Positions 1-53,143 of a DNA stretch of 53,143 nucleotides are shown piece after piece. The DNA comes from Lactiplantibacillus nangangensis (GTDB lineage Bacteria > Bacillota > Bacilli > Lactobacillales > Lactobacillaceae). Position numbers and translations under genes: made by a program. The notes under the pieces are model-generated. The model made no database searches and was not told the origin of the DNA. It worked only from the letters and a program-made list of their open reading frames with translations. Location of the stretch: contig NZ_BJDI01000018.1 of assembly GCF_005405065.1 (NCBI RefSeq), forward strand, positions 1 through 53,143. The letters run 5' to 3'. Every line of letters starts with the position of its first letter. Within the stretch, counting starts at the first letter, position 1.

Positions 1-49
1 GCTAACAATCTCGAAGATTGCTAGACCCTACACATTTGATTTGTCGAAA

Positions 50-67
50 CTTTGTTCAGTTTTCAAA
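50..67 (-). promoter_or_regulatory. boxA-like antitermination sequence of an rRNA leader
   Basis: On the minus strand this reads TTTGAAAACTGAACAAAG, the kind of sequence found in leaders of Firmicutes rRNA operons and associated with NusB/NusE antitermination. It lies downstream of the tandem promoters at 109-274, so transcription would leave the window to the left, where a 16S gene would be expected. The 16S gene is not in the window, so assignment rests on this motif and the promoters. Confidence 0.6.
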
Positions 68-108
68 GGTCTAATTTATTGGGTTGATTACCTCAACACA
101 ACTATTAA

Positions 109-137
109 AGTTTATCATCATCAGAAGAACATGTCAA
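109..137 (-). promoter_or_regulatory. Promoter P3 of probable rRNA operon
   Basis: Minus strand: -35 TTGACA (137-132), 17-nt spacer, -10 TAAACT (114-109). It is the most downstream of three tandem promoters, each with exactly 17 nt between hexamers, and sits just before the boxA-like leader. Confidence 0.6.
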
Positions 138-143
138 CAACTT

Positions 144-172
144 TTTATAAATCATTTTGAATAAAAATTCAA
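144..172 (-). promoter_or_regulatory. Promoter P2 of probable rRNA operon
   Basis: Minus strand: -35 TTGAAT (172-167), 17-nt spacer, -10 TATAAA (149-144). Middle member of the tandem set. Confidence 0.5.
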
Positions 173-245
173 GATAACGTTTTAAACGTCCTGATATATT
201 CAAAATGATGAGTATTGTTGCATGCCGTTCTTAACGACAAGAAAT

Positions 246-274
246 ATAATATCAATAATCACGACATGGGTCAA
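246..274 (-). promoter_or_regulatory. Promoter P1 of probable rRNA operon
   Basis: Minus strand: -35 TTGACC (274-269), 17-nt spacer, -10 TATTAT (251-246). Most upstream of the three tandem promoters. Between it and the ltaS terminator (280-564) I see no convincing gene. Confidence 0.5.
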
Positions 275-564
275 GCATTTTTCTCAATTAATTTCGAAAA
301 AGTTCAAAAACCAACCGAACGTGAGTACAAAACACATTTTACGGCGTTTAAACCTAAATAGCAACGTCAAGTTATGCCATCGACAAGTCCAAGTTTCTTC
401 AAGTTATCCGCTAAGTCACCAACAATTAACCTGTATGGCCGTCTTTTATCAAAACAACCTAATTTAGTCTTACCGTCAGTGATGGCTGTTAAGATTCCCC
501 TACCGTCCCAACACTGCCACATAAAATAGTCTTCCTATAGAAGTGTCCCCGCATATCAAAACAA

Positions 565-594
565 AAAGAACGACTACCGAAGTAATCGTTCTTT
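565..594 (-). terminator. Rho-independent terminator of ltaS
   Basis: AAAGAACGA (565-573) pairs with TCGTTCTTT (586-594). On the minus strand it is followed by a T-rich run. It begins 12 nt beyond the ltaS stop and would insulate the rRNA promoters downstream. Confidence 0.85.
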
Positions 595-606
595 AATGTA
601 TGCGAC

Positions 607-2706
607 CTATTTACTTGAACTGCTACTAGAACTACTTGAATCCGATAATTCTGGCGCATCCGTCTGATAGAGATCAACTGTCGACTTATCCTTGTTCTTA
701 GTATAAGCACTCGTCTTCTTCTCTTTTTGAAGTTCCTTCAATGATTTCAGCGTCTTCGTGACCTTATAGTTATAATCCGACTTATTGACCTTCTTAAAGC
801 CCTTCGGCGTGTAGAAGCGCAACAAGTCCCCTTGAATCACCCGATCAGAGAGTGATAGTTCAGTTGTCACATGGTTTTGCATCTGCTTGACTGTTTGCTT
901 CTGCGCATTAGTCATCTTAGTCAGTTGCTTCCCAGTCTTCGAATCATAGACCGTACTCCCTAACTTCGTGTAAGTTGGCGAGACAAAGTCCCCATTTCGA
1001 AAGGCAACGGTCTGATTATGCTGCTTCGACAACAGATCCGTCCCAAACTGAATATACCCCTTATTCTTAATCCCTAACAAATCAAAGATTGTTGGTAATG
1101 CGTCGATTTCACCACCATAGGTATGGTTAACGCCACCTTGAATCCCTTCAGAATGAATCATAAATGGTACTTTTTGGAATTGGGCTAAGTCAAAGTTCGT
1201 GATGGACTTTTTGCCCAATAATTGTGCAATCGCATTTCGATGGTTATTCGAAATCCCATAGTGATCTCCATAAAGCACGATCATACTATTCTTATATAGA
1301 CCAGCCTTCTTCAAGTAATTAACGAATTCTTGGAAAGCCTGATCCAAATAATGTGCCGTTTGGACATAGCCATCAACCGTTGAATCACCAGTCGTAGTCT
1401 TTTGAATCCCCACATTTTGCTTATCCAATGGATATGGATAGTGGTTCGTCAGTGTGATCAGCTTGGCATAAAACGGTTGTGGGAGCTGTTCGAGATACTT
1501 AACTGAATCTCGGAAGAAAATCTTATCCTTCAAGCCATAACCGATCTTGTAGTCGGCTTTCTCCTTATAATAAGCAGAATAGAAGAAGTAATCATACCCC
1601 CAAGACTTATAAGCATTGTCCCGATTCCAGAAACTAGCCACATCCCCATGGAATGCTGCCGTGGTATAACCCTTTTGCGCCAAAATGGCTGGGGCGGCTT
1701 GGAAAGTATTAGAAGTCCCATACTGGGTCATTGCCGACCCAGTTGGTAACCCGAACAGTGAGTTCTCCATCATCATTTCAGCATCCGAAGTCTTCCCTTG
1801 GGCCACTTGATGATAGAAATTATCAAAGCTCAACGTACTCTTATCATGATAGAACTTATTTAAGTTTGGCGTGACTTCCTTGCCGTCGACCTTATAATCA
1901 ATCAAGAACTGCTGGAAGCTTTCCAGATGGATCACAAACACGTTCTTGCCCTTGGCCTTACCAAAGTACTTCACGTTGTCGCCAGCTTGATTCTTCTTGA
2001 GATAAGCCAACACACTCTTCATATCACTACTGCTAGCTTGTGCTCGCGTCGCACTTTCCTTTTCAGTCTGATAGAAACTATAACCGGCATACGTATTTAA
2101 GCCTAAATACTTCACGATATAGTTATTATCAAACGTCCGAGTCAATAAATCAGAACGATCATGTTCCGACATGCCTAGATCAACTGCGAACAATGCGACC
2201 CCAATCATCGTCATTGTGGCTGCATAGCGAATCTTAAATGGTCGTGGATCAATTCGAATCACTTTAAAGACCAGTAATAGAATCAAAATCACGACATCCG
2301 CATAAACTAAGAAATCTGTCGCATGAATAATCTGGCCCAAACTGGTTCCCAAATTATTACTAGCTGCCCCGGAGCTCTTAATGACACCAGCAGACATGAA
2401 GTCTGAGAACTCACGGTAATACAAGATGTTGGCAAAGAGCCAAGTGGTTTGTAAGGTATCGATGATCATTAGTAACCAATACCTTAGTCGCCCTCTGAAA
2501 TATAACGCGATTCCTAACAACACAATTGCGGTTGGAAAAGGATTCAAAATCAGTAAGAATTGCTGAACGGTCCCTTTGACCCCCAGCGTAAATTCATTCT
2601 GGTACGCGATATACGTCTTTAGCCAAAATAAGACCACGGTCAGGGTAAAAAAGCCAAGCGTGGTATTGACCTTACCAACCGTGTTTTTTATAAATTTGGG
2701 CATCAT
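607..2706 (-). CDS. ltaS: Lipoteichoic acid synthase (LtaS-type sulfatase-fold membrane enzyme)
   Basis: LtaS enzymes polymerise the glycerol-phosphate chain of lipoteichoic acid on the outer face of the membrane, using phosphatidylglycerol as donor. The 699-residue protein has the family layout: about five membrane helices in the first ~185 residues, a linker, then an extracellular sulfatase-type domain. Visible active-site features are T306 in QGKTSDAEM, H353 in HGD, and D481-H482 in YGDHYG. The C-terminus ends in a run of serines, perhaps a flexible tail. GGAGG precedes two adjacent ATG codons (2706 and 2703), and the second has the better spacing. It is monocistronic, with its own promoter and terminator, and sits near glycolipid-anchor genes (6901-9110). 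Members of the family can be primases or stress paralogues; sequence alone does not tell which this is. Confidence 0.93.
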   Translation of the reverse strand: MMPKFIKNTVGKVNTTLGFFTLTVVLFWLKTYIAYQNEFTLGVKGTVQQFLLILNPFPTAIVLLGIALYFRGRLRYWLLMIIDTLQTTWLFANILYYREFSDFMSAGVIKSSGAASNNLGTSLGQIIHATDFLVYADVVILILLLVFKVIRIDPRPFKIRYAATMTMIGVALFAVDLGMSEHDRSDLLTRTFDNNYIVKYLGLNTYAGYSFYQTEKESATRAQASSSDMKSVLAYLKKNQAGDNVKYFGKAKGKNVFVIHLESFQQFLIDYKVDGKEVTPNLNKFYHDKSTLSFDNFYHQVAQGKTSDAEMMMENSLFGLPTGSAMTQYGTSNTFQAAPAILAQKGYTTAAFHGDVASFWNRDNAYKSWGYDYFFYSAYYKEKADYKIGYGLKDKIFFRDSVKYLEQLPQPFYAKLITLTNHYPYPLDKQNVGIQKTTTGDSTVDGYVQTAHYLDQAFQEFVNYLKKAGLYKNSMIVLYGDHYGISNNHRNAIAQLLGKKSITNFDLAQFQKVPFMIHSEGIQGGVNHTYGGEIDALPTIFDLLGIKNKGYIQFGTDLLSKQHNQTVAFRNGDFVSPTYTKLGSTVYDSKTGKQLTKMTNAQKQTVKQMQNHVTTELSLSDRVIQGDLLRFYTPKGFKKVNKSDYNYKVTKTLKSLKELQKEKKTSAYTKNKDKSTVDLYQTDAPELSDSSSSSSSSSK

Positions 2707-2738
2707 AATTCCTCCGTCATTGCTATTAACAAATCCAT

Positions 2739-2766
2739 ATTATAACGGTTGAGTGCAAATTCGCAA
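2739..2766 (-). promoter_or_regulatory. ltaS promoter
   Basis: Minus strand: -35 TTGCGA (2766-2761), 16-nt spacer, -10 TATAAT (2744-2739), about 33 nt upstream of the ATG. Confidence 0.65.
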
Positions 2767-2770
2767 TCAC

Positions 2771-2797
2771 TTGAAGAATTCTTCAACAATTCTTCAA
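2771..2797. promoter_or_regulatory. Palindromic operator-like site upstream of ltaS
   Basis: TTGAAGAATTCTTCAA (2771-2786) is a perfect 16-bp palindrome a few bases upstream of the -35 hexamer. The half-site TTCTTCAA recurs 11 bp further on (2790-2797). Position and symmetry suggest a regulator-binding site; the regulator is unknown. Confidence 0.45.
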
Positions 2798-2849
2798 TAT
2801 TCAACGCATAATATGGATCAGTCTATAAAATATCTAATTGGCGGAAATG

Positions 2850-3086
2850 TTAGTTATCCGTTAACAAATCGTATAGTTCAATAGCAACTAGGTCAATGTT
2901 ATCAAATTCAAAAGTTTGGTCCGGATTGAATTCTTGTAAAGTATAGGTCGAAGTTGCGGGGTCATAAGCGACTTGGCCGCGTTCAACGCCTTCCTTTTCA
3001 AAGCGACGGGATTGGACCTCAGTTGCTTCAGTCGTCCGCATTGCTTCAAGTCGTTTGAGAATTGCTGATAATTCAGATTTTTCCAT
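2850..3086 (-). CDS. YkuJ-like small protein (DUF1797 family)
   Basis: This 78-residue acidic protein matches the Bacillus subtilis YkuJ pattern: an N-terminal helix (MEKSELSAILKRLEAMR), a central beta strand section, and a C-terminal FDNIDLVAIELYDLL that parallels FDNIDMVSIEIFELL in YkuJ. Family length is about 79 residues, so it is full length. The biochemical role of the family is not known. It is divergent from the aminotransferase gene that follows, and stands alone. Confidence 0.75.
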   Translation of the reverse strand: MEKSELSAILKRLEAMRTTEATEVQSRRFEKEGVERGQVAYDPATSTYTLQEFNPDQTFEFDNIDLVAIELYDLLTDN

Positions 3087-3275
3087 TATAATAATCTCGC
3101 TCCTTAAGTTTTGTTTTTATTCTAGCAAAAAATGGGACTAATAACACGCCTTTTTAACAGAAAGCCCCGTTTCAAAGTGAATTTCACAATACAATTATAC
3201 CGCAATGTCCCGCTTTGTCGGTACTGAGTTGTGATAAAATTAAGACAAGTTATAAATTTAAAAGGAGTCCTGATC

Positions 3276-4463
3276 TTGACACTATTCAGAGATGATCTTA
3301 ATGATACCATTGCCCAGATTCAAGTTTCGACGATTCGACAATTTGACGAAGAAGTGAGTGCTATTCCTGATATGGTCAAGCTAACCCTTGGCGAACCCGA
3401 CTTTAACACCCCACAACACGTTAAAGACGCTGCTAAGGCTGCCATTGACCAAAACTTCTCTCACTATACCGGTATGGCCGGCTTGTTGGAGCTGCGCCAA
3501 GCTGCTGCCAATTTTCAAGCCAAGAAATACGGCAACCACTATGACGCTGAAGACCAAGTTTTGGTAACAGTTGGTGCAACTGAAGCCATCGCGACCGCCC
3601 TCACAACCATTTGTAACCCTGGCGATGCGATCATTATTCCATCACCAATTTTTCCAGCTTACATTCCAATTATCCAAGAAGCCCGCGCAACACCATTATT
3701 CATGGATACGGGCGTTAACGACTTTGTGATCACGCCAAAGATGGTCGATGATTTCATTGCAGCACATCCGAACGAACACTTTAAGGGAATCGTCTTAAAC
3801 TACCCGAACAACCCAACCGGTGTGACCTATGTAGCTGATGAAATCGAAGCGCTCGCGGCTTGCTTCAAGCGCCACAATTTATGGGTCGTTTCTGATGAAA
3901 TTTACAGTGAACTAACTTATGGTAGTGACCACGTCTCAATTGCCAACTATCTCCCTGACGAAACCATTCTGATCAACGGCTTGTCGAAGTCACACGCTAT
4001 GACCGGTTGGCGAATCGGCTTCTTATTCGCTTCGAAGGAACTCACTGCTCAAATGAAGAAGGTTCATCAGTACTACGTCACAGCCGCAACCACGATTGCT
4101 CAAAAAGCTGGTATTGAAGCTTTGACCAATGGGCTTGACGATGCCTTACCAATGCGTGCTGAATATCAAAAGCGGCGCGACTTTGTTTATCAAACCATGA
4201 ACGGCCTCGGCTTTAAGATTGCCCGCCCAACTGGTGCTTTCTACATTTTCGCCAAAATTCCAGCTGGCTTTAACCAAGACTCAATGGCCTTTTGTAAAGA
4301 TTTAGCGCGTAAGAATCAGTTAGCCATTATCCCCGGGACTGGTTTTGGTGTCGAAGGTGAAGGTTACGTTCGCTTGAGTTATGCTGCCAGCATGGAAAAA
4401 CTTCAAAAAGCCATGGACCGGCTCACGGCTTACATCCAAAATCCAGCTAACAAACAAGCTTAG
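3276..4463 (+). CDS. PLP-dependent aminotransferase, class I (aromatic amino acid/PatA type)
   Basis: Fold-type I aminotransferase that transfers amino groups between amino acids and 2-oxo acids in the cytoplasm. The 395-residue protein carries KLTLGEPDFNTP near the N-terminus, YPNNPTG in the middle, the PLP lysine K238 in LSKSHAMTGWRIGF, and the carboxylate-binding arginine R366 in GYVRLSYA. I choose the TTG at 3276 because AAGGAG sits 8 nt before it; an upstream in-frame ATG at 3231 has no ribosome-binding site. Substrate could be aromatic or branched-chain amino acids, or diaminopimelate precursors; the family label does not settle it. Confidence 0.9.
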   Translation: MTLFRDDLNDTIAQIQVSTIRQFDEEVSAIPDMVKLTLGEPDFNTPQHVKDAAKAAIDQNFSHYTGMAGLLELRQAAANFQAKKYGNHYDAEDQVLVTVGATEAIATALTTICNPGDAIIIPSPIFPAYIPIIQEARATPLFMDTGVNDFVITPKMVDDFIAAHPNEHFKGIVLNYPNNPTGVTYVADEIEALAACFKRHNLWVVSDEIYSELTYGSDHVSIANYLPDETILINGLSKSHAMTGWRIGFLFASKELTAQMKKVHQYYVTAATTIAQKAGIEALTNGLDDALPMRAEYQKRRDFVYQTMNGLGFKIARPTGAFYIFAKIPAGFNQDSMAFCKDLARKNQLAIIPGTGFGVEGEGYVRLSYAASMEKLQKAMDRLTAYIQNPANKQA

Positions 4464-4503
4464 ATTACAGCAAGGACTGCCCTAAATAGCATCAAAATCA
4501 ATA

Positions 4504-4550
4504 AACCACCAGTCACAACTTGGGAGACCAAGCAATGACTGGTGGTTTTT
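4504..4550 (+). terminator. Terminator after the aminotransferase gene
   Basis: AACCACCAGTCA (4504-4515) pairs perfectly with TGACTGGTGGTT (4536-4547), followed by Ts. The A-rich opposite side could also serve the convergent dacA gene. Confidence 0.85.
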
Positions 4551-4566
4551 AGGTTATTTTAACGAT

Positions 4567-5802
4567 TTAATTGGCAAAAGCCAACGGTAATTTTAGCAAA
4601 TTAGTGCGTTTGGCACTCGTTGTTGCTAAATGTAATGGCCCTAAGAGCACTTTAGCCTTAGGGGTGACATAATCAATCGTAGTCACAGCACCGGAAGTCG
4701 TGTCAGTTAACCGGTACTGCATCACTGTCTGACCGGCTGGTAGATAGTTTGGCCGATCACGATGTAACGGCCAAACCGCGACTTGTTTGCGTTGCACCGG
4801 TCGTTTCGTATTGGCCCAACGTTCAACCCCATCTTTAGCCACGAGCGTTACCTTGGCCGTGGTGCCTGGAATTTGATAGTCAACTGTTTTGGGGACGACT
4901 TGCTGATAGTGTTCCTGTCGTTGGACCATCAACCGCAAATTGGCATTGGCTGAATACTTCCAAGTGCCACCCAAAGTCGTAGCAATCAACCGCCGGCCAT
5001 CATGTTTAAAGGTTGCAACCAGACAATCCCCTGCTTGCGCCGTATACCCCGTTTTTAAGCCATCCACGGGTGCTTCAGCGTCATAATAGGGCTGACCCTT
5101 CAAAATTTGAACTGAAGTTGCCACACGGTGTTGATGTACCTTAATTGACCCACGGTTCGCAATTGAAATCACTTCCGGATCCGCTGCCAATAGTTTTTGC
5201 GCAATCATGGTGACTGCCCGTGCAGAAACCAGGTTTTGAGCCTGGTCACTCGTCCCTGGCAAATTATAGTGATAGGCAGTCAAATCGGTATTGTCCAAGC
5301 CTGACGCACTTACAAATTCAGCATCTAGTCGCCAGGTCTGTGCCTGTTTATTCATTAATTGAATAAACTTGGCATTACTGCCACCGACCAGTTCGCCCAA
5401 GGCAATGGCACTACTATTTGATGACCCCACTAGCGTCGCCGCAAACAGCTCGCGAACTGTAAATTTCTCGTTTTTCCCCATTGGCATCGTGGATAAAGTC
5501 GCACTTTCAGCCAACTTTCGGACCTCGTGACTAATCGGCACGTTGTCTGTCCACTTTAGTTGACCATCCTTAACCGCTTGAACAACCAAATATAGGGTCA
5601 TCAGCTTACTCAACGATGCAATTGGTAACTTTTCATCCGCACGGTCCGCATAAATGGTCTGTCCAGATTTGGCATCTACGATATAGGCTGCCTTGACTTC
5701 ATCCGCTTGGCTAGTTTTGGCCATCACCGGTTGCGACCACCCCAACGCGCAAATGGTCCCCAATCCAAGTAAGACCAAGCCCCAACTTTTTCCCAACCTC
5801 AA
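4567..5802 (-). CDS. dacA: D-alanyl-D-alanine carboxypeptidase (DacA/PBP5 type, S11 family)
   Basis: Low-molecular-weight penicillin-binding protein that trims the terminal D-Ala from peptidoglycan stem peptides outside the membrane. All three active-site motifs are visible: S63-x-x-K66 in ASLSKLM, S127-x-N129 in GSSNSS, and K250-T-G in LKTGYT. A signal sequence with hydrophobic core (LVLLGLGTICALG) ends near VMA. The C-terminal ~130 residues fit the beta-rich PBP5 domain 2. I choose the TTG at 5802, preceded by AAAGGAG; a longer reading from ATG 5877 would overlap the upstream gene and spoil the signal peptide. The 411-residue length is normal. No clear C-terminal amphipathic anchor was identified. 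Confidence 0.9.
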   Translation of the reverse strand: MRLGKSWGLVLLGLGTICALGWSQPVMAKTSQADEVKAAYIVDAKSGQTIYADRADEKLPIASLSKLMTLYLVVQAVKDGQLKWTDNVPISHEVRKLAESATLSTMPMGKNEKFTVRELFAATLVGSSNSSAIALGELVGGSNAKFIQLMNKQAQTWRLDAEFVSASGLDNTDLTAYHYNLPGTSDQAQNLVSARAVTMIAQKLLAADPEVISIANRGSIKVHQHRVATSVQILKGQPYYDAEAPVDGLKTGYTAQAGDCLVATFKHDGRRLIATTLGGTWKYSANANLRLMVQRQEHYQQVVPKTVDYQIPGTTAKVTLVAKDGVERWANTKRPVQRKQVAVWPLHRDRPNYLPAGQTVMQYRLTDTTSGAVTTIDYVTPKAKVLLGPLHLATTSAKRTNLLKLPLAFAN

Positions 5803-5857
5803 TATTAAAACTCCTTTAATGACTAAAAAGCGCCGGCTGCTCGCTAGCGCTTCATTT

Positions 5858-6898
5858 TTAATGTTCTGTAGACTCATCCGGCTGAATCTCTTCCGCCTTT
5901 TCAGGCTTCATCGTCATTGCAATCATCCCTAAGAATAAGCCTAAATAATACGTTAAAATCCGCCAAATCAGCATGGCTAGAATTAGCTTACTGTGACTGG
6001 GGATGAATTTGGCAAAAAGCTCCGTGAAACCAAACTCCGCCCCACCGGCACCACCGGGAATCGGAAACAGCGACGTCACTAAGAAAATCAAAACATTCAA
6101 GCTAGTGACCATAATCAAATTAATACCGCTGTACCCCATCGCCCGCATAATGAAATACGGCACCATGTAGTAAAACAAAAGTTGAAAGAACGTGACCAGG
6201 CAGACTTCTAGCAACATCCGCCAATCTTTGGTCATCCGCACACTTTCTTCGTAAAATGAATCGATTTTTTCACTGATATTGGCTTGCAACCGTTGGAAGC
6301 GTTCCGCTTTCATAAACCAACCAACTGGAATCAAGACAACTTTCACAGCCCGTTTCGTGAAGTTATACCAGTACATGACTAGTAATAACCCGACAATCAC
6401 GGCAAAATGAATCAAGAAACCGAAAAAGACGTACAACGACAAGTAGCTTAGCTTCGCAGCCAAGTAATGAAACCCAATTAACATCGCAAATAGAAAATTT
6501 AACACGACCATCGCCTGAAATACGACGAACTTCATTAACGCTACCGAACTCGCACGCCCCGCGTCGATTCCAGACTGCGCCATCACAAAGATCTGTGCGG
6601 GCTGACCACCCGATGAAAATGGCGTAATCCCATTAAATAATTGTTCAGCTAGCGGGACTCGAAGTGCACTACGAAAAGAGTAATGCTTGTAGCGATGACG
6701 CACAAACTTCTGCACCACCACTGCTTCGAGGCCAAAGTAAAGACCAACACAACCGAGGGCGACGAGTAGCCACCACCAGTTTAATTGGGCAATATCAGTC
6801 ATCATATTGCTGAGATTGACATTTCGTAAAGAATACCACGAAATCCCAACACCTAGTAATACCATGACCAGCAATGACCACATGTTTTTTCTAGTCAT
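5858..6898 (-). CDS. Flippase-like polytopic membrane protein (LPG synthase TM / UPF0104 family)
   Basis: A 346-residue protein with about eight membrane helices and the family signature region FPIPGGAGGAEFGFTELFAKF. Relatives include the flippase part of MprF and stand-alone membrane proteins encoded beside glycolipid glycosyltransferases. I choose ATG 6898, with AGAGGGG upstream, because an earlier in-frame Met lies inside the preceding gene. It begins 2 nt after the stop of the glycosyltransferase at 6901, so the three genes 9110-5858 form an operon. That context suggests a role in handling or moving glycolipid or lipoteichoic acid precursors. That role is inferred, not shown. Confidence 0.8.
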   Translation of the reverse strand: MTRKNMWSLLVMVLLGVGISWYSLRNVNLSNMMTDIAQLNWWWLLVALGCVGLYFGLEAVVVQKFVRHRYKHYSFRSALRVPLAEQLFNGITPFSSGGQPAQIFVMAQSGIDAGRASSVALMKFVVFQAMVVLNFLFAMLIGFHYLAAKLSYLSLYVFFGFLIHFAVIVGLLLVMYWYNFTKRAVKVVLIPVGWFMKAERFQRLQANISEKIDSFYEESVRMTKDWRMLLEVCLVTFFQLLFYYMVPYFIMRAMGYSGINLIMVTSLNVLIFLVTSLFPIPGGAGGAEFGFTELFAKFIPSHSKLILAMLIWRILTYYLGLFLGMIAMTMKPEKAEEIQPDESTEH

Positions 6899-6900
6899 GG

Positions 6901-7923
6901 CTACCCCTCTTTTGCTTGTTGTAGGTAAAAGTCGTGCCAAATTCGCGCCAATCGTTCCTCCGAATAATCTTGAGAAGCTAAAACGGCTTTGTCGTGTAAA
7001 AACTGCATCCCAGCCGGATTATCGCGTAAATGATCGATTTGTTTTTGCATGTCATTCACATCACTGGCAGCTTGATAATAACCATCAATAATGGCCCGGT
7101 AAAGGTCCAAGTCTCTTAATAAGACGGGCGTCCCACAACTAAAGGCTTCCAAAACTGACATTGGAAACAGTTCATTATATGACGGTAACAAGAAAAGATC
7201 CGCCATATTATAGTAATCAACCAATTTTTCACGGTCAACGATTCCTGGAAATGACAGATTAGCCGGTGGATTATCGACAACTTGCTTCAATTCTTGATAA
7301 CCATCCGTAATCCGACCGAAGGAAAAGCCCCCCGCCCAGACAAACTGAATGTCAGGATTTCGCCGGGCTAATTCAATAAAATCCGGCACACCTTTACGAT
7401 CCTGAATCTGACCAGTCCCTAGAATCATAAACTTATTCTGGTCATAGCCATATTGTTGCCGTAATTGTAGCTGCTTCTTTTTGGTCATTTCATAGAATTC
7501 ACGTTTACTAACGAAATTAGGAATATAGGTCACATCGGCGCGACTAATATTGTACGCTTCCAATTTTGGAATAAAGGTGGGATTCACCACCACGATATGA
7601 TCCATCCGTTTATAAAAGGAAATCAGATAGCGGTTAAAAATCGCTTGAAACGGTTTTGGCAGCTTTAAACTACCTTCTAACGTTTCTGGTAAGAAATGGA
7701 CATAGCCAATTTTACGACCACGATTCGGCATAAACGTTGAAAGATAGAACATCGGGTTGACCGTATGATAATGTGAAATGGTAGAACGCCCATAACGATT
7801 GATTTTGAGGTTAAATTCATCGTGCCAATGGGTTTGCAATAAACGCATTAATTCTAAATACGCGCTACCGACCCCTTGGCCTTTCACCGAGTCAGCCTTC
7901 GAAAACATGGTAATGTTTAACAT
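6901..7923 (-). CDS. lafB: GT4 glycosyltransferase, probable second-sugar transferase of the glycolipid anchor (LafB/CpoA type)
   Basis: Glycosyltransferase family 4, GT-B fold, 340 residues. It shows PSYNELFPMSVLEAFSCGTPVLLRD, the C-terminal nucleotide-sugar site with the E-x7-E-like motif. Its length and position after a diacylglycerol glucosyltransferase match Listeria LafB and pneumococcal CpoA, which add galactose to glucosyl-diacylglycerol to make the lipoteichoic acid anchor. Start ATG 7923 follows AAGGGGA. It is 11 nt downstream of the preceding gene and 2 nt upstream of the flippase-like gene, so translation is probably coupled. Donor specificity (UDP-Gal or UDP-Glc) cannot be read from sequence. 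Confidence 0.78.
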   Translation of the reverse strand: MLNITMFSKADSVKGQGVGSAYLELMRLLQTHWHDEFNLKINRYGRSTISHYHTVNPMFYLSTFMPNRGRKIGYVHFLPETLEGSLKLPKPFQAIFNRYLISFYKRMDHIVVVNPTFIPKLEAYNISRADVTYIPNFVSKREFYEMTKKKQLQLRQQYGYDQNKFMILGTGQIQDRKGVPDFIELARRNPDIQFVWAGGFSFGRITDGYQELKQVVDNPPANLSFPGIVDREKLVDYYNMADLFLLPSYNELFPMSVLEAFSCGTPVLLRDLDLYRAIIDGYYQAASDVNDMQKQIDHLRDNPAGMQFLHDKAVLASQDYSEERLARIWHDFYLQQAKEG

Positions 7924-7934
7924 AATTCGTCCCC

Positions 7935-9110
7935 TTAATCGCTGATGTTTGCTGATTTATTCGTTTCCGAGTAGGCAAGCTGAACATCTTGATAGTAATT
8001 GATGATCTGCTTACCAAAATATTCGGCCGAAATTTGATACAGTTTCTTTTGACGTGGCTTAGGATCATCAAACGCATGTGGATGTTGTAAATAACGTACC
8101 ACATCTCGTACCAAGCTCGTTTCACTGCTAAAAGTGGTCCCTAAAGAGGGATCATCTAATAATTGGTCCGTGTATGGGCTAGTCGCAACCACTGTTTTTA
8201 AGCCAGCTGCCATCGCTTCAATGTACGTTAACCCTTGTGATTCCGAATTAGAAGCCGAAACAAACAAGTCCGCCATTTGATAATAATTGTAGACTTCGTC
8301 GTTATCGATCTCACCAGTAAACTGGACGTGCTCGCTGAGGCCAGCATCCTTGACTTGATTTTCCAACGTCTCACGTGCCGGCCCATCACCGACGATACAC
8401 AATTGGACGGTCGGTACTTGTTCAATAATCGCTGGCAATGCCGCAATCACTTCATGAATGTTTTTTTCATAAGCCAACCGACTCAATGACAGTAAAACTG
8501 GCGTCTCTGGGGCATATCCTAACTTTTCACGGTAATCCCCGTCTGGTGTCTGTTCATACTGATTGATATCAATCCCAGTTGGGACGATCCGAATCGGTGC
8601 TTTAACGCCATACCCTTTTAGAGTTTTAGAAACCCGGTGACTTGGCGCCACGATACCATTCAAATGGTAACAATAAGCGCGAGTCGCTTCTTTAACATGG
8701 TAAGGTTTCAATAATTTACCGTTGGCAATATAATGTAAATAATCTTCATACATCGTGTGGTAAGTGTGAATGCATGGAATCTTCAATTGTTTGGCAACAA
8801 ATTTGCCAATCATTCCCATCGAAAATTCAGTTTGGGTATGCACGATATCTAGCCCCAGGTCCTTCGCCACTTGATAAGCCTTGAATAGCCCCCGGACAGC
8901 AATCCGTCGATCAGTGAACGAGACGAATGGAATACTCGTGAATCGGAAAATATTCCGCTCATAAATATTCTTATCAACATGCGGATCGGTGGTCGTAAAG
9001 ATATACACTTGGTGACCAGCTCGTTCGAGTTGATTTCGCAACACTTTGATAGACGTGGCTACCCCACTGACTTGTGGATAGTACGTATCTGTAAATATCC
9101 CGATATTCAC
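7935..9110 (-). CDS. lafA: 1,2-diacylglycerol 3-glucosyltransferase (LafA/alMGS type)
   Basis: GT4 glycosyltransferase of 391 residues that would transfer glucose to diacylglycerol at the inner membrane face, giving the first glycolipid of the anchor. The N-terminus (MNIGIFTDTYYPQVSGVATS) and SNSESQGLTYIEAMAAGLK are typical of the alpha-monoglucosyldiacylglycerol synthase group. The start is GTG 9110 with AAAGGGAG upstream. It leads a three-gene operon with 6901 and 5858. The nearby ltaS supports a combined anchor-plus-polymer role in the same region. Confidence 0.82.
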   Translation of the reverse strand: MNIGIFTDTYYPQVSGVATSIKVLRNQLERAGHQVYIFTTTDPHVDKNIYERNIFRFTSIPFVSFTDRRIAVRGLFKAYQVAKDLGLDIVHTQTEFSMGMIGKFVAKQLKIPCIHTYHTMYEDYLHYIANGKLLKPYHVKEATRAYCYHLNGIVAPSHRVSKTLKGYGVKAPIRIVPTGIDINQYEQTPDGDYREKLGYAPETPVLLSLSRLAYEKNIHEVIAALPAIIEQVPTVQLCIVGDGPARETLENQVKDAGLSEHVQFTGEIDNDEVYNYYQMADLFVSASNSESQGLTYIEAMAAGLKTVVATSPYTDQLLDDPSLGTTFSSETSLVRDVVRYLQHPHAFDDPKPRQKKLYQISAEYFGKQIINYYQDVQLAYSETNKSANISD

Positions 9111-9343
9111 GTAGATTCTCCCTTTATTTCCGACACTAACAATCCTGCCCGCTAGTCATCGTTGCTTCAATCAGTCCTTGATTCCACCTGATTGAGCGCA
9201 GTTCATCCAGTCTCAATAATTAATTATAACAATTATATTGGTTCAGTATCATAGTTGCAAATATTCTTAAGATAAATTAAGAGTTCCGGGTGAAATGCCC
9301 TGCAAACTGGCTTTTAGCACTGGCAATCAACCACTTTTATGTA

Positions 9344-9377
9344 AAAAAAGGGGCAGGTCACGAAGACCCACCCCTTT
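9344..9377 (-). terminator. Terminator of ptsHI
   Basis: On the minus strand AAAGGGG-GGGTC pairs with GACC-CCCCTTT, followed by seven Ts. It starts 11 nt after the ptsI stop. Confidence 0.9.
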
Positions 9378-9387
9378 GAAAAGACGT

Positions 9388-11118
9388 CTACTTATTAAAA
9401 ACGTTCTTTTCAACTAATTCTTTAACTTCTTCATTAGTGACACATTCGTTAAGCGCCTTATCGGCTAACTTAGCCATTTCCTTAGTATCGATGGTCTTCA
9501 TCAATGAACGCGTCTTCAAAACTGAAGTTGAGCTCATTGAGAATTCATCTAGACCTAAGCCCATCAATAATGGCACAGCAACTTGATCACCGGCAACTTC
9601 ACCACACATGCCCGCAATGCGGCCATTAGCGTGAGCAGCGTCGATCACATGCTTGATCAAACGTAACAACGATGGGTTGTATGGTTGATACAAGTATGAA
9701 ACACGTTCGTTACCACGATCAGCAGCAAACGAATATTGAATCAAGTCGTTGGTCCCAATACTAAAGAAGTCAACTTCCTTAGCAAATTGATCAGCTAAGA
9801 TGGCTGCAGCTGGAATTTCAATCATGATACCTAACTTGATATCATCCGCAACTGGGGTGCCCGCTTTAACTAACTTAGCCTTTTCTTCTTCGAAGATGGC
9901 CTTAGCTTGACGGAATTCATCCAAGGTAGCAATCATTGGGAACATGATCCGCAATTGACCATAATGTGATGCCCGGAGTAATGCCCGTAATTGGGTCCGG
10001 AAAATATCATCACGATCAAGTGAGATCCGAATGGCCCGGTAACCCAAGAATGGGTTCATTTCATCAGGAAGTGGCAAGTATGGTAAATGCTTGTCCCCAC
10101 CGATATCCATGGTCCGGACGATCACTGGCTTACCCTTCATCCCTTCGACAACCTTTTTGTAGGCTTCGAATTGAGTATCTTCATCAGGTAATTCAGCGCT
10201 GTTCATGTACAAGAATTCTGACCGGAACAAACCGACAGCTTCTGAACCAGCGTCTAAGACACCGTCCATGTCATCGGGCGTCCCAATGTTTGAAGCTAAT
10301 TCGAAGTGCTTGCCGTCTTTAGAAACGGTTGCTTCATTCTTTAGCTTTTCCCATTCGGCCTTTTGAGCGGCAAAATTCTTGGCTTTTTGTTGGTAGTCAC
10401 TGATTTCGGCATCAGTTGGGGCTACCAAGGCTTCACCGTTAATCCCATCAAGGATGACAGTGGTGCCTTCTTTGATTTCAGTCGTTGCGGTTTCAGAACC
10501 AACAACCGCTGGAATCTCAAGCGTCCGTGACATAATCGCTGAGTGACTAGTCCGACCACCAATATCGGTGATGAAACCTTTAACAAACTTACGGTCCAAT
10601 TGAGCCGTGTCACTAGGGGTTAAATCATGGGCAACCACGATGACTTCAGAATCGATTAATGCGGGACTTGGTAAGGTAACCCCTAACAAATGACTCATTA
10701 CTCGCTTCGTGACATCGCGAATATCGCCTGCACGTTCTTGCATATATGCATTATCCGTCATTGCTTCGAACATTGAGATGAAAGTATCAGTAACTTCCTT
10801 CAAAGCTTCTTCAGCATTGACTTTATCATCCTTAATCTTACCTTCAATTTGTCCTAACATTTCAGGGTCAGATAAAATAGTGATATGAGCTTCAAAAACT
10901 TCCGCTTCTTCGGCGCCTAAACTTTCAGTTGCTTTGTCTTTGATGACTTGCAATTCAGCTTTAGAAGCATCGAAAGCGTCATGTAACTTCTTGATTTCGG
11001 CATCAACATCTGAAACCGTCGTCTTTTCGAATGACAAATCTGGATCAACTAGCATATAGGCCTTAGCAATCGCAATACCATCACTGGCAGCGATTCCTTT
11101 GAGTACCTTTTCAGCCAT
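9388..11118 (-). CDS. ptsI: PTS enzyme I (phosphoenolpyruvate-protein phosphotransferase)
   Basis: Cytoplasmic general PTS protein that takes phosphate from phosphoenolpyruvate and passes it to HPr. The phosphorylated histidine is H192 in [15 protein letters not shown]-binding elements include [10 protein letters not shown] and [11 protein letters not shown], and the catalytic cysteine is C505 in [10 protein letters not shown]. The 576-residue length is standard. Its ATG shares one base with the ptsH stop codon (TAATG), so the two are translationally coupled. Confidence 0.98.
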
Positions 11119-11384
11119 TATTCAGATAAGCCTTCTTTCTTCATCGTATCAGCTAAAGCAGCGATAGCATCTGCTTCGTCGGCACCTTCAGCTGAAATAG
11201 TAACATCTGCATCTTTACCAACACCGAGTGACATAACACCCATGATGGACTTCAAGTTAACTGACTTGTCTTGGTATTGCAACGTAATTTCTGAATTGAA
11301 CTTACTTGCTGATTGTACCAATAAAGTAGCGGGACGTGCGTGGATACCTGTGTCTGCGATTACGTGAAAATCTTTCTTTTCCAT
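11118..11384 (-). CDS. ptsH: Phosphocarrier protein HPr
   Basis: HPr relays phosphate from enzyme I to sugar-specific EII proteins. H15 in GIHARPA is the phosphorylation site for enzyme I. S46 in LKSIMGV is the regulatory site for HPr kinase, through which HPr acts as CcpA co-repressor in Firmicutes. The 88-residue length is standard. GGAG lies 11 nt upstream of the ATG. First gene of the ptsHI operon. Confidence 0.98.
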
Positions 11385-11478
11385 AACTATTCGATCTCCT
11401 TCGAAGATGTAAATTTAAATTGGTTCCGAGTCAACTCGAGTTGCCGCCAACACGTTTGCTCTAGAGCCCTTAGTATTG

Positions 11479-11507
11479 ATGATAGCAATTATCCAATTGA
11501 AATACAA
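11479..11507 (-). promoter_or_regulatory. ptsHI promoter
   Basis: Minus strand: -35 TTGTAT (11507-11502), 17-nt spacer, -10 TATCAT (11484-11479), leaving a leader of about 90 nt before ptsH. Confidence 0.6.
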
Positions 11508-11531
11508 GCCCTTTCATTCATCAAATTGCGA

Positions 11532-11729
11532 TTAATTGGTAGCCTTACCATCCTTATCAAAATGGTAAACAACGTGTCCATCAAGGTCTGCCATACCAAT
11601 GATTCTTTTTCGGTATTCATAACTCATGTAGGCTTCGTGAAAGGCCATGAAGTCTGCAGGATCAACGCTAAAGCTTGCACGTTCACCCGTGCGTAAGTCT
11701 TCCATTAATTGTCGATAATCCGTTGCCAC
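11532..11729 (-). CDS. Small protein of unknown function
   Basis: A 65-residue acidic, soluble-looking protein with no membrane segment and no motif I recognise. The GTG at 11729 is chosen because AGGGGG precedes it at good spacing; a longer reading from 11768 has no ribosome-binding site. It lies upstream of ptsHI in the same direction, with the pts promoter just after its stop. It looks like a conserved lactobacillar protein by codon use, but no role can be given. Confidence 0.6.
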   Translation of the reverse strand: MATDYRQLMEDLRTGERASFSVDPADFMAFHEAYMSYEYRKRIIGMADLDGHVVYHFDKDGKATN

Positions 11730-11768
11730 ATTTTTACCCCCTTTTAATCTTGTCTCATCAACTAACAT

Positions 11769-11851
11769 CAGAACAGGTCAGACGACTTGCGTGCGAAAAC
11801 CATCTTTTGAGCTATAATGTATTTAGACGGTTCGTTAACTGACTTGTTCTG
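11769..11851. repeat. Inverted repeat upstream of the small-ORF/clpE region
   Basis: CAGAACAGGTCAG (11769-11781) and CTGACTTGTTCTG (11839-11851) are complementary at 12 of 13 positions, the other being a G-U pair. The arms enclose 57 nt containing a TATAAT. It could be a transcript hairpin or a paired operator. Confidence 0.4.
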
Positions 11852-11856
11852 AGTAG

Positions 11857-11976
11857 GTGTTAAATATACAACTGTTCACCAAGATTGACAAGCCATTTAA
11901 CTGGACCGGCCAAATGCTTCAGAAAAACATTAAATTAGTGATTGATCTCATTTTTAACCTGACCGGTAAGCCTTAA
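11857..11976 (+). CDS. Possible 39-residue peptide
   Basis: An open frame from GTG 11857 to TAA 11976 encodes 39 residues. It has a basic C-terminal part containing KNIKLVIDLIFNLTGKP, amphipathic in look, and an internal echo of FNWTG/FNLTG. The ribosome-binding site is weak and the -10-like TATAAT at 11813 has no good -35. It could be a short membrane-active or signalling peptide, or a chance frame. No family is recognised. Confidence 0.3.
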   Translation: MLNIQLFTKIDKPFNWTGQMLQKNIKLVIDLIFNLTGKP

Positions 11977-12007
11977 GATATCCAGTTTTGATGTTGAGAC
12001 TTTAAAC

Positions 12008-12035
12008 TTGCACGGTCTAAAAAAATTGCTATACT
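12008..12035 (+). promoter_or_regulatory. clpE promoter
   Basis: -35 TTGCAC (12008-12013), 16-nt spacer, -10 TATACT (12030-12035). Confidence 0.75.
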
Positions 12036-12038
12036 AAT

Positions 12039-12062
12039 AGTCAAAGGTCAACAAAGGTCAAA
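12039..12062 (+). promoter_or_regulatory. CtsR operator of clpE
   Basis: CtsR recognises RGTCAAA heptads separated by NAN. Here GGTCAAC-AAA-GGTCAAA (12046-12062) fits with one mismatch. A further AGTCAAA (12039-12045) abuts it, giving three heptads just downstream of the -10. Bound CtsR would block initiation, with heat-shock release. Confidence 0.85.
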
Positions 12063-12137
12063 TAACTTTGGACCCTTTCACTAGACGCGATCATCGATTT
12101 AGTGAGATTTCTGATAGGAAAGGTGTGTGACAGCAAT

Positions 12138-14366
12138 ATGCTTTGTGACAATTGCCATAAGAACGAAGCGACGATTCATCTCTACACGAACGTCAACGGT
12201 CAGCGGCGGCAGATTAACCTCTGTCAAAATTGCTATCAACTGCTCAAGAATCAGGAACAGCAACCAAATAATGGAGTTGGAGGTACTGATATGGCACAAG
12301 ATCCATTTGGTTTTGGCGGTCTTGACGATATCTTCCGGGCCATGCAAGGTGGTAACGGCAGTCCTGATGACGGATATCGGCAACAACAAACCCCACCGAC
12401 CCAACCGGCTGGTCCTAACAATGGCGGCAACCGGCGTGGTCAAAACGGCGGCGGTCTACTCGGGCAATACGGCTACAACTTAACTGATCAAGCTAAGCAA
12501 GGCAAAATTGACCCAGTGATCGGCCGTGATAACGAGATCAACCGCGTCATCGAAATTTTGAACCGGCGGACAAAAAACAACCCGGTCTTAATTGGTGAAG
12601 CTGGCGTTGGTAAAACGGCGGTCGTTGAAGGCTTAGCCCAGAAGATTGTTTCTGGTCAAGTTCCCCAAAAACTATTAAATAAAGAAATTATTCGTTTGGA
12701 CGTGGCTTCCCTCGTTCAAGGTACCGGGATTCGGGGCCAATTTGAACAACGGATGCAACAACTAATGAAGGAAGTTCAATCGAATCCGAACATCGTGCTC
12801 TTCATTGACGAAATCCATGAAATCATGGGCGCCGGCAATGCTGAAGGTGGCATGGATGCTGGGAACGTCTTGAAACCCGCTTTAGCGCGTGGTGACTTCC
12901 AATTAGTTGGGGCAACCACGTTAAACGAATACCGCGACATCGAAAAAGATGCCGCCCTCGCTCGGCGTTTCCAACCGGTTACGGTTGACGAGCCCAGCGT
13001 TGGAGAATCCATCAAGATTTTACAAGGGATTCAAAAGAAGTACGAAGATTACCATCACGTTAAATACAACGCTGATGCGATCGTCGCCGCGGTCAAATTA
13101 TCCAATCGTTACATTCAAGACCGGTTCTTGCCTGACAAAGCCATCGACTTACTTGATGAAGCTGGGTCACGGAAGAATTTGACCTTGAAGACGGTTGATC
13201 CTAAGACCATTCAAGAAAAAATCGACAGTGCTGAAGCCCAGAAGCAAGATGCTTTGAAGAAGGAAGACTACGAGAAAGCGGCCTACTACCGTGATCAAGT
13301 GGCCAAGCTCGAAAAAGCCAAGCCAGATGAAAACAGCGCCAAATCCGCTGAAGACACCGCTACTGTGACGGTCGAAGATATGCAACAAATCGTCGAAGAA
13401 AAGACCGACATTCCAGTTGGCGAATTGCAAGCTAAGGAACAGGCTCAAATGAAGACTTTGGCAAGTGACCTCGAAGGTAACGTTATCGGTCAAGATAAGG
13501 CGGTTGAAGCCGTTTCACGGGCCATCCGTCGTAATCGCATTGGATTGAATGGGACTGGCCGACCAATTGGCTCCTTTATGTTTGTCGGCCCTACCGGGGT
13601 TGGTAAAACGGAATTAGCTAAACAGTTAGCCAAAGAACTCTTTGGCTCTGAGGATGCCATGATCCGCTTTGACATGAGTGAATACATGGAACCACATTCA
13701 GTGGCTAAATTGATTGGGTCACCGCCTGGCTATGTTGGTTACGAAGAAGCCGGTCAGTTGACCGAACAAGTTCGGCGTCATCCATATAGCTTGATTCTGT
13801 TGGATGAAATCGAAAAGGCTCACCCTGACGTCATGCATATGTTCTTACAAATCTTAGATGATGGTCGTTTGACTGATTCACAAGGTCGGACGGTCAGCTT
13901 CAAGGATACGATCATTATCATGACTTCTAACGCTGGGACTGGCGATTCCGAAGCAAATGTTGGCTTTGGCGCCGCTGCTGAAGGTAAGACCCATGACATT
14001 ACAAGTCAATTGGGCAACTACTTCAAGCCAGAATTCTTAAACCGTTTCGACGATATTATTCAATTCAATGCTTTATCAAAGGAAAACTTGATGAAGATCG
14101 TTGGCTTGATGATCAACGATGTCAATGGCATGTTAGCCAACCAAGACTTACATGTGCATGTCACGGAACCGGTTGAATCTAAGTTAGTCGACCTCGGTTA
14201 CAATCCCGAAATGGGGGCTCGGCCATTACGGCGGGTCATCCAAGAACAGATTGAAGACCGGATTGCGGACTTCTACTTGGATCACAGTGATGTGAAGAAC
14301 ATGGTTGCCAAAGTTGAAGACGGTAAAATCGTCTTAGCCGCGGAAGAACCTAAAACAGCTGAATAA
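12138..14366 (+). CDS. clpE: ATP-dependent Clp protease ATPase subunit ClpE
   Basis: Hsp100 unfoldase that works with ClpP to remove misfolded proteins after stress. The 742-residue protein has the ClpE zinc finger C3-C6...C29-C32 at the N-terminus, a Gly/Gln/Asn-rich linker, AAA+ domain 1 with Walker A at 153-160 (GEAGVGKT), a UVR-like coiled coil ([20 protein letters not shown]), and AAA+ domain 2 with Walker A at 484-491 (GPTGVGKT). The zinc finger and UVR region separate it from ClpC. I start at ATG 12138 because family members begin directly with MLC; an upstream frame from 12102 adds an unrelated dozen residues. Regulated by CtsR. Confidence 0.96.
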
Positions 14367-14376
14367 GCGTAAGCTA

Positions 14377-14412
14377 AAACTCGTCAGTCAAACTTGGCTG
14401 GCGAGTTTTTTT
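14377..14412 (+). terminator. Terminator of clpE
   Basis: AAACTCGTCAG pairs with CTGGCGAGTTT (one G-U), followed by seven Ts. Confidence 0.88.
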
Positions 14413-14433
14413 GAGACAAAATTTTTGTATTGA

Positions 14434-14475
14434 AAGCGCCCCCTAAGTTAGCCTAGTGCTTGCTTAGGGGCGCTT
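14434..14475 (-). terminator. Hairpin after the small membrane protein gene
   Basis: AAGCGCCCCCTAAG on the left pairs with CTTAGGGGCGCTT on the right. It lies just past the stop of the gene at 14488. The T-tract on the minus strand is weak, so this may be a stabilising hairpin or a weak terminator. Confidence 0.6.
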
Positions 14476-14487
14476 ACTTGTACTTAC

Positions 14488-14736
14488 TTATTTTGAATTG
14501 CACTTGACTGCAATCAACCAATCCTTTACCCCGGCACGGTCCGCCAACAAGTTTCCTCGTAATTGGTCACGTGGATCTTCCGTCAACTGATGCTTCATCT
14601 TCAAAGCAGTCCCTTTGATACGATCTTGACGACTGCTTACACGTAACTTCTTTGCTATTGAACTTCGATGCCGCCAAATCCAAAAACCACTCCCAACTAA
14701 ACTAGCAATTGCTAAACTGAGGCCTATCTTCTTCAT
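14488..14736 (-). CDS. Small single-pass membrane protein, unknown function
   Basis: An 82-residue protein with one N-terminal hydrophobic helix (LSLAIASLVGSGFWIW), followed by a basic, charged cytoplasmic-type tail. ATG 14736 is preferred over GTG 14745, because the AAGGAAGG ribosome-binding site overlaps the latter. It is monocistronic, convergent with clpE. No family recognised. Confidence 0.55.
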   Translation of the reverse strand: MKKIGLSLAIASLVGSGFWIWRHRSSIAKKLRVSSRQDRIKGTALKMKHQLTEDPRDQLRGNLLADRAGVKDWLIAVKCNSK

Positions 14737-14948
14737 CTCTGACACCTTCCTTTGATTGATTAACCCTAACTGTACCGGAAGTCAAGACACATTTCAATCT
14801 ATATGCTTATCAACAAGATAATCAGCAGCTAATTTAATTCAGCTTTTATTTTTGAGTCTCAACGGTCAGACTAAACCAGTCGAACAAGAATCCGTATAGG
14901 ATTAGTTACCAAAATTGTCGCTGACTTGCTTTTTCAATTTGGCGGATT

Positions 14949-15086
14949 TCATTTCACTGGCATCGCAATGATAATTCTACCATGGGCCCTACCAGTAGCT
15001 GAATGGGCAAAAGTCTTACCAATTTCTGCTAATGAAAATTCACGATCAATCAGTATTTTTAACACGTTTTGTTTAATAGGTTTACT
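14949..15086 (-). pseudogene. C-terminal remnant of an MDR-type alcohol dehydrogenase / quinone oxidoreductase
   Basis: The minus strand encodes about 45 residues ending in a stop at 14949, with the pattern DREFSLAEIGKTFAHS then ATGRAHGRIII. This is the usual C-terminus of zinc-type or quinone oxidoreductases (helix, then SGRARGKIV-like strand). No start or catalytic part remains; an in-frame stop lies upstream at 15087. It is a deletion relic beside the ArsR/DJ-1 pair. Confidence 0.55.
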
Positions 15087-15135
15087 TCACTGATTACATT
15101 TTAAAAGTCATATTTTTCTTCTAATGGTTTAATTT

Positions 15136-15155
15136 TTTGAACGATAATGTTCAAA
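15136..15155. promoter_or_regulatory. Palindromic operator-like site
   Basis: TTTGAAC-6 nt-GTTCAAA, 7-bp arms, just after the first direct repeat and upstream of the ArsR-family gene. ArsR-type regulators bind palindromes of this size, so self-regulation is plausible. Confidence 0.4.
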
Positions 15156-15209
15156 TGACAATCCTCAACTAAGTTACGCTCCAAGTACAATATTAAGGTT
15201 TCAATATAA

Positions 15210-15238
15210 TTGATATCAAATAAAAGATGTGTTCTAAT
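15210..15238 (+). promoter_or_regulatory. Promoter of the ArsR-type / DJ-1 operon
   Basis: -35 TTGATA (15210-15215), 17-nt spacer, -10 TCTAAT (15233-15238). Confidence 0.5.
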
Positions 15239-15274
15239 GGTTTAAAATTATAGACCAAAAAAAGGTGATCACCA

Positions 15275-15613
15275 ATGTCCGAATTAGTAAAATTAAAACA
15301 TGAATTTGAAAAATCCAGTGACTTTCTCGTCGCGCTAGGTGACCAAAAACGTCAAGCCATTATTCTGGCACTACTGGATAAACAAGTTGTCCATCGTGGT
15401 TTACGTGTCAACGAGCTGACCGAAGTTACCGGACTTTCACGACCGGCTGTCTCCCACCATTTGAAAATTTTAAAAGCAGTGAATCTGATTGATTTCCATC
15501 ATGAAGGTACCAAAAATTATTACTACCTGACCCATCGACCACAACAAATTGAGCAACTAGAACAATTACTAACTCACGTCAGAACAATTATGGCCTGTAA
15601 CCAGGAGCTTTGA
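15275..15613 (+). CDS. ArsR-family transcriptional regulator
   Basis: A 112-residue winged helix-turn-helix protein. The recognition helix region is LTEVTGLSRPAVSHHLKILKAVNLI, followed by a wing (HHEGTKNYYYLTHR). No cysteine metal site of the CVCD type is seen, so it probably does not sense arsenic-type metals through that motif. AAAGGTGATC is its ribosome-binding site. The next gene starts 18 nt later, indicating a two-gene operon; the regulator likely controls the downstream enzyme. Confidence 0.8.
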   Translation: MSELVKLKHEFEKSSDFLVALGDQKRQAIILALLDKQVVHRGLRVNELTEVTGLSRPAVSHHLKILKAVNLIDFHHEGTKNYYYLTHRPQQIEQLEQLLTHVRTIMACNQEL

Positions 15614-15631
15614 AAGGAATCCAAATCAACC

Positions 15632-16306
15632 ATGAAAAAAATCTTAATTGTTTTAACAAATACGACCCAGTACGGCAATACAACTGACCCCACTGGCTTA
15701 TGGCTTGGTGAAGCAACAGAATTCGTCGATGTCGTCGAAACGGCCGGCTATCAAGTTGACTACGTCAGTCCCAAAGGTGGCTTCGTACCACTTGACCCCC
15801 GGAGCATGAAATACACAGATACGGCCAGCATGGCGCGCTATAATTCAGCTGACTTCCAGCAACGAGCACTGACTCATTCATTAGCTCCTTCAGATGTTGA
15901 TTCAGCCGACTATCTTGCTATTTACTATACCGGCGGGCACGGCGTTATGTGGGATTTTCCAGATAATCCTGAATTACAAGACTTGACACGGGCAGTCTTA
16001 AGACAAGGCGGCTATGCAACGTCAGTTTGTCACGGCATTGCTGGCCTGCTGAACGTCAAAGATACTAATGACCATTACATCATTGACGGTCGCAACGTTA
16101 CCGGGTTCACCACTGCTGAAGAAATTCTAGCTGGCAAACGTAAAGTCGTGCCCTTCCTAAACCAAACAATTGCTACTAAACATGGTGCTAATTTCAAGCA
16201 TCGCCGAGCTTACACTGAATATGCGGTCCAAGACGGGCAATTGATCACCGGGCAAAATCCATTTTCTGCGAAAGCCGTCGCAGAATGCTTAGTGAAAAAC
16301 CTCTAG
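15632..16306 (+). CDS. DJ-1/PfpI-family protein (class I glutamine amidotransferase-like, possible glyoxalase III)
   Basis: A 224-residue protein of the DJ-1/PfpI superfamily. It has the nucleophile elbow SVCHGIAGLLN with the catalytic cysteine, an acidic residue in LWLGEATEF, and YYTGGHGVMWDF before the cysteine. This layout is shared with Hsp31-type glutathione-independent glyoxalases and stress proteins. Paired with the ArsR-type regulator, it may detoxify reactive aldehydes; the nearby oxidoreductase remnant fits such a theme. Function is inferred. Confidence 0.75.
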   Translation: MKKILIVLTNTTQYGNTTDPTGLWLGEATEFVDVVETAGYQVDYVSPKGGFVPLDPRSMKYTDTASMARYNSADFQQRALTHSLAPSDVDSADYLAIYYTGGHGVMWDFPDNPELQDLTRAVLRQGGYATSVCHGIAGLLNVKDTNDHYIIDGRNVTGFTTAEEILAGKRKVVPFLNQTIATKHGANFKHRRAYTEYAVQDGQLITGQNPFSAKAVAECLVKNL

Positions 16307-16372
16307 CCTTTTTGTTCTTGAAATTAACTATCAAAGTGCTACAAAAAAAGCGGCCCAAACTGGCCAAATCAG

Positions 16373-16418
16373 AGTGAACCCCCAATGTTGGAAAACAGTC
16401 CAACATTGGGGGTTCACT
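16373..16418. repeat. Perfect 20-bp inverted repeat
   Basis: AGTGAACCCCCAATGTTGGA (16373-16392) and its exact reverse complement (16399-16418) flank a 6-nt loop. It lacks a proper T-run, so it is not a standard terminator, although it lies 67 nt after the DJ-1-type gene. It may be a small palindromic mobile or transcript-stabilising element. The rest of 16307-16717 shows no gene. Confidence 0.7.
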
Positions 16419-16717
16419 TCACAATTGCAAACTTCGGCCAATCTTTTGTGGCGCCGACACCTTTTTTAACCGACACTGACTACACTGAATTCTAAAGGAC
16501 AGTTCAATCCATCCGCTTAGCTAAACGTTAATCATGTCGCGACTATTTTCTGAAACTATCGCCAACAATTTTTCCCAATCAAGCCTTGATCATCATAATT
16601 TTTACAAATCTAACTGCCATAAGCCCTGCTACATTAAGGCGCAACCAATAAGTTCCCTCAATCAGCTTTACAATCACCTCACCCCTGCTAAACTAAAATT
16701 ATCGGAGGGGATACACT

Positions 16718-17239
16718 ATGTCATTGGGACAACAATTAAAACAGCACCGATTAGCACGCCATTTATCACAAACACAATTAGCAGCCGAATTACATCTATC
16801 ACGGCAATCAATCTCTAAATGGGAAAACGGGACAGCTTTACCGAGTTTTGCCAATGTCGTCGCTATTAGTGACTTATTTGGACTAACTTTAGATGAGCTG
16901 ATCAAAGAAGATCACACTTTGATGGCCCACTTAGAAAAATCATCAACAATTACACCAGTGACTAAAATTTTATTCGCCAGTATCAGCATTGGCATTATCG
17001 GTCTCATCTCACTTGGTCAGGCACACATTTCAATGACCACTGCAGAGAATTGGCTAATCCCCATCACGTTAATCGGGCTCATTGGCCTGATCTGCAGTAT
17101 CAACTGGCACACTTTCAATCAGGCCTTAAACAAGTGGGCGATTACTTGGGGAATTATTTGGTTAAGTGCCCTCGCAATACCAGCAATCTATGATGTTATT
17201 CAAGGCTTTCAAGCCGGACTGACATCATACAATCACTAA
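16718..17239 (+). CDS. XRE-family regulator with C-terminal membrane helices
   Basis: The 173-residue protein has an N-terminal helix-turn-helix (LSQTQLAAELHLSRQSISKWENG, about residues 15-40). A linker follows, then four hydrophobic segments (FASISIGIIGLISLG; WLIPITLIGLIGLI; WAITWGIIWLSALAIPAI and a shorter one). Such membrane-tethered XRE proteins are common in lactobacilli; their signals are unknown. CGGAGGGG precedes the ATG. It stands alone. Confidence 0.75.
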   Translation: MSLGQQLKQHRLARHLSQTQLAAELHLSRQSISKWENGTALPSFANVVAISDLFGLTLDELIKEDHTLMAHLEKSSTITPVTKILFASISIGIIGLISLGQAHISMTTAENWLIPITLIGLIGLICSINWHTFNQALNKWAITWGIIWLSALAIPAIYDVIQGFQAGLTSYNH

Positions 17240-17269
17240 AATTAACAGAACAATCTGTTAACATCAAAA

Positions 17270-17324
17270 CTGTCGTGAATCCATTAATACTAGCATTGGT
17301 CATGCCCAAAATGGCCTCATATGT
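17270..17324 (+). repeat. 5' accessory module of dispersed element copy A
   Basis: This block resembles 24123-24176 and 42320-42370 (shared pattern: GTGAAT/ATGAAT start, aatACTgGcgttGGt, TATGCCCAAAA, TCATA end). It also shares CTGTCGTGAATCC with 28301-28313. It lies about 100-150 bp ahead of the core in three of the five copies. Confidence 0.5.
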
Positions 17325-17426
17325 GGCGGGTGGAATCCGGTCTTGCGGCCTCAATGCCAGGTCGGCTAACCCTGACGACATAGCACGCCAATAGTGCCAA
17401 TCTAAATAATGGATTACTTACTAAAA

Positions 17427-17625
17427 ACAGTTAACTAGCTGTAGGTTGTTGTTGATAGCATCGGCCGTGATGGTGGCGTTTGACCGGCGTTTTTCCGGTC
17501 TTACACCACGGACCGGCCGGGAGACTTGCGGTTTAGGAAAGGCTTCCGGGCGAGGGGCAAGACGCTCCTCAGGCTTGCCCCGGTCCCTCGGCCGCATGTT
17601 ATCAACAACAGCCGGAAGCGGAAAT
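17427..17625 (+). repeat. Dispersed structured element, copy A
   Basis: Core of about 200 bp shared with 24272, 28417, 33424 and 42385. The 5' arm (17444-17467) pairs with the 3' arm (17589-17613) in a stem of about 24 bp with one conserved bulged base; the middle has smaller hairpins (GACCGG/CCGGTC; CGAGGG/CCCTCG; GGGCAAG/CTTGCCC). Located between convergent genes. The transcribed strand is not known. Confidence 0.85.
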
Positions 17626-17652
17626 TAACAAGGTTCAACTTTAGATTGCAAC

Positions 17653-17698
17653 AAAAAATCCTCCAACCACTATCAAAAACAGTGGTTAGAGGATTTTT
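17653..17698 (-). terminator. Terminator of the opp operon
   Basis: AAAATCCTC-AACCACT pairs with AGTGGTTAGAGGATTTT. On the minus strand a T-run follows, six bases past the oppF stop. T-tracts on both sides make it usable in both directions. Confidence 0.88.
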
Positions 17699-17703
17699 AA
17701 TTG

Positions 17704-18672
17704 CTAGTTATGCGGAAAATCGGTCACTAAACCAGCTTCCTGCGCACGTTTCGTATACATTGGAATTTCGTCTTCACTGGCCCGAACAAAGTGTCCTGGG
17801 GCAATTTCGACCATCCGCCGTTGCTTGTCGTCATGTTCGCGTGAGGCGTCATAAACGACTTGCTTACGGTTACGTTCGAATTCAGGGTCGGGTACAGGCA
17901 CCGCTGAAATCAAACTCTTAGTGTAGGCATGCAATGGATGCGTGTAAACTTCATCCGCCGGGCCGATTTCCAAAATCTTCCCATAATGCATAACCCCGAT
18001 CCGGTCACTGATATACTTAACCATCGACAAATCATGCGCGATGAATAAGTAAGTCAGACCTTGCTTTTCTTGGAGCTCCTTCATCAAGTTCACGACTTGA
18101 GCTTGGATCGACACATCCAACGCAGAGATTGGTTCATCAGCGATGATGAATTTAGGTTCCACGGCCAAGGCCCGGGCAATCCCGATCCGTTGGCGTTGCC
18201 CACCAGAGAATTCATGGGGATAACGACTCGAATGGTCCTTGTTCAAACCGACCGTTTCCAGTAAGTCTTCGACCTGTTTCGTCCGATCCGCATCATCCTT
18301 GGCGAGATTATGGATATCAATCCCTTCAGCGACAATATCTTTAACTTTCATCCGTGGATTCAGTGAGGCATAAGGATCTTGGAAAATCATTTGGATTTCA
18401 CGACGAAATTCATGCATTTCAGCCTTTGTATGCAGCTTTGACACATCTTTGCCGTTGAAAATGATCTGACCATCAGTGGGTTCATACAAATGAATGATTG
18501 AACGGCCCGCCGTCGTCTTCCCAGAACCGGATTCACCAACTAAACCGAATGTTTCACCTTCGTAGATATCAAAGGAGACGTCATCAACGGCCCGGACTTC
18601 ATCTTTTTTGCCAACATTAAAATATTGCTTTAAATGATGGACTTCTAGAATTTTTTTACGTTCATCAGGCAT
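17704..18672 (-). CDS. oppF: Oligopeptide ABC transporter ATP-binding protein OppF
   Basis: One of the two nucleotide-binding subunits powering peptide import. It shows Walker A GESGSGKTT, signature FSGGQRQRIGIARAL, Walker B FIIADEP and the C-terminal oligopeptide/dipeptide extension. At 322 residues it is full length. AAGGAG lies 8 nt before the ATG. It is the last gene of oppABCDF, 5 nt after oppD. Confidence 0.95.
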   Translation of the reverse strand: MPDERKKILEVHHLKQYFNVGKKDEVRAVDDVSFDIYEGETFGLVGESGSGKTTAGRSIIHLYEPTDGQIIFNGKDVSKLHTKAEMHEFRREIQMIFQDPYASLNPRMKVKDIVAEGIDIHNLAKDDADRTKQVEDLLETVGLNKDHSSRYPHEFSGGQRQRIGIARALAVEPKFIIADEPISALDVSIQAQVVNLMKELQEKQGLTYLFIAHDLSMVKYISDRIGVMHYGKILEIGPADEVYTHPLHAYTKSLISAVPVPDPEFERNRKQVVYDASREHDDKQRRMVEIAPGHFVRASEDEIPMYTKRAQEAGLVTDFPHN

Positions 18673-18677
18673 CTTGA

Positions 18678-19754
18678 TTACTCCTTCGTCTCTTTTTTAA
18701 TCGGTGGTTCTGGTTTTTCCATCGCAGCAAACTTCTTTTGGCGCCGCACAATTTCAGCTGGTGGCGTGACTTTTGGTGCATCTGGATGTAACAACCAAGT
18801 GGCCGCATAGTGCGTGTCAGATACCTTGAAGAACGGTGGTTCTTTTTCCGTATCAATCTTCATTGCATAGTCACTCCGCGCCGCAAAGGCATCGCCAACT
18901 GGTGGGTCCAATAAATCTGGTGGCGTCCCAGGAATGGCGGTCAATGACCCACCTTCCGTGTCCAAAGTTGGCATCGAATTCAACAAGCCCCATGTATAAG
19001 GGTGTTGTGGGTTGAAGAAGATTTCATCAACCGTCCCGTATTCGACGATCTTACCGGCATACATGACCGCCACCCGATCAGCCATCCCAGCCACGACACC
19101 AAGGTCATGGGTGATAAAGATGATCGATGTATCGATCCGGTTTTGGAGATCCTTCATCAAGTCCAAAATTTGAGCCTGAATCGTGACATCCAGCGCCGTG
19201 GTTGGTTCGTCGGCAATTAAGACTTCTGGGTAGCAGACCAACGCGATCGCAATGACGATTCGTTGCCGCATCCCACCTGAGAATTGATAAGGATAGTCGT
19301 TGATTCGGCCTTCAGGATTAGTAATCCCGACCAGCTTCAACATTTCTAACGCTTGCGCGATGGCCTCCTTTTTCTTCAACCCTTTATGCTTCATTAACGG
19401 TTCGGCAATTTGCATCCCGATCCGCATCGTTGGATCCAATGACGTCATTGGATCTTGGAAAATCATGGCAATATCTTTACCACGAATATGTTGCATTTCT
19501 TTTTCAGATTTTTTAATAATATCTTCACCATGAAACATGATGCTACCGTTTTTAATGACGGCATTGGGTGCTAATAACCCCATCAGTGAACGGGTGGTAA
19601 CTGATTTACCAGAACCAGATTCACCAACGATGGCTAAGGTCTCACCCTTGCGCAAGTCGAAACTGACATCACGAATGGCTTTAACTTCGCCCGCATAAGT
19701 GTGGAAATCGATTTGGAGATTCCGCACTTCAATGACATTTTCAGGATTTTCCAT
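18678..19754 (-). CDS. oppD: Oligopeptide ABC transporter ATP-binding protein OppD
   Basis: Second ATPase subunit of the peptide importer, 358 residues. Walker A GESGSGKSV, signature FSGGMRQRIVIAIAL, Walker B VLIADEP. The C-terminal region has the typical oligopeptide/dipeptide tail, here lysine/glutamate-rich. It starts 15 nt after oppC; OppD and OppF form a heterodimer. Confidence 0.95.
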   Translation of the reverse strand: MENPENVIEVRNLQIDFHTYAGEVKAIRDVSFDLRKGETLAIVGESGSGKSVTTRSLMGLLAPNAVIKNGSIMFHGEDIIKKSEKEMQHIRGKDIAMIFQDPMTSLDPTMRIGMQIAEPLMKHKGLKKKEAIAQALEMLKLVGITNPEGRINDYPYQFSGGMRQRIVIAIALVCYPEVLIADEPTTALDVTIQAQILDLMKDLQNRIDTSIIFITHDLGVVAGMADRVAVMYAGKIVEYGTVDEIFFNPQHPYTWGLLNSMPTLDTEGGSLTAIPGTPPDLLDPPVGDAFAARSDYAMKIDTEKEPPFFKVSDTHYAATWLLHPDAPKVTPPAEIVRRQKKFAAMEKPEPPIKKETKE

Positions 19755-19769
19755 TTTGTACCGACACCC

Positions 19770-20804
19770 CTATCGTTTCGACTTTGGATCAAACGCATCC
19801 CGCATACCATCACCTAAGAGGTTAAAGGCAAGCATTAACACAATCAAGACGATTGCTGGGTACCACATTTGATATGGTAAGAATTGGAAGTTCTTTTGCC
19901 CATCAGAGATCAAGGTCCCTAATGACGCTTGTGGTGAACTAATCCCAATCCCAATATAACTCAAGAACGCTTCAAAGAAGATCGCGTTCGGAATCGTAAA
20001 CATTGTTTGAATAATGATGACCGATGATAAGTTTGGTAGCAGATGCTTCCAAGCAATCTTCGGTGCTGATTCGCCTAACGTCCGCGCTGCCAAAATGAAA
20101 TCTTGGTTCTTCAATTGCAGCGTTTGCGCCCGCGTCAGTCGGGCCATCGTAGTCCAGTTAATGATTGCCAAAGCGGCAATGATCGACGCCATCCCAGTTT
20201 TCTGGAAGGCCGTCGCCATCAAGACCATGACAACCAATGATGGGATGGACGAGAGAATTTCAATGATCCGTTGCATGAACAGATCGACTCGTCCACCCAT
20301 CCAACCGGATAGGATCCCGAACCCGACCCCAATCGTTAAATCAATCAAGGTGGCAATCAACGCAATTTCAAGTGAGACCCGAGTCCCATACATGATCCGT
20401 GCCAGTAAGTCCCGGCCTAAATAGTCGGTCCCTAAGGTGTAATGGACATCTGAACCCGCACCGGCTTGCTTGTAGGCATCAACATCTTGACCAGATTGGG
20501 TGATATGCCCGTTCAAGCCATGAATCCCGACACCCGGAATCTTGGGTGGCAAGTTCGCGTACTTTGGTGATTGCGCGTTGGGGTCATGATGATAAATTGC
20601 TTGACCCCCAAAGGCCATCAAGAACAACAGAATTAACACGATAAAACTGGTAAAAGCAGTCTTGTTGGCTTTCAGACGCCGCCAAACATCTTGCCCGAAG
20701 GTTAGAGAAGGTGCGGCGATTTTTTCATTATCGGGCCCGGCTTGTTTGTCTAACGGCTCGAAGTCGCCGGGCTTAATTTCAAGATTATTTGCATTATCTG
20801 CCAT
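19770..20804 (-). CDS. oppC: Oligopeptide ABC transporter permease OppC
   Basis: Membrane permease, 344 residues. It has a hydrophilic N-terminal extension, one early helix (FTSFIVLILLFLMAFGG), a large loop, then five helices. The EAA-type coupling loop ARTLGESAPKIAWKHLLPN contacts the ATPases. It starts 3 nt after oppB. Confidence 0.94.
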   Translation of the reverse strand: MADNANNLEIKPGDFEPLDKQAGPDNEKIAAPSLTFGQDVWRRLKANKTAFTSFIVLILLFLMAFGGQAIYHHDPNAQSPKYANLPPKIPGVGIHGLNGHITQSGQDVDAYKQAGAGSDVHYTLGTDYLGRDLLARIMYGTRVSLEIALIATLIDLTIGVGFGILSGWMGGRVDLFMQRIIEILSSIPSLVVMVLMATAFQKTGMASIIAALAIINWTTMARLTRAQTLQLKNQDFILAARTLGESAPKIAWKHLLPNLSSVIIIQTMFTIPNAIFFEAFLSYIGIGISSPQASLGTLISDGQKNFQFLPYQMWYPAIVLIVLMLAFNLLGDGMRDAFDPKSKR

Positions 20805-20807
20805 TAA

Positions 20808-21737
20808 CTAGTCCCCATTTCCACTTAAACGAATCCGCGGATCAATGATCCCGTAGACAATATCGGTCAACAATAACAGCAAGCATAAGAGCGCTGAGTA
20901 GAAAATCGTGACACCCATGATGGTTGGGTAGTCGTTCACTAGGATCGACTTAACAAATTGTTCCCCAATCCCAGGAACAGAGAAGATGTTTTCAACCACC
21001 ATTGACCCAGTCATCAAGGCTGCGGCTAATGGCCCAATCAAGGTAACCATTGGAATCAGACTATTCCGTAACGCATGGTGATAAACGATGCCGAATTTCG
21101 ATAATCCCTTGGCTTTCGCTAATTCGATATAATCGGAACTCAAGACATCGACCATGTCAGTCCGGATAAAGCGGGCGGTTTCGGCCAACGGACTCGCAGC
21201 CAGAGCCAATGTTGGTAAGATACTGTAAACAAACCCTTGCCAACCGGCCACTGGGAACCAGCCCAATTTCAAACCGAGGTAATACTGGAGCAAAATGGCT
21301 AACACGAAACTTGGGACCGCAATCCCTAAGATGGAAACCACCGTTGCGAGGCGATCAGCCCAAGTATCTTTCCGAATAGCCCCAACAGCCCCAAGAATAA
21401 TCCCGAAGATAACCCCCACGACCATCGCTTGACCACCTAATTGCATTGAAGGTCCCATCCGACTCCCAATCAAGTAACTAACGGCTTGATCAGAGAATTG
21501 GAAGGATAGCCCCAAACTACCTTTGAAAATCCCACCAATGTAAATTAGGTATTGGAGCCAGACCGGTTTGTCTAACCCATATTGGGCTAAAATTGATGCT
21601 TTTTCACTCGGCGTCAACTTAGCTTCATTTTGAAGCGGCGTCCCAGGCATTAGTTTCATTAGGAAGAACGTGGCAGTTGCCACAATGAATAATGTCAGGA
21701 ACAAGTAAAATATCCGCTTTAAGAGATATTTTCTCAT
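20808..21737 (-). CDS. oppB: Oligopeptide ABC transporter permease OppB
   Basis: Permease partner of OppC, 309 residues, six helices, with the coupling loop AKAKGLSKFGIVYHHALRNSLIP. I choose ATG 21737 (MRKYLLKRIFY, after GCGAGGA), the usual OppB N-terminus, over an in-frame codon 15 nt upstream. It follows oppA after 157 nt containing a hairpin, so it may be expressed less than the binding protein. Confidence 0.94.
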   Translation of the reverse strand: MRKYLLKRIFYLFLTLFIVATATFFLMKLMPGTPLQNEAKLTPSEKASILAQYGLDKPVWLQYLIYIGGIFKGSLGLSFQFSDQAVSYLIGSRMGPSMQLGGQAMVVGVIFGIILGAVGAIRKDTWADRLATVVSILGIAVPSFVLAILLQYYLGLKLGWFPVAGWQGFVYSILPTLALAASPLAETARFIRTDMVDVLSSDYIELAKAKGLSKFGIVYHHALRNSLIPMVTLIGPLAAALMTGSMVVENIFSVPGIGEQFVKSILVNDYPTIMGVTIFYSALLCLLLLLTDIVYGIIDPRIRLSGNGD

Positions 21738-21804
21738 TAGAATTCCTCGCATTCTATTAAATTAGCCTTAAAAAATAATGACACATTTGATTATAAAACA
21801 AAAT

Positions 21805-21835
21805 GGTAAGGATTAACAATGTGTCAATCCTTACC
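21805..21835 (-). terminator. Intercistronic hairpin between oppA and oppB
   Basis: GGTAAGGATT (21805-21814) and AATCCTTACC (21826-21835) pair perfectly around an 11-nt loop. On the minus strand ATTTTGTTTTA follows. It would act as a partial terminator or 3' stabiliser, giving more oppA than oppBCDF transcript. Confidence 0.75.
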
Positions 21836-21894
21836 CCTTCGTTTCACATTCGTTCAGTTAAAGCACACACATTAATTACTTCTCTAATTTGGCT

Positions 21895-23544
21895 TTAGTT
21901 AACGTGCATATATTTCAAGTTGTAGTTAGTACCAGCAGTATTGTAGATGATACCCTTGAACTTGGTACGCGTTAACGTTGCAGCAGCTTGTTGATAAATT
22001 GGGATGACCCCTTGATCATTCATCAATTGCTTTTCAGCTGAAACCATGTCAGACCAACGAGCACTGGTATCGTTTGAATCTGAACCTTCAGCCTTAGTGA
22101 TGGCACTATCATAAGCTGGGCTGTTGTACTTCCCATTGTTGTACGAGTTTGATGACGTGAACAATGACAAGAATGAAATTGGATCAGTAAAGTCAGCATT
22201 CCAAGCAGAGATAACTGTATCGAAGTTACCAGCTTGTGAACGAGCTAAACGAGTCTTAAATGGCACGTTTTGGTTGGTAACTGACATCCCAGGTAATTTT
22301 TCCCAAGCGCCTTGGATGTATTCAGTGGTCTTCTTGGCACCATCAGTATCGTCAGAAAGTAACTTGACAGATAACTTGGTTTCGCCAATTTCTTTCATAC
22401 CTTCTTTAAACAATTGCTTAGCCTTAGCTTGGTTGTATTCAACTGAACTTGCAACGTAAGCATCGCTTGTAAAGTCTTTACCAGTCTTAGGGTTCTTAGC
22501 TAAGTCTTGTGAGACATAACCTTTAGAAACGGTTGAACCATCACCAAGGGTATTCTTGACGAATTCTTTCCGGTTGATAGCTAAGGACATTGCTTGACGA
22601 ATCTTCTTGTTCTTGAAGGCTTTCGCTAAGGTCTTATTGCTGTCATCACGGTTAAATTCAACATAGAAGGTTGACGCAGTCTTGCGGATCAAGTAATCCT
22701 TGTTGGTCTTGTAGTTCTTAACTTGCGTACTTGAAAGTGTCGTGTAATCAACTTTGTTTGAGTTGAATAAGTTCAAACCAGTTGATGGGTCCTTAACAAC
22801 TTGATAGTTGATAGCGGACATCTTGACGTTCTTCTTGTCCCAGTAGTTGTTGTTCTTCTTCAAGGACCAAGTTAAGTTAGTCCCTTTCCAGCCAGTCATC
22901 TTGTAAGGGCCATTGTAGACCATGTCGGCACTGGTAGTCCCATACTTAGAACCATACTTCTTAACCGCACTTTCACTTTGTGGGAAGAAGTTAACAAAGC
23001 CCATCAATTTCTTGAAGTAAGCAATTGGCTTGTCCAAGGTAACGGTCAACTTGTAATCGCCGTCAGCTTTGATGCCTAAAGTTGAAACTGCTTTTTTACC
23101 ATTAGCAATTTGATCGGCGTTCTTGATGCCTGAATATAAGTATGCGTATTGTGACGCAGTCTTTGGATCAACAGTTCGTTGCCAGCCATAAACGAAATCT
23201 TTAGCGGTAACTTTATCCCCGTTACTCCATTTTGCGTTCTTCCGTAAGGTGAACGTATATGTTTTCCCGTCGTTAGAAACTTTAGTTGCTTTAGCAATCC
23301 CAGGTGTAATTGAACCGTTCTTCCCAATCCGATATAACCCTTCGTTGGTGTTGTTCAACATATCTGAACTAACAACGTCAGTTGACTTTGACAAGTCCAT
23401 TGTTGGTAATTCGGCTGATTCAGTCCAATTAGCAACTTGCTTAGAGCTTGAAGATGAAGAACTACTCTTCGATCCACAGGCAGCTAAGAATAGCAAGGAC
23501 GCGCCAGCAACGGCGGTAACTTTTGCAGCTGTCTTTAAATTCAT
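21895..23544 (-). CDS. oppA: Oligopeptide-binding lipoprotein OppA
   Basis: Extracellular solute-binding protein (SBP_bac_5 family) that captures peptides for OppBCDF. The signal peptide ends in the lipobox LAAC (LLFLAACGSK), so the mature protein is lipid-anchored. A Ser-rich linker follows the cysteine. Family features include NGPYKMTGW, EFNRDD and IRQAMSLAINR. The 549-residue length is normal. GAGGGG lies 10 nt before the ATG. First gene of the operon. Confidence 0.96.
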   Translation of the reverse strand: MNLKTAAKVTAVAGASLLFLAACGSKSSSSSSSSKQVANWTESAELPTMDLSKSTDVVSSDMLNNTNEGLYRIGKNGSITPGIAKATKVSNDGKTYTFTLRKNAKWSNGDKVTAKDFVYGWQRTVDPKTASQYAYLYSGIKNADQIANGKKAVSTLGIKADGDYKLTVTLDKPIAYFKKLMGFVNFFPQSESAVKKYGSKYGTTSADMVYNGPYKMTGWKGTNLTWSLKKNNNYWDKKNVKMSAINYQVVKDPSTGLNLFNSNKVDYTTLSSTQVKNYKTNKDYLIRKTASTFYVEFNRDDSNKTLAKAFKNKKIRQAMSLAINRKEFVKNTLGDGSTVSKGYVSQDLAKNPKTGKDFTSDAYVASSVEYNQAKAKQLFKEGMKEIGETKLSVKLLSDDTDGAKKTTEYIQGAWEKLPGMSVTNQNVPFKTRLARSQAGNFDTVISAWNADFTDPISFLSLFTSSNSYNNGKYNSPAYDSAITKAEGSDSNDTSARWSDMVSAEKQLMNDQGVIPIYQQAAATLTRTKFKGIIYNTAGTNYNLKYMHVN

Positions 23545-23602
23545 AAAAACCCAACCCCTCTAAAATGTAGTGTGTGTGCTTTTCCCTCGAAAAGTTAAAG
23601 TA

Positions 23603-23631
23603 ATTGTATATTATAAATAAATTAAAATCAA
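23603..23631 (-). promoter_or_regulatory. opp operon promoter
   Basis: Minus strand: -35 TTGATT (23631-23626), 17-nt spacer, -10 TACAAT (23608-23603). Confidence 0.6.
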
Positions 23632-23925
23632 TGCTAAATTCTAATTTTTATCATTATTTCGTCATAATCGAGTTAATTAATTATGATTATCACAGCTAAT
23701 TTCACAATCTGTTTAGGCACTTGTTCACCGCTGTATTAGCATTCATAATTAAATCAGCACCACAATTCACAAGAAATATAGTCTCGTAATTTTTCTTAAT
23801 AAATAATTCTTATTTACCTGTTTTCAGCCAATATATGCCGATATCTGCTTAGTCAAAACAGCTAAAAAGAAAAATAACGTCTCATTTTTGTCGTATTTAT
23901 CAGTATTCTCTTATTATTTAAATTG

Positions 23926-23954
23926 TTTACATTATGTTAGACCACAGCTTTAAT
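23926..23954 (+). promoter_or_regulatory. Promoter of a possible small RNA
   Basis: -35 TTTACA (23926-23931), 17-nt spacer, -10 TTTAAT (23949-23954): one mismatch to consensus in each hexamer, optimal spacing, with no coding gene behind it. Confidence 0.5.
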
Positions 23955-23960
23955 GTATCC

Positions 23961-24090
23961 AATGGATTAATCACTAAAACTGCCTGCTATCCGGGACTGA
24001 TGGCGACCGAAATCGATGAACGTACCAAAAAAGTCTGTTAGCTTTCGGTGCGGCACATAGCCACGTCTAAAAACTAACAGACTTTTTATT
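23961..24090 (+). ncRNA. Candidate small RNA of about 125-130 nt
   Basis: The promoter at 23926 and the strong hairpin at 24027-24087 delimit a transcript with no convincing reading frame. The terminal stem is AAAAAGTCTGTTAG with CTAACAGACTTTTT. The loop can form a further GTG-CGGC/GCC-AC pairing. Expression is not demonstrated. Confidence 0.4.
24027..24087 (+). terminator. Strong hairpin with T-tracts on both sides
   Basis: A 14-bp perfect stem (24028-24041 with 24074-24087). No annotated gene ends near it, which is why a small RNA is proposed. Confidence 0.75.
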
Positions 24091-24122
24091 ACTTACAGGA
24101 TTAAGGTTGAAAGCGCCAAAGC

Positions 24123-24176
24123 TGCCATGAAGACAGTAATACTGGCGCTGGTTATGTCCAGAGCAACTTCATATAG
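24123..24176 (+). repeat. 5' accessory module of dispersed element copy B
   Basis: Resembles the modules at 17270 and 42320. ATGAAG at its start pairs with CTTCAT at its end; in the 42320 copy the same place has ATGAATCT with AGATTCAT, so pairing is kept while the sequence differs. Confidence 0.45.
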
Positions 24177-24271
24177 CTCTTTACGCCGTCAGCCAGAATC
24201 AAGCCTTGCTGACACGGCAAACCAATTCTGACTGATTCCGCTAGATTTAAACAATTAACTAATCATTCAAA

Positions 24272-24471
24272 CCAGTTGACTAGCTGCAGGTTGTTGTTGA
24301 GTGCATCGGCCGTGTGGGTGGCGTTTGACCGGCGATTTTCCGGTCTTACGCCACGGATTGGCCGGGAGACTTGCGGTTTTTGCAAGGCTTTCGGGCGAGG
24401 GGCAAGACGCTCCTGAGGCTTAGCCCGGTCCCTCGGCCGCATGCACTCAACAACAACCGGAAGCGGCAATT
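24272..24471 (+). repeat. Dispersed structured element, copy B
   Basis: Same core as copy A. The terminal stem is perfect except for the conserved bulge. The segment TGAGTGCAT on the left is matched by ATGCACTCA on the right, replacing the TGATAGCAT/ATG.TATCA pair of copies A and C. Lies between oppA and the DUF1634 gene. Confidence 0.85.
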
Positions 24472-24562
24472 ATCAATCATTTTTCACAGCTTAATTAGGA
24501 CTCACAGTGAGATGGATCAGTGGTTTTGAACTTTCAACCTTTCAATCAATTAAAAAAACAGT

Positions 24563-24940
24563 TTAACTCCCAAAGTAACCAATAATAGAAGCAACAATCA
24601 AAATGATCAGAACCACCGTGGTAATCCAAACATACAGGTGGTCCTTTTCAACGGCAAACGCATAGATGGAAACGGCCACCCGTAATGTTGGCGTTAAAAT
24701 CAAGAGAAAGAGACCTAACATAATCACGGCAAATGGTCGTAAGGCTAGAACACCCGTGAAGATGCTCCGAAAACCGGTTGGCTGGACGCCATTAGGATAG
24801 CCCCCATTGCCTTTGATCAACATTAAAATAATGCCCAGCGCAATGACCGTCGCGGAAACAATGACCCCAATTCGTAAAATTTGGCCAATCATCAATTCCA
24901 CTTGGTGCATTTCTTTGGCTTTTGACTCCTTTTCACTCAT
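24563..24940 (-). CDS. DUF1634 membrane protein, TauE partner
   Basis: A 125-residue protein with three membrane helices (VIVSATVIALGIILMLI; LRPFAVIMLGLFLLILTP; ITTVVLIILIVASIIGYF). DUF1634 proteins are commonly encoded beside TauE/SafE permeases. Its ATG shares a base with the stop of the upstream permease (TAATG), so the two are coupled, and a joint function is likely. Confidence 0.8.
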   Translation of the reverse strand: MSEKESKAKEMHQVELMIGQILRIGVIVSATVIALGIILMLIKGNGGYPNGVQPTGFRSIFTGVLALRPFAVIMLGLFLLILTPTLRVAVSIYAFAVEKDHLYVWITTVVLIILIVASIIGYFGS

Positions 24941-25785
24941 TAGATGGTCACCCCGAATCCTTTAGCAATCATTTGCAAGCCCAAATATAACATGACGGGT
25001 ACAAAAATCATCCGAATCAAGCGCGGCTTCAAATGTTGCATGATTCGTGTCCCAACCAAGGCTCCCAGTAAGATTCCAATCGCCAATGGTGCCGCAATCC
25101 CAGCCTTAATTGACCCATTAAAGAAGTAAACCATCGCACTGGCCGCCGCAGTAACCCCCATCATTAAGTTTGATGTTGCCGATGACGGCTTCAAAGGCAT
25201 GTGCATGATCGTATCCATCGCTAATACTTTGAAGGCCCCGCTCCCAATACCGAGCAGCCCACTTGCTAAGCCAGCGCCAAACATCATGATAAAGCCGCCG
25301 GGAACATTTTGAACTTGGTAATCGACTTGCTTTTTGAGCGCCTTGTCGTAATAAGTCCCATTTAAATTTAATTTAGTGGCTAAAGCATCCGCCTGTGCGT
25401 CTTGATCATCCTGACCCTTACCCATTAATTTTCGAATCATATTATAGGTGGTAAAGACCAACAACGCGCCGAATAAAAAGTAGAGGAACGTTGGATGCAT
25501 TAGTCCCGTCAGAACAGCCCCAATGACGGCTCCAACAGTCGTCGCAATTTCCAAAAACATCGCGACCCGTAAATTTAACATTTCATCTTTTAAGTAGGCA
25601 ATCGTCGATCCCGAACTCGTCGCGATGACGGCAATAATACTGGCTCCAATGGCATATTTGATGTCTAACCCCATCCCCAGCGTCAGAATCGGCGTGATGA
25701 TCATGCCACCACCAATCCCTAAAATTGCCCCAAATACGCCGGCTAGTGCGCCAACGCCGAGCATCAATAATAATGAATAAATCAC
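24940..25785 (-). CDS. TauE/SafE-family anion permease
   Basis: A 281-residue polytopic membrane protein with two homologous halves (GAILGIGGGMIITPIL and GLLGIGSGAFKVLAMD are the repeat motifs). The family exports or imports sulfite, sulfonates and related anions; the substrate here is unknown. The start is GTG 25785 with AAGGTGAG just upstream. Co-oriented with a LysR regulator 228 bp upstream, which may control it. Confidence 0.85.
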   Translation of the reverse strand: MIYSLLLMLGVGALAGVFGAILGIGGGMIITPILTLGMGLDIKYAIGASIIAVIATSSGSTIAYLKDEMLNLRVAMFLEIATTVGAVIGAVLTGLMHPTFLYFLFGALLVFTTYNMIRKLMGKGQDDQDAQADALATKLNLNGTYYDKALKKQVDYQVQNVPGGFIMMFGAGLASGLLGIGSGAFKVLAMDTIMHMPLKPSSATSNLMMGVTAAASAMVYFFNGSIKAGIAAPLAIGILLGALVGTRIMQHLKPRLIRMIFVPVMLYLGLQMIAKGFGVTI

Positions 25786-26013
25786 TTAACTCACCTTCAC
25801 CTTTTAAATTTCACTTGTCAGTTTACCATTTAATAAGGGCGACGCCTAATTCTTACGATTATCTGCTCATATCGCTGCCATATCAGTTATTTGAGCAAAC
25901 ATTATAAATTTTAAGTATGAAAGGTTCAAAAACATTGTAATCGAATTCATCGCCGCAAAATCAGCTTTTATCAAATAACTGCCATTAAAAAATTAGATGA
26001 GGAGTTGTTTAAA

Positions 26014-26895
26014 TTAGTCTAAAGCTCGGGCCTGTGGGAATTGATCCATAAAACCGGCGACTAGTGGTGTTGCTAATGACTCCGGCGTCGTTGCCAAAAC
26101 TAATTGAGTCTCAAAACGCCGATCTGCCAGCGAACGAATCAAGACTTGCCCGGTATCATAAGTTTCCGCGATTGACCGTGGCACCAGCGCCACCCCAATT
26201 TGTAAGTCTGCCCAATGCATGGCCGTCCGCGCATCATCGCAAGTCATGACGTACTGTGGTTCAAAGTCCTGTTCCAAAAAGGCCACGTGAAATAATTCAT
26301 TGAAACGCCGATACTTGATCAACGGTAACTCAGCCAGATCAGCCAACCGTAGCTGACGTCGCCGAGTAAACTGGGTGTAACGTTTTGGTAAGACCGCCAC
26401 CATCCGTTCGGGGGCAAAGTAACGACAGACGAGGTGTTGCTGATTGAACGGCGTCCGCAAAATGGCAACATCTAATAAGCGTTTATGTAAGTCATCTAAA
26501 AGTTCAAAGGTATTGCCTTCACTTACTTCAAGTTGCACATCCTGATGGGCTTCTAGCCATGTCAACAAGTTCGAATTCGGCATCACGCCGCCAGACGACG
26601 ACACCGTGCCCAAATTCAGCGTCCCCGTAATCCCACGTCCAAGTGCGCGAACTTTATTTTCAGCGGTTGCGGACAGTTGCGTCAGTTGCTGCGCATAACC
26701 AACTAACAGCTCCCCAGCTGCCGTCACCGTCACACCTTGGGGCAACCGTTTAAACAGACTCACACCGAGTTCAAGTTCTAACTGCTTGATTTGATAGCTC
26801 AATGGCGGTTGCGCAACATGTAGCCGTTTGGCGGCCGCCGTCATTTGACCCTCTTCGGCCACCGCTAAAAAGTAACGTAATTGTTTCAAATTCAT
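26014..26895 (-). CDS. LysR-family transcriptional regulator
   Basis: A 293-residue LysR protein with N-terminal helix-turn-helix (GQMTAAAKRLHVAQPPLSYQIKQLE) and a C-terminal effector-binding domain. ATG 26895 (MNLKQLRYFLAVAEE) is the family-typical start, with AGGGGGA upstream. It is adjacent to the TauE permease in the same direction and divergent from the MucBP gene, so it may regulate either one. Confidence 0.88.
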   Translation of the reverse strand: MNLKQLRYFLAVAEEGQMTAAAKRLHVAQPPLSYQIKQLELELGVSLFKRLPQGVTVTAAGELLVGYAQQLTQLSATAENKVRALGRGITGTLNLGTVSSSGGVMPNSNLLTWLEAHQDVQLEVSEGNTFELLDDLHKRLLDVAILRTPFNQQHLVCRYFAPERMVAVLPKRYTQFTRRRQLRLADLAELPLIKYRRFNELFHVAFLEQDFEPQYVMTCDDARTAMHWADLQIGVALVPRSIAETYDTGQVLIRSLADRRFETQLVLATTPESLATPLVAGFMDQFPQARALD

Positions 26896-27034
26896 CTCAG
26901 AAATCCCCCTATTTAATTCTAGTATACACGAGCGCGGCATCGGTTGGGTTTACAATTTACTTAAGCTGTGCCATCTCGACCGCTAGTGCGTTATACTAGA
27001 AATAATTAGATTATTTATGAAAGGAGTGGCTCCC

Positions 27035-28057
27035 GTGCACATTTTCGATCGTTTAAAAAGCATGCTGCAAGGGTTAAACAGTGCGCCAAGCTCTGAAACA
27101 GACGTCGCGCCGACACAAGCCACATCGGCCGAAACCCCGGCCCGCAACCAGGCCGAAGCGTTAATTTTAGTGCATCATATCGATGCGGCCGGCAATGAAT
27201 TACAGGCACCTGACATGATTGCCGGTATCATTGGTGATGAAATCCATCTGCCAGACGTCAGTATCGCCGGCTATCATTTGGTAAAAATTGACGGACTGAC
27301 GCGTTGGTTTACAGCGCCTCAAGCGCGCATTATCTTAACGTATGAGCGCCAGACCGGTCAACCAGTTTGGGCTTATGCCTACGATATTGACCAACGTCAA
27401 CTGATTGGCTTACCAACCATGACCCGGGGTCCATTGGGAACAGCCTATGAAGTCACAGCGCCGACCGTGGCGGGCTTCAAGTTACTCCGTTCCGTCGGCG
27501 ATTTAACGGGGGAATACACGACCACGTCAAAAACAGTCCTGTTCTTCTACCGCAACCAAAGCTGGCGCCAAACGGACCTCAGTACCGGTTTCGTGCAGAT
27601 TCGCACAGTGACACGGGTCTTTCCTTATCCTGGTGCCACCACGACCAACTATCCAACTTCACTACAACCGGGCAGCGTTTATAAAACGTACATGCGGGTC
27701 CAATTAAATGACGACACCACTTGGGTCACAATTGGCGACAATCAATGGATTCCAGAATCACAAGTCCAATTGACAAATGGCAACCAACTCATCCCCAAGC
27801 TGCCACTCGGTTACCGCACCCGTAACAAGCATCAAGTACAGCAAACGGGACGAGTTAGTTTCGTGCCCGGCAAACAAGTCCACACCTATTTAGAACCATA
27901 CGGACGCTATTTGACGACCGTGACGGATGGCGAACGCGTCACCTTAACGGAACGACTGGTCGACGACAATCGAGTCGTTTGGTACCGGCTACAAAATCGC
28001 GGCTACTTACCTGGCCGTTATCTCACTGATTTAGATCCGAGTGACTTTTTATTCTAA
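27035..28057 (+). CDS. MucBP-domain protein without signal peptide
   Basis: A 340-residue protein starting at GTG 27035, with AAAGGAG 8 nt upstream. It has two MucBP-type repeats (about 45-110 and 115-180, each ending in an aromatic strand such as ILTYER or VLFFYRN) and a C-terminal SH3-like region (about 185-340). MucBP modules occur in mucus-binding surface proteins, but no signal peptide, LPxTG or membrane helix is seen here, so its location is unclear. Confidence 0.7.
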   Translation: MHIFDRLKSMLQGLNSAPSSETDVAPTQATSAETPARNQAEALILVHHIDAAGNELQAPDMIAGIIGDEIHLPDVSIAGYHLVKIDGLTRWFTAPQARIILTYERQTGQPVWAYAYDIDQRQLIGLPTMTRGPLGTAYEVTAPTVAGFKLLRSVGDLTGEYTTTSKTVLFFYRNQSWRQTDLSTGFVQIRTVTRVFPYPGATTTNYPTSLQPGSVYKTYMRVQLNDDTTWVTIGDNQWIPESQVQLTNGNQLIPKLPLGYRTRNKHQVQQTGRVSFVPGKQVHTYLEPYGRYLTTVTDGERVTLTERLVDDNRVVWYRLQNRGYLPGRYLTDLDPSDFLF

Positions 28058-28081
28058 TTGACTTTACGTTGTTTCAACACA

Positions 28082-28125
28082 AAATACGGAATCACCGTTT
28101 TTCAACTTGCGGTGATTCCGTATTT
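28082..28125 (+). terminator. Terminator of the MucBP-domain gene
   Basis: AAATACGGAATCACCG (28082-28097) pairs perfectly with CGGTGATTCCGTATTT (28110-28125), then Ts. It lies 24 nt after the stop. Confidence 0.9.
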
Positions 28126-28146
28126 TTAGGTTATAACAGACTACGT

Positions 28147-28275
28147 TTGGTGCTAGTTGATTTAAATTGCCACTCTGGTTGGGCCAGAATCGGCTATTGA
28201 AAAATTAACGATTGATTATTTTTAATTCAGTTATTTAGCAACCAACCGGCAGACACCAATTTCAACTAGCACCAA
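28147..28275. repeat. Long-range inverted repeat element
   Basis: TTGGTGCTAGTTGA (28147-28160) and TCAACTAGCACCAA (28262-28275) are exact complements about 100 bp apart. The interior contains a small hairpin (TCTGG/CCAGA) and GGTTGG with CCAACC. It precedes copy C of the dispersed element. Confidence 0.65.
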
Positions 28276-28320
28276 GCATAACAGACTGAAAATTTCTAGA
28301 CTGTCGTGAATCCGCGCGCC

Positions 28321-28393
28321 GTCATTCAGAACCGGTATAATATGATGGACGACGCCAATCAAAGTACGGTCTGACGTCTCAATTCTGAATGAC
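28321..28393. repeat. Inverted repeat ahead of copy C
   Basis: GTCATTCAGAA (28321-28331) and TTCTGAATGAC (28383-28393) are exact complements. It occupies the place of the variable hairpins found ahead of copies A and B, and ATTCAGAAC occurs again at the start of the core. Confidence 0.55.
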
Positions 28394-28416
28394 TCTGCTA
28401 AGCCAATCATTCAGAA

Positions 28417-28615
28417 CAGTTGACTAGCTGGAGGCTGTTGTTGATAGCATCGGCCGTGATGGTGGCGTTTGACCGGCGTTTTTCCGGTCTTACACCACGG
28501 ACCGGCTGGGAGACTTGCGGTTTTTGCAAGGCTTCCGGGCGAGGGGCAAGACGTTTTTCAGGCTTGTCCCGGTCCCTCGGCCGCATGCTATCAGCAACAA
28601 CCGGAAGCGGCAGTT
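28417..28615 (+). repeat. Dispersed structured element, copy C
   Basis: Same core as the other copies. Its final bases (CGGCAGTTA) run into the stop codon of the minus-strand gene 28614-30323, so the repeat edge appears to coincide with the gene end. Confidence 0.85.
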
Positions 28616-30323
28616 AACCGTTCAACTTCATTAACTCGACCCCGCGATTGGTGAGCAAGTAGCCATTACTTGAATGGTGCATAAACACTAGTCCTTCAAA
28701 TTCACGCTGGGCGCGATAGTTACTCTCGCCCACTTCACCGGTCGTCAAATGACCGAGTTTAGCTACCGGCACGGTCGTGATGCTATCATCCGAAATCAAA
28801 TACAAGTCCTTAGTCACATCATCATAACTGATGGATTGGGCCATTAACCCCGGCCGTGACTTCAAACCTTGATCAATCAATTGAAACCTGACCGCTTTAG
28901 TGCTGATTTTGCCACGATACAATTTGACACCACCCAATGGTTGATCCGTCGCGGAATCAGCGCCATGCGTCCAAAAATAGGCGTTGCCTTGGTCGTCAAA
29001 GGTCAGCACATCACCCATGCCAGCCGTAGCAGATAGCTTAAAGTCAACCGCCGCATCTGGCCGCAGCGTCGTTGGATTCAACCGTTCGACCACATTAGGC
29101 TGTTGTTTACCGGAGGCTTGAACAAACCAGAGTTCATTCGTGACTGGATTTAAGCTCAACGATTGGGCATGTCCGGAATCGAATTTGGGTCCCAACGTCA
29201 GGCAAGCCAAAACTTGGCGGTCCTTAGCCGTCACATGATGACTGTCCGCCGCCAAAACGGCTTGGCGAATCATCGCCATATGACCAGCCTTCGCTGCACC
29301 TAGTTGCATCAAACGTTGCCAATCGTAGCGAACGACCCAACCACTCTGACTGGCCGTGGGCGATTCGGCGCCATCAACATACATGACATATAAATAGTGA
29401 TTATCCTTTGAAAATGCCGCACTTTGCGGATCAGACAATGACAAGCCATGATACGTAACCGTCGGCAAATAAAAGGTCGTCCTAAAATTGTCATGTGCCA
29501 AATAACCTGCCGTTTGGGTTAACGTGTCCGGCGTGGTTTGCAGCACATTTTTCAAATAACCACGAGTTGGGCGATAAACCATTTTGCCTGTGGTATATCG
29601 GCCATTGCCCACTAACGGTAACCACTGCATCGGCTGACCACTTGTCGGCTGCAACGCATTACCTTTGACATGATACGTTGTCACACCATGCACCGTTTTA
29701 CCTTTCGTTGTTGCACCATTCTGATATGGGCTCAACGCCGTCGCTAACACCCAACCATGTTGCCGAAGCTCGTCATATTGCTGCGACTTGCCAGCTAGTG
29801 TCACCGTTCGCGTCGCCACGACGGTTGGCGTCATCCCAGACGTTAAGTGACCGATGACCGTTGGTTGCACCCGCGACAATGACCCTTGTAACCGATAAAT
29901 TGGCGTCGTGGCAGTCACTTGCTCAATCGTGGGCGTTTGAGGTTTTCTGACACTCATTTGGCCCCGAGTGCTCGCCACGACTTGTGAGACTGGTAGCCAG
30001 CCCGTAACCCCCGTTTTGGGATTTCTGACTTCAAAATACCGCGTCTTTTGACCATTTTGAGTCACTGTTGTTTGAGCCAACTTGATCCAGATGGTTGGGG
30101 TTGCCCCGTTTAACGTCGAAACTGGCGTTAATTTCAATTTTTTAGCGGAACCACTCAATGTCATCAACGTTGCTGCTCCCGTCGTTTCAACCGGTTTAAG
30201 GGTTGTCGACTGAATCGGGCCCCGTTGCGCGAGCGTGGGGGTGGTCGACGCCGCTTGGGCAGACAAGCCAACTACCCCCAACGTCACCGCTACACTACTC
30301 ATCATTAACCACTGCCACCGCAT
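28614..30323 (-). CDS. Secreted protein with SH3-like modules and a propeller-like C-terminal half
   Basis: A 569-residue extracellular protein. The signal peptide has hydrophobic core SSVAVTLGVVGLSAQA, cut after AQA. The first ~230 residues contain repeated wall-binding SH3/GW-like modules (for example TIWIKLAQT...YFEVRNPKTGVTGWLP). The C-terminal half has repeating strands (NHYLYVMYVDGAE; NELWFVQASG; DVLTFDDQGNAYFWT; KDLYLISDDS) that suggest a beta-propeller. No anchor motif is seen. Function unknown; the modules resemble those in the proteins at 31594 and 39320. Confidence 0.65.
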   Translation of the reverse strand: MRWQWLMMSSVAVTLGVVGLSAQAASTTPTLAQRGPIQSTTLKPVETTGAATLMTLSGSAKKLKLTPVSTLNGATPTIWIKLAQTTVTQNGQKTRYFEVRNPKTGVTGWLPVSQVVASTRGQMSVRKPQTPTIEQVTATTPIYRLQGSLSRVQPTVIGHLTSGMTPTVVATRTVTLAGKSQQYDELRQHGWVLATALSPYQNGATTKGKTVHGVTTYHVKGNALQPTSGQPMQWLPLVGNGRYTTGKMVYRPTRGYLKNVLQTTPDTLTQTAGYLAHDNFRTTFYLPTVTYHGLSLSDPQSAAFSKDNHYLYVMYVDGAESPTASQSGWVVRYDWQRLMQLGAAKAGHMAMIRQAVLAADSHHVTAKDRQVLACLTLGPKFDSGHAQSLSLNPVTNELWFVQASGKQQPNVVERLNPTTLRPDAAVDFKLSATAGMGDVLTFDDQGNAYFWTHGADSATDQPLGGVKLYRGKISTKAVRFQLIDQGLKSRPGLMAQSISYDDVTKDLYLISDDSITTVPVAKLGHLTTGEVGESNYRAQREFEGLVFMHHSSNGYLLTNRGVELMKLNG

Positions 30324-30437
30324 GTTATCGTCCCCTCATTGTGCCTAAATATTAATTCAGGTTATATTTTAGTCACCCAAGCGTCATTTTTCAGCAAATT
30401 TTCAATTTTGGACGCTTTAATCCGGCACAAATAAAAA

Positions 30438-30471
30438 AAGCTTCGATCGGCAATTAACCAATCGAAGCTTT
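30438..30471 (-). terminator. Terminator of the sugar transporter gene
   Basis: AAAGCTTCGAT (30438-30448) pairs with ATCGAAGCTTT (30461-30471); a T-run follows on the minus strand. Confidence 0.9.
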
Positions 30472-30482
30472 CATCATTTAAT

Positions 30483-31337
30483 TTAGCCCAAGAACGCTGT
30501 CATAACACTACCCGCGACGATCAGGACCAGCCCGATAATCGTTAACCGCAATTCTCGCGACGATTTAGTTTCATGTAAGACTAACAAACCACCCAAAGTC
30601 GAAATGACAACACTGACCTGCGTGATCACGTAAGCCGTGGCGACCCCGTTGGCTTTTGCAGAAAAAATATACGCTAACGCCGATACCCCGAAAATCAGGC
30701 CGGCAAACGCGTTTAGCCAACTCGTCCGTTCCTTGAAGGCGCGACCTCGCCCACTAATCAGCGCGTATAACACGGCGGCCAAGAACATGCCCAGCATTTG
30801 TGGGAAGAAAATAGCCGTCCCAGAAGCTGAAACAGCTTTAGGGAGTGCACTATAGACCCAGTAACCAACCGTCGTTGGCACTAGAATGACCAAACCACTC
30901 ATTAGGCCGTTACGCCCATCCGGACTATCGGTAACCGCAGTCAATGCGACGCCAATAATCATCAAAACGATTGCTGCAAAGCCCACGATTTTTGCGCCAT
31001 CACCGGCCCATTCACCAAACATCAGCACCCCAATCACGGAGGTCCCGACTAATTGGAGGCCAGTTGAGATTGGCATGGTGGTACTAACACCCATGCGTGA
31101 ATAAGACGTATATTGGCCGATTTGACCTAAGACCCAAAAAGCACCCGACAAGGCACTCAGCCAAAACGTGCCAGTGTCGACACTCGGCCGTACAGCGAGT
31201 TGCACGATTAACCCGACAATCAACGCCCCGACCCCCGTTCCTAAAGTTTGGTTGACGGGTTTACCACCTAATTTTGAAATTAATAACGGATTTAAGCCCC
31301 ACCCTAACGCGGGAATGAGGGCAATCAAGATGTTCAA
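30483..31337 (-). CDS. GRP-family sugar uptake transporter (GlcU/RbsU-like)
   Basis: A 284-residue protein of ten short membrane helices, belonging to the glucose/ribose porter family of the drug/metabolite superfamily. Typical segments are ALGWGLNPLLISKLGG at the N-terminus and SRMGVSTTMPISTGLQLVG in the middle. Members import glucose or ribose by proton symport. GGAGG lies before the ATG. Monocistronic, divergent from the surface protein at 31594. Confidence 0.85.
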   Translation of the reverse strand: MNILIALIPALGWGLNPLLISKLGGKPVNQTLGTGVGALIVGLIVQLAVRPSVDTGTFWLSALSGAFWVLGQIGQYTSYSRMGVSTTMPISTGLQLVGTSVIGVLMFGEWAGDGAKIVGFAAIVLMIIGVALTAVTDSPDGRNGLMSGLVILVPTTVGYWVYSALPKAVSASGTAIFFPQMLGMFLAAVLYALISGRGRAFKERTSWLNAFAGLIFGVSALAYIFSAKANGVATAYVITQVSVVISTLGGLLVLHETKSSRELRLTIIGLVLIVAGSVMTAFLG

Positions 31338-31359
31338 AGCGAAGCCTCCTAATTAAATA

Positions 31360-31376
31360 GACAATAATCGATTGTC
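31360..31376. promoter_or_regulatory. Small palindrome upstream of the sugar transporter
   Basis: GACAAT-5 nt-ATTGTC, just ahead of the ribosome-binding site of the gene at 30483 on the minus strand. Possible operator. Confidence 0.3.
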
Positions 31377-31503
31377 AAAAAATCGCAATAGCACTAGTTT
31401 AACATATGTCAGTATCAAAGGTTAACTAAAGTTGAATGATAACCCCGGACGCTAGTTGGAATTTCAGGGCGATCAAACCCTTGGTAACCAGCAAAAATAA
31501 TAA

Positions 31504-31531
31504 TTGATTTATGCATAAATTAATTTATAAT
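31504..31531 (+). promoter_or_regulatory. Promoter of the surface serine-hydrolase gene
   Basis: -35 TTGATT (31504-31509), 16-nt spacer, -10 TATAAT (31526-31531), giving a leader of about 55 nt. Confidence 0.65.
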
Positions 31532-31593
31532 TATGGAGATAAATGAAACGTTTACAAGCGTTGCACTTAAATTTGATTACAGAGGTCAATCTA

Positions 31594-33237
31594 ATGAAAA
31601 AGAATGTCAGACTATGGCGTACGACGCTTAGTCTATGGGGTGTTTTAGGGGGATTAATGCTATGCACACCGGTGATGGTCAAAGCGGCCACCACTAATGC
31701 CACGAGCACAGTTAACAGTAGTGCCAAGGTCACGCCTTCCGCCGCTAAATCCAGCGCTGTCGCTAATCAGTCGAAGGCGACTAGCAGCGTTGCTAAATCA
31801 AGCAACGTGACAACCAGAGCCAAGGTAACTAGTGCCACTGCCCGCTCAAGTCAAGTCAGTAGCCAAGCTAGTTCTAGCCGCAAGACAAGTTCATCATCGC
31901 AGGCAACTAGCTCCAGTGTAAAACCTAAACCAGTTTATACCACACGGACTACGACTAAATCGATGAAGGCACAAGCGTTCTTTACCATTAAAGACGGCTA
32001 TACATATGCCATCTCGGGACCAACTAGTCACGTGACGATGAAGGACAATCATAAACTGAGCAATTACAATCAAACGACCTGGACGGCAACCGCTCAAACC
32101 GACGTCAAGTCACCGAATGGCCACGTCACCCGCTATTATTTAGTCAAGAATGCCCGCAATGGTGCGCAAGGCTGGGTCGCGACAGCTAACTTAAAAGCTG
32201 GCCGTAATTATCAAGTCTCCTCAATTCGGGGCTTAAAGACTCGCAACTACGTCTACGCCAAAGCTGACAAAGTTTACCAGTTAAGTGGCAAACCAGCCGC
32301 AATGAAATGGATTCATGGCAAATCACTGGCGAAGAATCAAACTTATAAAGCCACGAAACAACGGACGTATTATCGTCAAGGCAAAGCCTATATCTATTAT
32401 TACGTCACGAGTACAAAAGGCGTCAAAGGCTGGGTCTGGCACAAACGCTTAAAACCCGGGACTTATTATGACGTTGCGAAAAAGCAGCGGGCCATCAAGA
32501 GCCAGCTTCAAAAATATCTCAACTCGGTTACCAAAGATGGGACTAGTGAAGTCGCGTTCTACAATTTGTCACCCGTCAAAGGCAGTAAGGCAGCCAAGGC
32601 CGCTCATCCGACGATCTATTCAGCCGGTAAACTGGCAGTCAATTCGCGTGGTAGTCATGTCACGACGTCAGCCAGCACTTATAAATTATACATTGCAGCC
32701 TACGTTTTACATTTAAAGCAACAACACAAATGGTCGTGGTCCAAAGCCAATACTAAAGGCATGCGCAATATGATCCTGATCAGCGATAACAATTATCCAG
32801 TCAGCATCCTGAATCGCTATGGCCGCAGCAACATTAATCATTGGCTCGCTTCACAAGGCTACTATGGTAACCCCTTCAGTCGCGTCCGTAACACTCGCAC
32901 AACCGCCAATAGTCTAGTAAAAGTGCTCCGCGACTTGCAAGATGGTAAGCGTGCCTTTAGCAATAAGAGTGATCGTGGTAAGGTTTTGAGCCTAATGGGC
33001 AAGCAAGTTTATCGGCGCGGCATTCCAACTGGCGCTGCCCAAGCGATGCGAGGCACCAAAGTTCAAGATAAAGTTGGCTTCTTAAATGACAACAACGGCG
33101 ATGCCGGCATTGTCACAATGCCAAATGGTCAACGTTATATCTTAGCTGTCTTAACTTGGGGCCATCACCAGTCTGGTTTCTCCGGTTACCCACGGATTGC
33201 TAAAATTACTAAGAACGTCCAAAAAATCGTCTATTGA
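31594..33237 (+). CDS. Secreted penicillin-binding/beta-lactamase-fold protein with SH3-like wall modules
   Basis: A 547-residue exported protein. Signal peptide to about residue 30 (cut near VKA); Ser/Thr/Ala-rich linker to ~110; two SH3/GW-type modules (~115-285), each with a WxATA...YYLVKN...GWV pattern; then a class A beta-lactamase-like domain. That domain shows S361-T-Y-K364 and S397-D-N399, which match SxxK and SDN, while the KTG box appears as KVG in QDKVGFLND. Such proteins in lactobacilli are wall-bound serine hydrolases of unknown substrate; lactamase activity is not implied. ATG 31594 is preferred over 31543 because the signal peptide follows it directly and GAGGT precedes it. Confidence 0.78.
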   Translation: MKKNVRLWRTTLSLWGVLGGLMLCTPVMVKAATTNATSTVNSSAKVTPSAAKSSAVANQSKATSSVAKSSNVTTRAKVTSATARSSQVSSQASSSRKTSSSSQATSSSVKPKPVYTTRTTTKSMKAQAFFTIKDGYTYAISGPTSHVTMKDNHKLSNYNQTTWTATAQTDVKSPNGHVTRYYLVKNARNGAQGWVATANLKAGRNYQVSSIRGLKTRNYVYAKADKVYQLSGKPAAMKWIHGKSLAKNQTYKATKQRTYYRQGKAYIYYYVTSTKGVKGWVWHKRLKPGTYYDVAKKQRAIKSQLQKYLNSVTKDGTSEVAFYNLSPVKGSKAAKAAHPTIYSAGKLAVNSRGSHVTTSASTYKLYIAAYVLHLKQQHKWSWSKANTKGMRNMILISDNNYPVSILNRYGRSNINHWLASQGYYGNPFSRVRNTRTTANSLVKVLRDLQDGKRAFSNKSDRGKVLSLMGKQVYRRGIPTGAAQAMRGTKVQDKVGFLNDNNGDAGIVTMPNGQRYILAVLTWGHHQSGFSGYPRIAKITKNVQKIVY

Positions 33238-33293
33238 CGACTATTAGTCATTATTGAAGAAATCGCGCTGTATTACACCGCTGGTTAGCAAAG

Positions 33294-33330
33294 AAGGAAC
33301 CTGGGATTTTGAGTCCTAGGTTCCTTTTGT
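33294..33330 (+). terminator. Terminator of the surface protein gene
   Basis: AAGGAACCTGGGA (33294-33306) pairs with TCCTAGGTTCCTT (33314-33326) with one G-U pair, then TTGTTT. Confidence 0.85.
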
Positions 33331-33423
33331 TTAGCCTAAATGCTAGAGAATCTCATAAGATGGGTCAAACTAAAACACCGTCTCCCCCCACTCTGTTCAC
33401 TAATTCGTTGCTTGAAAACTACC

Positions 33424-33625
33424 AAGTTCAACAAAATCGTCGCAGGTTGCCGCTGAGGGTCTCGGTCGTGATGTTGGCGTTAGATTGGCGGTTTTTGCCG
33501 ATCTTACACCACGGACGGTCCGGGACAATTGCGGGTTATGCAACTGTTCCGGGCGAGGGGCAAGACGTTTCTCAGGCTTGGCCCGGTCCCACGACCGCAG
33601 ACTCTCAGCGGCAACCGGAGACACC
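33424..33625 (+). repeat. Dispersed structured element, copy D (divergent)
   Basis: The most diverged copy. The terminal stem differs in sequence from the others (GGTTGCCGCTGAG on the left, CTCAGCGGCAACC on the right) yet still pairs fully, and so does the next segment CGGTCGTG/CACGACCG. The central CGGGCGAGGGGCAAGACG block is unchanged. No 5' accessory module is seen. Confidence 0.8.
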
Positions 33626-33633
33626 TCTCATAC

Positions 33634-33675
33634 TAAAAAAAGCTCTGACTGGTAACTAAACCAATCAAAGCTTCT
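33634..33675 (-). terminator. Terminator of prfC
   Basis: On the minus strand AAGCTTTGATTGG pairs with CCAGTCAGAGCTT through G-U pairs, followed by a T-run; 11 nt past the stop. Confidence 0.8.
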
Positions 33676-33685
33676 AAAATAACGA

Positions 33686-35263
33686 TTATAATTTTGCGGT
33701 CAATTTCACATCAGGATACTTGTCAGCAAACCAACGTTCCGCGAACGCATTTTCGAATAAGAATAATGGTGCACCACTCCGGTCCTTGACGAGCAAGTTC
33801 CGTGAACTGGACATCTTTTCATCCAATTGTTCTGGGTCAATCCAGCGAGCCGTTTTGCTGCCCAATGGTTCCATCACAACTTCAGAGTTATATTCATTTT
33901 GCATCCGGAATTTGAAGACTTCAAATTGAAGTTGCCCAACAGCGCCTAAAATATAGTCACCAGTTGAATAAGACGTGTACAGTTGTACGGCCCCTTCTTG
34001 GACTAACTGATCGATTCCTTTGTGGAAGGACTTCTGTTTCATCACGTTCTTCGCCGTGACCCGCATGAAGAGTTCTGGCGTAAATTGTGGTAATTTTTCA
34101 AATTGAACCGCTTTTTTGCCAGCATAGATGGTGTCGCCAATTTGGAAGTTCCCGGTATCATAGAGCCCAACGATATCACCAGCAACCGCGGTTTCCACCG
34201 TTTCACGCGTATCGGCCATAAATTGCGTGGAGTTGTTCAACCGCATCTTTTTGCCAGTCCGTTGTAAGAAGACATCCATCCCACGGTCAAATTCACCGGA
34301 ACAAATTCGTACAAAGGCAATCCGGTCACGATGATTAGGATTCATGTTCGCTTGAATTTTGAAGACAAAACCTGAAAATTCATCATCGGTGGGTTGCACG
34401 ATGTCGCCAGCTCGCGTTTTATGCGCATTTGGTTTTGGCGCATATTGCAAATAGGTCTTCAAGAACGTTTCGACCCCAAAATTAGTCAACGCTGACCCAA
34501 AGAATACGGGTGTCATGTCACCAGCGGCAACTTTGGCTTCATCAAAGTCGTTTCCGGCTTCTTCAATTAGTTCCATTTCTTCAAGTACATCACGATAAAT
34601 ACTATCTTTCGTGAGCTCATTGCTAGAATCAAGCTTGCCGTCAGCGTCCAATGGTAAGAACGTTTCACCATGGGCCTCATTGTGATAAAGTTCGACACGG
34701 TGGTTGTAACGGTCGTATAACCCTTTGAGCCCTTTACCCATCCCAATTGGCCAGTTCATTGGATACGTTTCGATACCCAATACTTCTTCAACTTCATTTA
34801 ACAAGTCGAGTGGTTCGCGGCCATCACGGTCTAACTTGTTCATGAATGTAAAAATCGGAATCCCCCGCATTTTACAAATTTGGAAGAGCTTCTTCGTTTG
34901 GGGTTCGATCCCTTTGGCCGAGTCAATGACCATGATTGCTGAATCGACCGCCATCAACGTCCGATAAGTATCTTCAGAGAAGTCCTCATGCCCAGGGGTA
35001 TCCAAAATGTTGATCCGTTTGCCGTCATAATCAAATTGCATGACGGAACTTGTAACTGAGATGCCCCGCTTCTTTTCGATTTCCATCCAGTCAGACTTGG
35101 CAAAGTTGCCACTCTTGCGGGCTTTAACCGTCCCAGCTTGGCGAACAACGCCCCCAAACAGGAGCATTTGTTCAGTAATCGTGGTCTTCCCAGCATCGGG
35201 ATGAGAAATAATCGCGAAGGTGCGCCGCGTATCGACCGCCGCCTGTAGTTCTGATTTAGTCAT
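33686..35263 (-). CDS. prfC: Peptide chain release factor 3
   Basis: Translational GTPase that removes RF1/RF2 from the ribosome after termination. GTPase motifs: HPDAGKTT (G1), DTPGHEDF (G3), MNKLDRDG (G4). The 525-residue length is standard. I choose ATG 35263, preceded by AAAGGAATTTTT; the upstream in-frame ATG at 35278 lies across that site. Monocistronic. Confidence 0.96.
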
Positions 35264-35361
35264 AAAAATTCCTTTCATTAAAAAACGTTATCTAGTTAGC
35301 TTCGTATTCACAGGCAAGATTCGCCTTAACCTTACACATTCTACTGATTTTTCCACAAAAA

Positions 35362-35384
35362 ATCCAGTGCTACTCACACTGGAT
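35362..35384 (-). terminator. Terminator of tagD
   Basis: ATCCAGTG (35362-35369) pairs with CACTGGAT (35377-35384); six Ts follow on the minus strand. Confidence 0.85.
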
Positions 35385-35403
35385 CCCCTTCAATCAGGCT
35401 AAG

Positions 35404-35796
35404 TTAATCTGGAACCCCGAGATCTTTTTTGATCTTCGACGTCGAAATGCCTTCCGTCCGTGGTAGATAAACCACTTCACAGTAGTCTTTGAGAAAATCA
35501 AACTTGCCCTGCCAGTCGTCGCCCATGACGAACACATCAATATCATTGTTAACCACGTCACTAATCTTCTGGTCCCAACTGCTTTCCGGTAGGACCTCGT
35601 CCACGTAGCGAATGGCTTCCAAAATATACTTGCGGTCTTCAAACGACGTATACGCATGTTTGCCTTTTTCGGCGTTAAATTCATCCGTTGAAACACAAAC
35701 CGTCAAATGGTCGCCTAAAGCGCGCGCCCGTTTCAATAATCGAATGTGTCCCTTATGCAATAAATCAAACGTGCCATATGTGATGACTTTCTTCAA
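35404..35796 (-). CDS. tagD: Glycerol-3-phosphate cytidylyltransferase
   Basis: Makes CDP-glycerol from CTP and glycerol 3-phosphate, the donor for glycerol-type wall teichoic acid. The 130-residue protein shows the nucleotidyltransferase motifs GTFDLLHKGH (HxGH type) and RTEGISTSKIK. Length is standard. Monocistronic here, away from other tag genes. Confidence 0.94.
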   Translation of the reverse strand: MKKVITYGTFDLLHKGHIRLLKRARALGDHLTVCVSTDEFNAEKGKHAYTSFEDRKYILEAIRYVDEVLPESSWDQKISDVVNNDIDVFVMGDDWQGKFDFLKDYCEVVYLPRTEGISTSKIKKDLGVPD

Positions 35797-35859
35797 AATA
35801 CCACCCCTTGGGACATCACTTGGATGTGCTTAATTATTAATATTATAGCATAGCTCCCA

Positions 35860-37053
35860 TTACGATTTTGGTTTGGTTGTTTTAGTTGTCGTCGCTTGTG
35901 TCGCTTTAGCTGGCTGCGGTTGATACACCGTCGTCTGCTTCCGTAACTCCTGCTCATTACGCAATTCAATCATATTAAACACGTAAACGACAACTGTCCG
36001 AACGACCGCATAAAATGGAATGGCTAAAATCATGCCCAAAATACCGGCAATATTGCCAGCTGCTAACAATAAAATAATAATGGTTAACGGATGGATTTTT
36101 AAAGTCCGCCCGATAATATTCGGATAGATCAAATTCCCATCGACTTGTTGGACGATGACAACAATAATAATGACATAAACAACTTGCATTGGTGAGACCG
36201 TAAACGCCACGATCAACGCTGGCGCAATCCCAACATAGGGTCCCAAATACGGAATAATATTTGCCATCCCAGCAACGACCCCGAGCAGTAAGCCATAAGG
36301 TTGTGAAATCATCATATAGCCGATTGCCGTGAAAGTCCCCACGAAGAGACATTCAATCACTTGTCCACTAATGTAGCTCGAAATCGTGTCGCCCATTTTC
36401 TGAATCAAGCCGATCATTTCAGGGCGTTGCTTCCGTGGTAAGAAGCGGCTGATAGCTGGAATGAATTTGTCACTATCTTTCAACATGTAAAACAAGACCA
36501 CTGGAATCGTGATCGCCATAATCGTGACACTCGTAACCGTTGAAATGACGGTCACAATACTGGTCGATAGTGAGGACAAGAACGTTTGCGCATACTTGCT
36601 GACTTGACCGTTCAGTTGCTTCATATAAGAACTCACGTCAACTTTTTGCAACATTGAACTATTGTTGATCATTTTAGTTGCGGCTTTTTGCATTTCAGTC
36701 GCCAAACTTGGCAAATTATAAATTAATTGCGTGACCTGTGAAACCAAGCGTGGGATAAATGAAACAGCCCCGTAAGCCAAAACACCGACTAATAATAGGA
36801 AAACAATCGTCACGGCCCACGTGCGTGAAATCCGAAACCTTTTATAGTGCACTCTCATAAGCAGCTTAACGAGTGGATTTAGCATATAAAATAGGAAACC
36901 CGAAATCAGGATTGGCATGAAGACCACGTTGAGAAAAGTCCCAATCGGTTGAAACAAAAAACCGAGCTTCGTGCAAACCCAGATCAATGCCGCGACAATC
37001 AAAATTTCGAGCGACCAAAACATTAACGATGATTCTTTCAGGCGTTTAAGCAA
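35860..37053 (-). CDS. AI-2E family transporter-like membrane protein (PerM/UPF0118)
   Basis: A 397-residue polytopic protein with about eight membrane helices and a large external region (about 85-160). The family signature is seen in GVVAGMANIIPYLGPYVGIAPALIVAF. The C-terminus is Thr/Lys-rich (TQATTTKTTKPKS). Members have been linked to AI-2 or sodium/proton export in some species; the substrate here is unknown. Monocistronic. Confidence 0.82.
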   Translation of the reverse strand: MLKRLKESSLMFWSLEILIVAALIWVCTKLGFLFQPIGTFLNVVFMPILISGFLFYMLNPLVKLLMRVHYKRFRISRTWAVTIVFLLLVGVLAYGAVSFIPRLVSQVTQLIYNLPSLATEMQKAATKMINNSSMLQKVDVSSYMKQLNGQVSKYAQTFLSSLSTSIVTVISTVTSVTIMAITIPVVLFYMLKDSDKFIPAISRFLPRKQRPEMIGLIQKMGDTISSYISGQVIECLFVGTFTAIGYMMISQPYGLLLGVVAGMANIIPYLGPYVGIAPALIVAFTVSPMQVVYVIIIVVIVQQVDGNLIYPNIIGRTLKIHPLTIIILLLAAGNIAGILGMILAIPFYAVVRTVVVYVFNMIELRNEQELRKQTTVYQPQPAKATQATTTKTTKPKS

Positions 37054-37276
37054 AGTCGGCCCTCCCTTTTTGGATAATTAAATTTAAATTGACTGATATT
37101 GGCTTAAGCATGGCACCTAAAAGGGCACATTGATTAAGCCGAACGCGTTTTAATTATAACCTATTTCCAATTTTACGGGTACTATCCTGAAGTTTGTGAC
37201 GAAAACTATTTAAATTTGATGAGAATAATGGTAATTTAGTTAAGAAGAACGAAAAATCAAAGGAGTGTCTTAACTT

Positions 37277-38203
37277 ATGTCACGAAAAATTGCTGTTATC
37301 GGCATGGGGCACGTTGGCTCAACGGTTGCCCATTACATCGTTGCGGGTGGTTTTGCGGACGATTTAGTCCTCATCGACCCTAAAACAGAAAAAGTAACCG
37401 CGGACGCCATCGATTTTGAAGATGCCATGCCAAACTTACCGACCCACACCAATATCATCGTCAACGACTATCAAGCGTTGAAGGATACGGATGTCATTAT
37501 TTCAGCCTTAGGCAACATCAAGTTGCAAGATAACCCTAATAATGATCGCTTCGCTGAATTACCATTTACTAGCGCTCAGGTTAAAGACGTCGCCGGTAAA
37601 ATCAAGGCGAGTGGCTTCAACGGCATCATCGTTGCCATCACGAACCCGGTAGATGTCATTACCTCAATCTATCAAGCCGTCACCGGACTACCTAAGAATC
37701 ATGTGATTGGGACTGGGACGTTGTTGGACTCCGCACGAATGAAACGTGCTGTTGCCAAAGAACTGCACCTCGACTCGCGTTCGGTCACCGGTTACAACTT
37801 GGGTGAACATGGGAACTCCCAATTCACCGCATGGTCAACCGTTCGCGTATTGGGTCAACCAATCACTAAAATTGCCGCTGAGCGCGGTTTGGACTTAGTC
37901 GCACTCGACAAGGCTGCCCGCCAAGGTGGGTTTGCCATTTTCCATGGTAAGAAATACACGAGTTACGGCGTCGCAACCGCAGCTGTCCGTTTGGCCAATG
38001 TGGTGTTGAATGACGCCTTGACTGAACTCCCTGTTTCTAATTACCGTGAAGAATACGGCGTCTACCTCTCCTATCCCGCAGTCGTCGGTCGCGACGGAAT
38101 CGTCGAACAAGTTCAACTCGACTTAACCGAAGAAGAACTCAAAAAGTTACAAATTTCCGCTGATTACATCAAAACTAAGTTTGCCGAAAGCCAAGCAAAC
38201 TAA
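37277..38203 (+). CDS. L-2-hydroxyisocaproate/L-lactate dehydrogenase family enzyme
   Basis: NAD-dependent enzyme reducing 2-oxo acids to L-2-hydroxy acids. The 308 residues show GMGHVGS for NAD binding, catalytic H178 in NLGEHGNSQF, and NPVDVIT. The regions SALGNIKLQ, GTGTLLDSARM and YTSYGVATAAVR parallel L-hydroxyisocaproate dehydrogenase of Weissella confusa rather than classic LDH. It therefore probably acts on branched or longer 2-oxo acids from amino acid breakdown. AAAGGAG precedes the ATG. Monocistronic. Confidence 0.85.
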   Translation: MSRKIAVIGMGHVGSTVAHYIVAGGFADDLVLIDPKTEKVTADAIDFEDAMPNLPTHTNIIVNDYQALKDTDVIISALGNIKLQDNPNNDRFAELPFTSAQVKDVAGKIKASGFNGIIVAITNPVDVITSIYQAVTGLPKNHVIGTGTLLDSARMKRAVAKELHLDSRSVTGYNLGEHGNSQFTAWSTVRVLGQPITKIAAERGLDLVALDKAARQGGFAIFHGKKYTSYGVATAAVRLANVVLNDALTELPVSNYREEYGVYLSYPAVVGRDGIVEQVQLDLTEEELKKLQISADYIKTKFAESQAN

Positions 38204-38222
38204 CAAACAGCATTTTAAACTA

Positions 38223-38268
38223 AAAGAACTGTTCAGAAGTAGCGACACTTTCTGAACAGTTCTTTTTG
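38223..38268 (+). terminator. Terminator of the hydroxy acid dehydrogenase gene
   Basis: AAAGAACTGTTCAGAA (38223-38238) pairs perfectly with TTCTGAACAGTTCTTT (38250-38265), then Ts. Confidence 0.92.
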
Positions 38269-38337
38269 TGATTTTATGATTAAAACGTGGCACAACAGAC
38301 AACTTACCCCGCCTACTGTGCCGGACTGAACTTTTTA

Positions 38338-38532
38338 TTAACTAAATTCCATATCGTGATTGTTTTGCTTGGCTAAGGTCGCAACGATCTGTAGCCAATC
38401 TTTCATGCTGACCATGACCGCTGAATCTTGGGTATTGGGATTTTCCACCTCAATGGATTCGTGACCTTGGTTTACGATCGTTAATAGCTGGTTAATATTT
38501 TTCTTAGCCAGTGCAGTGGTGACTTTTTTCAT
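38338..38532 (-). CDS. Phd/YefM-like antitoxin, apparently orphan
   Basis: A 64-residue protein fitting the Phd/YefM fold: an N-terminal ALAKKNINQLLTIVNQGHESIEV section (helix and strand) and SAVMVSMKDWLQIVATL, like the NAVLVSEEDW motif of YefM. I choose ATG 38532 with GGGAG upstream. No RelE/Doc-type toxin follows within 100 bp before the convergent dehydrogenase, and none precedes, so no partner is present. It could act as a stand-alone regulator. Confidence 0.6.
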   Translation of the reverse strand: MKKVTTALAKKNINQLLTIVNQGHESIEVENPNTQDSAVMVSMKDWLQIVATLAKQNNHDMEFS

Positions 38533-38704
38533 ATTCGCCATCTCCCAACTTGTTGAATGATTGAAGATATTGTGCCCCAAACGTGCGGACACGTCAAGCA
38601 TTTTCGCAAGCTTTTTGACGACTCGGAAATAACTTGAATCTTGGTGAACAGTTTACACTAACCATTCCTCAGTTGCACCTAATTCGTTCGCAATTAACTG
38701 AAAA

Positions 38705-39079
38705 TTAACCTTGATGGCGTTCAAACATTGTTTTTAGGACATTTCGAATAATCTTAAGCTGTTCAGCGGATACTGGTTGACCATGATATTCAAAGCGATT
38801 TTTTCGATTCTCAATCACCTTTTTTAAATCAACCGCCGTGGTCGTGGGAGTTTCAGCCGTCTTGCCTTCTTTACCAACTAACTTGGCATACGTCGTTCCC
38901 AAGACTTGAGCGACCTCGTTCAGGGTTCCTTTAGACGGGGTATGCTTCTTCCAACTATAAATAGCGCTGGCGCTCAACCCGGCTAACGTGGCAACTTCAG
39001 CTAAGGTCAACCCATTTTTCTTGGCAAATTTACGGATGTTTTTCAATAATTCGCCATTATCTAACTTCATAAACGCCAT
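38705..39079 (-). CDS. XRE-family helix-turn-helix regulator
   Basis: A 124-residue protein. The helix-turn-helix is at about residues 18-45 (LTLAEVATLAGLSASAIYSWKKH). A spacer follows, and a C-terminal helical region (VSAEQLKIIRNVLKTMFERH) may mediate oligomerisation. Start ATG 39079 follows GAGGTG. It resembles phage or mobile-element repressors, but no prophage genes flank it. It reads in the same direction as the antitoxin-like gene 170 bp downstream. Confidence 0.7.
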   Translation of the reverse strand: MAFMKLDNGELLKNIRKFAKKNGLTLAEVATLAGLSASAIYSWKKHTPSKGTLNEVAQVLGTTYAKLVGKEGKTAETPTTTAVDLKKVIENRKNRFEYHGQPVSAEQLKIIRNVLKTMFERHQG

Positions 39080-39319
39080 ACACGGCACCTCTTCGCTTTT
39101 AGGTTACGTTATGAAATATACCGAGATTTTTGCTAAAAAGCAAGCCGTAATTCGTTTTATTCTTGAATAACACCTGCTCGCAAAAGGCATCCGTTACAAC
39201 TGCAATCCAAGCCCCCATGATTTAATCAAATGGCAACGCCCCTGAAACGTTTTTGCAATCTAAGACTCCTATGCTATGGGTATAAAATTACAGGTCTCAT
39301 AGTGAAAGGATTGGTCCAA

Positions 39320-40051
39320 ATGAAACGCTTTGCCGCTATCATCGTTATGTTGTTTGCTAGTCTCACTTTGTTCTTCGCAACACCTCAACCTGTGGCAGCG
39401 AAAGCAACCAATCGGATTTTAACCACGACTGGCTTCGCGCGGACCGCCTTTGTCATGAAACGCACAAACGGAACCGTTGTTCAATTTCGCGGACCCGCTC
39501 AAAACTTCCAATTTAAAACAATTCACTTACTCCGAAACTATGGTCAAACAACTTGGTTCGCCACGCAAAAACGGCGTCTACGTTTGAAGACCGGTCAGCA
39601 ACAGACTTATTATTACGTCACTAACAGTCAGCGGACGGCCGCTGGTTGGGTCTGGGATAATAATTTGAAACGTTCAACTCATTCTTTTACGAACTTAATG
39701 ACCGTGGCTAAGACCAAAGTTGGTGACCGTTACCGCTGGGGCGCGGTTGGACCGAATCGCTTCGATTGTTCCGGCTATACCCAGTACGTTTTCAAACATG
39801 GGGCTAGTAAAAATCTGCCTCGGCTGGCACAAGCACAATATAGTCACTATCGAAAAGTCGGCCGTTATCAAGCCAAACAAGGCGACTTGATTTTCTTTGG
39901 TAACAGTACCCGGTCAATCACGCACGTTGGCATCTACACCGGCCACAATCAAATGATCAACGCCCAAGACAGCGGCGTTAAATATTCAAAGGTCTACGTT
40001 CCATGGTGGCACGTCGTTGGTTACTCACAACCCGTCAACTTCAGTTCTTAA
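39320..40051 (+). CDS. Secreted NlpC/P60 peptidoglycan hydrolase with SH3-like module
   Basis: A 243-residue exported cysteine peptidase, probably cutting D-Glu-diamino acid bonds in peptidoglycan stem peptides. Signal peptide to about residue 30 (ending VAA); one SH3/GW-like module (TTWFATQKR...YYYVTNSQRTAAGWVWDNNLK); then the NlpC/P60 domain with C150 in RFDCSGYT and H202 in ITHVGIY. ATG 39320 follows AAAGGATT; a longer frame from 39230 has no signal logic. Monocistronic. Confidence 0.88.
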   Translation: MKRFAAIIVMLFASLTLFFATPQPVAAKATNRILTTTGFARTAFVMKRTNGTVVQFRGPAQNFQFKTIHLLRNYGQTTWFATQKRRLRLKTGQQQTYYYVTNSQRTAAGWVWDNNLKRSTHSFTNLMTVAKTKVGDRYRWGAVGPNRFDCSGYTQYVFKHGASKNLPRLAQAQYSHYRKVGRYQAKQGDLIFFGNSTRSITHVGIYTGHNQMINAQDSGVKYSKVYVPWWHVVGYSQPVNFSS

Positions 40052-40067
40052 CCTACCACCATCTAAA

Positions 40068-40104
40068 AAAGGCGAGTCTGGAAATTTATGCCAGACTCGT
40101 CTTT
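40068..40104. terminator. Bidirectional terminator between the NlpC/P60 and MutS-like genes
   Basis: AAAGGCGAGTCTGG pairs with CCAGACTCGTCTTT (one G-U pair). It lies between convergent genes and has A/T tracts on both sides. Confidence 0.85.
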
Positions 40105-40107
40105 CAT

Positions 40108-41625
40108 TTAGTTTAATCGTCTACGAGCAGCCACCAAAATTTCTGGCGCTAACCCTAAACGTTCGGCCAACCAAATCGCTTCACTAGCGCCGACTTGATT
40201 GAGTAACAACTGGTAAGTTGGTTCCAACGTCTGCCGATCAAAGGCCATTGTCGCCGTCATAAAAGTTGGGCAACTGACGGCATAACTTTTAATCGCGCTA
40301 AAATGCGTGGTCGCAACGATGGTCGCCTGTTGTGCGCGCAGGTACTCAATAATCGCGATACTCAAGGCAGAACCCTCTTCTGGATCAGTCCCACTCCCAA
40401 TTTCATCTAACAAAATCAGCGCGTTTGGTTGAATCGCATCGGTCATCGTAACCAAGGTCGTCATTTCAGCCGCAAAGGTACTCAACTGCGCCGCTAAGCT
40501 TTGATTATCACCAATGTCGAGCCAGACTTGCGCAAACACGGGAATCTCCGTGCCAGCCGCAGCCGGAACTTCCAATCCGACTTGCACCATTAACACAAAC
40601 AGCGCAATCGTTTTGAGGACGACCGTTTTACCACCAGAGTTAGCCCCAGTGATCATTAGACCTTGATGCGAAGCAAGCTCGACGTCTAACGGCACCGCTT
40701 TTTGACCAAGTAACGGATGGCGGCCATGCCGAATATTCAAGTGTTGATTTGTATTCAACTTAGGCTGACAGCTATCGGTCTGTAATGCATACTCTCCACG
40801 GGCTATAATCTGGTCTAACTGACTCATCAACTGTTGATTTTGTAACAGTTGGGGCCACCGCTGTTGAACGTCGCCTGTCAGTGTGGCTAAGATTTGATAA
40901 ACTTCAGCGCTTTCTTCCGCAATCAAACCGGCAAGCACTTGACCACGTTGACTCGCCATCTTAGGCTCAAAGAAGACCGTCGACCCGGTTCCGGATTGAT
41001 CAATGATTTGACCGGGAAAACGGGTCTTATAACTCGATTTCAACTGAATACAAACGTGATCATTTCGCGTAATCAACCGACGACTTTGAACCGCTTGCGG
41101 ATGTTTTTGAATGAATTGGGTCAGTGCCGCCTGAACTTGTTGGCGTTGCTGGCTAATTTTTTGCCGAACGCGTGCTAATTCAGGCGTAGCTTGGTCGGCG
41201 ACTTGATCATGCGTAATCTCCGCCGTCAAACGTTGCTGCAATCCACTTAAACCTGTGACTGGTGACATTAACGCCACCAAGTTTGGCGCAATTGCCGCAT
41301 GTTGTCGTAACGTGGTCATCAAACGCTGGCCACTTGTCAAGAAGGCCCCAATTAGGCCAAGTTGTGCCGCATTCAGTAATAATCCTTGATCGAGTTTCGT
41401 TTGAATCGCAGTCAATTGATCCAGATTAAAAAACGTCAACATGACGGAATTTAGCAGTAGCTGATGCGCTTCATTGGTCAAGTTCAGTTGTGCTTGAACC
41501 GCCGCTAAATCGGTCATAATTGGACTTGCTTTAAGCTGATCTGCGGCCACCGCACTGTGCGTATAAGTCGCAACCGTCATCAAGACTTGATCAAGCTGTG
41601 TTAATTGTTTAATATTTTTCTGCAT
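40108..41625 (-). CDS. MutS-family ATPase lacking mismatch-recognition and Smr domains
   Basis: A 505-residue protein with the MutS core (clamp/lever helices) and ATPase domain only. Walker A at 327-334 (GANSGGKT), Walker B ILLDEIGSGTDP, and ATTHFSAIKSYA near the end. It has no N-terminal mismatch-binding domain, and it ends soon after the ATPase with no Smr nuclease, unlike full MutS2 (about 780 residues). It is thus a MutS2-related stand-alone protein, perhaps acting on DNA junctions or collided ribosomes; this is a guess. AAGGAG precedes ATG 41625, and a leader ORF plus hairpin lies just upstream. Confidence 0.8.
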   Translation of the reverse strand: MQKNIKQLTQLDQVLMTVATYTHSAVAADQLKASPIMTDLAAVQAQLNLTNEAHQLLLNSVMLTFFNLDQLTAIQTKLDQGLLLNAAQLGLIGAFLTSGQRLMTTLRQHAAIAPNLVALMSPVTGLSGLQQRLTAEITHDQVADQATPELARVRQKISQQRQQVQAALTQFIQKHPQAVQSRRLITRNDHVCIQLKSSYKTRFPGQIIDQSGTGSTVFFEPKMASQRGQVLAGLIAEESAEVYQILATLTGDVQQRWPQLLQNQQLMSQLDQIIARGEYALQTDSCQPKLNTNQHLNIRHGRHPLLGQKAVPLDVELASHQGLMITGANSGGKTVVLKTIALFVLMVQVGLEVPAAAGTEIPVFAQVWLDIGDNQSLAAQLSTFAAEMTTLVTMTDAIQPNALILLDEIGSGTDPEEGSALSIAIIEYLRAQQATIVATTHFSAIKSYAVSCPTFMTATMAFDRQTLEPTYQLLLNQVGASEAIWLAERLGLAPEILVAARRRLN

Positions 41626-41641
41626 AATTTCTCCTTGCAAT

Positions 41642-41697
41642 GTACAGCAACGGAGAATCGTTCTATATTAGTGCCTATTCCATCCGTAGTGCTGTAC
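41642..41697 (-). promoter_or_regulatory. Leader hairpin in front of the MutS-like gene
   Basis: GTACAGCA (41642-41649) pairs with TGCTGTAC (41690-41697), extended by ACGGA/TCCGT across a 2-nt bulge. The stem ends 5 nt from the ribosome-binding site of the gene at 41625, and starts at the stop codon of the leader ORF. Confidence 0.5.
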
Positions 41698-41751
41698 TTA
41701 AGATTGACACATTGCTGTGCCGGACATAGTGACTTGCTTCAGCGCACTCAT
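41698..41751 (-). CDS. Possible 17-residue leader peptide
   Basis: Minus-strand ORF MSALKQVTMSGTAMCQS, with a strong AAGGAG 8 nt before its ATG. Its stop codon abuts the hairpin at 41642-41697. A translated short ORF followed by a hairpin beside the next gene's ribosome-binding site is the layout of translational or transcriptional attenuators. No homology is claimed. Confidence 0.4.
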   Translation of the reverse strand: MSALKQVTMSGTAMCQS

Positions 41752-41861
41752 TAAATTCGCTCCTTATTTTTTCTCGGGGTTAACTGTAACACAACGACAA
41801 ACAGTTCGTAAACTTTGGCCTTCCTTGTGAGTACAGTGTGGATTTGAAATTGTGCACTATT

Positions 41862-42014
41862 GCCGCCTACCGGTCGGGGTGTTTAGGGCTGGAACGCTGT
41901 GAATCGGTTTCGAGCCAAAGGACGGTCTCGAAAGCCGATTTTTGACTAACCGCGGAAAATTCCCGCGCTAAGTCAAATCCCACGGCTGAACCCTAAACAT
42001 CCCGACCTCTCGGC
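41862..42014. repeat. Structured element with three-way-junction layout
   Basis: Outer stem: 17 bp (41872-41888 with 41991-42007, one G-U), extended by GCCG/CGGC across an internal loop. Inside are two hairpins: AATCGG-TTTCGAG with CTCGAAA-G-CCGATT (41902-41940), and TTTGACT...AGTCAAA enclosing CGCGG/CCGCG (41941-41977). No coding frame fits. No other copy is seen in this window. It is probably a structured RNA or a genomic repeat. Confidence 0.6.
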
Positions 42015-42319
42015 TAAATTCAGTAGAATCAATTAGATAACAGTGATGACTCTTGATTGATGCAACTAGCAATCTACGTCGCTCAGACTCATTACGACAA
42101 TTTTCCGGATGAGATTAGTATTTGAGACTAACAATCAAGACTATTCGAATAGCTGAGACCAACGCAATAAATACCACTTATCCACCACTATTTTTGATGG
42201 CCATTACCACTTCATGATGGACATGAATACATCTTGAACAGCTGCTTGGGCCAAGAATATTACCCATTTTTCTGCTTTCACTGATTGACATTTTCACTGC
42301 ACTAAAATAAACAATCCTA
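42015..42319. other. Intergenic stretch with no recognised feature
   Basis: AT-rich non-coding DNA between the junction-like element and the repeat module. I see no gene, terminator or strong promoter. Confidence 0.5.
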
Positions 42320-42370
42320 TCATGAATCTAATCATACTGGTGTTAGATATGCCCAAAATAGATTCATACC
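42320..42370 (+). repeat. 5' accessory module of dispersed element copy E
   Basis: ATGAATCT (42322-42329) pairs with AGATTCAT (42360-42367) around the conserved ACTGGTGTTAGATATGCCC-type loop; related to 17270 and 24123. Confidence 0.5.
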
Positions 42371-42384
42371 AATTATCGTGCAAA

Positions 42385-42583
42385 ACAGTTGATTAGCTGT
42401 AGGCTGTTGCTGATGACATTGGCCGTGTGGGTGGCGTTTGACCGGCGTATTTCCGGTCTTACACCACGGACTGACCGGGAGATTTGCGGTTTTGGCAAAG
42501 CTTCCGGGCGAGGGGCAAGACGGGCCTCAGGCTTGACCCGGTCCCTCGGCCGCATGCCATCAGCAACAACCGGAAGCGGTATT
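42385..42583 (+). repeat. Dispersed structured element, copy E
   Basis: Same core as copies A-D, with 5' arm GGCTGTTGCTGATGACAT and 3' arm ATGCCATCAGCAACAACC. The CTGAT/ATCAG part of the stem is a matched change relative to the TTGAT/ATCAA of copy A. Lies between two co-directional minus-strand genes. Confidence 0.85.
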
Positions 42584-42676
42584 AATCCACTAACCTTCAT
42601 TTTATGATTACTAAAACAGCCAGTCCAGCCGGAGCGGCAACCTGCAACTATTCCGATTTCATTCAACAAGCAGTGC

Positions 42677-42708
42677 AAAAAAAAGACACCCAGGCGGATG
42701 TCTTTTTT
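42677..42708 (-). terminator. Terminator of ntdP
   Basis: AAAAAGACA pairs with TGTCTTTTT around CCAGGCGG. A long T-run follows on the minus strand. Confidence 0.85.
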
Positions 42709-42742
42709 GCTAAATTACGCTACTGGCTCGCCGCCAGCAGAG

Positions 42743-43291
42743 CTATTGCCGACGTGATAATTCTTGATAACGGCTATACCAGATATCAATGTATTCTTGT
42801 GAAAATGGGCCTTTCTTGTGCTTGATCCAATCAACTAAGACTTTCACATTGGCTTTTAAAATGCGATCGGTCTCGGTCGGATACTGCCATTTGGCGCCAT
42901 GTTCCTCATACTCATCAACATCTAATAACCGACGTTCACCATCGGGGAAGACTTTGACGTCTAAATCGTAATCGATGTACTTCAAAGCCTCTTTATCTAA
43001 AACGGCTGGTGACGCTAAGTTACAATAATATGAAACACCGTTATCGCGAATCATCGCCACGATATTAAACCAATAATGCTTATGAAAATAAACGATTGCC
43101 GGTTCGCGAGTCACCCATCGCCGGCCATCATCTTCGGTGACGAGCGTGTGATCGTTGCAACCAATTAGGACATTTTCGCTTGTTTTGAGTACCATTGTAT
43201 CGCGCCAAGTTCGATGTAAACTCCCGTCGTGCTTATAGCTTTTGATCGTAATGAAGTCGCCTTCCTTAGGTCCTTTAGCTTCGCGCGTCAT
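42743..43291 (-). CDS. ntdP: DUF402 nucleoside tri-/diphosphatase
   Basis: A 182-residue protein of the DUF402/UPF0374 family; the Staphylococcus aureus member hydrolyses nucleoside tri- and diphosphates with metal. The conserved [29 protein letters not shown] and [14 protein letters not shown] regions carry the acidic metal ligands. ATG 43291 fits the family N-terminus; an upstream codon at 43315 has no ribosome-binding site. Terminator downstream; recX lies about 100 bp upstream in the same direction. Confidence 0.88.
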
Positions 43292-43391
43292 GTTTAGCCC
43301 AACTTTCCAAAACATAGGGTGAAAATTTCATCGAATTTCATTAAACATTATAACAGATTTTAATGCGACGCGCGTACCTATTTATAGCATT

Positions 43392-44195
43392 TCACTCATC
43401 TGCAACTTGTTCATCAATAAACCGATTAATATCATCCATTAGGAAGCCCTTTTGGTAGAGATTGCGTTTTGTGCGTTGGCAGCGTTCCGAAAAGGCGTAG
43501 GCGTGATTACGCCGCCACAGTTTTTCCCCTTGACGCACCAACGCCTCCCATTGTTCATCTACATCTGGTTCTAAATCGAGGGCCTTAATTGCCGCTGTCA
43601 CGATTTCATTATCAAACCCTTTAGTCATCAAGCCTTGGCGAACTTTTTGTTGCATCGTTCTGAACGCTTGGTTGTGATAGCGTTTGACCAGTTTCTTGGC
43701 CGCATCCGTCGCGTTTTCCAACCGGTCATCCGCTGTAAATTGACCAGCTAGTGCATCATCAATCAATTGTTCACCGACGCCTTTTTGGCGAAGCTTTTGA
43801 CGAATCACGCGCGGGCCCTTGTCAGACGTTCGTTTGGCCGTCCGTACATAAGCCGCCGCGTATTCTTCATCACTTAATAGATGTAACTCGCGCAAATGTT
43901 GCATCGTTTGCGTAATAACTTCTTCGTCGATTTCTTCGTCACGTAATTTATCATGGACTTCTTTTTCCGTCCGCAATTGATGAGACAGATAGTCTAAAGC
44001 ACGTGAATAGGCCTTGGACACATCATCGGCTGCAATCATTTCGGCAGCTAACGACTCATCGACCTCCATGCCTTTAAAGACGCGAAACTTGATCATGACC
44101 GCTTCACTAATTGGAAATGCATACTTATCATCTAAATAAACGTTATACCGGCCAGAGCGTTTCTGGGCCATAATTTTCGTAATCTTTTTTGTCAT
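43392..44195 (-). CDS. recX: Regulatory protein RecX
   Basis: A 267-residue modulator of RecA filaments. It is built of repeated three-helix units, seen in [50 protein letters not shown] and [16 protein letters not shown]. The length is typical of Firmicutes RecX (about 260-270). It is not next to recA here, but is followed by the competence-like genes upstream. Confidence 0.93.
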
Positions 44196-44233
44196 CGTCT
44201 CAGCCCCTATTAAATCTAATTTAACAAAAAAGC

Positions 44234-44953
44234 TTAGAATTTGCCAAAGTATTTATCCGTCGTCCGTTCAATTTCACGTTGAGTCACCACATAATCATGA
44301 CTCTCCAACGTGAACTGGGCAAAACCACACAACATTTTCCAATCACACCGCTGGGCTAATGGCACCAAACTAAATTGTTGTTGAGCGATTAAAGTGCTAA
44401 TCATGGCCAATTGTAACCGTTGACTATCATTTAATTGACGTTGCAGCCGTTTGAAACTGATGGGAACGATCAAATGAACCAAGTCCAAATAGTTTAATTC
44501 CGTGCGTTTAGGGCCAATCCGAGTTAAATCAGTCAGCTGGACTGAACTTAGCCAACTGGTTGACTTTTGCGTGACTGCCGATAATGGAATCAGACAAACG
44601 TTGCCGTTAATAAATGGGAGCTTCTGACAAGTGATCTGATTCATCAACGCCACTTGCTCAATATACTGATGCTGCCAATACGGTGCTTGCCAACTCATGG
44701 CACGCATCAATTCACGCGTCGTCTGGGTTGTTTTCAAAATACCGCGTTGTAAGTCAAAAATCACCGCATTCTCAAGGCAATTTTCACGACTAATGTCAAG
44801 TAAGTAAAAAGTGTTATGAAAGCTAAGTTTCACACTCGCTACTGGCTGGGCCCACCGTAAAATACGGCATTGGTTGGTTAGATCGAACGTGTTTGGGAGC
44901 TTAGACCAGATGTAATCATTAAAACTGGGGTGGGGCTGGTTACTATTTTTCAT
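44234..44953 (-). CDS. Divergent ComK-like protein
   Basis: A protein of about 239 residues (ATG 44953, [13 protein letters not shown], with GGAGG upstream). Its middle shows the ComK pattern: an [22 protein letters not shown] segment, like the FPT.S....WISHVHVKEF of ComK, followed by [15 protein letters not shown], like MELPISYNSFENQ. The N-terminal part and C-terminal tail are too diverged to align by eye. ComK is the competence master activator in Bacillus. It is divergent from a sigma factor gene, a suggestive pairing. DNA-uptake genes are not in the window. Confidence 0.5.
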
Positions 44954-45201
44954 AGAACAGTTCCTCCAGAATGCCGACAACGCGGCAGTTACACAAGTTT
45001 GTGTACTCAGTTAATGGTTAGGTAACGGAATAACCAATCAAGTTAACCACAGCTTACCAGCCGCGTACGTGAAATGCTAGTCACTTTGTTCAAAAGTCGG
45101 TCAATTCTTAATAGAATGCCATAATTAGCTGCATCTTATACAAATTTGGCGAGTTTTCGCCCACTCGGCTAATCACACGATAACGGTTAAGCTAGGGTCA
45201 A

Positions 45202-45213
45202 CCTTGGCCAAGG
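45202..45213. promoter_or_regulatory. Perfect palindrome before the sigma factor gene
   Basis: CCTTGGCCAAGG, 26 nt before the ATG at 45240. Possible operator or leader hairpin. Confidence 0.3.
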
Positions 45214-45239
45214 CAACCTAACGATTTGAGGATATGACC

Positions 45240-45782
45240 ATGCGAACTGATCGACTTGAAAACCAAGCAGCTTTTGACTTACTGGCTGAACCAGCCCACC
45301 AACGCCTATTATATGGTGCACTCAAAGCCGCCAATGTCACAAAAGGCCATCCGCAATTTGAAGATTGCGTGACCACTGCCCACCTGACTTGGCTCGCGGC
45401 CTATCAAAATTACGAACCAGACTTGCCAGAAAATCTGGCGGACTTTCGAAAATTTGCCTTTCGCCGCATCAAATGGCGTACCCTCGACTATTTGCGCAAA
45501 CAAACGCTACGGTCGCAGTCACAAGTCCCGATGACCCACGCTGCCGAAATCAGTATCACCCCGATGATCAGTCGTGAACGGCAATGGCAACTCACCGATT
45601 TACTGACGAGTTTGTTGGATCAATGTCGGCCCGGTGAACGGATCTACTTAACAGAATTCTTCTTAGACGAGCAAACGGTCGCCGAGATCATGGCTAATCA
45701 TGGTGTCAGTCGTCGAACCGTCTATAACTGGCGGGCGAGTTTGCTGAAAAAGGCGCAGGCGCTCTATGAAGCTGAACAATAA
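45240..45782 (+). CDS. Sigma-70 family RNA polymerase sigma factor (SigH/ComX-like size)
   Basis: A 180-residue factor with only regions 2 and 4. Region 2 covers about 35-85 (DFRKFAFRRIKWRTLDYLRKQ), and region 4 about 130-175, with helix-turn-helix DEQTVAEIMANHGVSRRTVYNWRASLLKKA. Size and layout resemble the lactic acid bacterial SigH/ComX competence sigma group. GAGGAT six nt before ATG 45240 sets the start. Two separately terminated small-gene units downstream share a promoter-like block (45781, 46104), which may be its targets. Confidence 0.78.
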   Translation: MRTDRLENQAAFDLLAEPAHQRLLYGALKAANVTKGHPQFEDCVTTAHLTWLAAYQNYEPDLPENLADFRKFAFRRIKWRTLDYLRKQTLRSQSQVPMTHAAEISITPMISRERQWQLTDLLTSLLDQCRPGERIYLTEFFLDEQTVAEIMANHGVSRRTVYNWRASLLKKAQALYEAEQ

Positions 45783-45814
45783 TTGCACTTTTTTGCCAGG
45801 CTAACCGTTGGTAT
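45781..45814 (+). promoter_or_regulatory. Promoter-like shared block, copy 1
   Basis: A 34-bp block that also occurs at 46104-46137 with the same spacing: AATTGCACT, then TTT, then GC, then CTA-CCGT, then GTAT. It has no sigma-A -10 at 16-18 nt from TTGCAC. It starts within the stop codon of the sigma gene and lies 38 nt before the DUF1659 gene. Confidence 0.5.
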
Positions 45815-45815
45815 C

Positions 45816-45829
45816 TTGTAAGCTTACAA
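45816..45829 (+). promoter_or_regulatory. Palindrome in the leader of the first DUF1659 gene
   Basis: TTGTAAGCTTACAA, a perfect 14-bp palindrome just after the shared block. The second unit has TGTAAGCTGGCCAGCCTAC at the matching place, again palindromic. Confidence 0.4.
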
Positions 45830-45851
45830 AAAAACTCAAGGAGGTTCCAGC

Positions 45852-46049
45852 ATGCAAACTTGGCAAACAAGTACCCTTTCCGTAACTGTCGCAACCGATG
45901 ACCCACACGCCGCTAAACGGACGTTCAACAATATCGTCGCGGATGTCAACGACACCCAGATCACCGCTCTTGGCGCAGTCGTCGGCCAATTGGCAAACGC
46001 CCCATTTACCACGGCTGTCCTGAAAACGACCACTAATTTCATCATCTAA
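45852..46049 (+). CDS. DUF1659-type small protein
   Basis: 65 residues, beginning MQTWQTSTLSVTV, with the family pattern of an N-terminal strand, then KRTFNNI, then ITALGAVVGQL and a C-terminal TTTNFII. Strong AAGGAGG ribosome-binding site. It forms its own unit with a dedicated terminator. The DUF1659 role is unknown; it resembles the gene at 46182 in both protein and promoter. Confidence 0.7.
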   Translation: MQTWQTSTLSVTVATDDPHAAKRTFNNIVADVNDTQITALGAVVGQLANAPFTTAVLKTTTNFII

Positions 46050-46057
46050 TGAGTTGG

Positions 46058-46096
46058 AATGGCACGCTGACGAAATTCTAGTCAGCGTGCCATTTT
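46058..46096 (+). terminator. Terminator of the first DUF1659 gene
   Basis: AATGGCACGCTGAC (46058-46071) pairs perfectly with GTCAGCGTGCCATT (46081-46094), then Ts. Confidence 0.92.
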
Positions 46097-46103
46097 TTAA
46101 CTC

Positions 46104-46137
46104 AATTGCACTATTTGGCACCCCTAGCCGTCTGTAT
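46104..46137 (+). promoter_or_regulatory. Promoter-like shared block, copy 2
   Basis: Second copy of the block at 45781-45814, placed right after a terminator and 45 nt before the second DUF1659 gene. The position confirms it is in a promoter region. Confidence 0.5.
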
Positions 46138-46181
46138 TAATGTAAGCTGGCCAGCCTACTAAAAACTCTAGGAGGATTCAC

Positions 46182-46391
46182 ATGAACAAAACTTGGATGA
46201 AATCAACGTTGGCAGTCGAAATGCTGGACGGCGAAAACGTCGTTCGCAAACAGGCCTTCAACGCCATCGCACCCGAAGCTACGAATGAACAACTCACGAG
46301 TTTTGGCAAAACGCTTGAAACCTTAACTGGTCAATCGTTCCGAAACGCCAAAATTGCCAACTTCTATCAATACGTCGCACCTGTTGCCTAA
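46182..46391 (+). CDS. DUF1659-type small protein
   Basis: 69 residues, MNKTWMKSTLAVEML, then KQAFNAI, then LTSFGKTLETLTGQ and a C-terminal aromatic strand. It is paralogous to the protein at 45852. TAGGAGG ribosome-binding site. First gene of a two-gene unit; the next begins 18 nt later. Confidence 0.7.
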   Translation: MNKTWMKSTLAVEMLDGENVVRKQAFNAIAPEATNEQLTSFGKTLETLTGQSFRNAKIANFYQYVAPVA

Positions 46392-46409
46392 CTTAGGAGG
46401 ACTTAATCG

Positions 46410-46637
46410 ATGAAAACTTTAGATATGAGCTTTAAAACTAGCACGGCCAAAATCCATCACTTGAAATTGCACTATGCCAGTGATGGTCTGACCAAGGAAG
46501 TGGTCGCAAAAGCCATGGCTGACTTAGCTGCAACCCAGTTATTCACCAAGGACGGTGTCAACTTAGTCGCAGAACCCGTCGCCGCCAAGTATGTGGAAAC
46601 GGTCGAAACACCCATTATCGACGCACCCAAAGCTTAG
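46410..46637 (+). CDS. DUF2922-type small protein
   Basis: 75 residues, beginning MKTLDMSFKTSTAKIHHLKLHYA, then LTKEVVAKAMADLAATQLF and AEPVAAKYVETVETPI. This fits DUF2922 proteins, which are often found next to DUF1659 genes. AGGAGG ribosome-binding site. Function unknown; co-transcribed with 46182. Confidence 0.7.
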   Translation: MKTLDMSFKTSTAKIHHLKLHYASDGLTKEVVAKAMADLAATQLFTKDGVNLVAEPVAAKYVETVETPIIDAPKA

Positions 46638-46658
46638 TTAGCTGAGCTTGCTGTTACG

Positions 46659-46712
46659 AAAGCCCCCGTGATCGACAACCTTGATTGGTTGCTGATTGCG
46701 GGGGCTTTTTAG
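46659..46712 (+). terminator. Terminator of the DUF1659-DUF2922 unit
   Basis: AAAGCCCCCG (46659-46668) pairs with CGGGGGCTTT (46699-46708), with an inner AACC/GGTT extension, then Ts. Confidence 0.88.
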
Positions 46713-46729
46713 TAATTACACAGTATATT

Positions 46730-47035
46730 TCAAATATCACAAGCCAAGCGGGTCGCTTTGGACGTCTGCCGCTCAACATTATAGATTTCGACAATGATAC
46801 TATTGCCAACTGGATGCCAATCGATGGCTTTGACCAGCTCACGCATGAACAAACGGGTAATCTGCGTTTTGATTGAAATACCGCTCCGATCCACGTCATC
46901 ATAAAAGATGACCCGCTGATCAAGCTTATCCACCTTGAAGTAATAATAGGCGTAATGCTCGGTCCCTCGCTTCAGAATCAAGTGGTAAGAAGAATTATAA
47001 TCGGCTGGAAAAACTGTGAGACCATCGTCGTTCAT
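46730..47035 (-). CDS. Hypothetical protein of 101 residues
   Basis: A soluble-looking protein with alternating strands (YAYYYFKVDKLDQRVIFYDD; NSIIVEIYNV) and one helix (ITRLFMRELVKAID). AAAGGATG lies upstream of the ATG. No family recognised. It is convergent with the DUF2922 gene and stands alone. Confidence 0.55.
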   Translation of the reverse strand: MNDDGLTVFPADYNSSYHLILKRGTEHYAYYYFKVDKLDQRVIFYDDVDRSGISIKTQITRLFMRELVKAIDWHPVGNSIIVEIYNVERQTSKATRLACDI

Positions 47036-47123
47036 GTCATTAACATCCTTTTTAAACTAGATTTTCGTTAATTGCTGCTATTATTGTAACGTGAAGTCGG
47101 GAAAAATAACACTTAGAATTCGA

Positions 47124-47777
<654 letters not shown>

Positions 47778-47815
47778 CTAATTAAGTGACATTTTTCTAC
47801 TAGTGAGGGGTCTGA

Positions 47816-47829
47816 ATTTGTGGTATAAT
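47816..47829 (+). promoter_or_regulatory. Extended -10 promoter upstream of the sugar transferase
   Basis: TGGTATAAT forms an extended -10 (TG-N-TATAAT, hexamer 47824-47829) with no good -35. It is about 240 nt upstream of the transferase ATG. Confidence 0.4.
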
Positions 47830-48072
47830 TCAAATTGGTTATTTTATCATAATTAGATTAAGTAAACAGAAGTGCAGGTGAGGGGTTTTACTTGAATCTT
47901 ATAAAGATAAAATAAAAATTAGAATGGTTACTTAAACTTTCACATCAATTATTTGATGAAATAAGGTTCCGACAATAAAAGAATATTAAGTTGGATACTA
48001 CATATGATAACTAAAATCATATGTAGTAAGTTTCAGCATCAAAACAAAAAAATTTTGAGGTGTATATCGGTC

Positions 48073-48735
48073 ATGGAAATCAAAAGTAACAGTGAAGATC
48101 ACAATAATGAAGTTGCATTTTCACTCTCTTACCGTCTTTGTAAACGTATTGTTGATATTGTTTTTTCCAGTCTTGCTTTAATAGTATTGAGTCCTATCTT
48201 TGTACTAGTGCTTATCCTAGATCACGTTGACCAATCAAGTCGAGGTCCACTCTTTTATAGACAAACTCGCATTGGACTACACGGAAAAAGATTCGGTATG
48301 TATAAGTTTCGATCAATGGTAGTAAACGCTGAACAGAAGCTTCACGCCAATAAAGAATTATATGCAATGTACGTAAACAATAATTATAAGTTAGAGCCTC
48401 AGGTGGATCCAAGAATAACAAAAATTGGTCGTTTTTTGAGAGAAACCTCGATTGATGAAATACCACAATTTATAAACATCTTACGTGGAGAAATGAGTAT
48501 TGTAGGTCCTCGACCGGTTGTCGAAGAAGAATTAGTTGAGTACAATCAGAATAAGTTATTATCTGTTAAGCCTGGTGCCATGGGGCTGTGGCAAGCGAGT
48601 GGCCGTAGCAAGATTGGATACCCGGAACGCGCAAGAATTGAAATGAGCTATATTGATCGTGCAAATTTGTTTTATGATTTTAAAATAATTATTATGAACT
48701 TGGTTAATATTTTCCTTCGAAAAGGCGCTTACTAA
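48073..48735 (+). CDS. Priming undecaprenyl-phosphate sugar phosphotransferase (WcaJ/CpsE C-domain type)
   Basis: Transfers a sugar 1-phosphate to undecaprenyl phosphate, the first step of capsular or exopolysaccharide repeat-unit assembly. The 220-residue protein has one N-terminal hydrophobic hairpin (IVFSSLALIVLSPIFVLVLIL), GPLFYRQTRIGLHGKRFGMYKFRSM, and the LRETSIDEIPQFINILRGEMSIVGPRPV core. ATG 48073 with GAGGTG is preferred over the upstream frame from 48004. The codon usage and low GC differ from the flanking core genes, typical of transferred polysaccharide genes. Acts with the Wzx-type flippase at 51626. Confidence 0.88.
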   Translation: MEIKSNSEDHNNEVAFSLSYRLCKRIVDIVFSSLALIVLSPIFVLVLILDHVDQSSRGPLFYRQTRIGLHGKRFGMYKFRSMVVNAEQKLHANKELYAMYVNNNYKLEPQVDPRITKIGRFLRETSIDEIPQFINILRGEMSIVGPRPVVEEELVEYNQNKLLSVKPGAMGLWQASGRSKIGYPERARIEMSYIDRANLFYDFKIIIMNLVNIFLRKGAY

Positions 48736-48834
48736 TGACATTATTCTAAATTAGTTAATTTCAAGGCAAAAAAATTAAAATTTCTGAAGTCAATCGCGTT
48801 TTATTCATAGAATCGATGTTAATCGCAAAACTTC

Positions 48835-48889
48835 AAAAAAGAGATTTGAAAGAGCCTTTACGCTCACTCAAGTCTCTTTTTTTGAGCCT
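48835..48889 (+). terminator. Terminator after the sugar transferase region
   Basis: AAAAGAGATTTGA pairs with TCAAGTCTCTTTT (one G-U), with a further GAGC/GCTC pairing inside, then seven Ts. Confidence 0.8.
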
Positions 48890-48897
48890 GAATAAAG

Positions 48898-49028
48898 GTA
48901 AGCACCCAATGACTGACCGTCTATGATTGTTACTGAATACACAATATGATTACCTCATCAAATAAATGGTGAGGTTTTTTACTATAGATAACGCGTAATG
49001 CTAGTTCTGTAATATTTCTAGTGAAACA
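48898..49028 (+). mobile_element. Solo left end of an IS66-type element
   Basis: GTAAGCACCCAATGACTGACCG begins a segment that is closely similar over about 95 bp to the left end starting at 49029, including the stretch up to the first ORF. The start codon is mutated to ATA here, and the sequence then diverges. It is a left-end fragment lying in tandem with the main element. Confidence 0.7.
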
Positions 49029-49113
49029 GTAAGCACCGAATAACTGACCGTCTATGATTGTCACTAAATACACGATATGATTACCTCATCAAATAAATGG
49101 TGAGGTTTTTATT

Positions 49114-49299
49114 ATGGATAAACAGGATATTGTCAAAGTTGAAATGCCACATAAAGTTAGGTCGGCGGCGCCACAGGCGACGGCGACCAAAGCAGTTCAG
49201 CTTCGTGTTGGACAAAATAAGTCGGTCATCATTTACAACAAGGCCAGTGGTTATATTGTGGACGCACTATTAAAGGTGGTGTTTGACGATGCTCATTAA
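49114..49299 (+). CDS. IS66 first ORF (TnpA-like accessory protein)
   Basis: 61 residues, in the place of the small helper gene of IS66 elements. Its C-terminus (KSVIIYNKASGYIVDALLKVVFDDAH) overlaps the start of tnpB by 17 bp. It appears intact but short. Confidence 0.6.
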   Translation: MDKQDIVKVEMPHKVRSAAPQATATKAVQLRVGQNKSVIIYNKASGYIVDALLKVVFDDAH

Positions 49300-49667
49300 T
49301 ATGGATGCAGTTCATCAGACTTATATTGTTTGTGGAAAAATGGATTTACGCCGTGGCATTGATGCTTTGGCGGCCGTCGTACAGGAACAATTTGCATTAT
49401 ATCCATACAATCAGGCTTTATATCTGTTTTGTGGTACCCGAAAAGACAGTTTCAAAGCGCTATATTGGGATGGAGATGGCTTTCTATTGCTTTACAAACG
49501 GATTGAAGCCGGCCCCGACTACAGTGGTCGGTTAATCAAGGCGAAGTCCGAAAGCTAACCTATCTACAATTATCAAGACTGTTGGGAGGATGGTCACTGG
49601 ATTTGACCATTCACAAAATCAAACCGCCAAAAGTAAATAAAACGCTTTCTGCCGGCGTCAGACTATG
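49283..49667 (+). pseudogene. tnpB: IS66 TnpB, frameshifted
   Basis: Starts with the family pattern MDAVHQTYIVCGKMDLRRGIDALAA and LYLFCGTRKDSFKALYWDGDGFLLLYKRIE. After SGR (near 49535) the frame is lost; the rest (EVRKLTYLQLSRLLGGWSL) continues in another frame to about 49640. The missing LKWP-like residues suggest a short deletion there. Confidence 0.8.
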
Positions 49668-49711
49668 ATAAACTCAATAACAAGAAAACATAGAATGAGT
49701 GGTTATATTAT

Positions 49712-51174
49712 GACGCCAGAAGAAGAAATTGCCGACTTAAAAAAGAAGATTCAAGAACAGGCTGAGATCATTGACTTTTGACCAAACGACTATTTGGCCA
49801 AAAGTCAGAGAAAATTAATACTGATCAAACCTCTTTGTTTGATGAGGATAATAGTGTTTTTAGCCAACCAGAGCAAACTGGGCAAGAAAACCAATCAAAT
49901 AAAGCTAAGCGGACACGGCAAGCAGTCGTAAATTCAAACGTTCCCGTTCAAGAGACTGTCATTGAGCTGCCGGATAAGCTGTGTCCAAACGGACACGGCT
50001 TAGTTGCCGTGGGTAAAAAACTTGCACGTGAAGAACTCCACTTCCGGCCGGTCAAGCTTTACTTAGAAAGAATCTACACAACGACATATAAATGCCCCTC
50101 ATGTGAATTAATGGATGGTTTAGCTCATCTAATTCAATCACAAGCCCCAAAAGCGTTGATACCACATAGTTTGGCATCAATTTCAGTAATAACTGAAATT
50201 TTACATAAAAAGTTTGAACTAGGAGTACCCTTGTATCGAAAGCTCCAAGATTGGAAGCGCCTCGGCGTGGACCTAAGCGAAACAACTATCGCTAATTGGA
50301 TGATCAAGATTAGCCAACTTATGGAGCCATTGTACCAGCAGTTGCGTCAGCAACTGGTTCAACAACCATGTCTACAAGGTGATGAGACGCCAATCGAGGT
50401 GTTACACGAACCTCCTCCTATATGTGGGTGATGCGTAGTGTTACCCATCAGGCACAGCGAGGAGTCTTTTATGCTTATGGCACTAGTCGTGCGGGCAGTT
50501 TCGCTAAATCACTTTATAATGGTTTCACAGGAACACTTCAATGCGACGGTTATTCCGGCTATAACATCCTAGATGATTCAGTCACCAGAGTCGGTTGTTG
50601 GGCTCATGTCAGACGGAAATTCTATGACGCCGCTAATTCCGGCAAGAGCTTTAAGATGAGTCCGCCATTAGCATTACTCAATAAAATGTTTCACAATGAA
50701 CGCGAGTGGCAGCATTTATCACCACAAGTGAGACGCCGGCGTCGCCGCAGTCAGCAACGAAAACTACTAAAGCGTTTTTGGCGTTGGATCGATGCGGTCG
50801 ATGTTTTACCTAAGAGTCGATTAGGCAAGTCCGTGGTTTATGCTCGAAATCAACGAGCTTCGTTGAATCGAATCATTAATAATGGTTCCGTCGACTGGAG
50901 TAACAATGCGTCGGAGAGAAATATGAAGACCTTGGTCATAGGGCATAAGAATTGGTTATTCAGTACCAGCCAAGCTGGTGCGATTTGGATGACTTTGATT
51001 GAGTCGGCCAAGGCCAACGGCATTGATCCGTCGGCATATCTTAAATGTTTATTGAAAAACATTCCACAACTTCCAACATTTTGCGAATCCGGCAGATCTA
51101 GAAGCTTATTTGCCATGGAACTTTAAACCAGAACCAAAAATGATCAGCAGTAGTAAACAAAGCGAAGTCGCTTA
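49712..51174 (+). pseudogene. tnpC: IS66 transposase TnpC, multiple frameshifts
   Basis: Begins at ATG 49712 (MTPEEEIADLKKKIQEQ). It breaks at about 49776 in a T-run, near 50412 after VLHEP, and near 51078 before the ADLEAYLPWNF-like end; the true family stop would be at 51174. Conserved pieces include TTTYKCPSC, QGDETPIEVL and GCWAHVRRKFYDA. Not functional as it stands. Confidence 0.88.
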
Positions 51175-51261
51175 GATGCATGGACAAAACAGCCACGGCT
51201 CCAAAAACGAGAGTTCGGGGTGTTTTTCATTTTTCAATACGGTCAGTTATTGGGGGCTTAC

Positions 51262-51610
51262 AGATTTCAGGCTATTTTTGTGAATAAATCGGGATAACAG
51301 CATTTATTTATATTATATATATATGTCTTCTTCAAAAAAAGAATCCGGATTGGTTTCAGTTTATATTCATAATTAAATGTCCCATTTTTCCAGTCTATCG
51401 TGATTGGTCAACCAATTTTTCCTTTATTTGTTGATATAATTATTTATACTAACAAACAAAGCCACTTCATTAACATAAGTAATCTCATGGGTTATATAAA
51501 TTTCACAAGCCACTATTCTATCACTCTCAATCCCCTCTGAACTACTATGATACAATACTAGGGATGTTACTAAAAGCAGTGATATCGCTCGTTTTATTGA
51601 ATCAATTTAC
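51262..51610. other. AT-rich spacer between IS66 and the flippase gene
   Basis: Very AT-rich, with TATATATATATATG near 51310. No supported gene. TATGATACAAT near 51547 might be an extended -10, but no good -35 is seen. Confidence 0.4.
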
Positions 51611-51625
51611 TTGGAGAGCGCTACT

Positions 51626-53041
51626 ATGAAAATTGTCCGTAACTATTTCTATACCGTTGGCTACAATATTTTAATATTACTAACACCCCTCATCACAGTA
51701 CCGTATATTTCACGTGTTTTGGGTCCAACTGGTGTCGGCATCAACGCCTCAACCAACTCCGTCATCACCTATTTCCTCTTATTTGGGACAGTTGGAATTA
51801 CCATTTATGGCAATCGCGAAATTGCTTTCAGCCGCGATAACCGAGCCAAACGTTCACAGAATTTCTGGGAAATTGAATTATTACAATTTAGTACCATCTG
51901 CCTCGCCTATTTGGGTTTCCTACTTTTCCTCTTCTGGGAAAACCAATTTAAATTGTACTTTTTTTATCAATCTTTCTATATCATTGCTGGTGCCTTCGAT
52001 ATTTCTTGGTACTTTATGGGTTTAGAAGACTTTAAAAAAACAGTTTTGCGCAATACTTTGGTCAAACTGCTGTCTTTGGTCGCCATCTTTACACTAGTTA
52101 AAACTCGCGCAGATGTAGGCGTTTATATTTTAATTTTGTCCGGATCACAAGTATTAGGAAACTTAACCTTGTGGCCTTATCTACGGCAATCGGTTGATTG
52201 GCCACGTTGGCGTCAACTACGGCCTTGGCGCCACTTAAGACCTTCAGTGGCCCTCTTTATCCCACAAATTGCCACCACCGTCTACTTGGCCCTCAATAAA
52301 ACGATGCTATGGCAACTCGATTCCGTCACAGCGTCTGGCTTTTATGATTACTCTGACAAACTGGTCAAACTTGTCCTAGCACTCGTCACAGCAACTGGAA
52401 CCGTGATGTTACCACATATTGCAAATTTATTTATGAAAAATCAGCTGGAAAAAGTGAAACAGTATTTATACGCCTCATTTGATTTCGTCAGTTGTATTGC
52501 CATGCCAATGGCCTTTGGGATTGCGGCCATTGCGACGACCTTGGCCCCTTGGTTTTTTGGCAAGCAATTTGCAGCAGTCAACACTATTCTGATGATTGAA
52601 GCCCCAGTGATCGTCTTGATTGGACTCAGCAATGTTCTCGGTCAACAATTTCTATTGCCGACTAAACGAACCAAAGCTTACACAATTTCGGTTACTTTCG
52701 GTGCCATTGTCAATATGATCTGCAATGTCCCACTAATTTTAGTCTGGGGGGTTCAAGGTGCCATGACGGCCACTTTGATTTCAGAATGTTGTGTCACGGG
52801 CTATCAACTCTATGTCACCCGCCACGAGTTGAATTTGCGCCCGTTACTTGGTAGCTTCATGAAGTACTTAGGGGCAGGCATCATCATGTTTATTGTGGTC
52901 TACAACCTGAACCTTAATATGCGGATTGGTGTTTTGAGTTTAATGACGCAAATGACCATTGGTGGTCTCATCTATGCCGGATTATTACTGATCCTTCAGC
53001 CTCAAATTTTCACGACTGTCAAAACATTAAAGAATCGCTAA
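51626..53041 (+). CDS. Wzx-type polysaccharide repeat-unit flippase
   Basis: A 471-residue membrane protein of the polysaccharide transporter (MATE/MOP) family with 12-14 helices. The N-terminus NYFYTVGYNILILLTPLITVPYISRVLGPTGVG is highly typical. It would flip undecaprenyl-linked repeat units across the membrane for capsule or exopolysaccharide. ATG 51626 follows GGAGAG; a TTG five codons upstream is a weaker alternative, since it overlaps that site. Higher GC than the transferase, so it may come from a different donor or be native. Confidence 0.9.
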   Translation: MKIVRNYFYTVGYNILILLTPLITVPYISRVLGPTGVGINASTNSVITYFLLFGTVGITIYGNREIAFSRDNRAKRSQNFWEIELLQFSTICLAYLGFLLFLFWENQFKLYFFYQSFYIIAGAFDISWYFMGLEDFKKTVLRNTLVKLLSLVAIFTLVKTRADVGVYILILSGSQVLGNLTLWPYLRQSVDWPRWRQLRPWRHLRPSVALFIPQIATTVYLALNKTMLWQLDSVTASGFYDYSDKLVKLVLALVTATGTVMLPHIANLFMKNQLEKVKQYLYASFDFVSCIAMPMAFGIAAIATTLAPWFFGKQFAAVNTILMIEAPVIVLIGLSNVLGQQFLLPTKRTKAYTISVTFGAIVNMICNVPLILVWGVQGAMTATLISECCVTGYQLYVTRHELNLRPLLGSFMKYLGAGIIMFIVVYNLNLNMRIGVLSLMTQMTIGGLIYAGLLLILQPQIFTTVKTLKNR

Positions 53042-53143
53042 AAAGGCAAACTGGGCGCGGCTCCGCGTGCACTGTACCCTGTCAAGTTGACACTTGAAAT
53101 AATATAAAATTTGTTTGTCTTGTCTGTTTTATGAAATGGCTTG

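Follow-up and report, generated by a model that had tools for sequence, protein, structure and literature searches.

The window analysed here is the whole 53,143-nucleotide stretch of Lactiplantibacillus nangangensis contig NZ_BJDI01000018.1, which contains five copies (A to E) of a folded domain, here termed type I, a further domain of a second subtype (type II), and, around copy B, a longer element with recognisable ends:

17437-17619, + strand: copy A, type I folded domain (model R1, 202.5 bits)
24100-24544, no strand assigned: whole element around copy B, with IS4-type terminal-repeat-like ends ATTAAGGTTGAAAG ... CTTTCAACCTTTCA (2 mismatches each)
24282-24464, + strand: copy B, type I folded domain (R1, 193.5 bits)
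28426-28608, + strand: copy C, type I folded domain (R1, 205.5 bits; fold z -8.7)
33438-33622, + strand: copy D, type I folded domain (R1, 186.8 bits)
41866-42008, - strand: type II folded domain (model R2, 82.2 bits; R1, 45 bits)
42395-42577, + strand: copy E, type I folded domain (R1, 196.7 bits)

Copies A-E match R1 with E-values of about 1e-47 or lower. A preliminary description had named the same five copies; all are present on the + strand, with the starts it gave lying 9-14 bases upstream of the R1 starts. Its copy number is right for type I in the window but leaves out the type II domain and the rest of the genome, where R1 gives at least 106 matches (150 of 678 candidates scored). The neighbouring genes differ among the five copies, copy D lying approximately 64 bases from the prfC stop codon, and the type II domain and copy E form a '-+' arrangement with a gap of about 380 bases. 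The element around copy B ends at about 24100 and 24544 (445 bp), and a target duplication was not recognisable there; since transposon-like ends bound it, the core of about 200 bp described earlier is part of a longer element at that site.

The fold is illustrated by copy C (all + strand):

28427-28429 with 28606-28608: outer helix
28430-28432: GGA of a 3x3 GGA/GGA internal loop below the stem (partner GGA at 28603-28605)
28433-28456: 5' side of the 24-bp terminal stem
28462-28498: hairpin 1 (GTGG...CCAC)
28499-28502: GGAC helix closing hairpins 2 and 3 (partner GTCC at 28572-28575)
28506-28538: hairpin 2
28543-28570: hairpin 3 (CAAG ACG...CAGG CTTG)
28578-28602: 3' side of the terminal stem, with a bulged C at 28584

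The terminal stem of about 24 bp with one bulged base, as first proposed, consists of 18+6 base pairs and a single bulged C on the 3' side, and the matched arm changes quoted for copies A/C, B, D and E are present in the sequence. By eye, GAGG could form a pseudoknot with the pyrimidine-rich loop of hairpin 3. The folding energy of copy C is -101.4 kcal/mol (z -8.7), and none of 200 shuffled sequences folds as well. Models R1 and R2 span 184 and 151 positions, respectively, with several helices each. All 63 modelled type I pairs show double changes over 134 matches (all rows of alignment A3, six of which are antisense echoes of stronger matches), as do all 37 type II pairs over 103 matches (all rows of alignment A7, five of which are weak matches to the type I copies of the window). 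The type I covariation score is 0.650 vs 0.184 after shuffling and at most 0.101 with slid partners, and type II is far above both kinds of control, the shuffles leaving the relatedness of the copies in place. When 36 copies were aligned with MAFFT without regard to structure, RNAalifold predicted 48 pairs, and double changes occur in 37 of these. Five copies by themselves are insufficient as proof of a selected fold; with the 63 of 63 and 37 of 37 pairs, the suggestion of selection on a folded RNA or single-stranded DNA gains support. A coding origin was also considered and is argued against by the covarying helices and by length changes between the subtypes; no reading frame of at least 150 amino acids lies over copies A-E.

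Matched changes could also arise without selection, through a mutation process in which template switching perfects imperfect palindromes, coupled with gene conversion. Repeats are substrates for gene conversion, and two nearby double changes in a single copy of genome G144 (L398) look like one event. This account is nevertheless very improbable: junctions, GGA/GGA loop and bulged C all remain conserved and unpaired, near-identical domains vary most in a hairpin loop and at unpaired sites, variation that conversion would erase too, and the G·U bias is strand-specific. In three of four sets G·U outnumbers A·C, namely type II (148:20; 90 of 103 rows kept), type I (288:124; 119 of 134 rows kept, echoes or weak rows and duplicates having been dropped in both) and 19 copies of G144 (10:1). 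The exception is the L. nangangensis genome itself, where single-sided stem changes give about equal counts (34:27), a balance consistent with many copies decaying neutrally in that genome.

Whether the folded molecule is RNA bears on a second alternative, a purely selfish element whose fold is a single-stranded-DNA hairpin for transposition or replication, as in REP/BIME and IS200-type elements, with no role for the host. The + strand taken as DNA also folds far better than its shuffles (z -7.2), type I has T-rich hairpin loops, G·U accounts for 4% of type I cells, which seems low for RNA, and the single-sided changes in the L. nangangensis genome show no strand preference. The large excess of G·U over A·C in type II speaks against this alternative, although G·T would be favoured in single-stranded DNA too.

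The domain was compared with its surroundings in three genomes (L. nangangensis, G144 and G012) and is clearly better conserved in each, in copies picked by score or similarity, a choice that favours similar cores, and with flank identities that stand without a baseline from unrelated flanks. In G144 (19 of 20 copies of one length class), the 160-nt domain is 89-100% identical per 12-nt window, one window falling below 94%, vs 77% and 52% in the adjoining windows and 12-69% further out. Seven G012 copies are 100% identical in eight of 11 domain windows, with identity in the others falling to 86% (a hairpin loop) or 93-94% (outer stem, 5' side); their flanks are 81-92% identical next to the domain and lower further out. 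The L. nangangensis flank comparison used 41 of the 106 matches, namely copy D and the top-ranking BLAST hits to copy A. Among 40 of the 106 matches, again the best BLAST hits to copy A, deviation from the consensus is 5.0% in stems vs 9.5% at unpaired sites, and compensated double changes number 25 vs 3.9 after shuffling. Changes confined to single G144 copies (19 of 21 counted) comprise three fully compensated pairs and three broken ones, and 94 of 108 G144 arms score at least 80 bits. There is much more divergence around the domain than within it, and stems change in matched pairs, in all three genomes. That the domain stays similar where its surroundings have diverged argues against a purely selfish element.

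The preliminary description had proposed a covariance-model search of related genomes. Of 397 Lactobacillaceae genomes, 92 (11 of 40 genera) match R1, a model built from 36 copies, and 124 (15 of 40 genera) match the second-subtype model; in an order-wide draw of 395 genomes, 16 had matches and all 16 are Lactobacillaceae. The plasmid and phage collections searched returned no match to three and one core queries, respectively, and viral contigs returned no match to the exact type I pattern and 12 to a looser type II pattern, none of them confirmed by the model. Copy numbers per genome reach a hundred or more, and none of 20 relatives has the domain at the position of copy D in the prfC locus, so one insertion could not be followed. 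Both observations are compatible with a selfish element.

Element ends were identified in the Lactiplantibacillus genome G001 and in genomes G190 and G209. Both ends are present at 13 of 16 G001 loci examined, 10 of these 13 having direct repeats of 7-10 bp as judged by eye (two with one mismatch), and locus L309 of G190 (genus g5) has the direct repeat ACTAAATAC. Three G001 copies measure 362, 529 and 538 bp, and the 3' end of the G001 elements lies approximately 50-70 bases outside the domain. Locus L270 of G001 is a complete IS4-family insertion sequence (NCBIfam NF049925) with the same ends (CTAAAGGTTGAAA / TTTCAACCTTTAG) and a 7-8 bp duplication; it differs from the element in carrying a transposase and in having no folded domain by R1. 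Such ends (up to 3 mismatches) flank five of eight transposase loci examined, and a relative of the transposase occurs in nine of 34 genomes tested, L. nangangensis not among them. The ends and target duplications in G001 and in g5 (G190) show IS4-type mobility of the element there. Because the ends match those of IS4-family elements in the same or related genomes and short direct repeats flank them, a transposase of this kind, acting in trans, is the most likely means of movement, as judged from sequence. Like a MITE, the element is short and without a transposase gene, shares terminal inverted repeats with an autonomous element, and has target site duplications (G001, L309). A search for the ends at 41 loci of other genera (up to 1 mismatch) gave one near match. 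Outer sequences in G068 and G144 differ from the IS4-type ends and direct repeats next to domains show no excess over swapped pairs at 32 pairs (26 from other genera), which restricts the evidence for IS4-type mobility to two genera; in G328 and genus g16 no convincing shared motif was found outside the domain, four related G328 copies sharing about 20 bases. A DDE transposase of the IS4 family is not known to require a folded arm, and the ends with target duplications are ordinary IS4-type inverted repeats, the 3' one lying outside the domain; a purely selfish element, with a fold serving movement alone, is on the whole unlikely.

Where two domains are neighbours, they mostly point away from a shared centre. 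Among 123 elements (179 of 186 matches, with four antisense echoes and three short matches left out, and with some loci included twice under different names), 51 are '-+', two '++', one '--', one '--+' and none '+-'; four thus have two neighbouring domains in the same direction, and 68 have a single recognisable domain. The 77 elements of G144 (106 of 108 arms, the two weakest dropped) include 25 '-+', two '-++', no '+-' and 50 with a single domain. The '-+' pairs resemble BIMEs, again in keeping with a selfish element. Folded domains are mostly 130-190 nt long, and some pairs are merely 17-40 bases apart.

This layout also bears on a further alternative, in which numerous redundant loci, comparable to a dispersed RNA gene family, produce a trans-acting non-coding RNA or ribozyme and the transposon ends serve only to spread it. 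The complex multi-branched fold, the constraint on junctions as well as stems, and the few decayed copies in G144 would suit such an RNA. Spacings of 17-40 bases leave little room for two promoters, however, and an RNA of this kind needs neither about 100 copies nor a '-+' layout, and we regard it as rather doubtful.

Elements lie between divergent genes in 12 of 113 cases, vs 58 of 231 background gaps, and between convergent genes in 31 of 113. An ordinary cis-regulatory RNA (riboswitch, T-box or leader) or an intrinsic terminator would likewise be intergenic, GC-rich and folded. A leader is impossible between convergent genes, the five window copies have different neighbours, Rfam gives no match, and the type I domain ends in ...CCGGAAGCGGCA with no T-run after it, as an intrinsic terminator would have; this reading is highly improbable.

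The family is best explained as MITE-like, with IS4-type spread and a folded domain, probably RNA, that stays under selection, a reading to which we assign a probability of about 0.5. It would be a short non-coding mobile element with two inverted folded domains, their 5' ends facing where the second is still recognisable, enclosed by terminal inverted repeats in two genera. Matched changes preserve the fold in as many as a hundred copies or more in a single genome, which suggests a functional RNA that transposition has spread. For its molecular role, we infer that the domain may function at the RNA level, with read-through transcription reaching it from either side. A transcript across a complete '-+' pair would contain the antisense copy first and the sense copy last, so that the effect would be independent of orientation. 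Least certainly, the sense domain may act on its own transcript, either stabilising the 3' end or insulating adjacent genes from each other; with such a role, dozens of copies would be tolerated, and in part retained, by the host. More tentatively, the element could be a bacterial counterpart of a SINE turned useful: transposases would have carried one large folded RNA domain across entire genomes, and selection would then have kept it functional on each chromosome at anything from dozens of sites to about a hundred or more, in numerous Lactobacillaceae genera, as an orientation-independent RNA module common to the family. The preliminary description had seen neither how many copies there are nor that a second subtype exists, and it had missed the inverted pairing and the resemblance to a transposon.

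Small interspersed repeats of bacteria are generally regarded as degenerating remnants that form simple hairpins. In this family, several genomes preserve roughly a hundred copies of a complex fold with 63 covarying pairs, and the fold reappears in different genera while the sequence on either side of it diverges. The selection signal is visible copy by copy within single genomes, and the old question of parasite or working RNA becomes directly testable.

REP/BIME elements are inverted pairs of a folded unit, intergenic and in many copies, as are the paired domains of the present family. REPs are 20-40 bp palindromes (PMC3733652), a size that the present domains (about 130-190 nt, several helices, target duplications in two genera) exceed. 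RUP and BOX have other ends and much simpler folds, and for RUP movement by a transposase acting in trans has been proposed. RUP and BOX are small interspersed repeats of Streptococcus pneumoniae (PMC3049150). The bcr1-bcr18 repeats of the Bacillus cereus group are, like the present family, intergenic and of high copy number; bcr1-3 are described as MITE-like, secondary structure is conserved in bcr10 and bcr18, about one in two copies is expressed, and bcr3 is linked to longer mRNA half-life (PMC3446304). They belong to another bacterial group and are set apart here by description rather than sequence comparison, the sections of that description consulted mentioning neither inverted pairs of a covarying domain nor an IS4-type source (PMC3446304).

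The literature searched (titles and abstract openings, with subscription journals thinly covered) holds no description of the family, and this repeat of lactic acid bacteria is apparently undescribed. The preliminary description had not recognised a named family in it, and no Rfam 15 family reaches its gathering cut-off in the window; this structured domain recurs in the 92 and 124 of 397 genomes matched by its two models. When loci of five relatives were searched against Rfam with the E-value limit raised to 10, none of the folded domains was matched; the hits consisted of a true T-box at another place in L019 and six weak ones outside the domains.

Covariance models R1 (type I, built from 36 copies) and R2 (type II, a second subtype, built from 22 copies) place these folded domains in the window:

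17437-17619, + strand: copy A, type I domain, R1 match
24282-24464, + strand: copy B, type I domain, R1 match
28426-28608, + strand: copy C, type I domain, R1 match
33438-33622, + strand: copy D, type I domain, R1 match
41866-42008, - strand: sole clear type II domain, R2 match (82.2 bits)
42395-42577, + strand: copy E, type I domain, R1 match

All five copies claimed in the preliminary description were thus located, all on the + strand; its 24-bp stem with one bulged base is seen in the sequence, the bulge being C, and the matched base changes it quoted are found in the copies. Copy C has predicted folding energies of -101.4 kcal/mol (z -8.7) as + strand RNA, -88 kcal/mol (z -7.3) as minus-strand RNA and -52.3 kcal/mol (z -7.2) as + strand DNA. 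A 3x3 internal loop, GGA/GGA or a near variant, separates a short outer helix from the long stem in most of 36 aligned type I copies and, by eye, likewise in type II copies of genomes G068 and G144.

Covariation was scored on model-fitted alignments, with shuffles that leave the relatedness of the copies in. Type I (134 R1 matches, 125 distinct) has double changes at 63/63 pairs, 92.7% of cells paired vs 66.5% shuffled, and a covariation score of 0.650 vs 0.184 (shuffled) and 0.075-0.101 (partners slid); type II (103 R2 matches, 95 distinct) has double changes at 37/37 pairs, 97.2% vs 69.1% of cells paired, and a score of 0.699 vs 0.194 and 0.044-0.096, respectively. RNAalifold, run on a structure-blind MAFFT alignment of the 36 type I copies, predicted 48 pairs, 37 with double changes.

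In the L. nangangensis assembly, BLAST with copy A gave 40 matches scored out of 107 candidates and R1 gave 106 (best 150 of 678 candidates scored); by DNA search, 12/21 genomes of the genus match. A covariance-model search of related genomes, a type of check proposed in the preliminary description, found R1 matches in 92/397 Lactobacillaceae genomes (11/40 genera), and all 16 matching genomes in an order-wide draw of 395 are Lactobacillaceae. Five genomes (G009, G328, G354, G240, G035) have 136-150 R1 matches each, with at most the best 150 candidates scored, and 15 further genomes have 35 (G345), 15 (G101) or 1-8. Matches listed from a pattern scan of named genomes include Lactiplantibacillus fabifermentans, daoliensis, herbarum, xiangfangensis and pingfangensis, Furfurilactobacillus rossiae, Furfurilactobacillus milii and one uncultured Lactobacillus bin. 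Plasmid (three queries) and phage (one query) collections returned no match. Weak matches of ~130-160 nt proved to be the second subtype, with two main hairpins and the motifs GTGAAATT, GGYCGA, GTGCCCAC and CGTTCCAG. R2 matches 124/397 Lactobacillaceae genomes (15/40 genera; 19/21 in the host genus), and it scores the five type I window copies weakly (21.7-32.8 bits), so weak R2 matches are not necessarily type II. In genome G014, type II domains recur ~260 bases apart inside longer repeats (L318; also L319, L321).

In its build the element qualifies as a MITE in two genera and resembles one elsewhere. Compared copies in the Lactiplantibacillus genome G001 are 95-99% identical and are bounded by CTAAAGGTTGAAAG, or a variant differing by one base, and CTTTCAACCTTTAG; in three copies the two ends lie 362-538 bp from each other. 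Both ends occur at 13/16 loci examined in G001, and 10 of these 13 have, by eye, a direct repeat of 7-10 bp (two with one mismatch). An element in another genus (G190, L309) is bounded by the same ends and the repeat ACTAAATAC, and two loci of G209 have both ends. G001 also carries a 1.57-kb element that has such ends, is flanked by the duplication (G)ATAGGAG and encodes a protein of 457 aa scoring above the NCBIfam cut-off for IS4-family transposases; a terminator-like hairpin (L270:1459-1500) lies just inside the left end of this IS4-family element. Relatives of this transposase, some broken, occur in 9/34 genomes tested, among which L. nangangensis had none, and G001-type ends with up to 3 mismatches flank 5/8 transposase loci. 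The outer sequence in G068 and G144 differs from these ends, and direct repeats adjoining the domains of 32 pairs showed no excess. For the two genera, we consider mobility by the transposase probable, at roughly four chances in five.

Many loci carry two inverted copies of the domain whose 5' ends face each other (-+). Grouping 179 matches at <600 bases gave 123 elements, some loci counted under two names: 51 -+ (gaps of 17 to 462 bases), two ++, one --, one --+, 68 single and no +-. The 106 arms on the 2.4-Mb contig of G144 form 77 elements (25 -+, two -++, 50 single, no +-). By simple longest-frame gene calls, 113 elements flanked by genes on both sides lie in tandem (70), convergent (31) and divergent (12) gaps, vs 135, 38 and 58 element-free gaps of at least 100 bases. 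Elements are spread unevenly on G144:C1 (KS 0.27 from the contig start; dnaA is not among long frames of the first 3 kb), and on G001:C1, which begins at dnaA, the origin-proximal half holds 15/19 listed elements (p 0.019). At L384, L389, L390, L393, L397 and others in G144, the spacer upstream of the domain 5' end resembles an intrinsic terminator, with a T-rich stretch after a long hairpin.

The copies compared for constraint after insertion were those ranking highest by score, a choice that biases core identity upwards: mean identity is 89% in the domain vs 63% and 53% in the 35 alignment columns on each side (L. nangangensis, 41 copies), and windows reach 90-100% within vs 76% and 59% just outside (G144, six copies) and 89-100% within vs 77% and 52% in the adjoining windows and 12-69% beyond these (G144, 19 further copies). 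Among seven copies in G012, 8/11 domain windows are 100% identical, with lower values in a hairpin loop (86%) and in the 5' outer stem (93-94%); identity in the flanks is still 92% and 82% next to the domain and declines step by step to 33-74%, so the domain edge is less sharp there. Gene conversion between copies could raise core identity, yet would not spare hairpin loops. The 19 G144 copies have 10 single G·U changes, three single broken pairs and three fully compensated pairs at 122 paired positions, and 16 changes at 41 unpaired positions. Among 108 G144 arms, 94 reach 80 bits or more and eight stay <60 bits, so few decayed copies were found, by a search that misses strongly decayed ones.

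G·U on the named strand is A·C on the opposite one, and equal counts are expected if strand is irrelevant. G·U exceeds A·C in type II (148 vs 20; 3181 cells, 90 rows) and type I (288 vs 124; 7227 cells, 119 rows; 238 vs 123 minus one G·U-rich pair), being favoured in 44 type I pairs vs 13 favouring A·C and six equal. The 19 near-identical G144 copies give 10 vs 1 (p 0.012, but the copies share some changes), and single-sided changes in 40 L. nangangensis copies (34 vs 27) speak against a strand preference. Since G·T would likewise be preferred in single-stranded DNA of the same polarity, the excess favours RNA but is no proof.

Judged by its constraint, the element looks like a structured RNA. 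No Rfam family matches, in keeping with the earlier statement that no named family was recognised; a T-box leader (RF00230) lies at L019:2047-2285 (94.2 bits). The layout is a BIME-like working arrangement, and the size falls outside that of REP. The closest published kind, to our knowledge, is the bcr repeats of Bacillus cereus. Some of these repeats are MITE-like and some have a conserved structure; about half of them are expressed, and bcr3 is associated with longer mRNA half-life (PMC3446304). On the reading we favour, a transposase spreads the element and the sense domain acts on read-through transcripts; we hold this RNA role only tentatively, at somewhat below even odds.

The position of copy D, near prfC, has no domain in 20 relatives. 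Copy D and a frame with a Beta-lactamase2 domain (31543-33237) sit between prfC and region 31001-31400; at 14/20 relatives' loci a match to this region lies no more than ~510 bases from the end of prfC. In two relatives (L296, L297) the prfC match has one internal TAA each, as the tool counted. The window also has a long imperfect inverted repeat (16344-16447; 49-nt arms, 6 bases between) and an 82-base direct repeat (48898-49110) with a T-run at its end, whose two copies share 94% identity and lie 131 bases apart.
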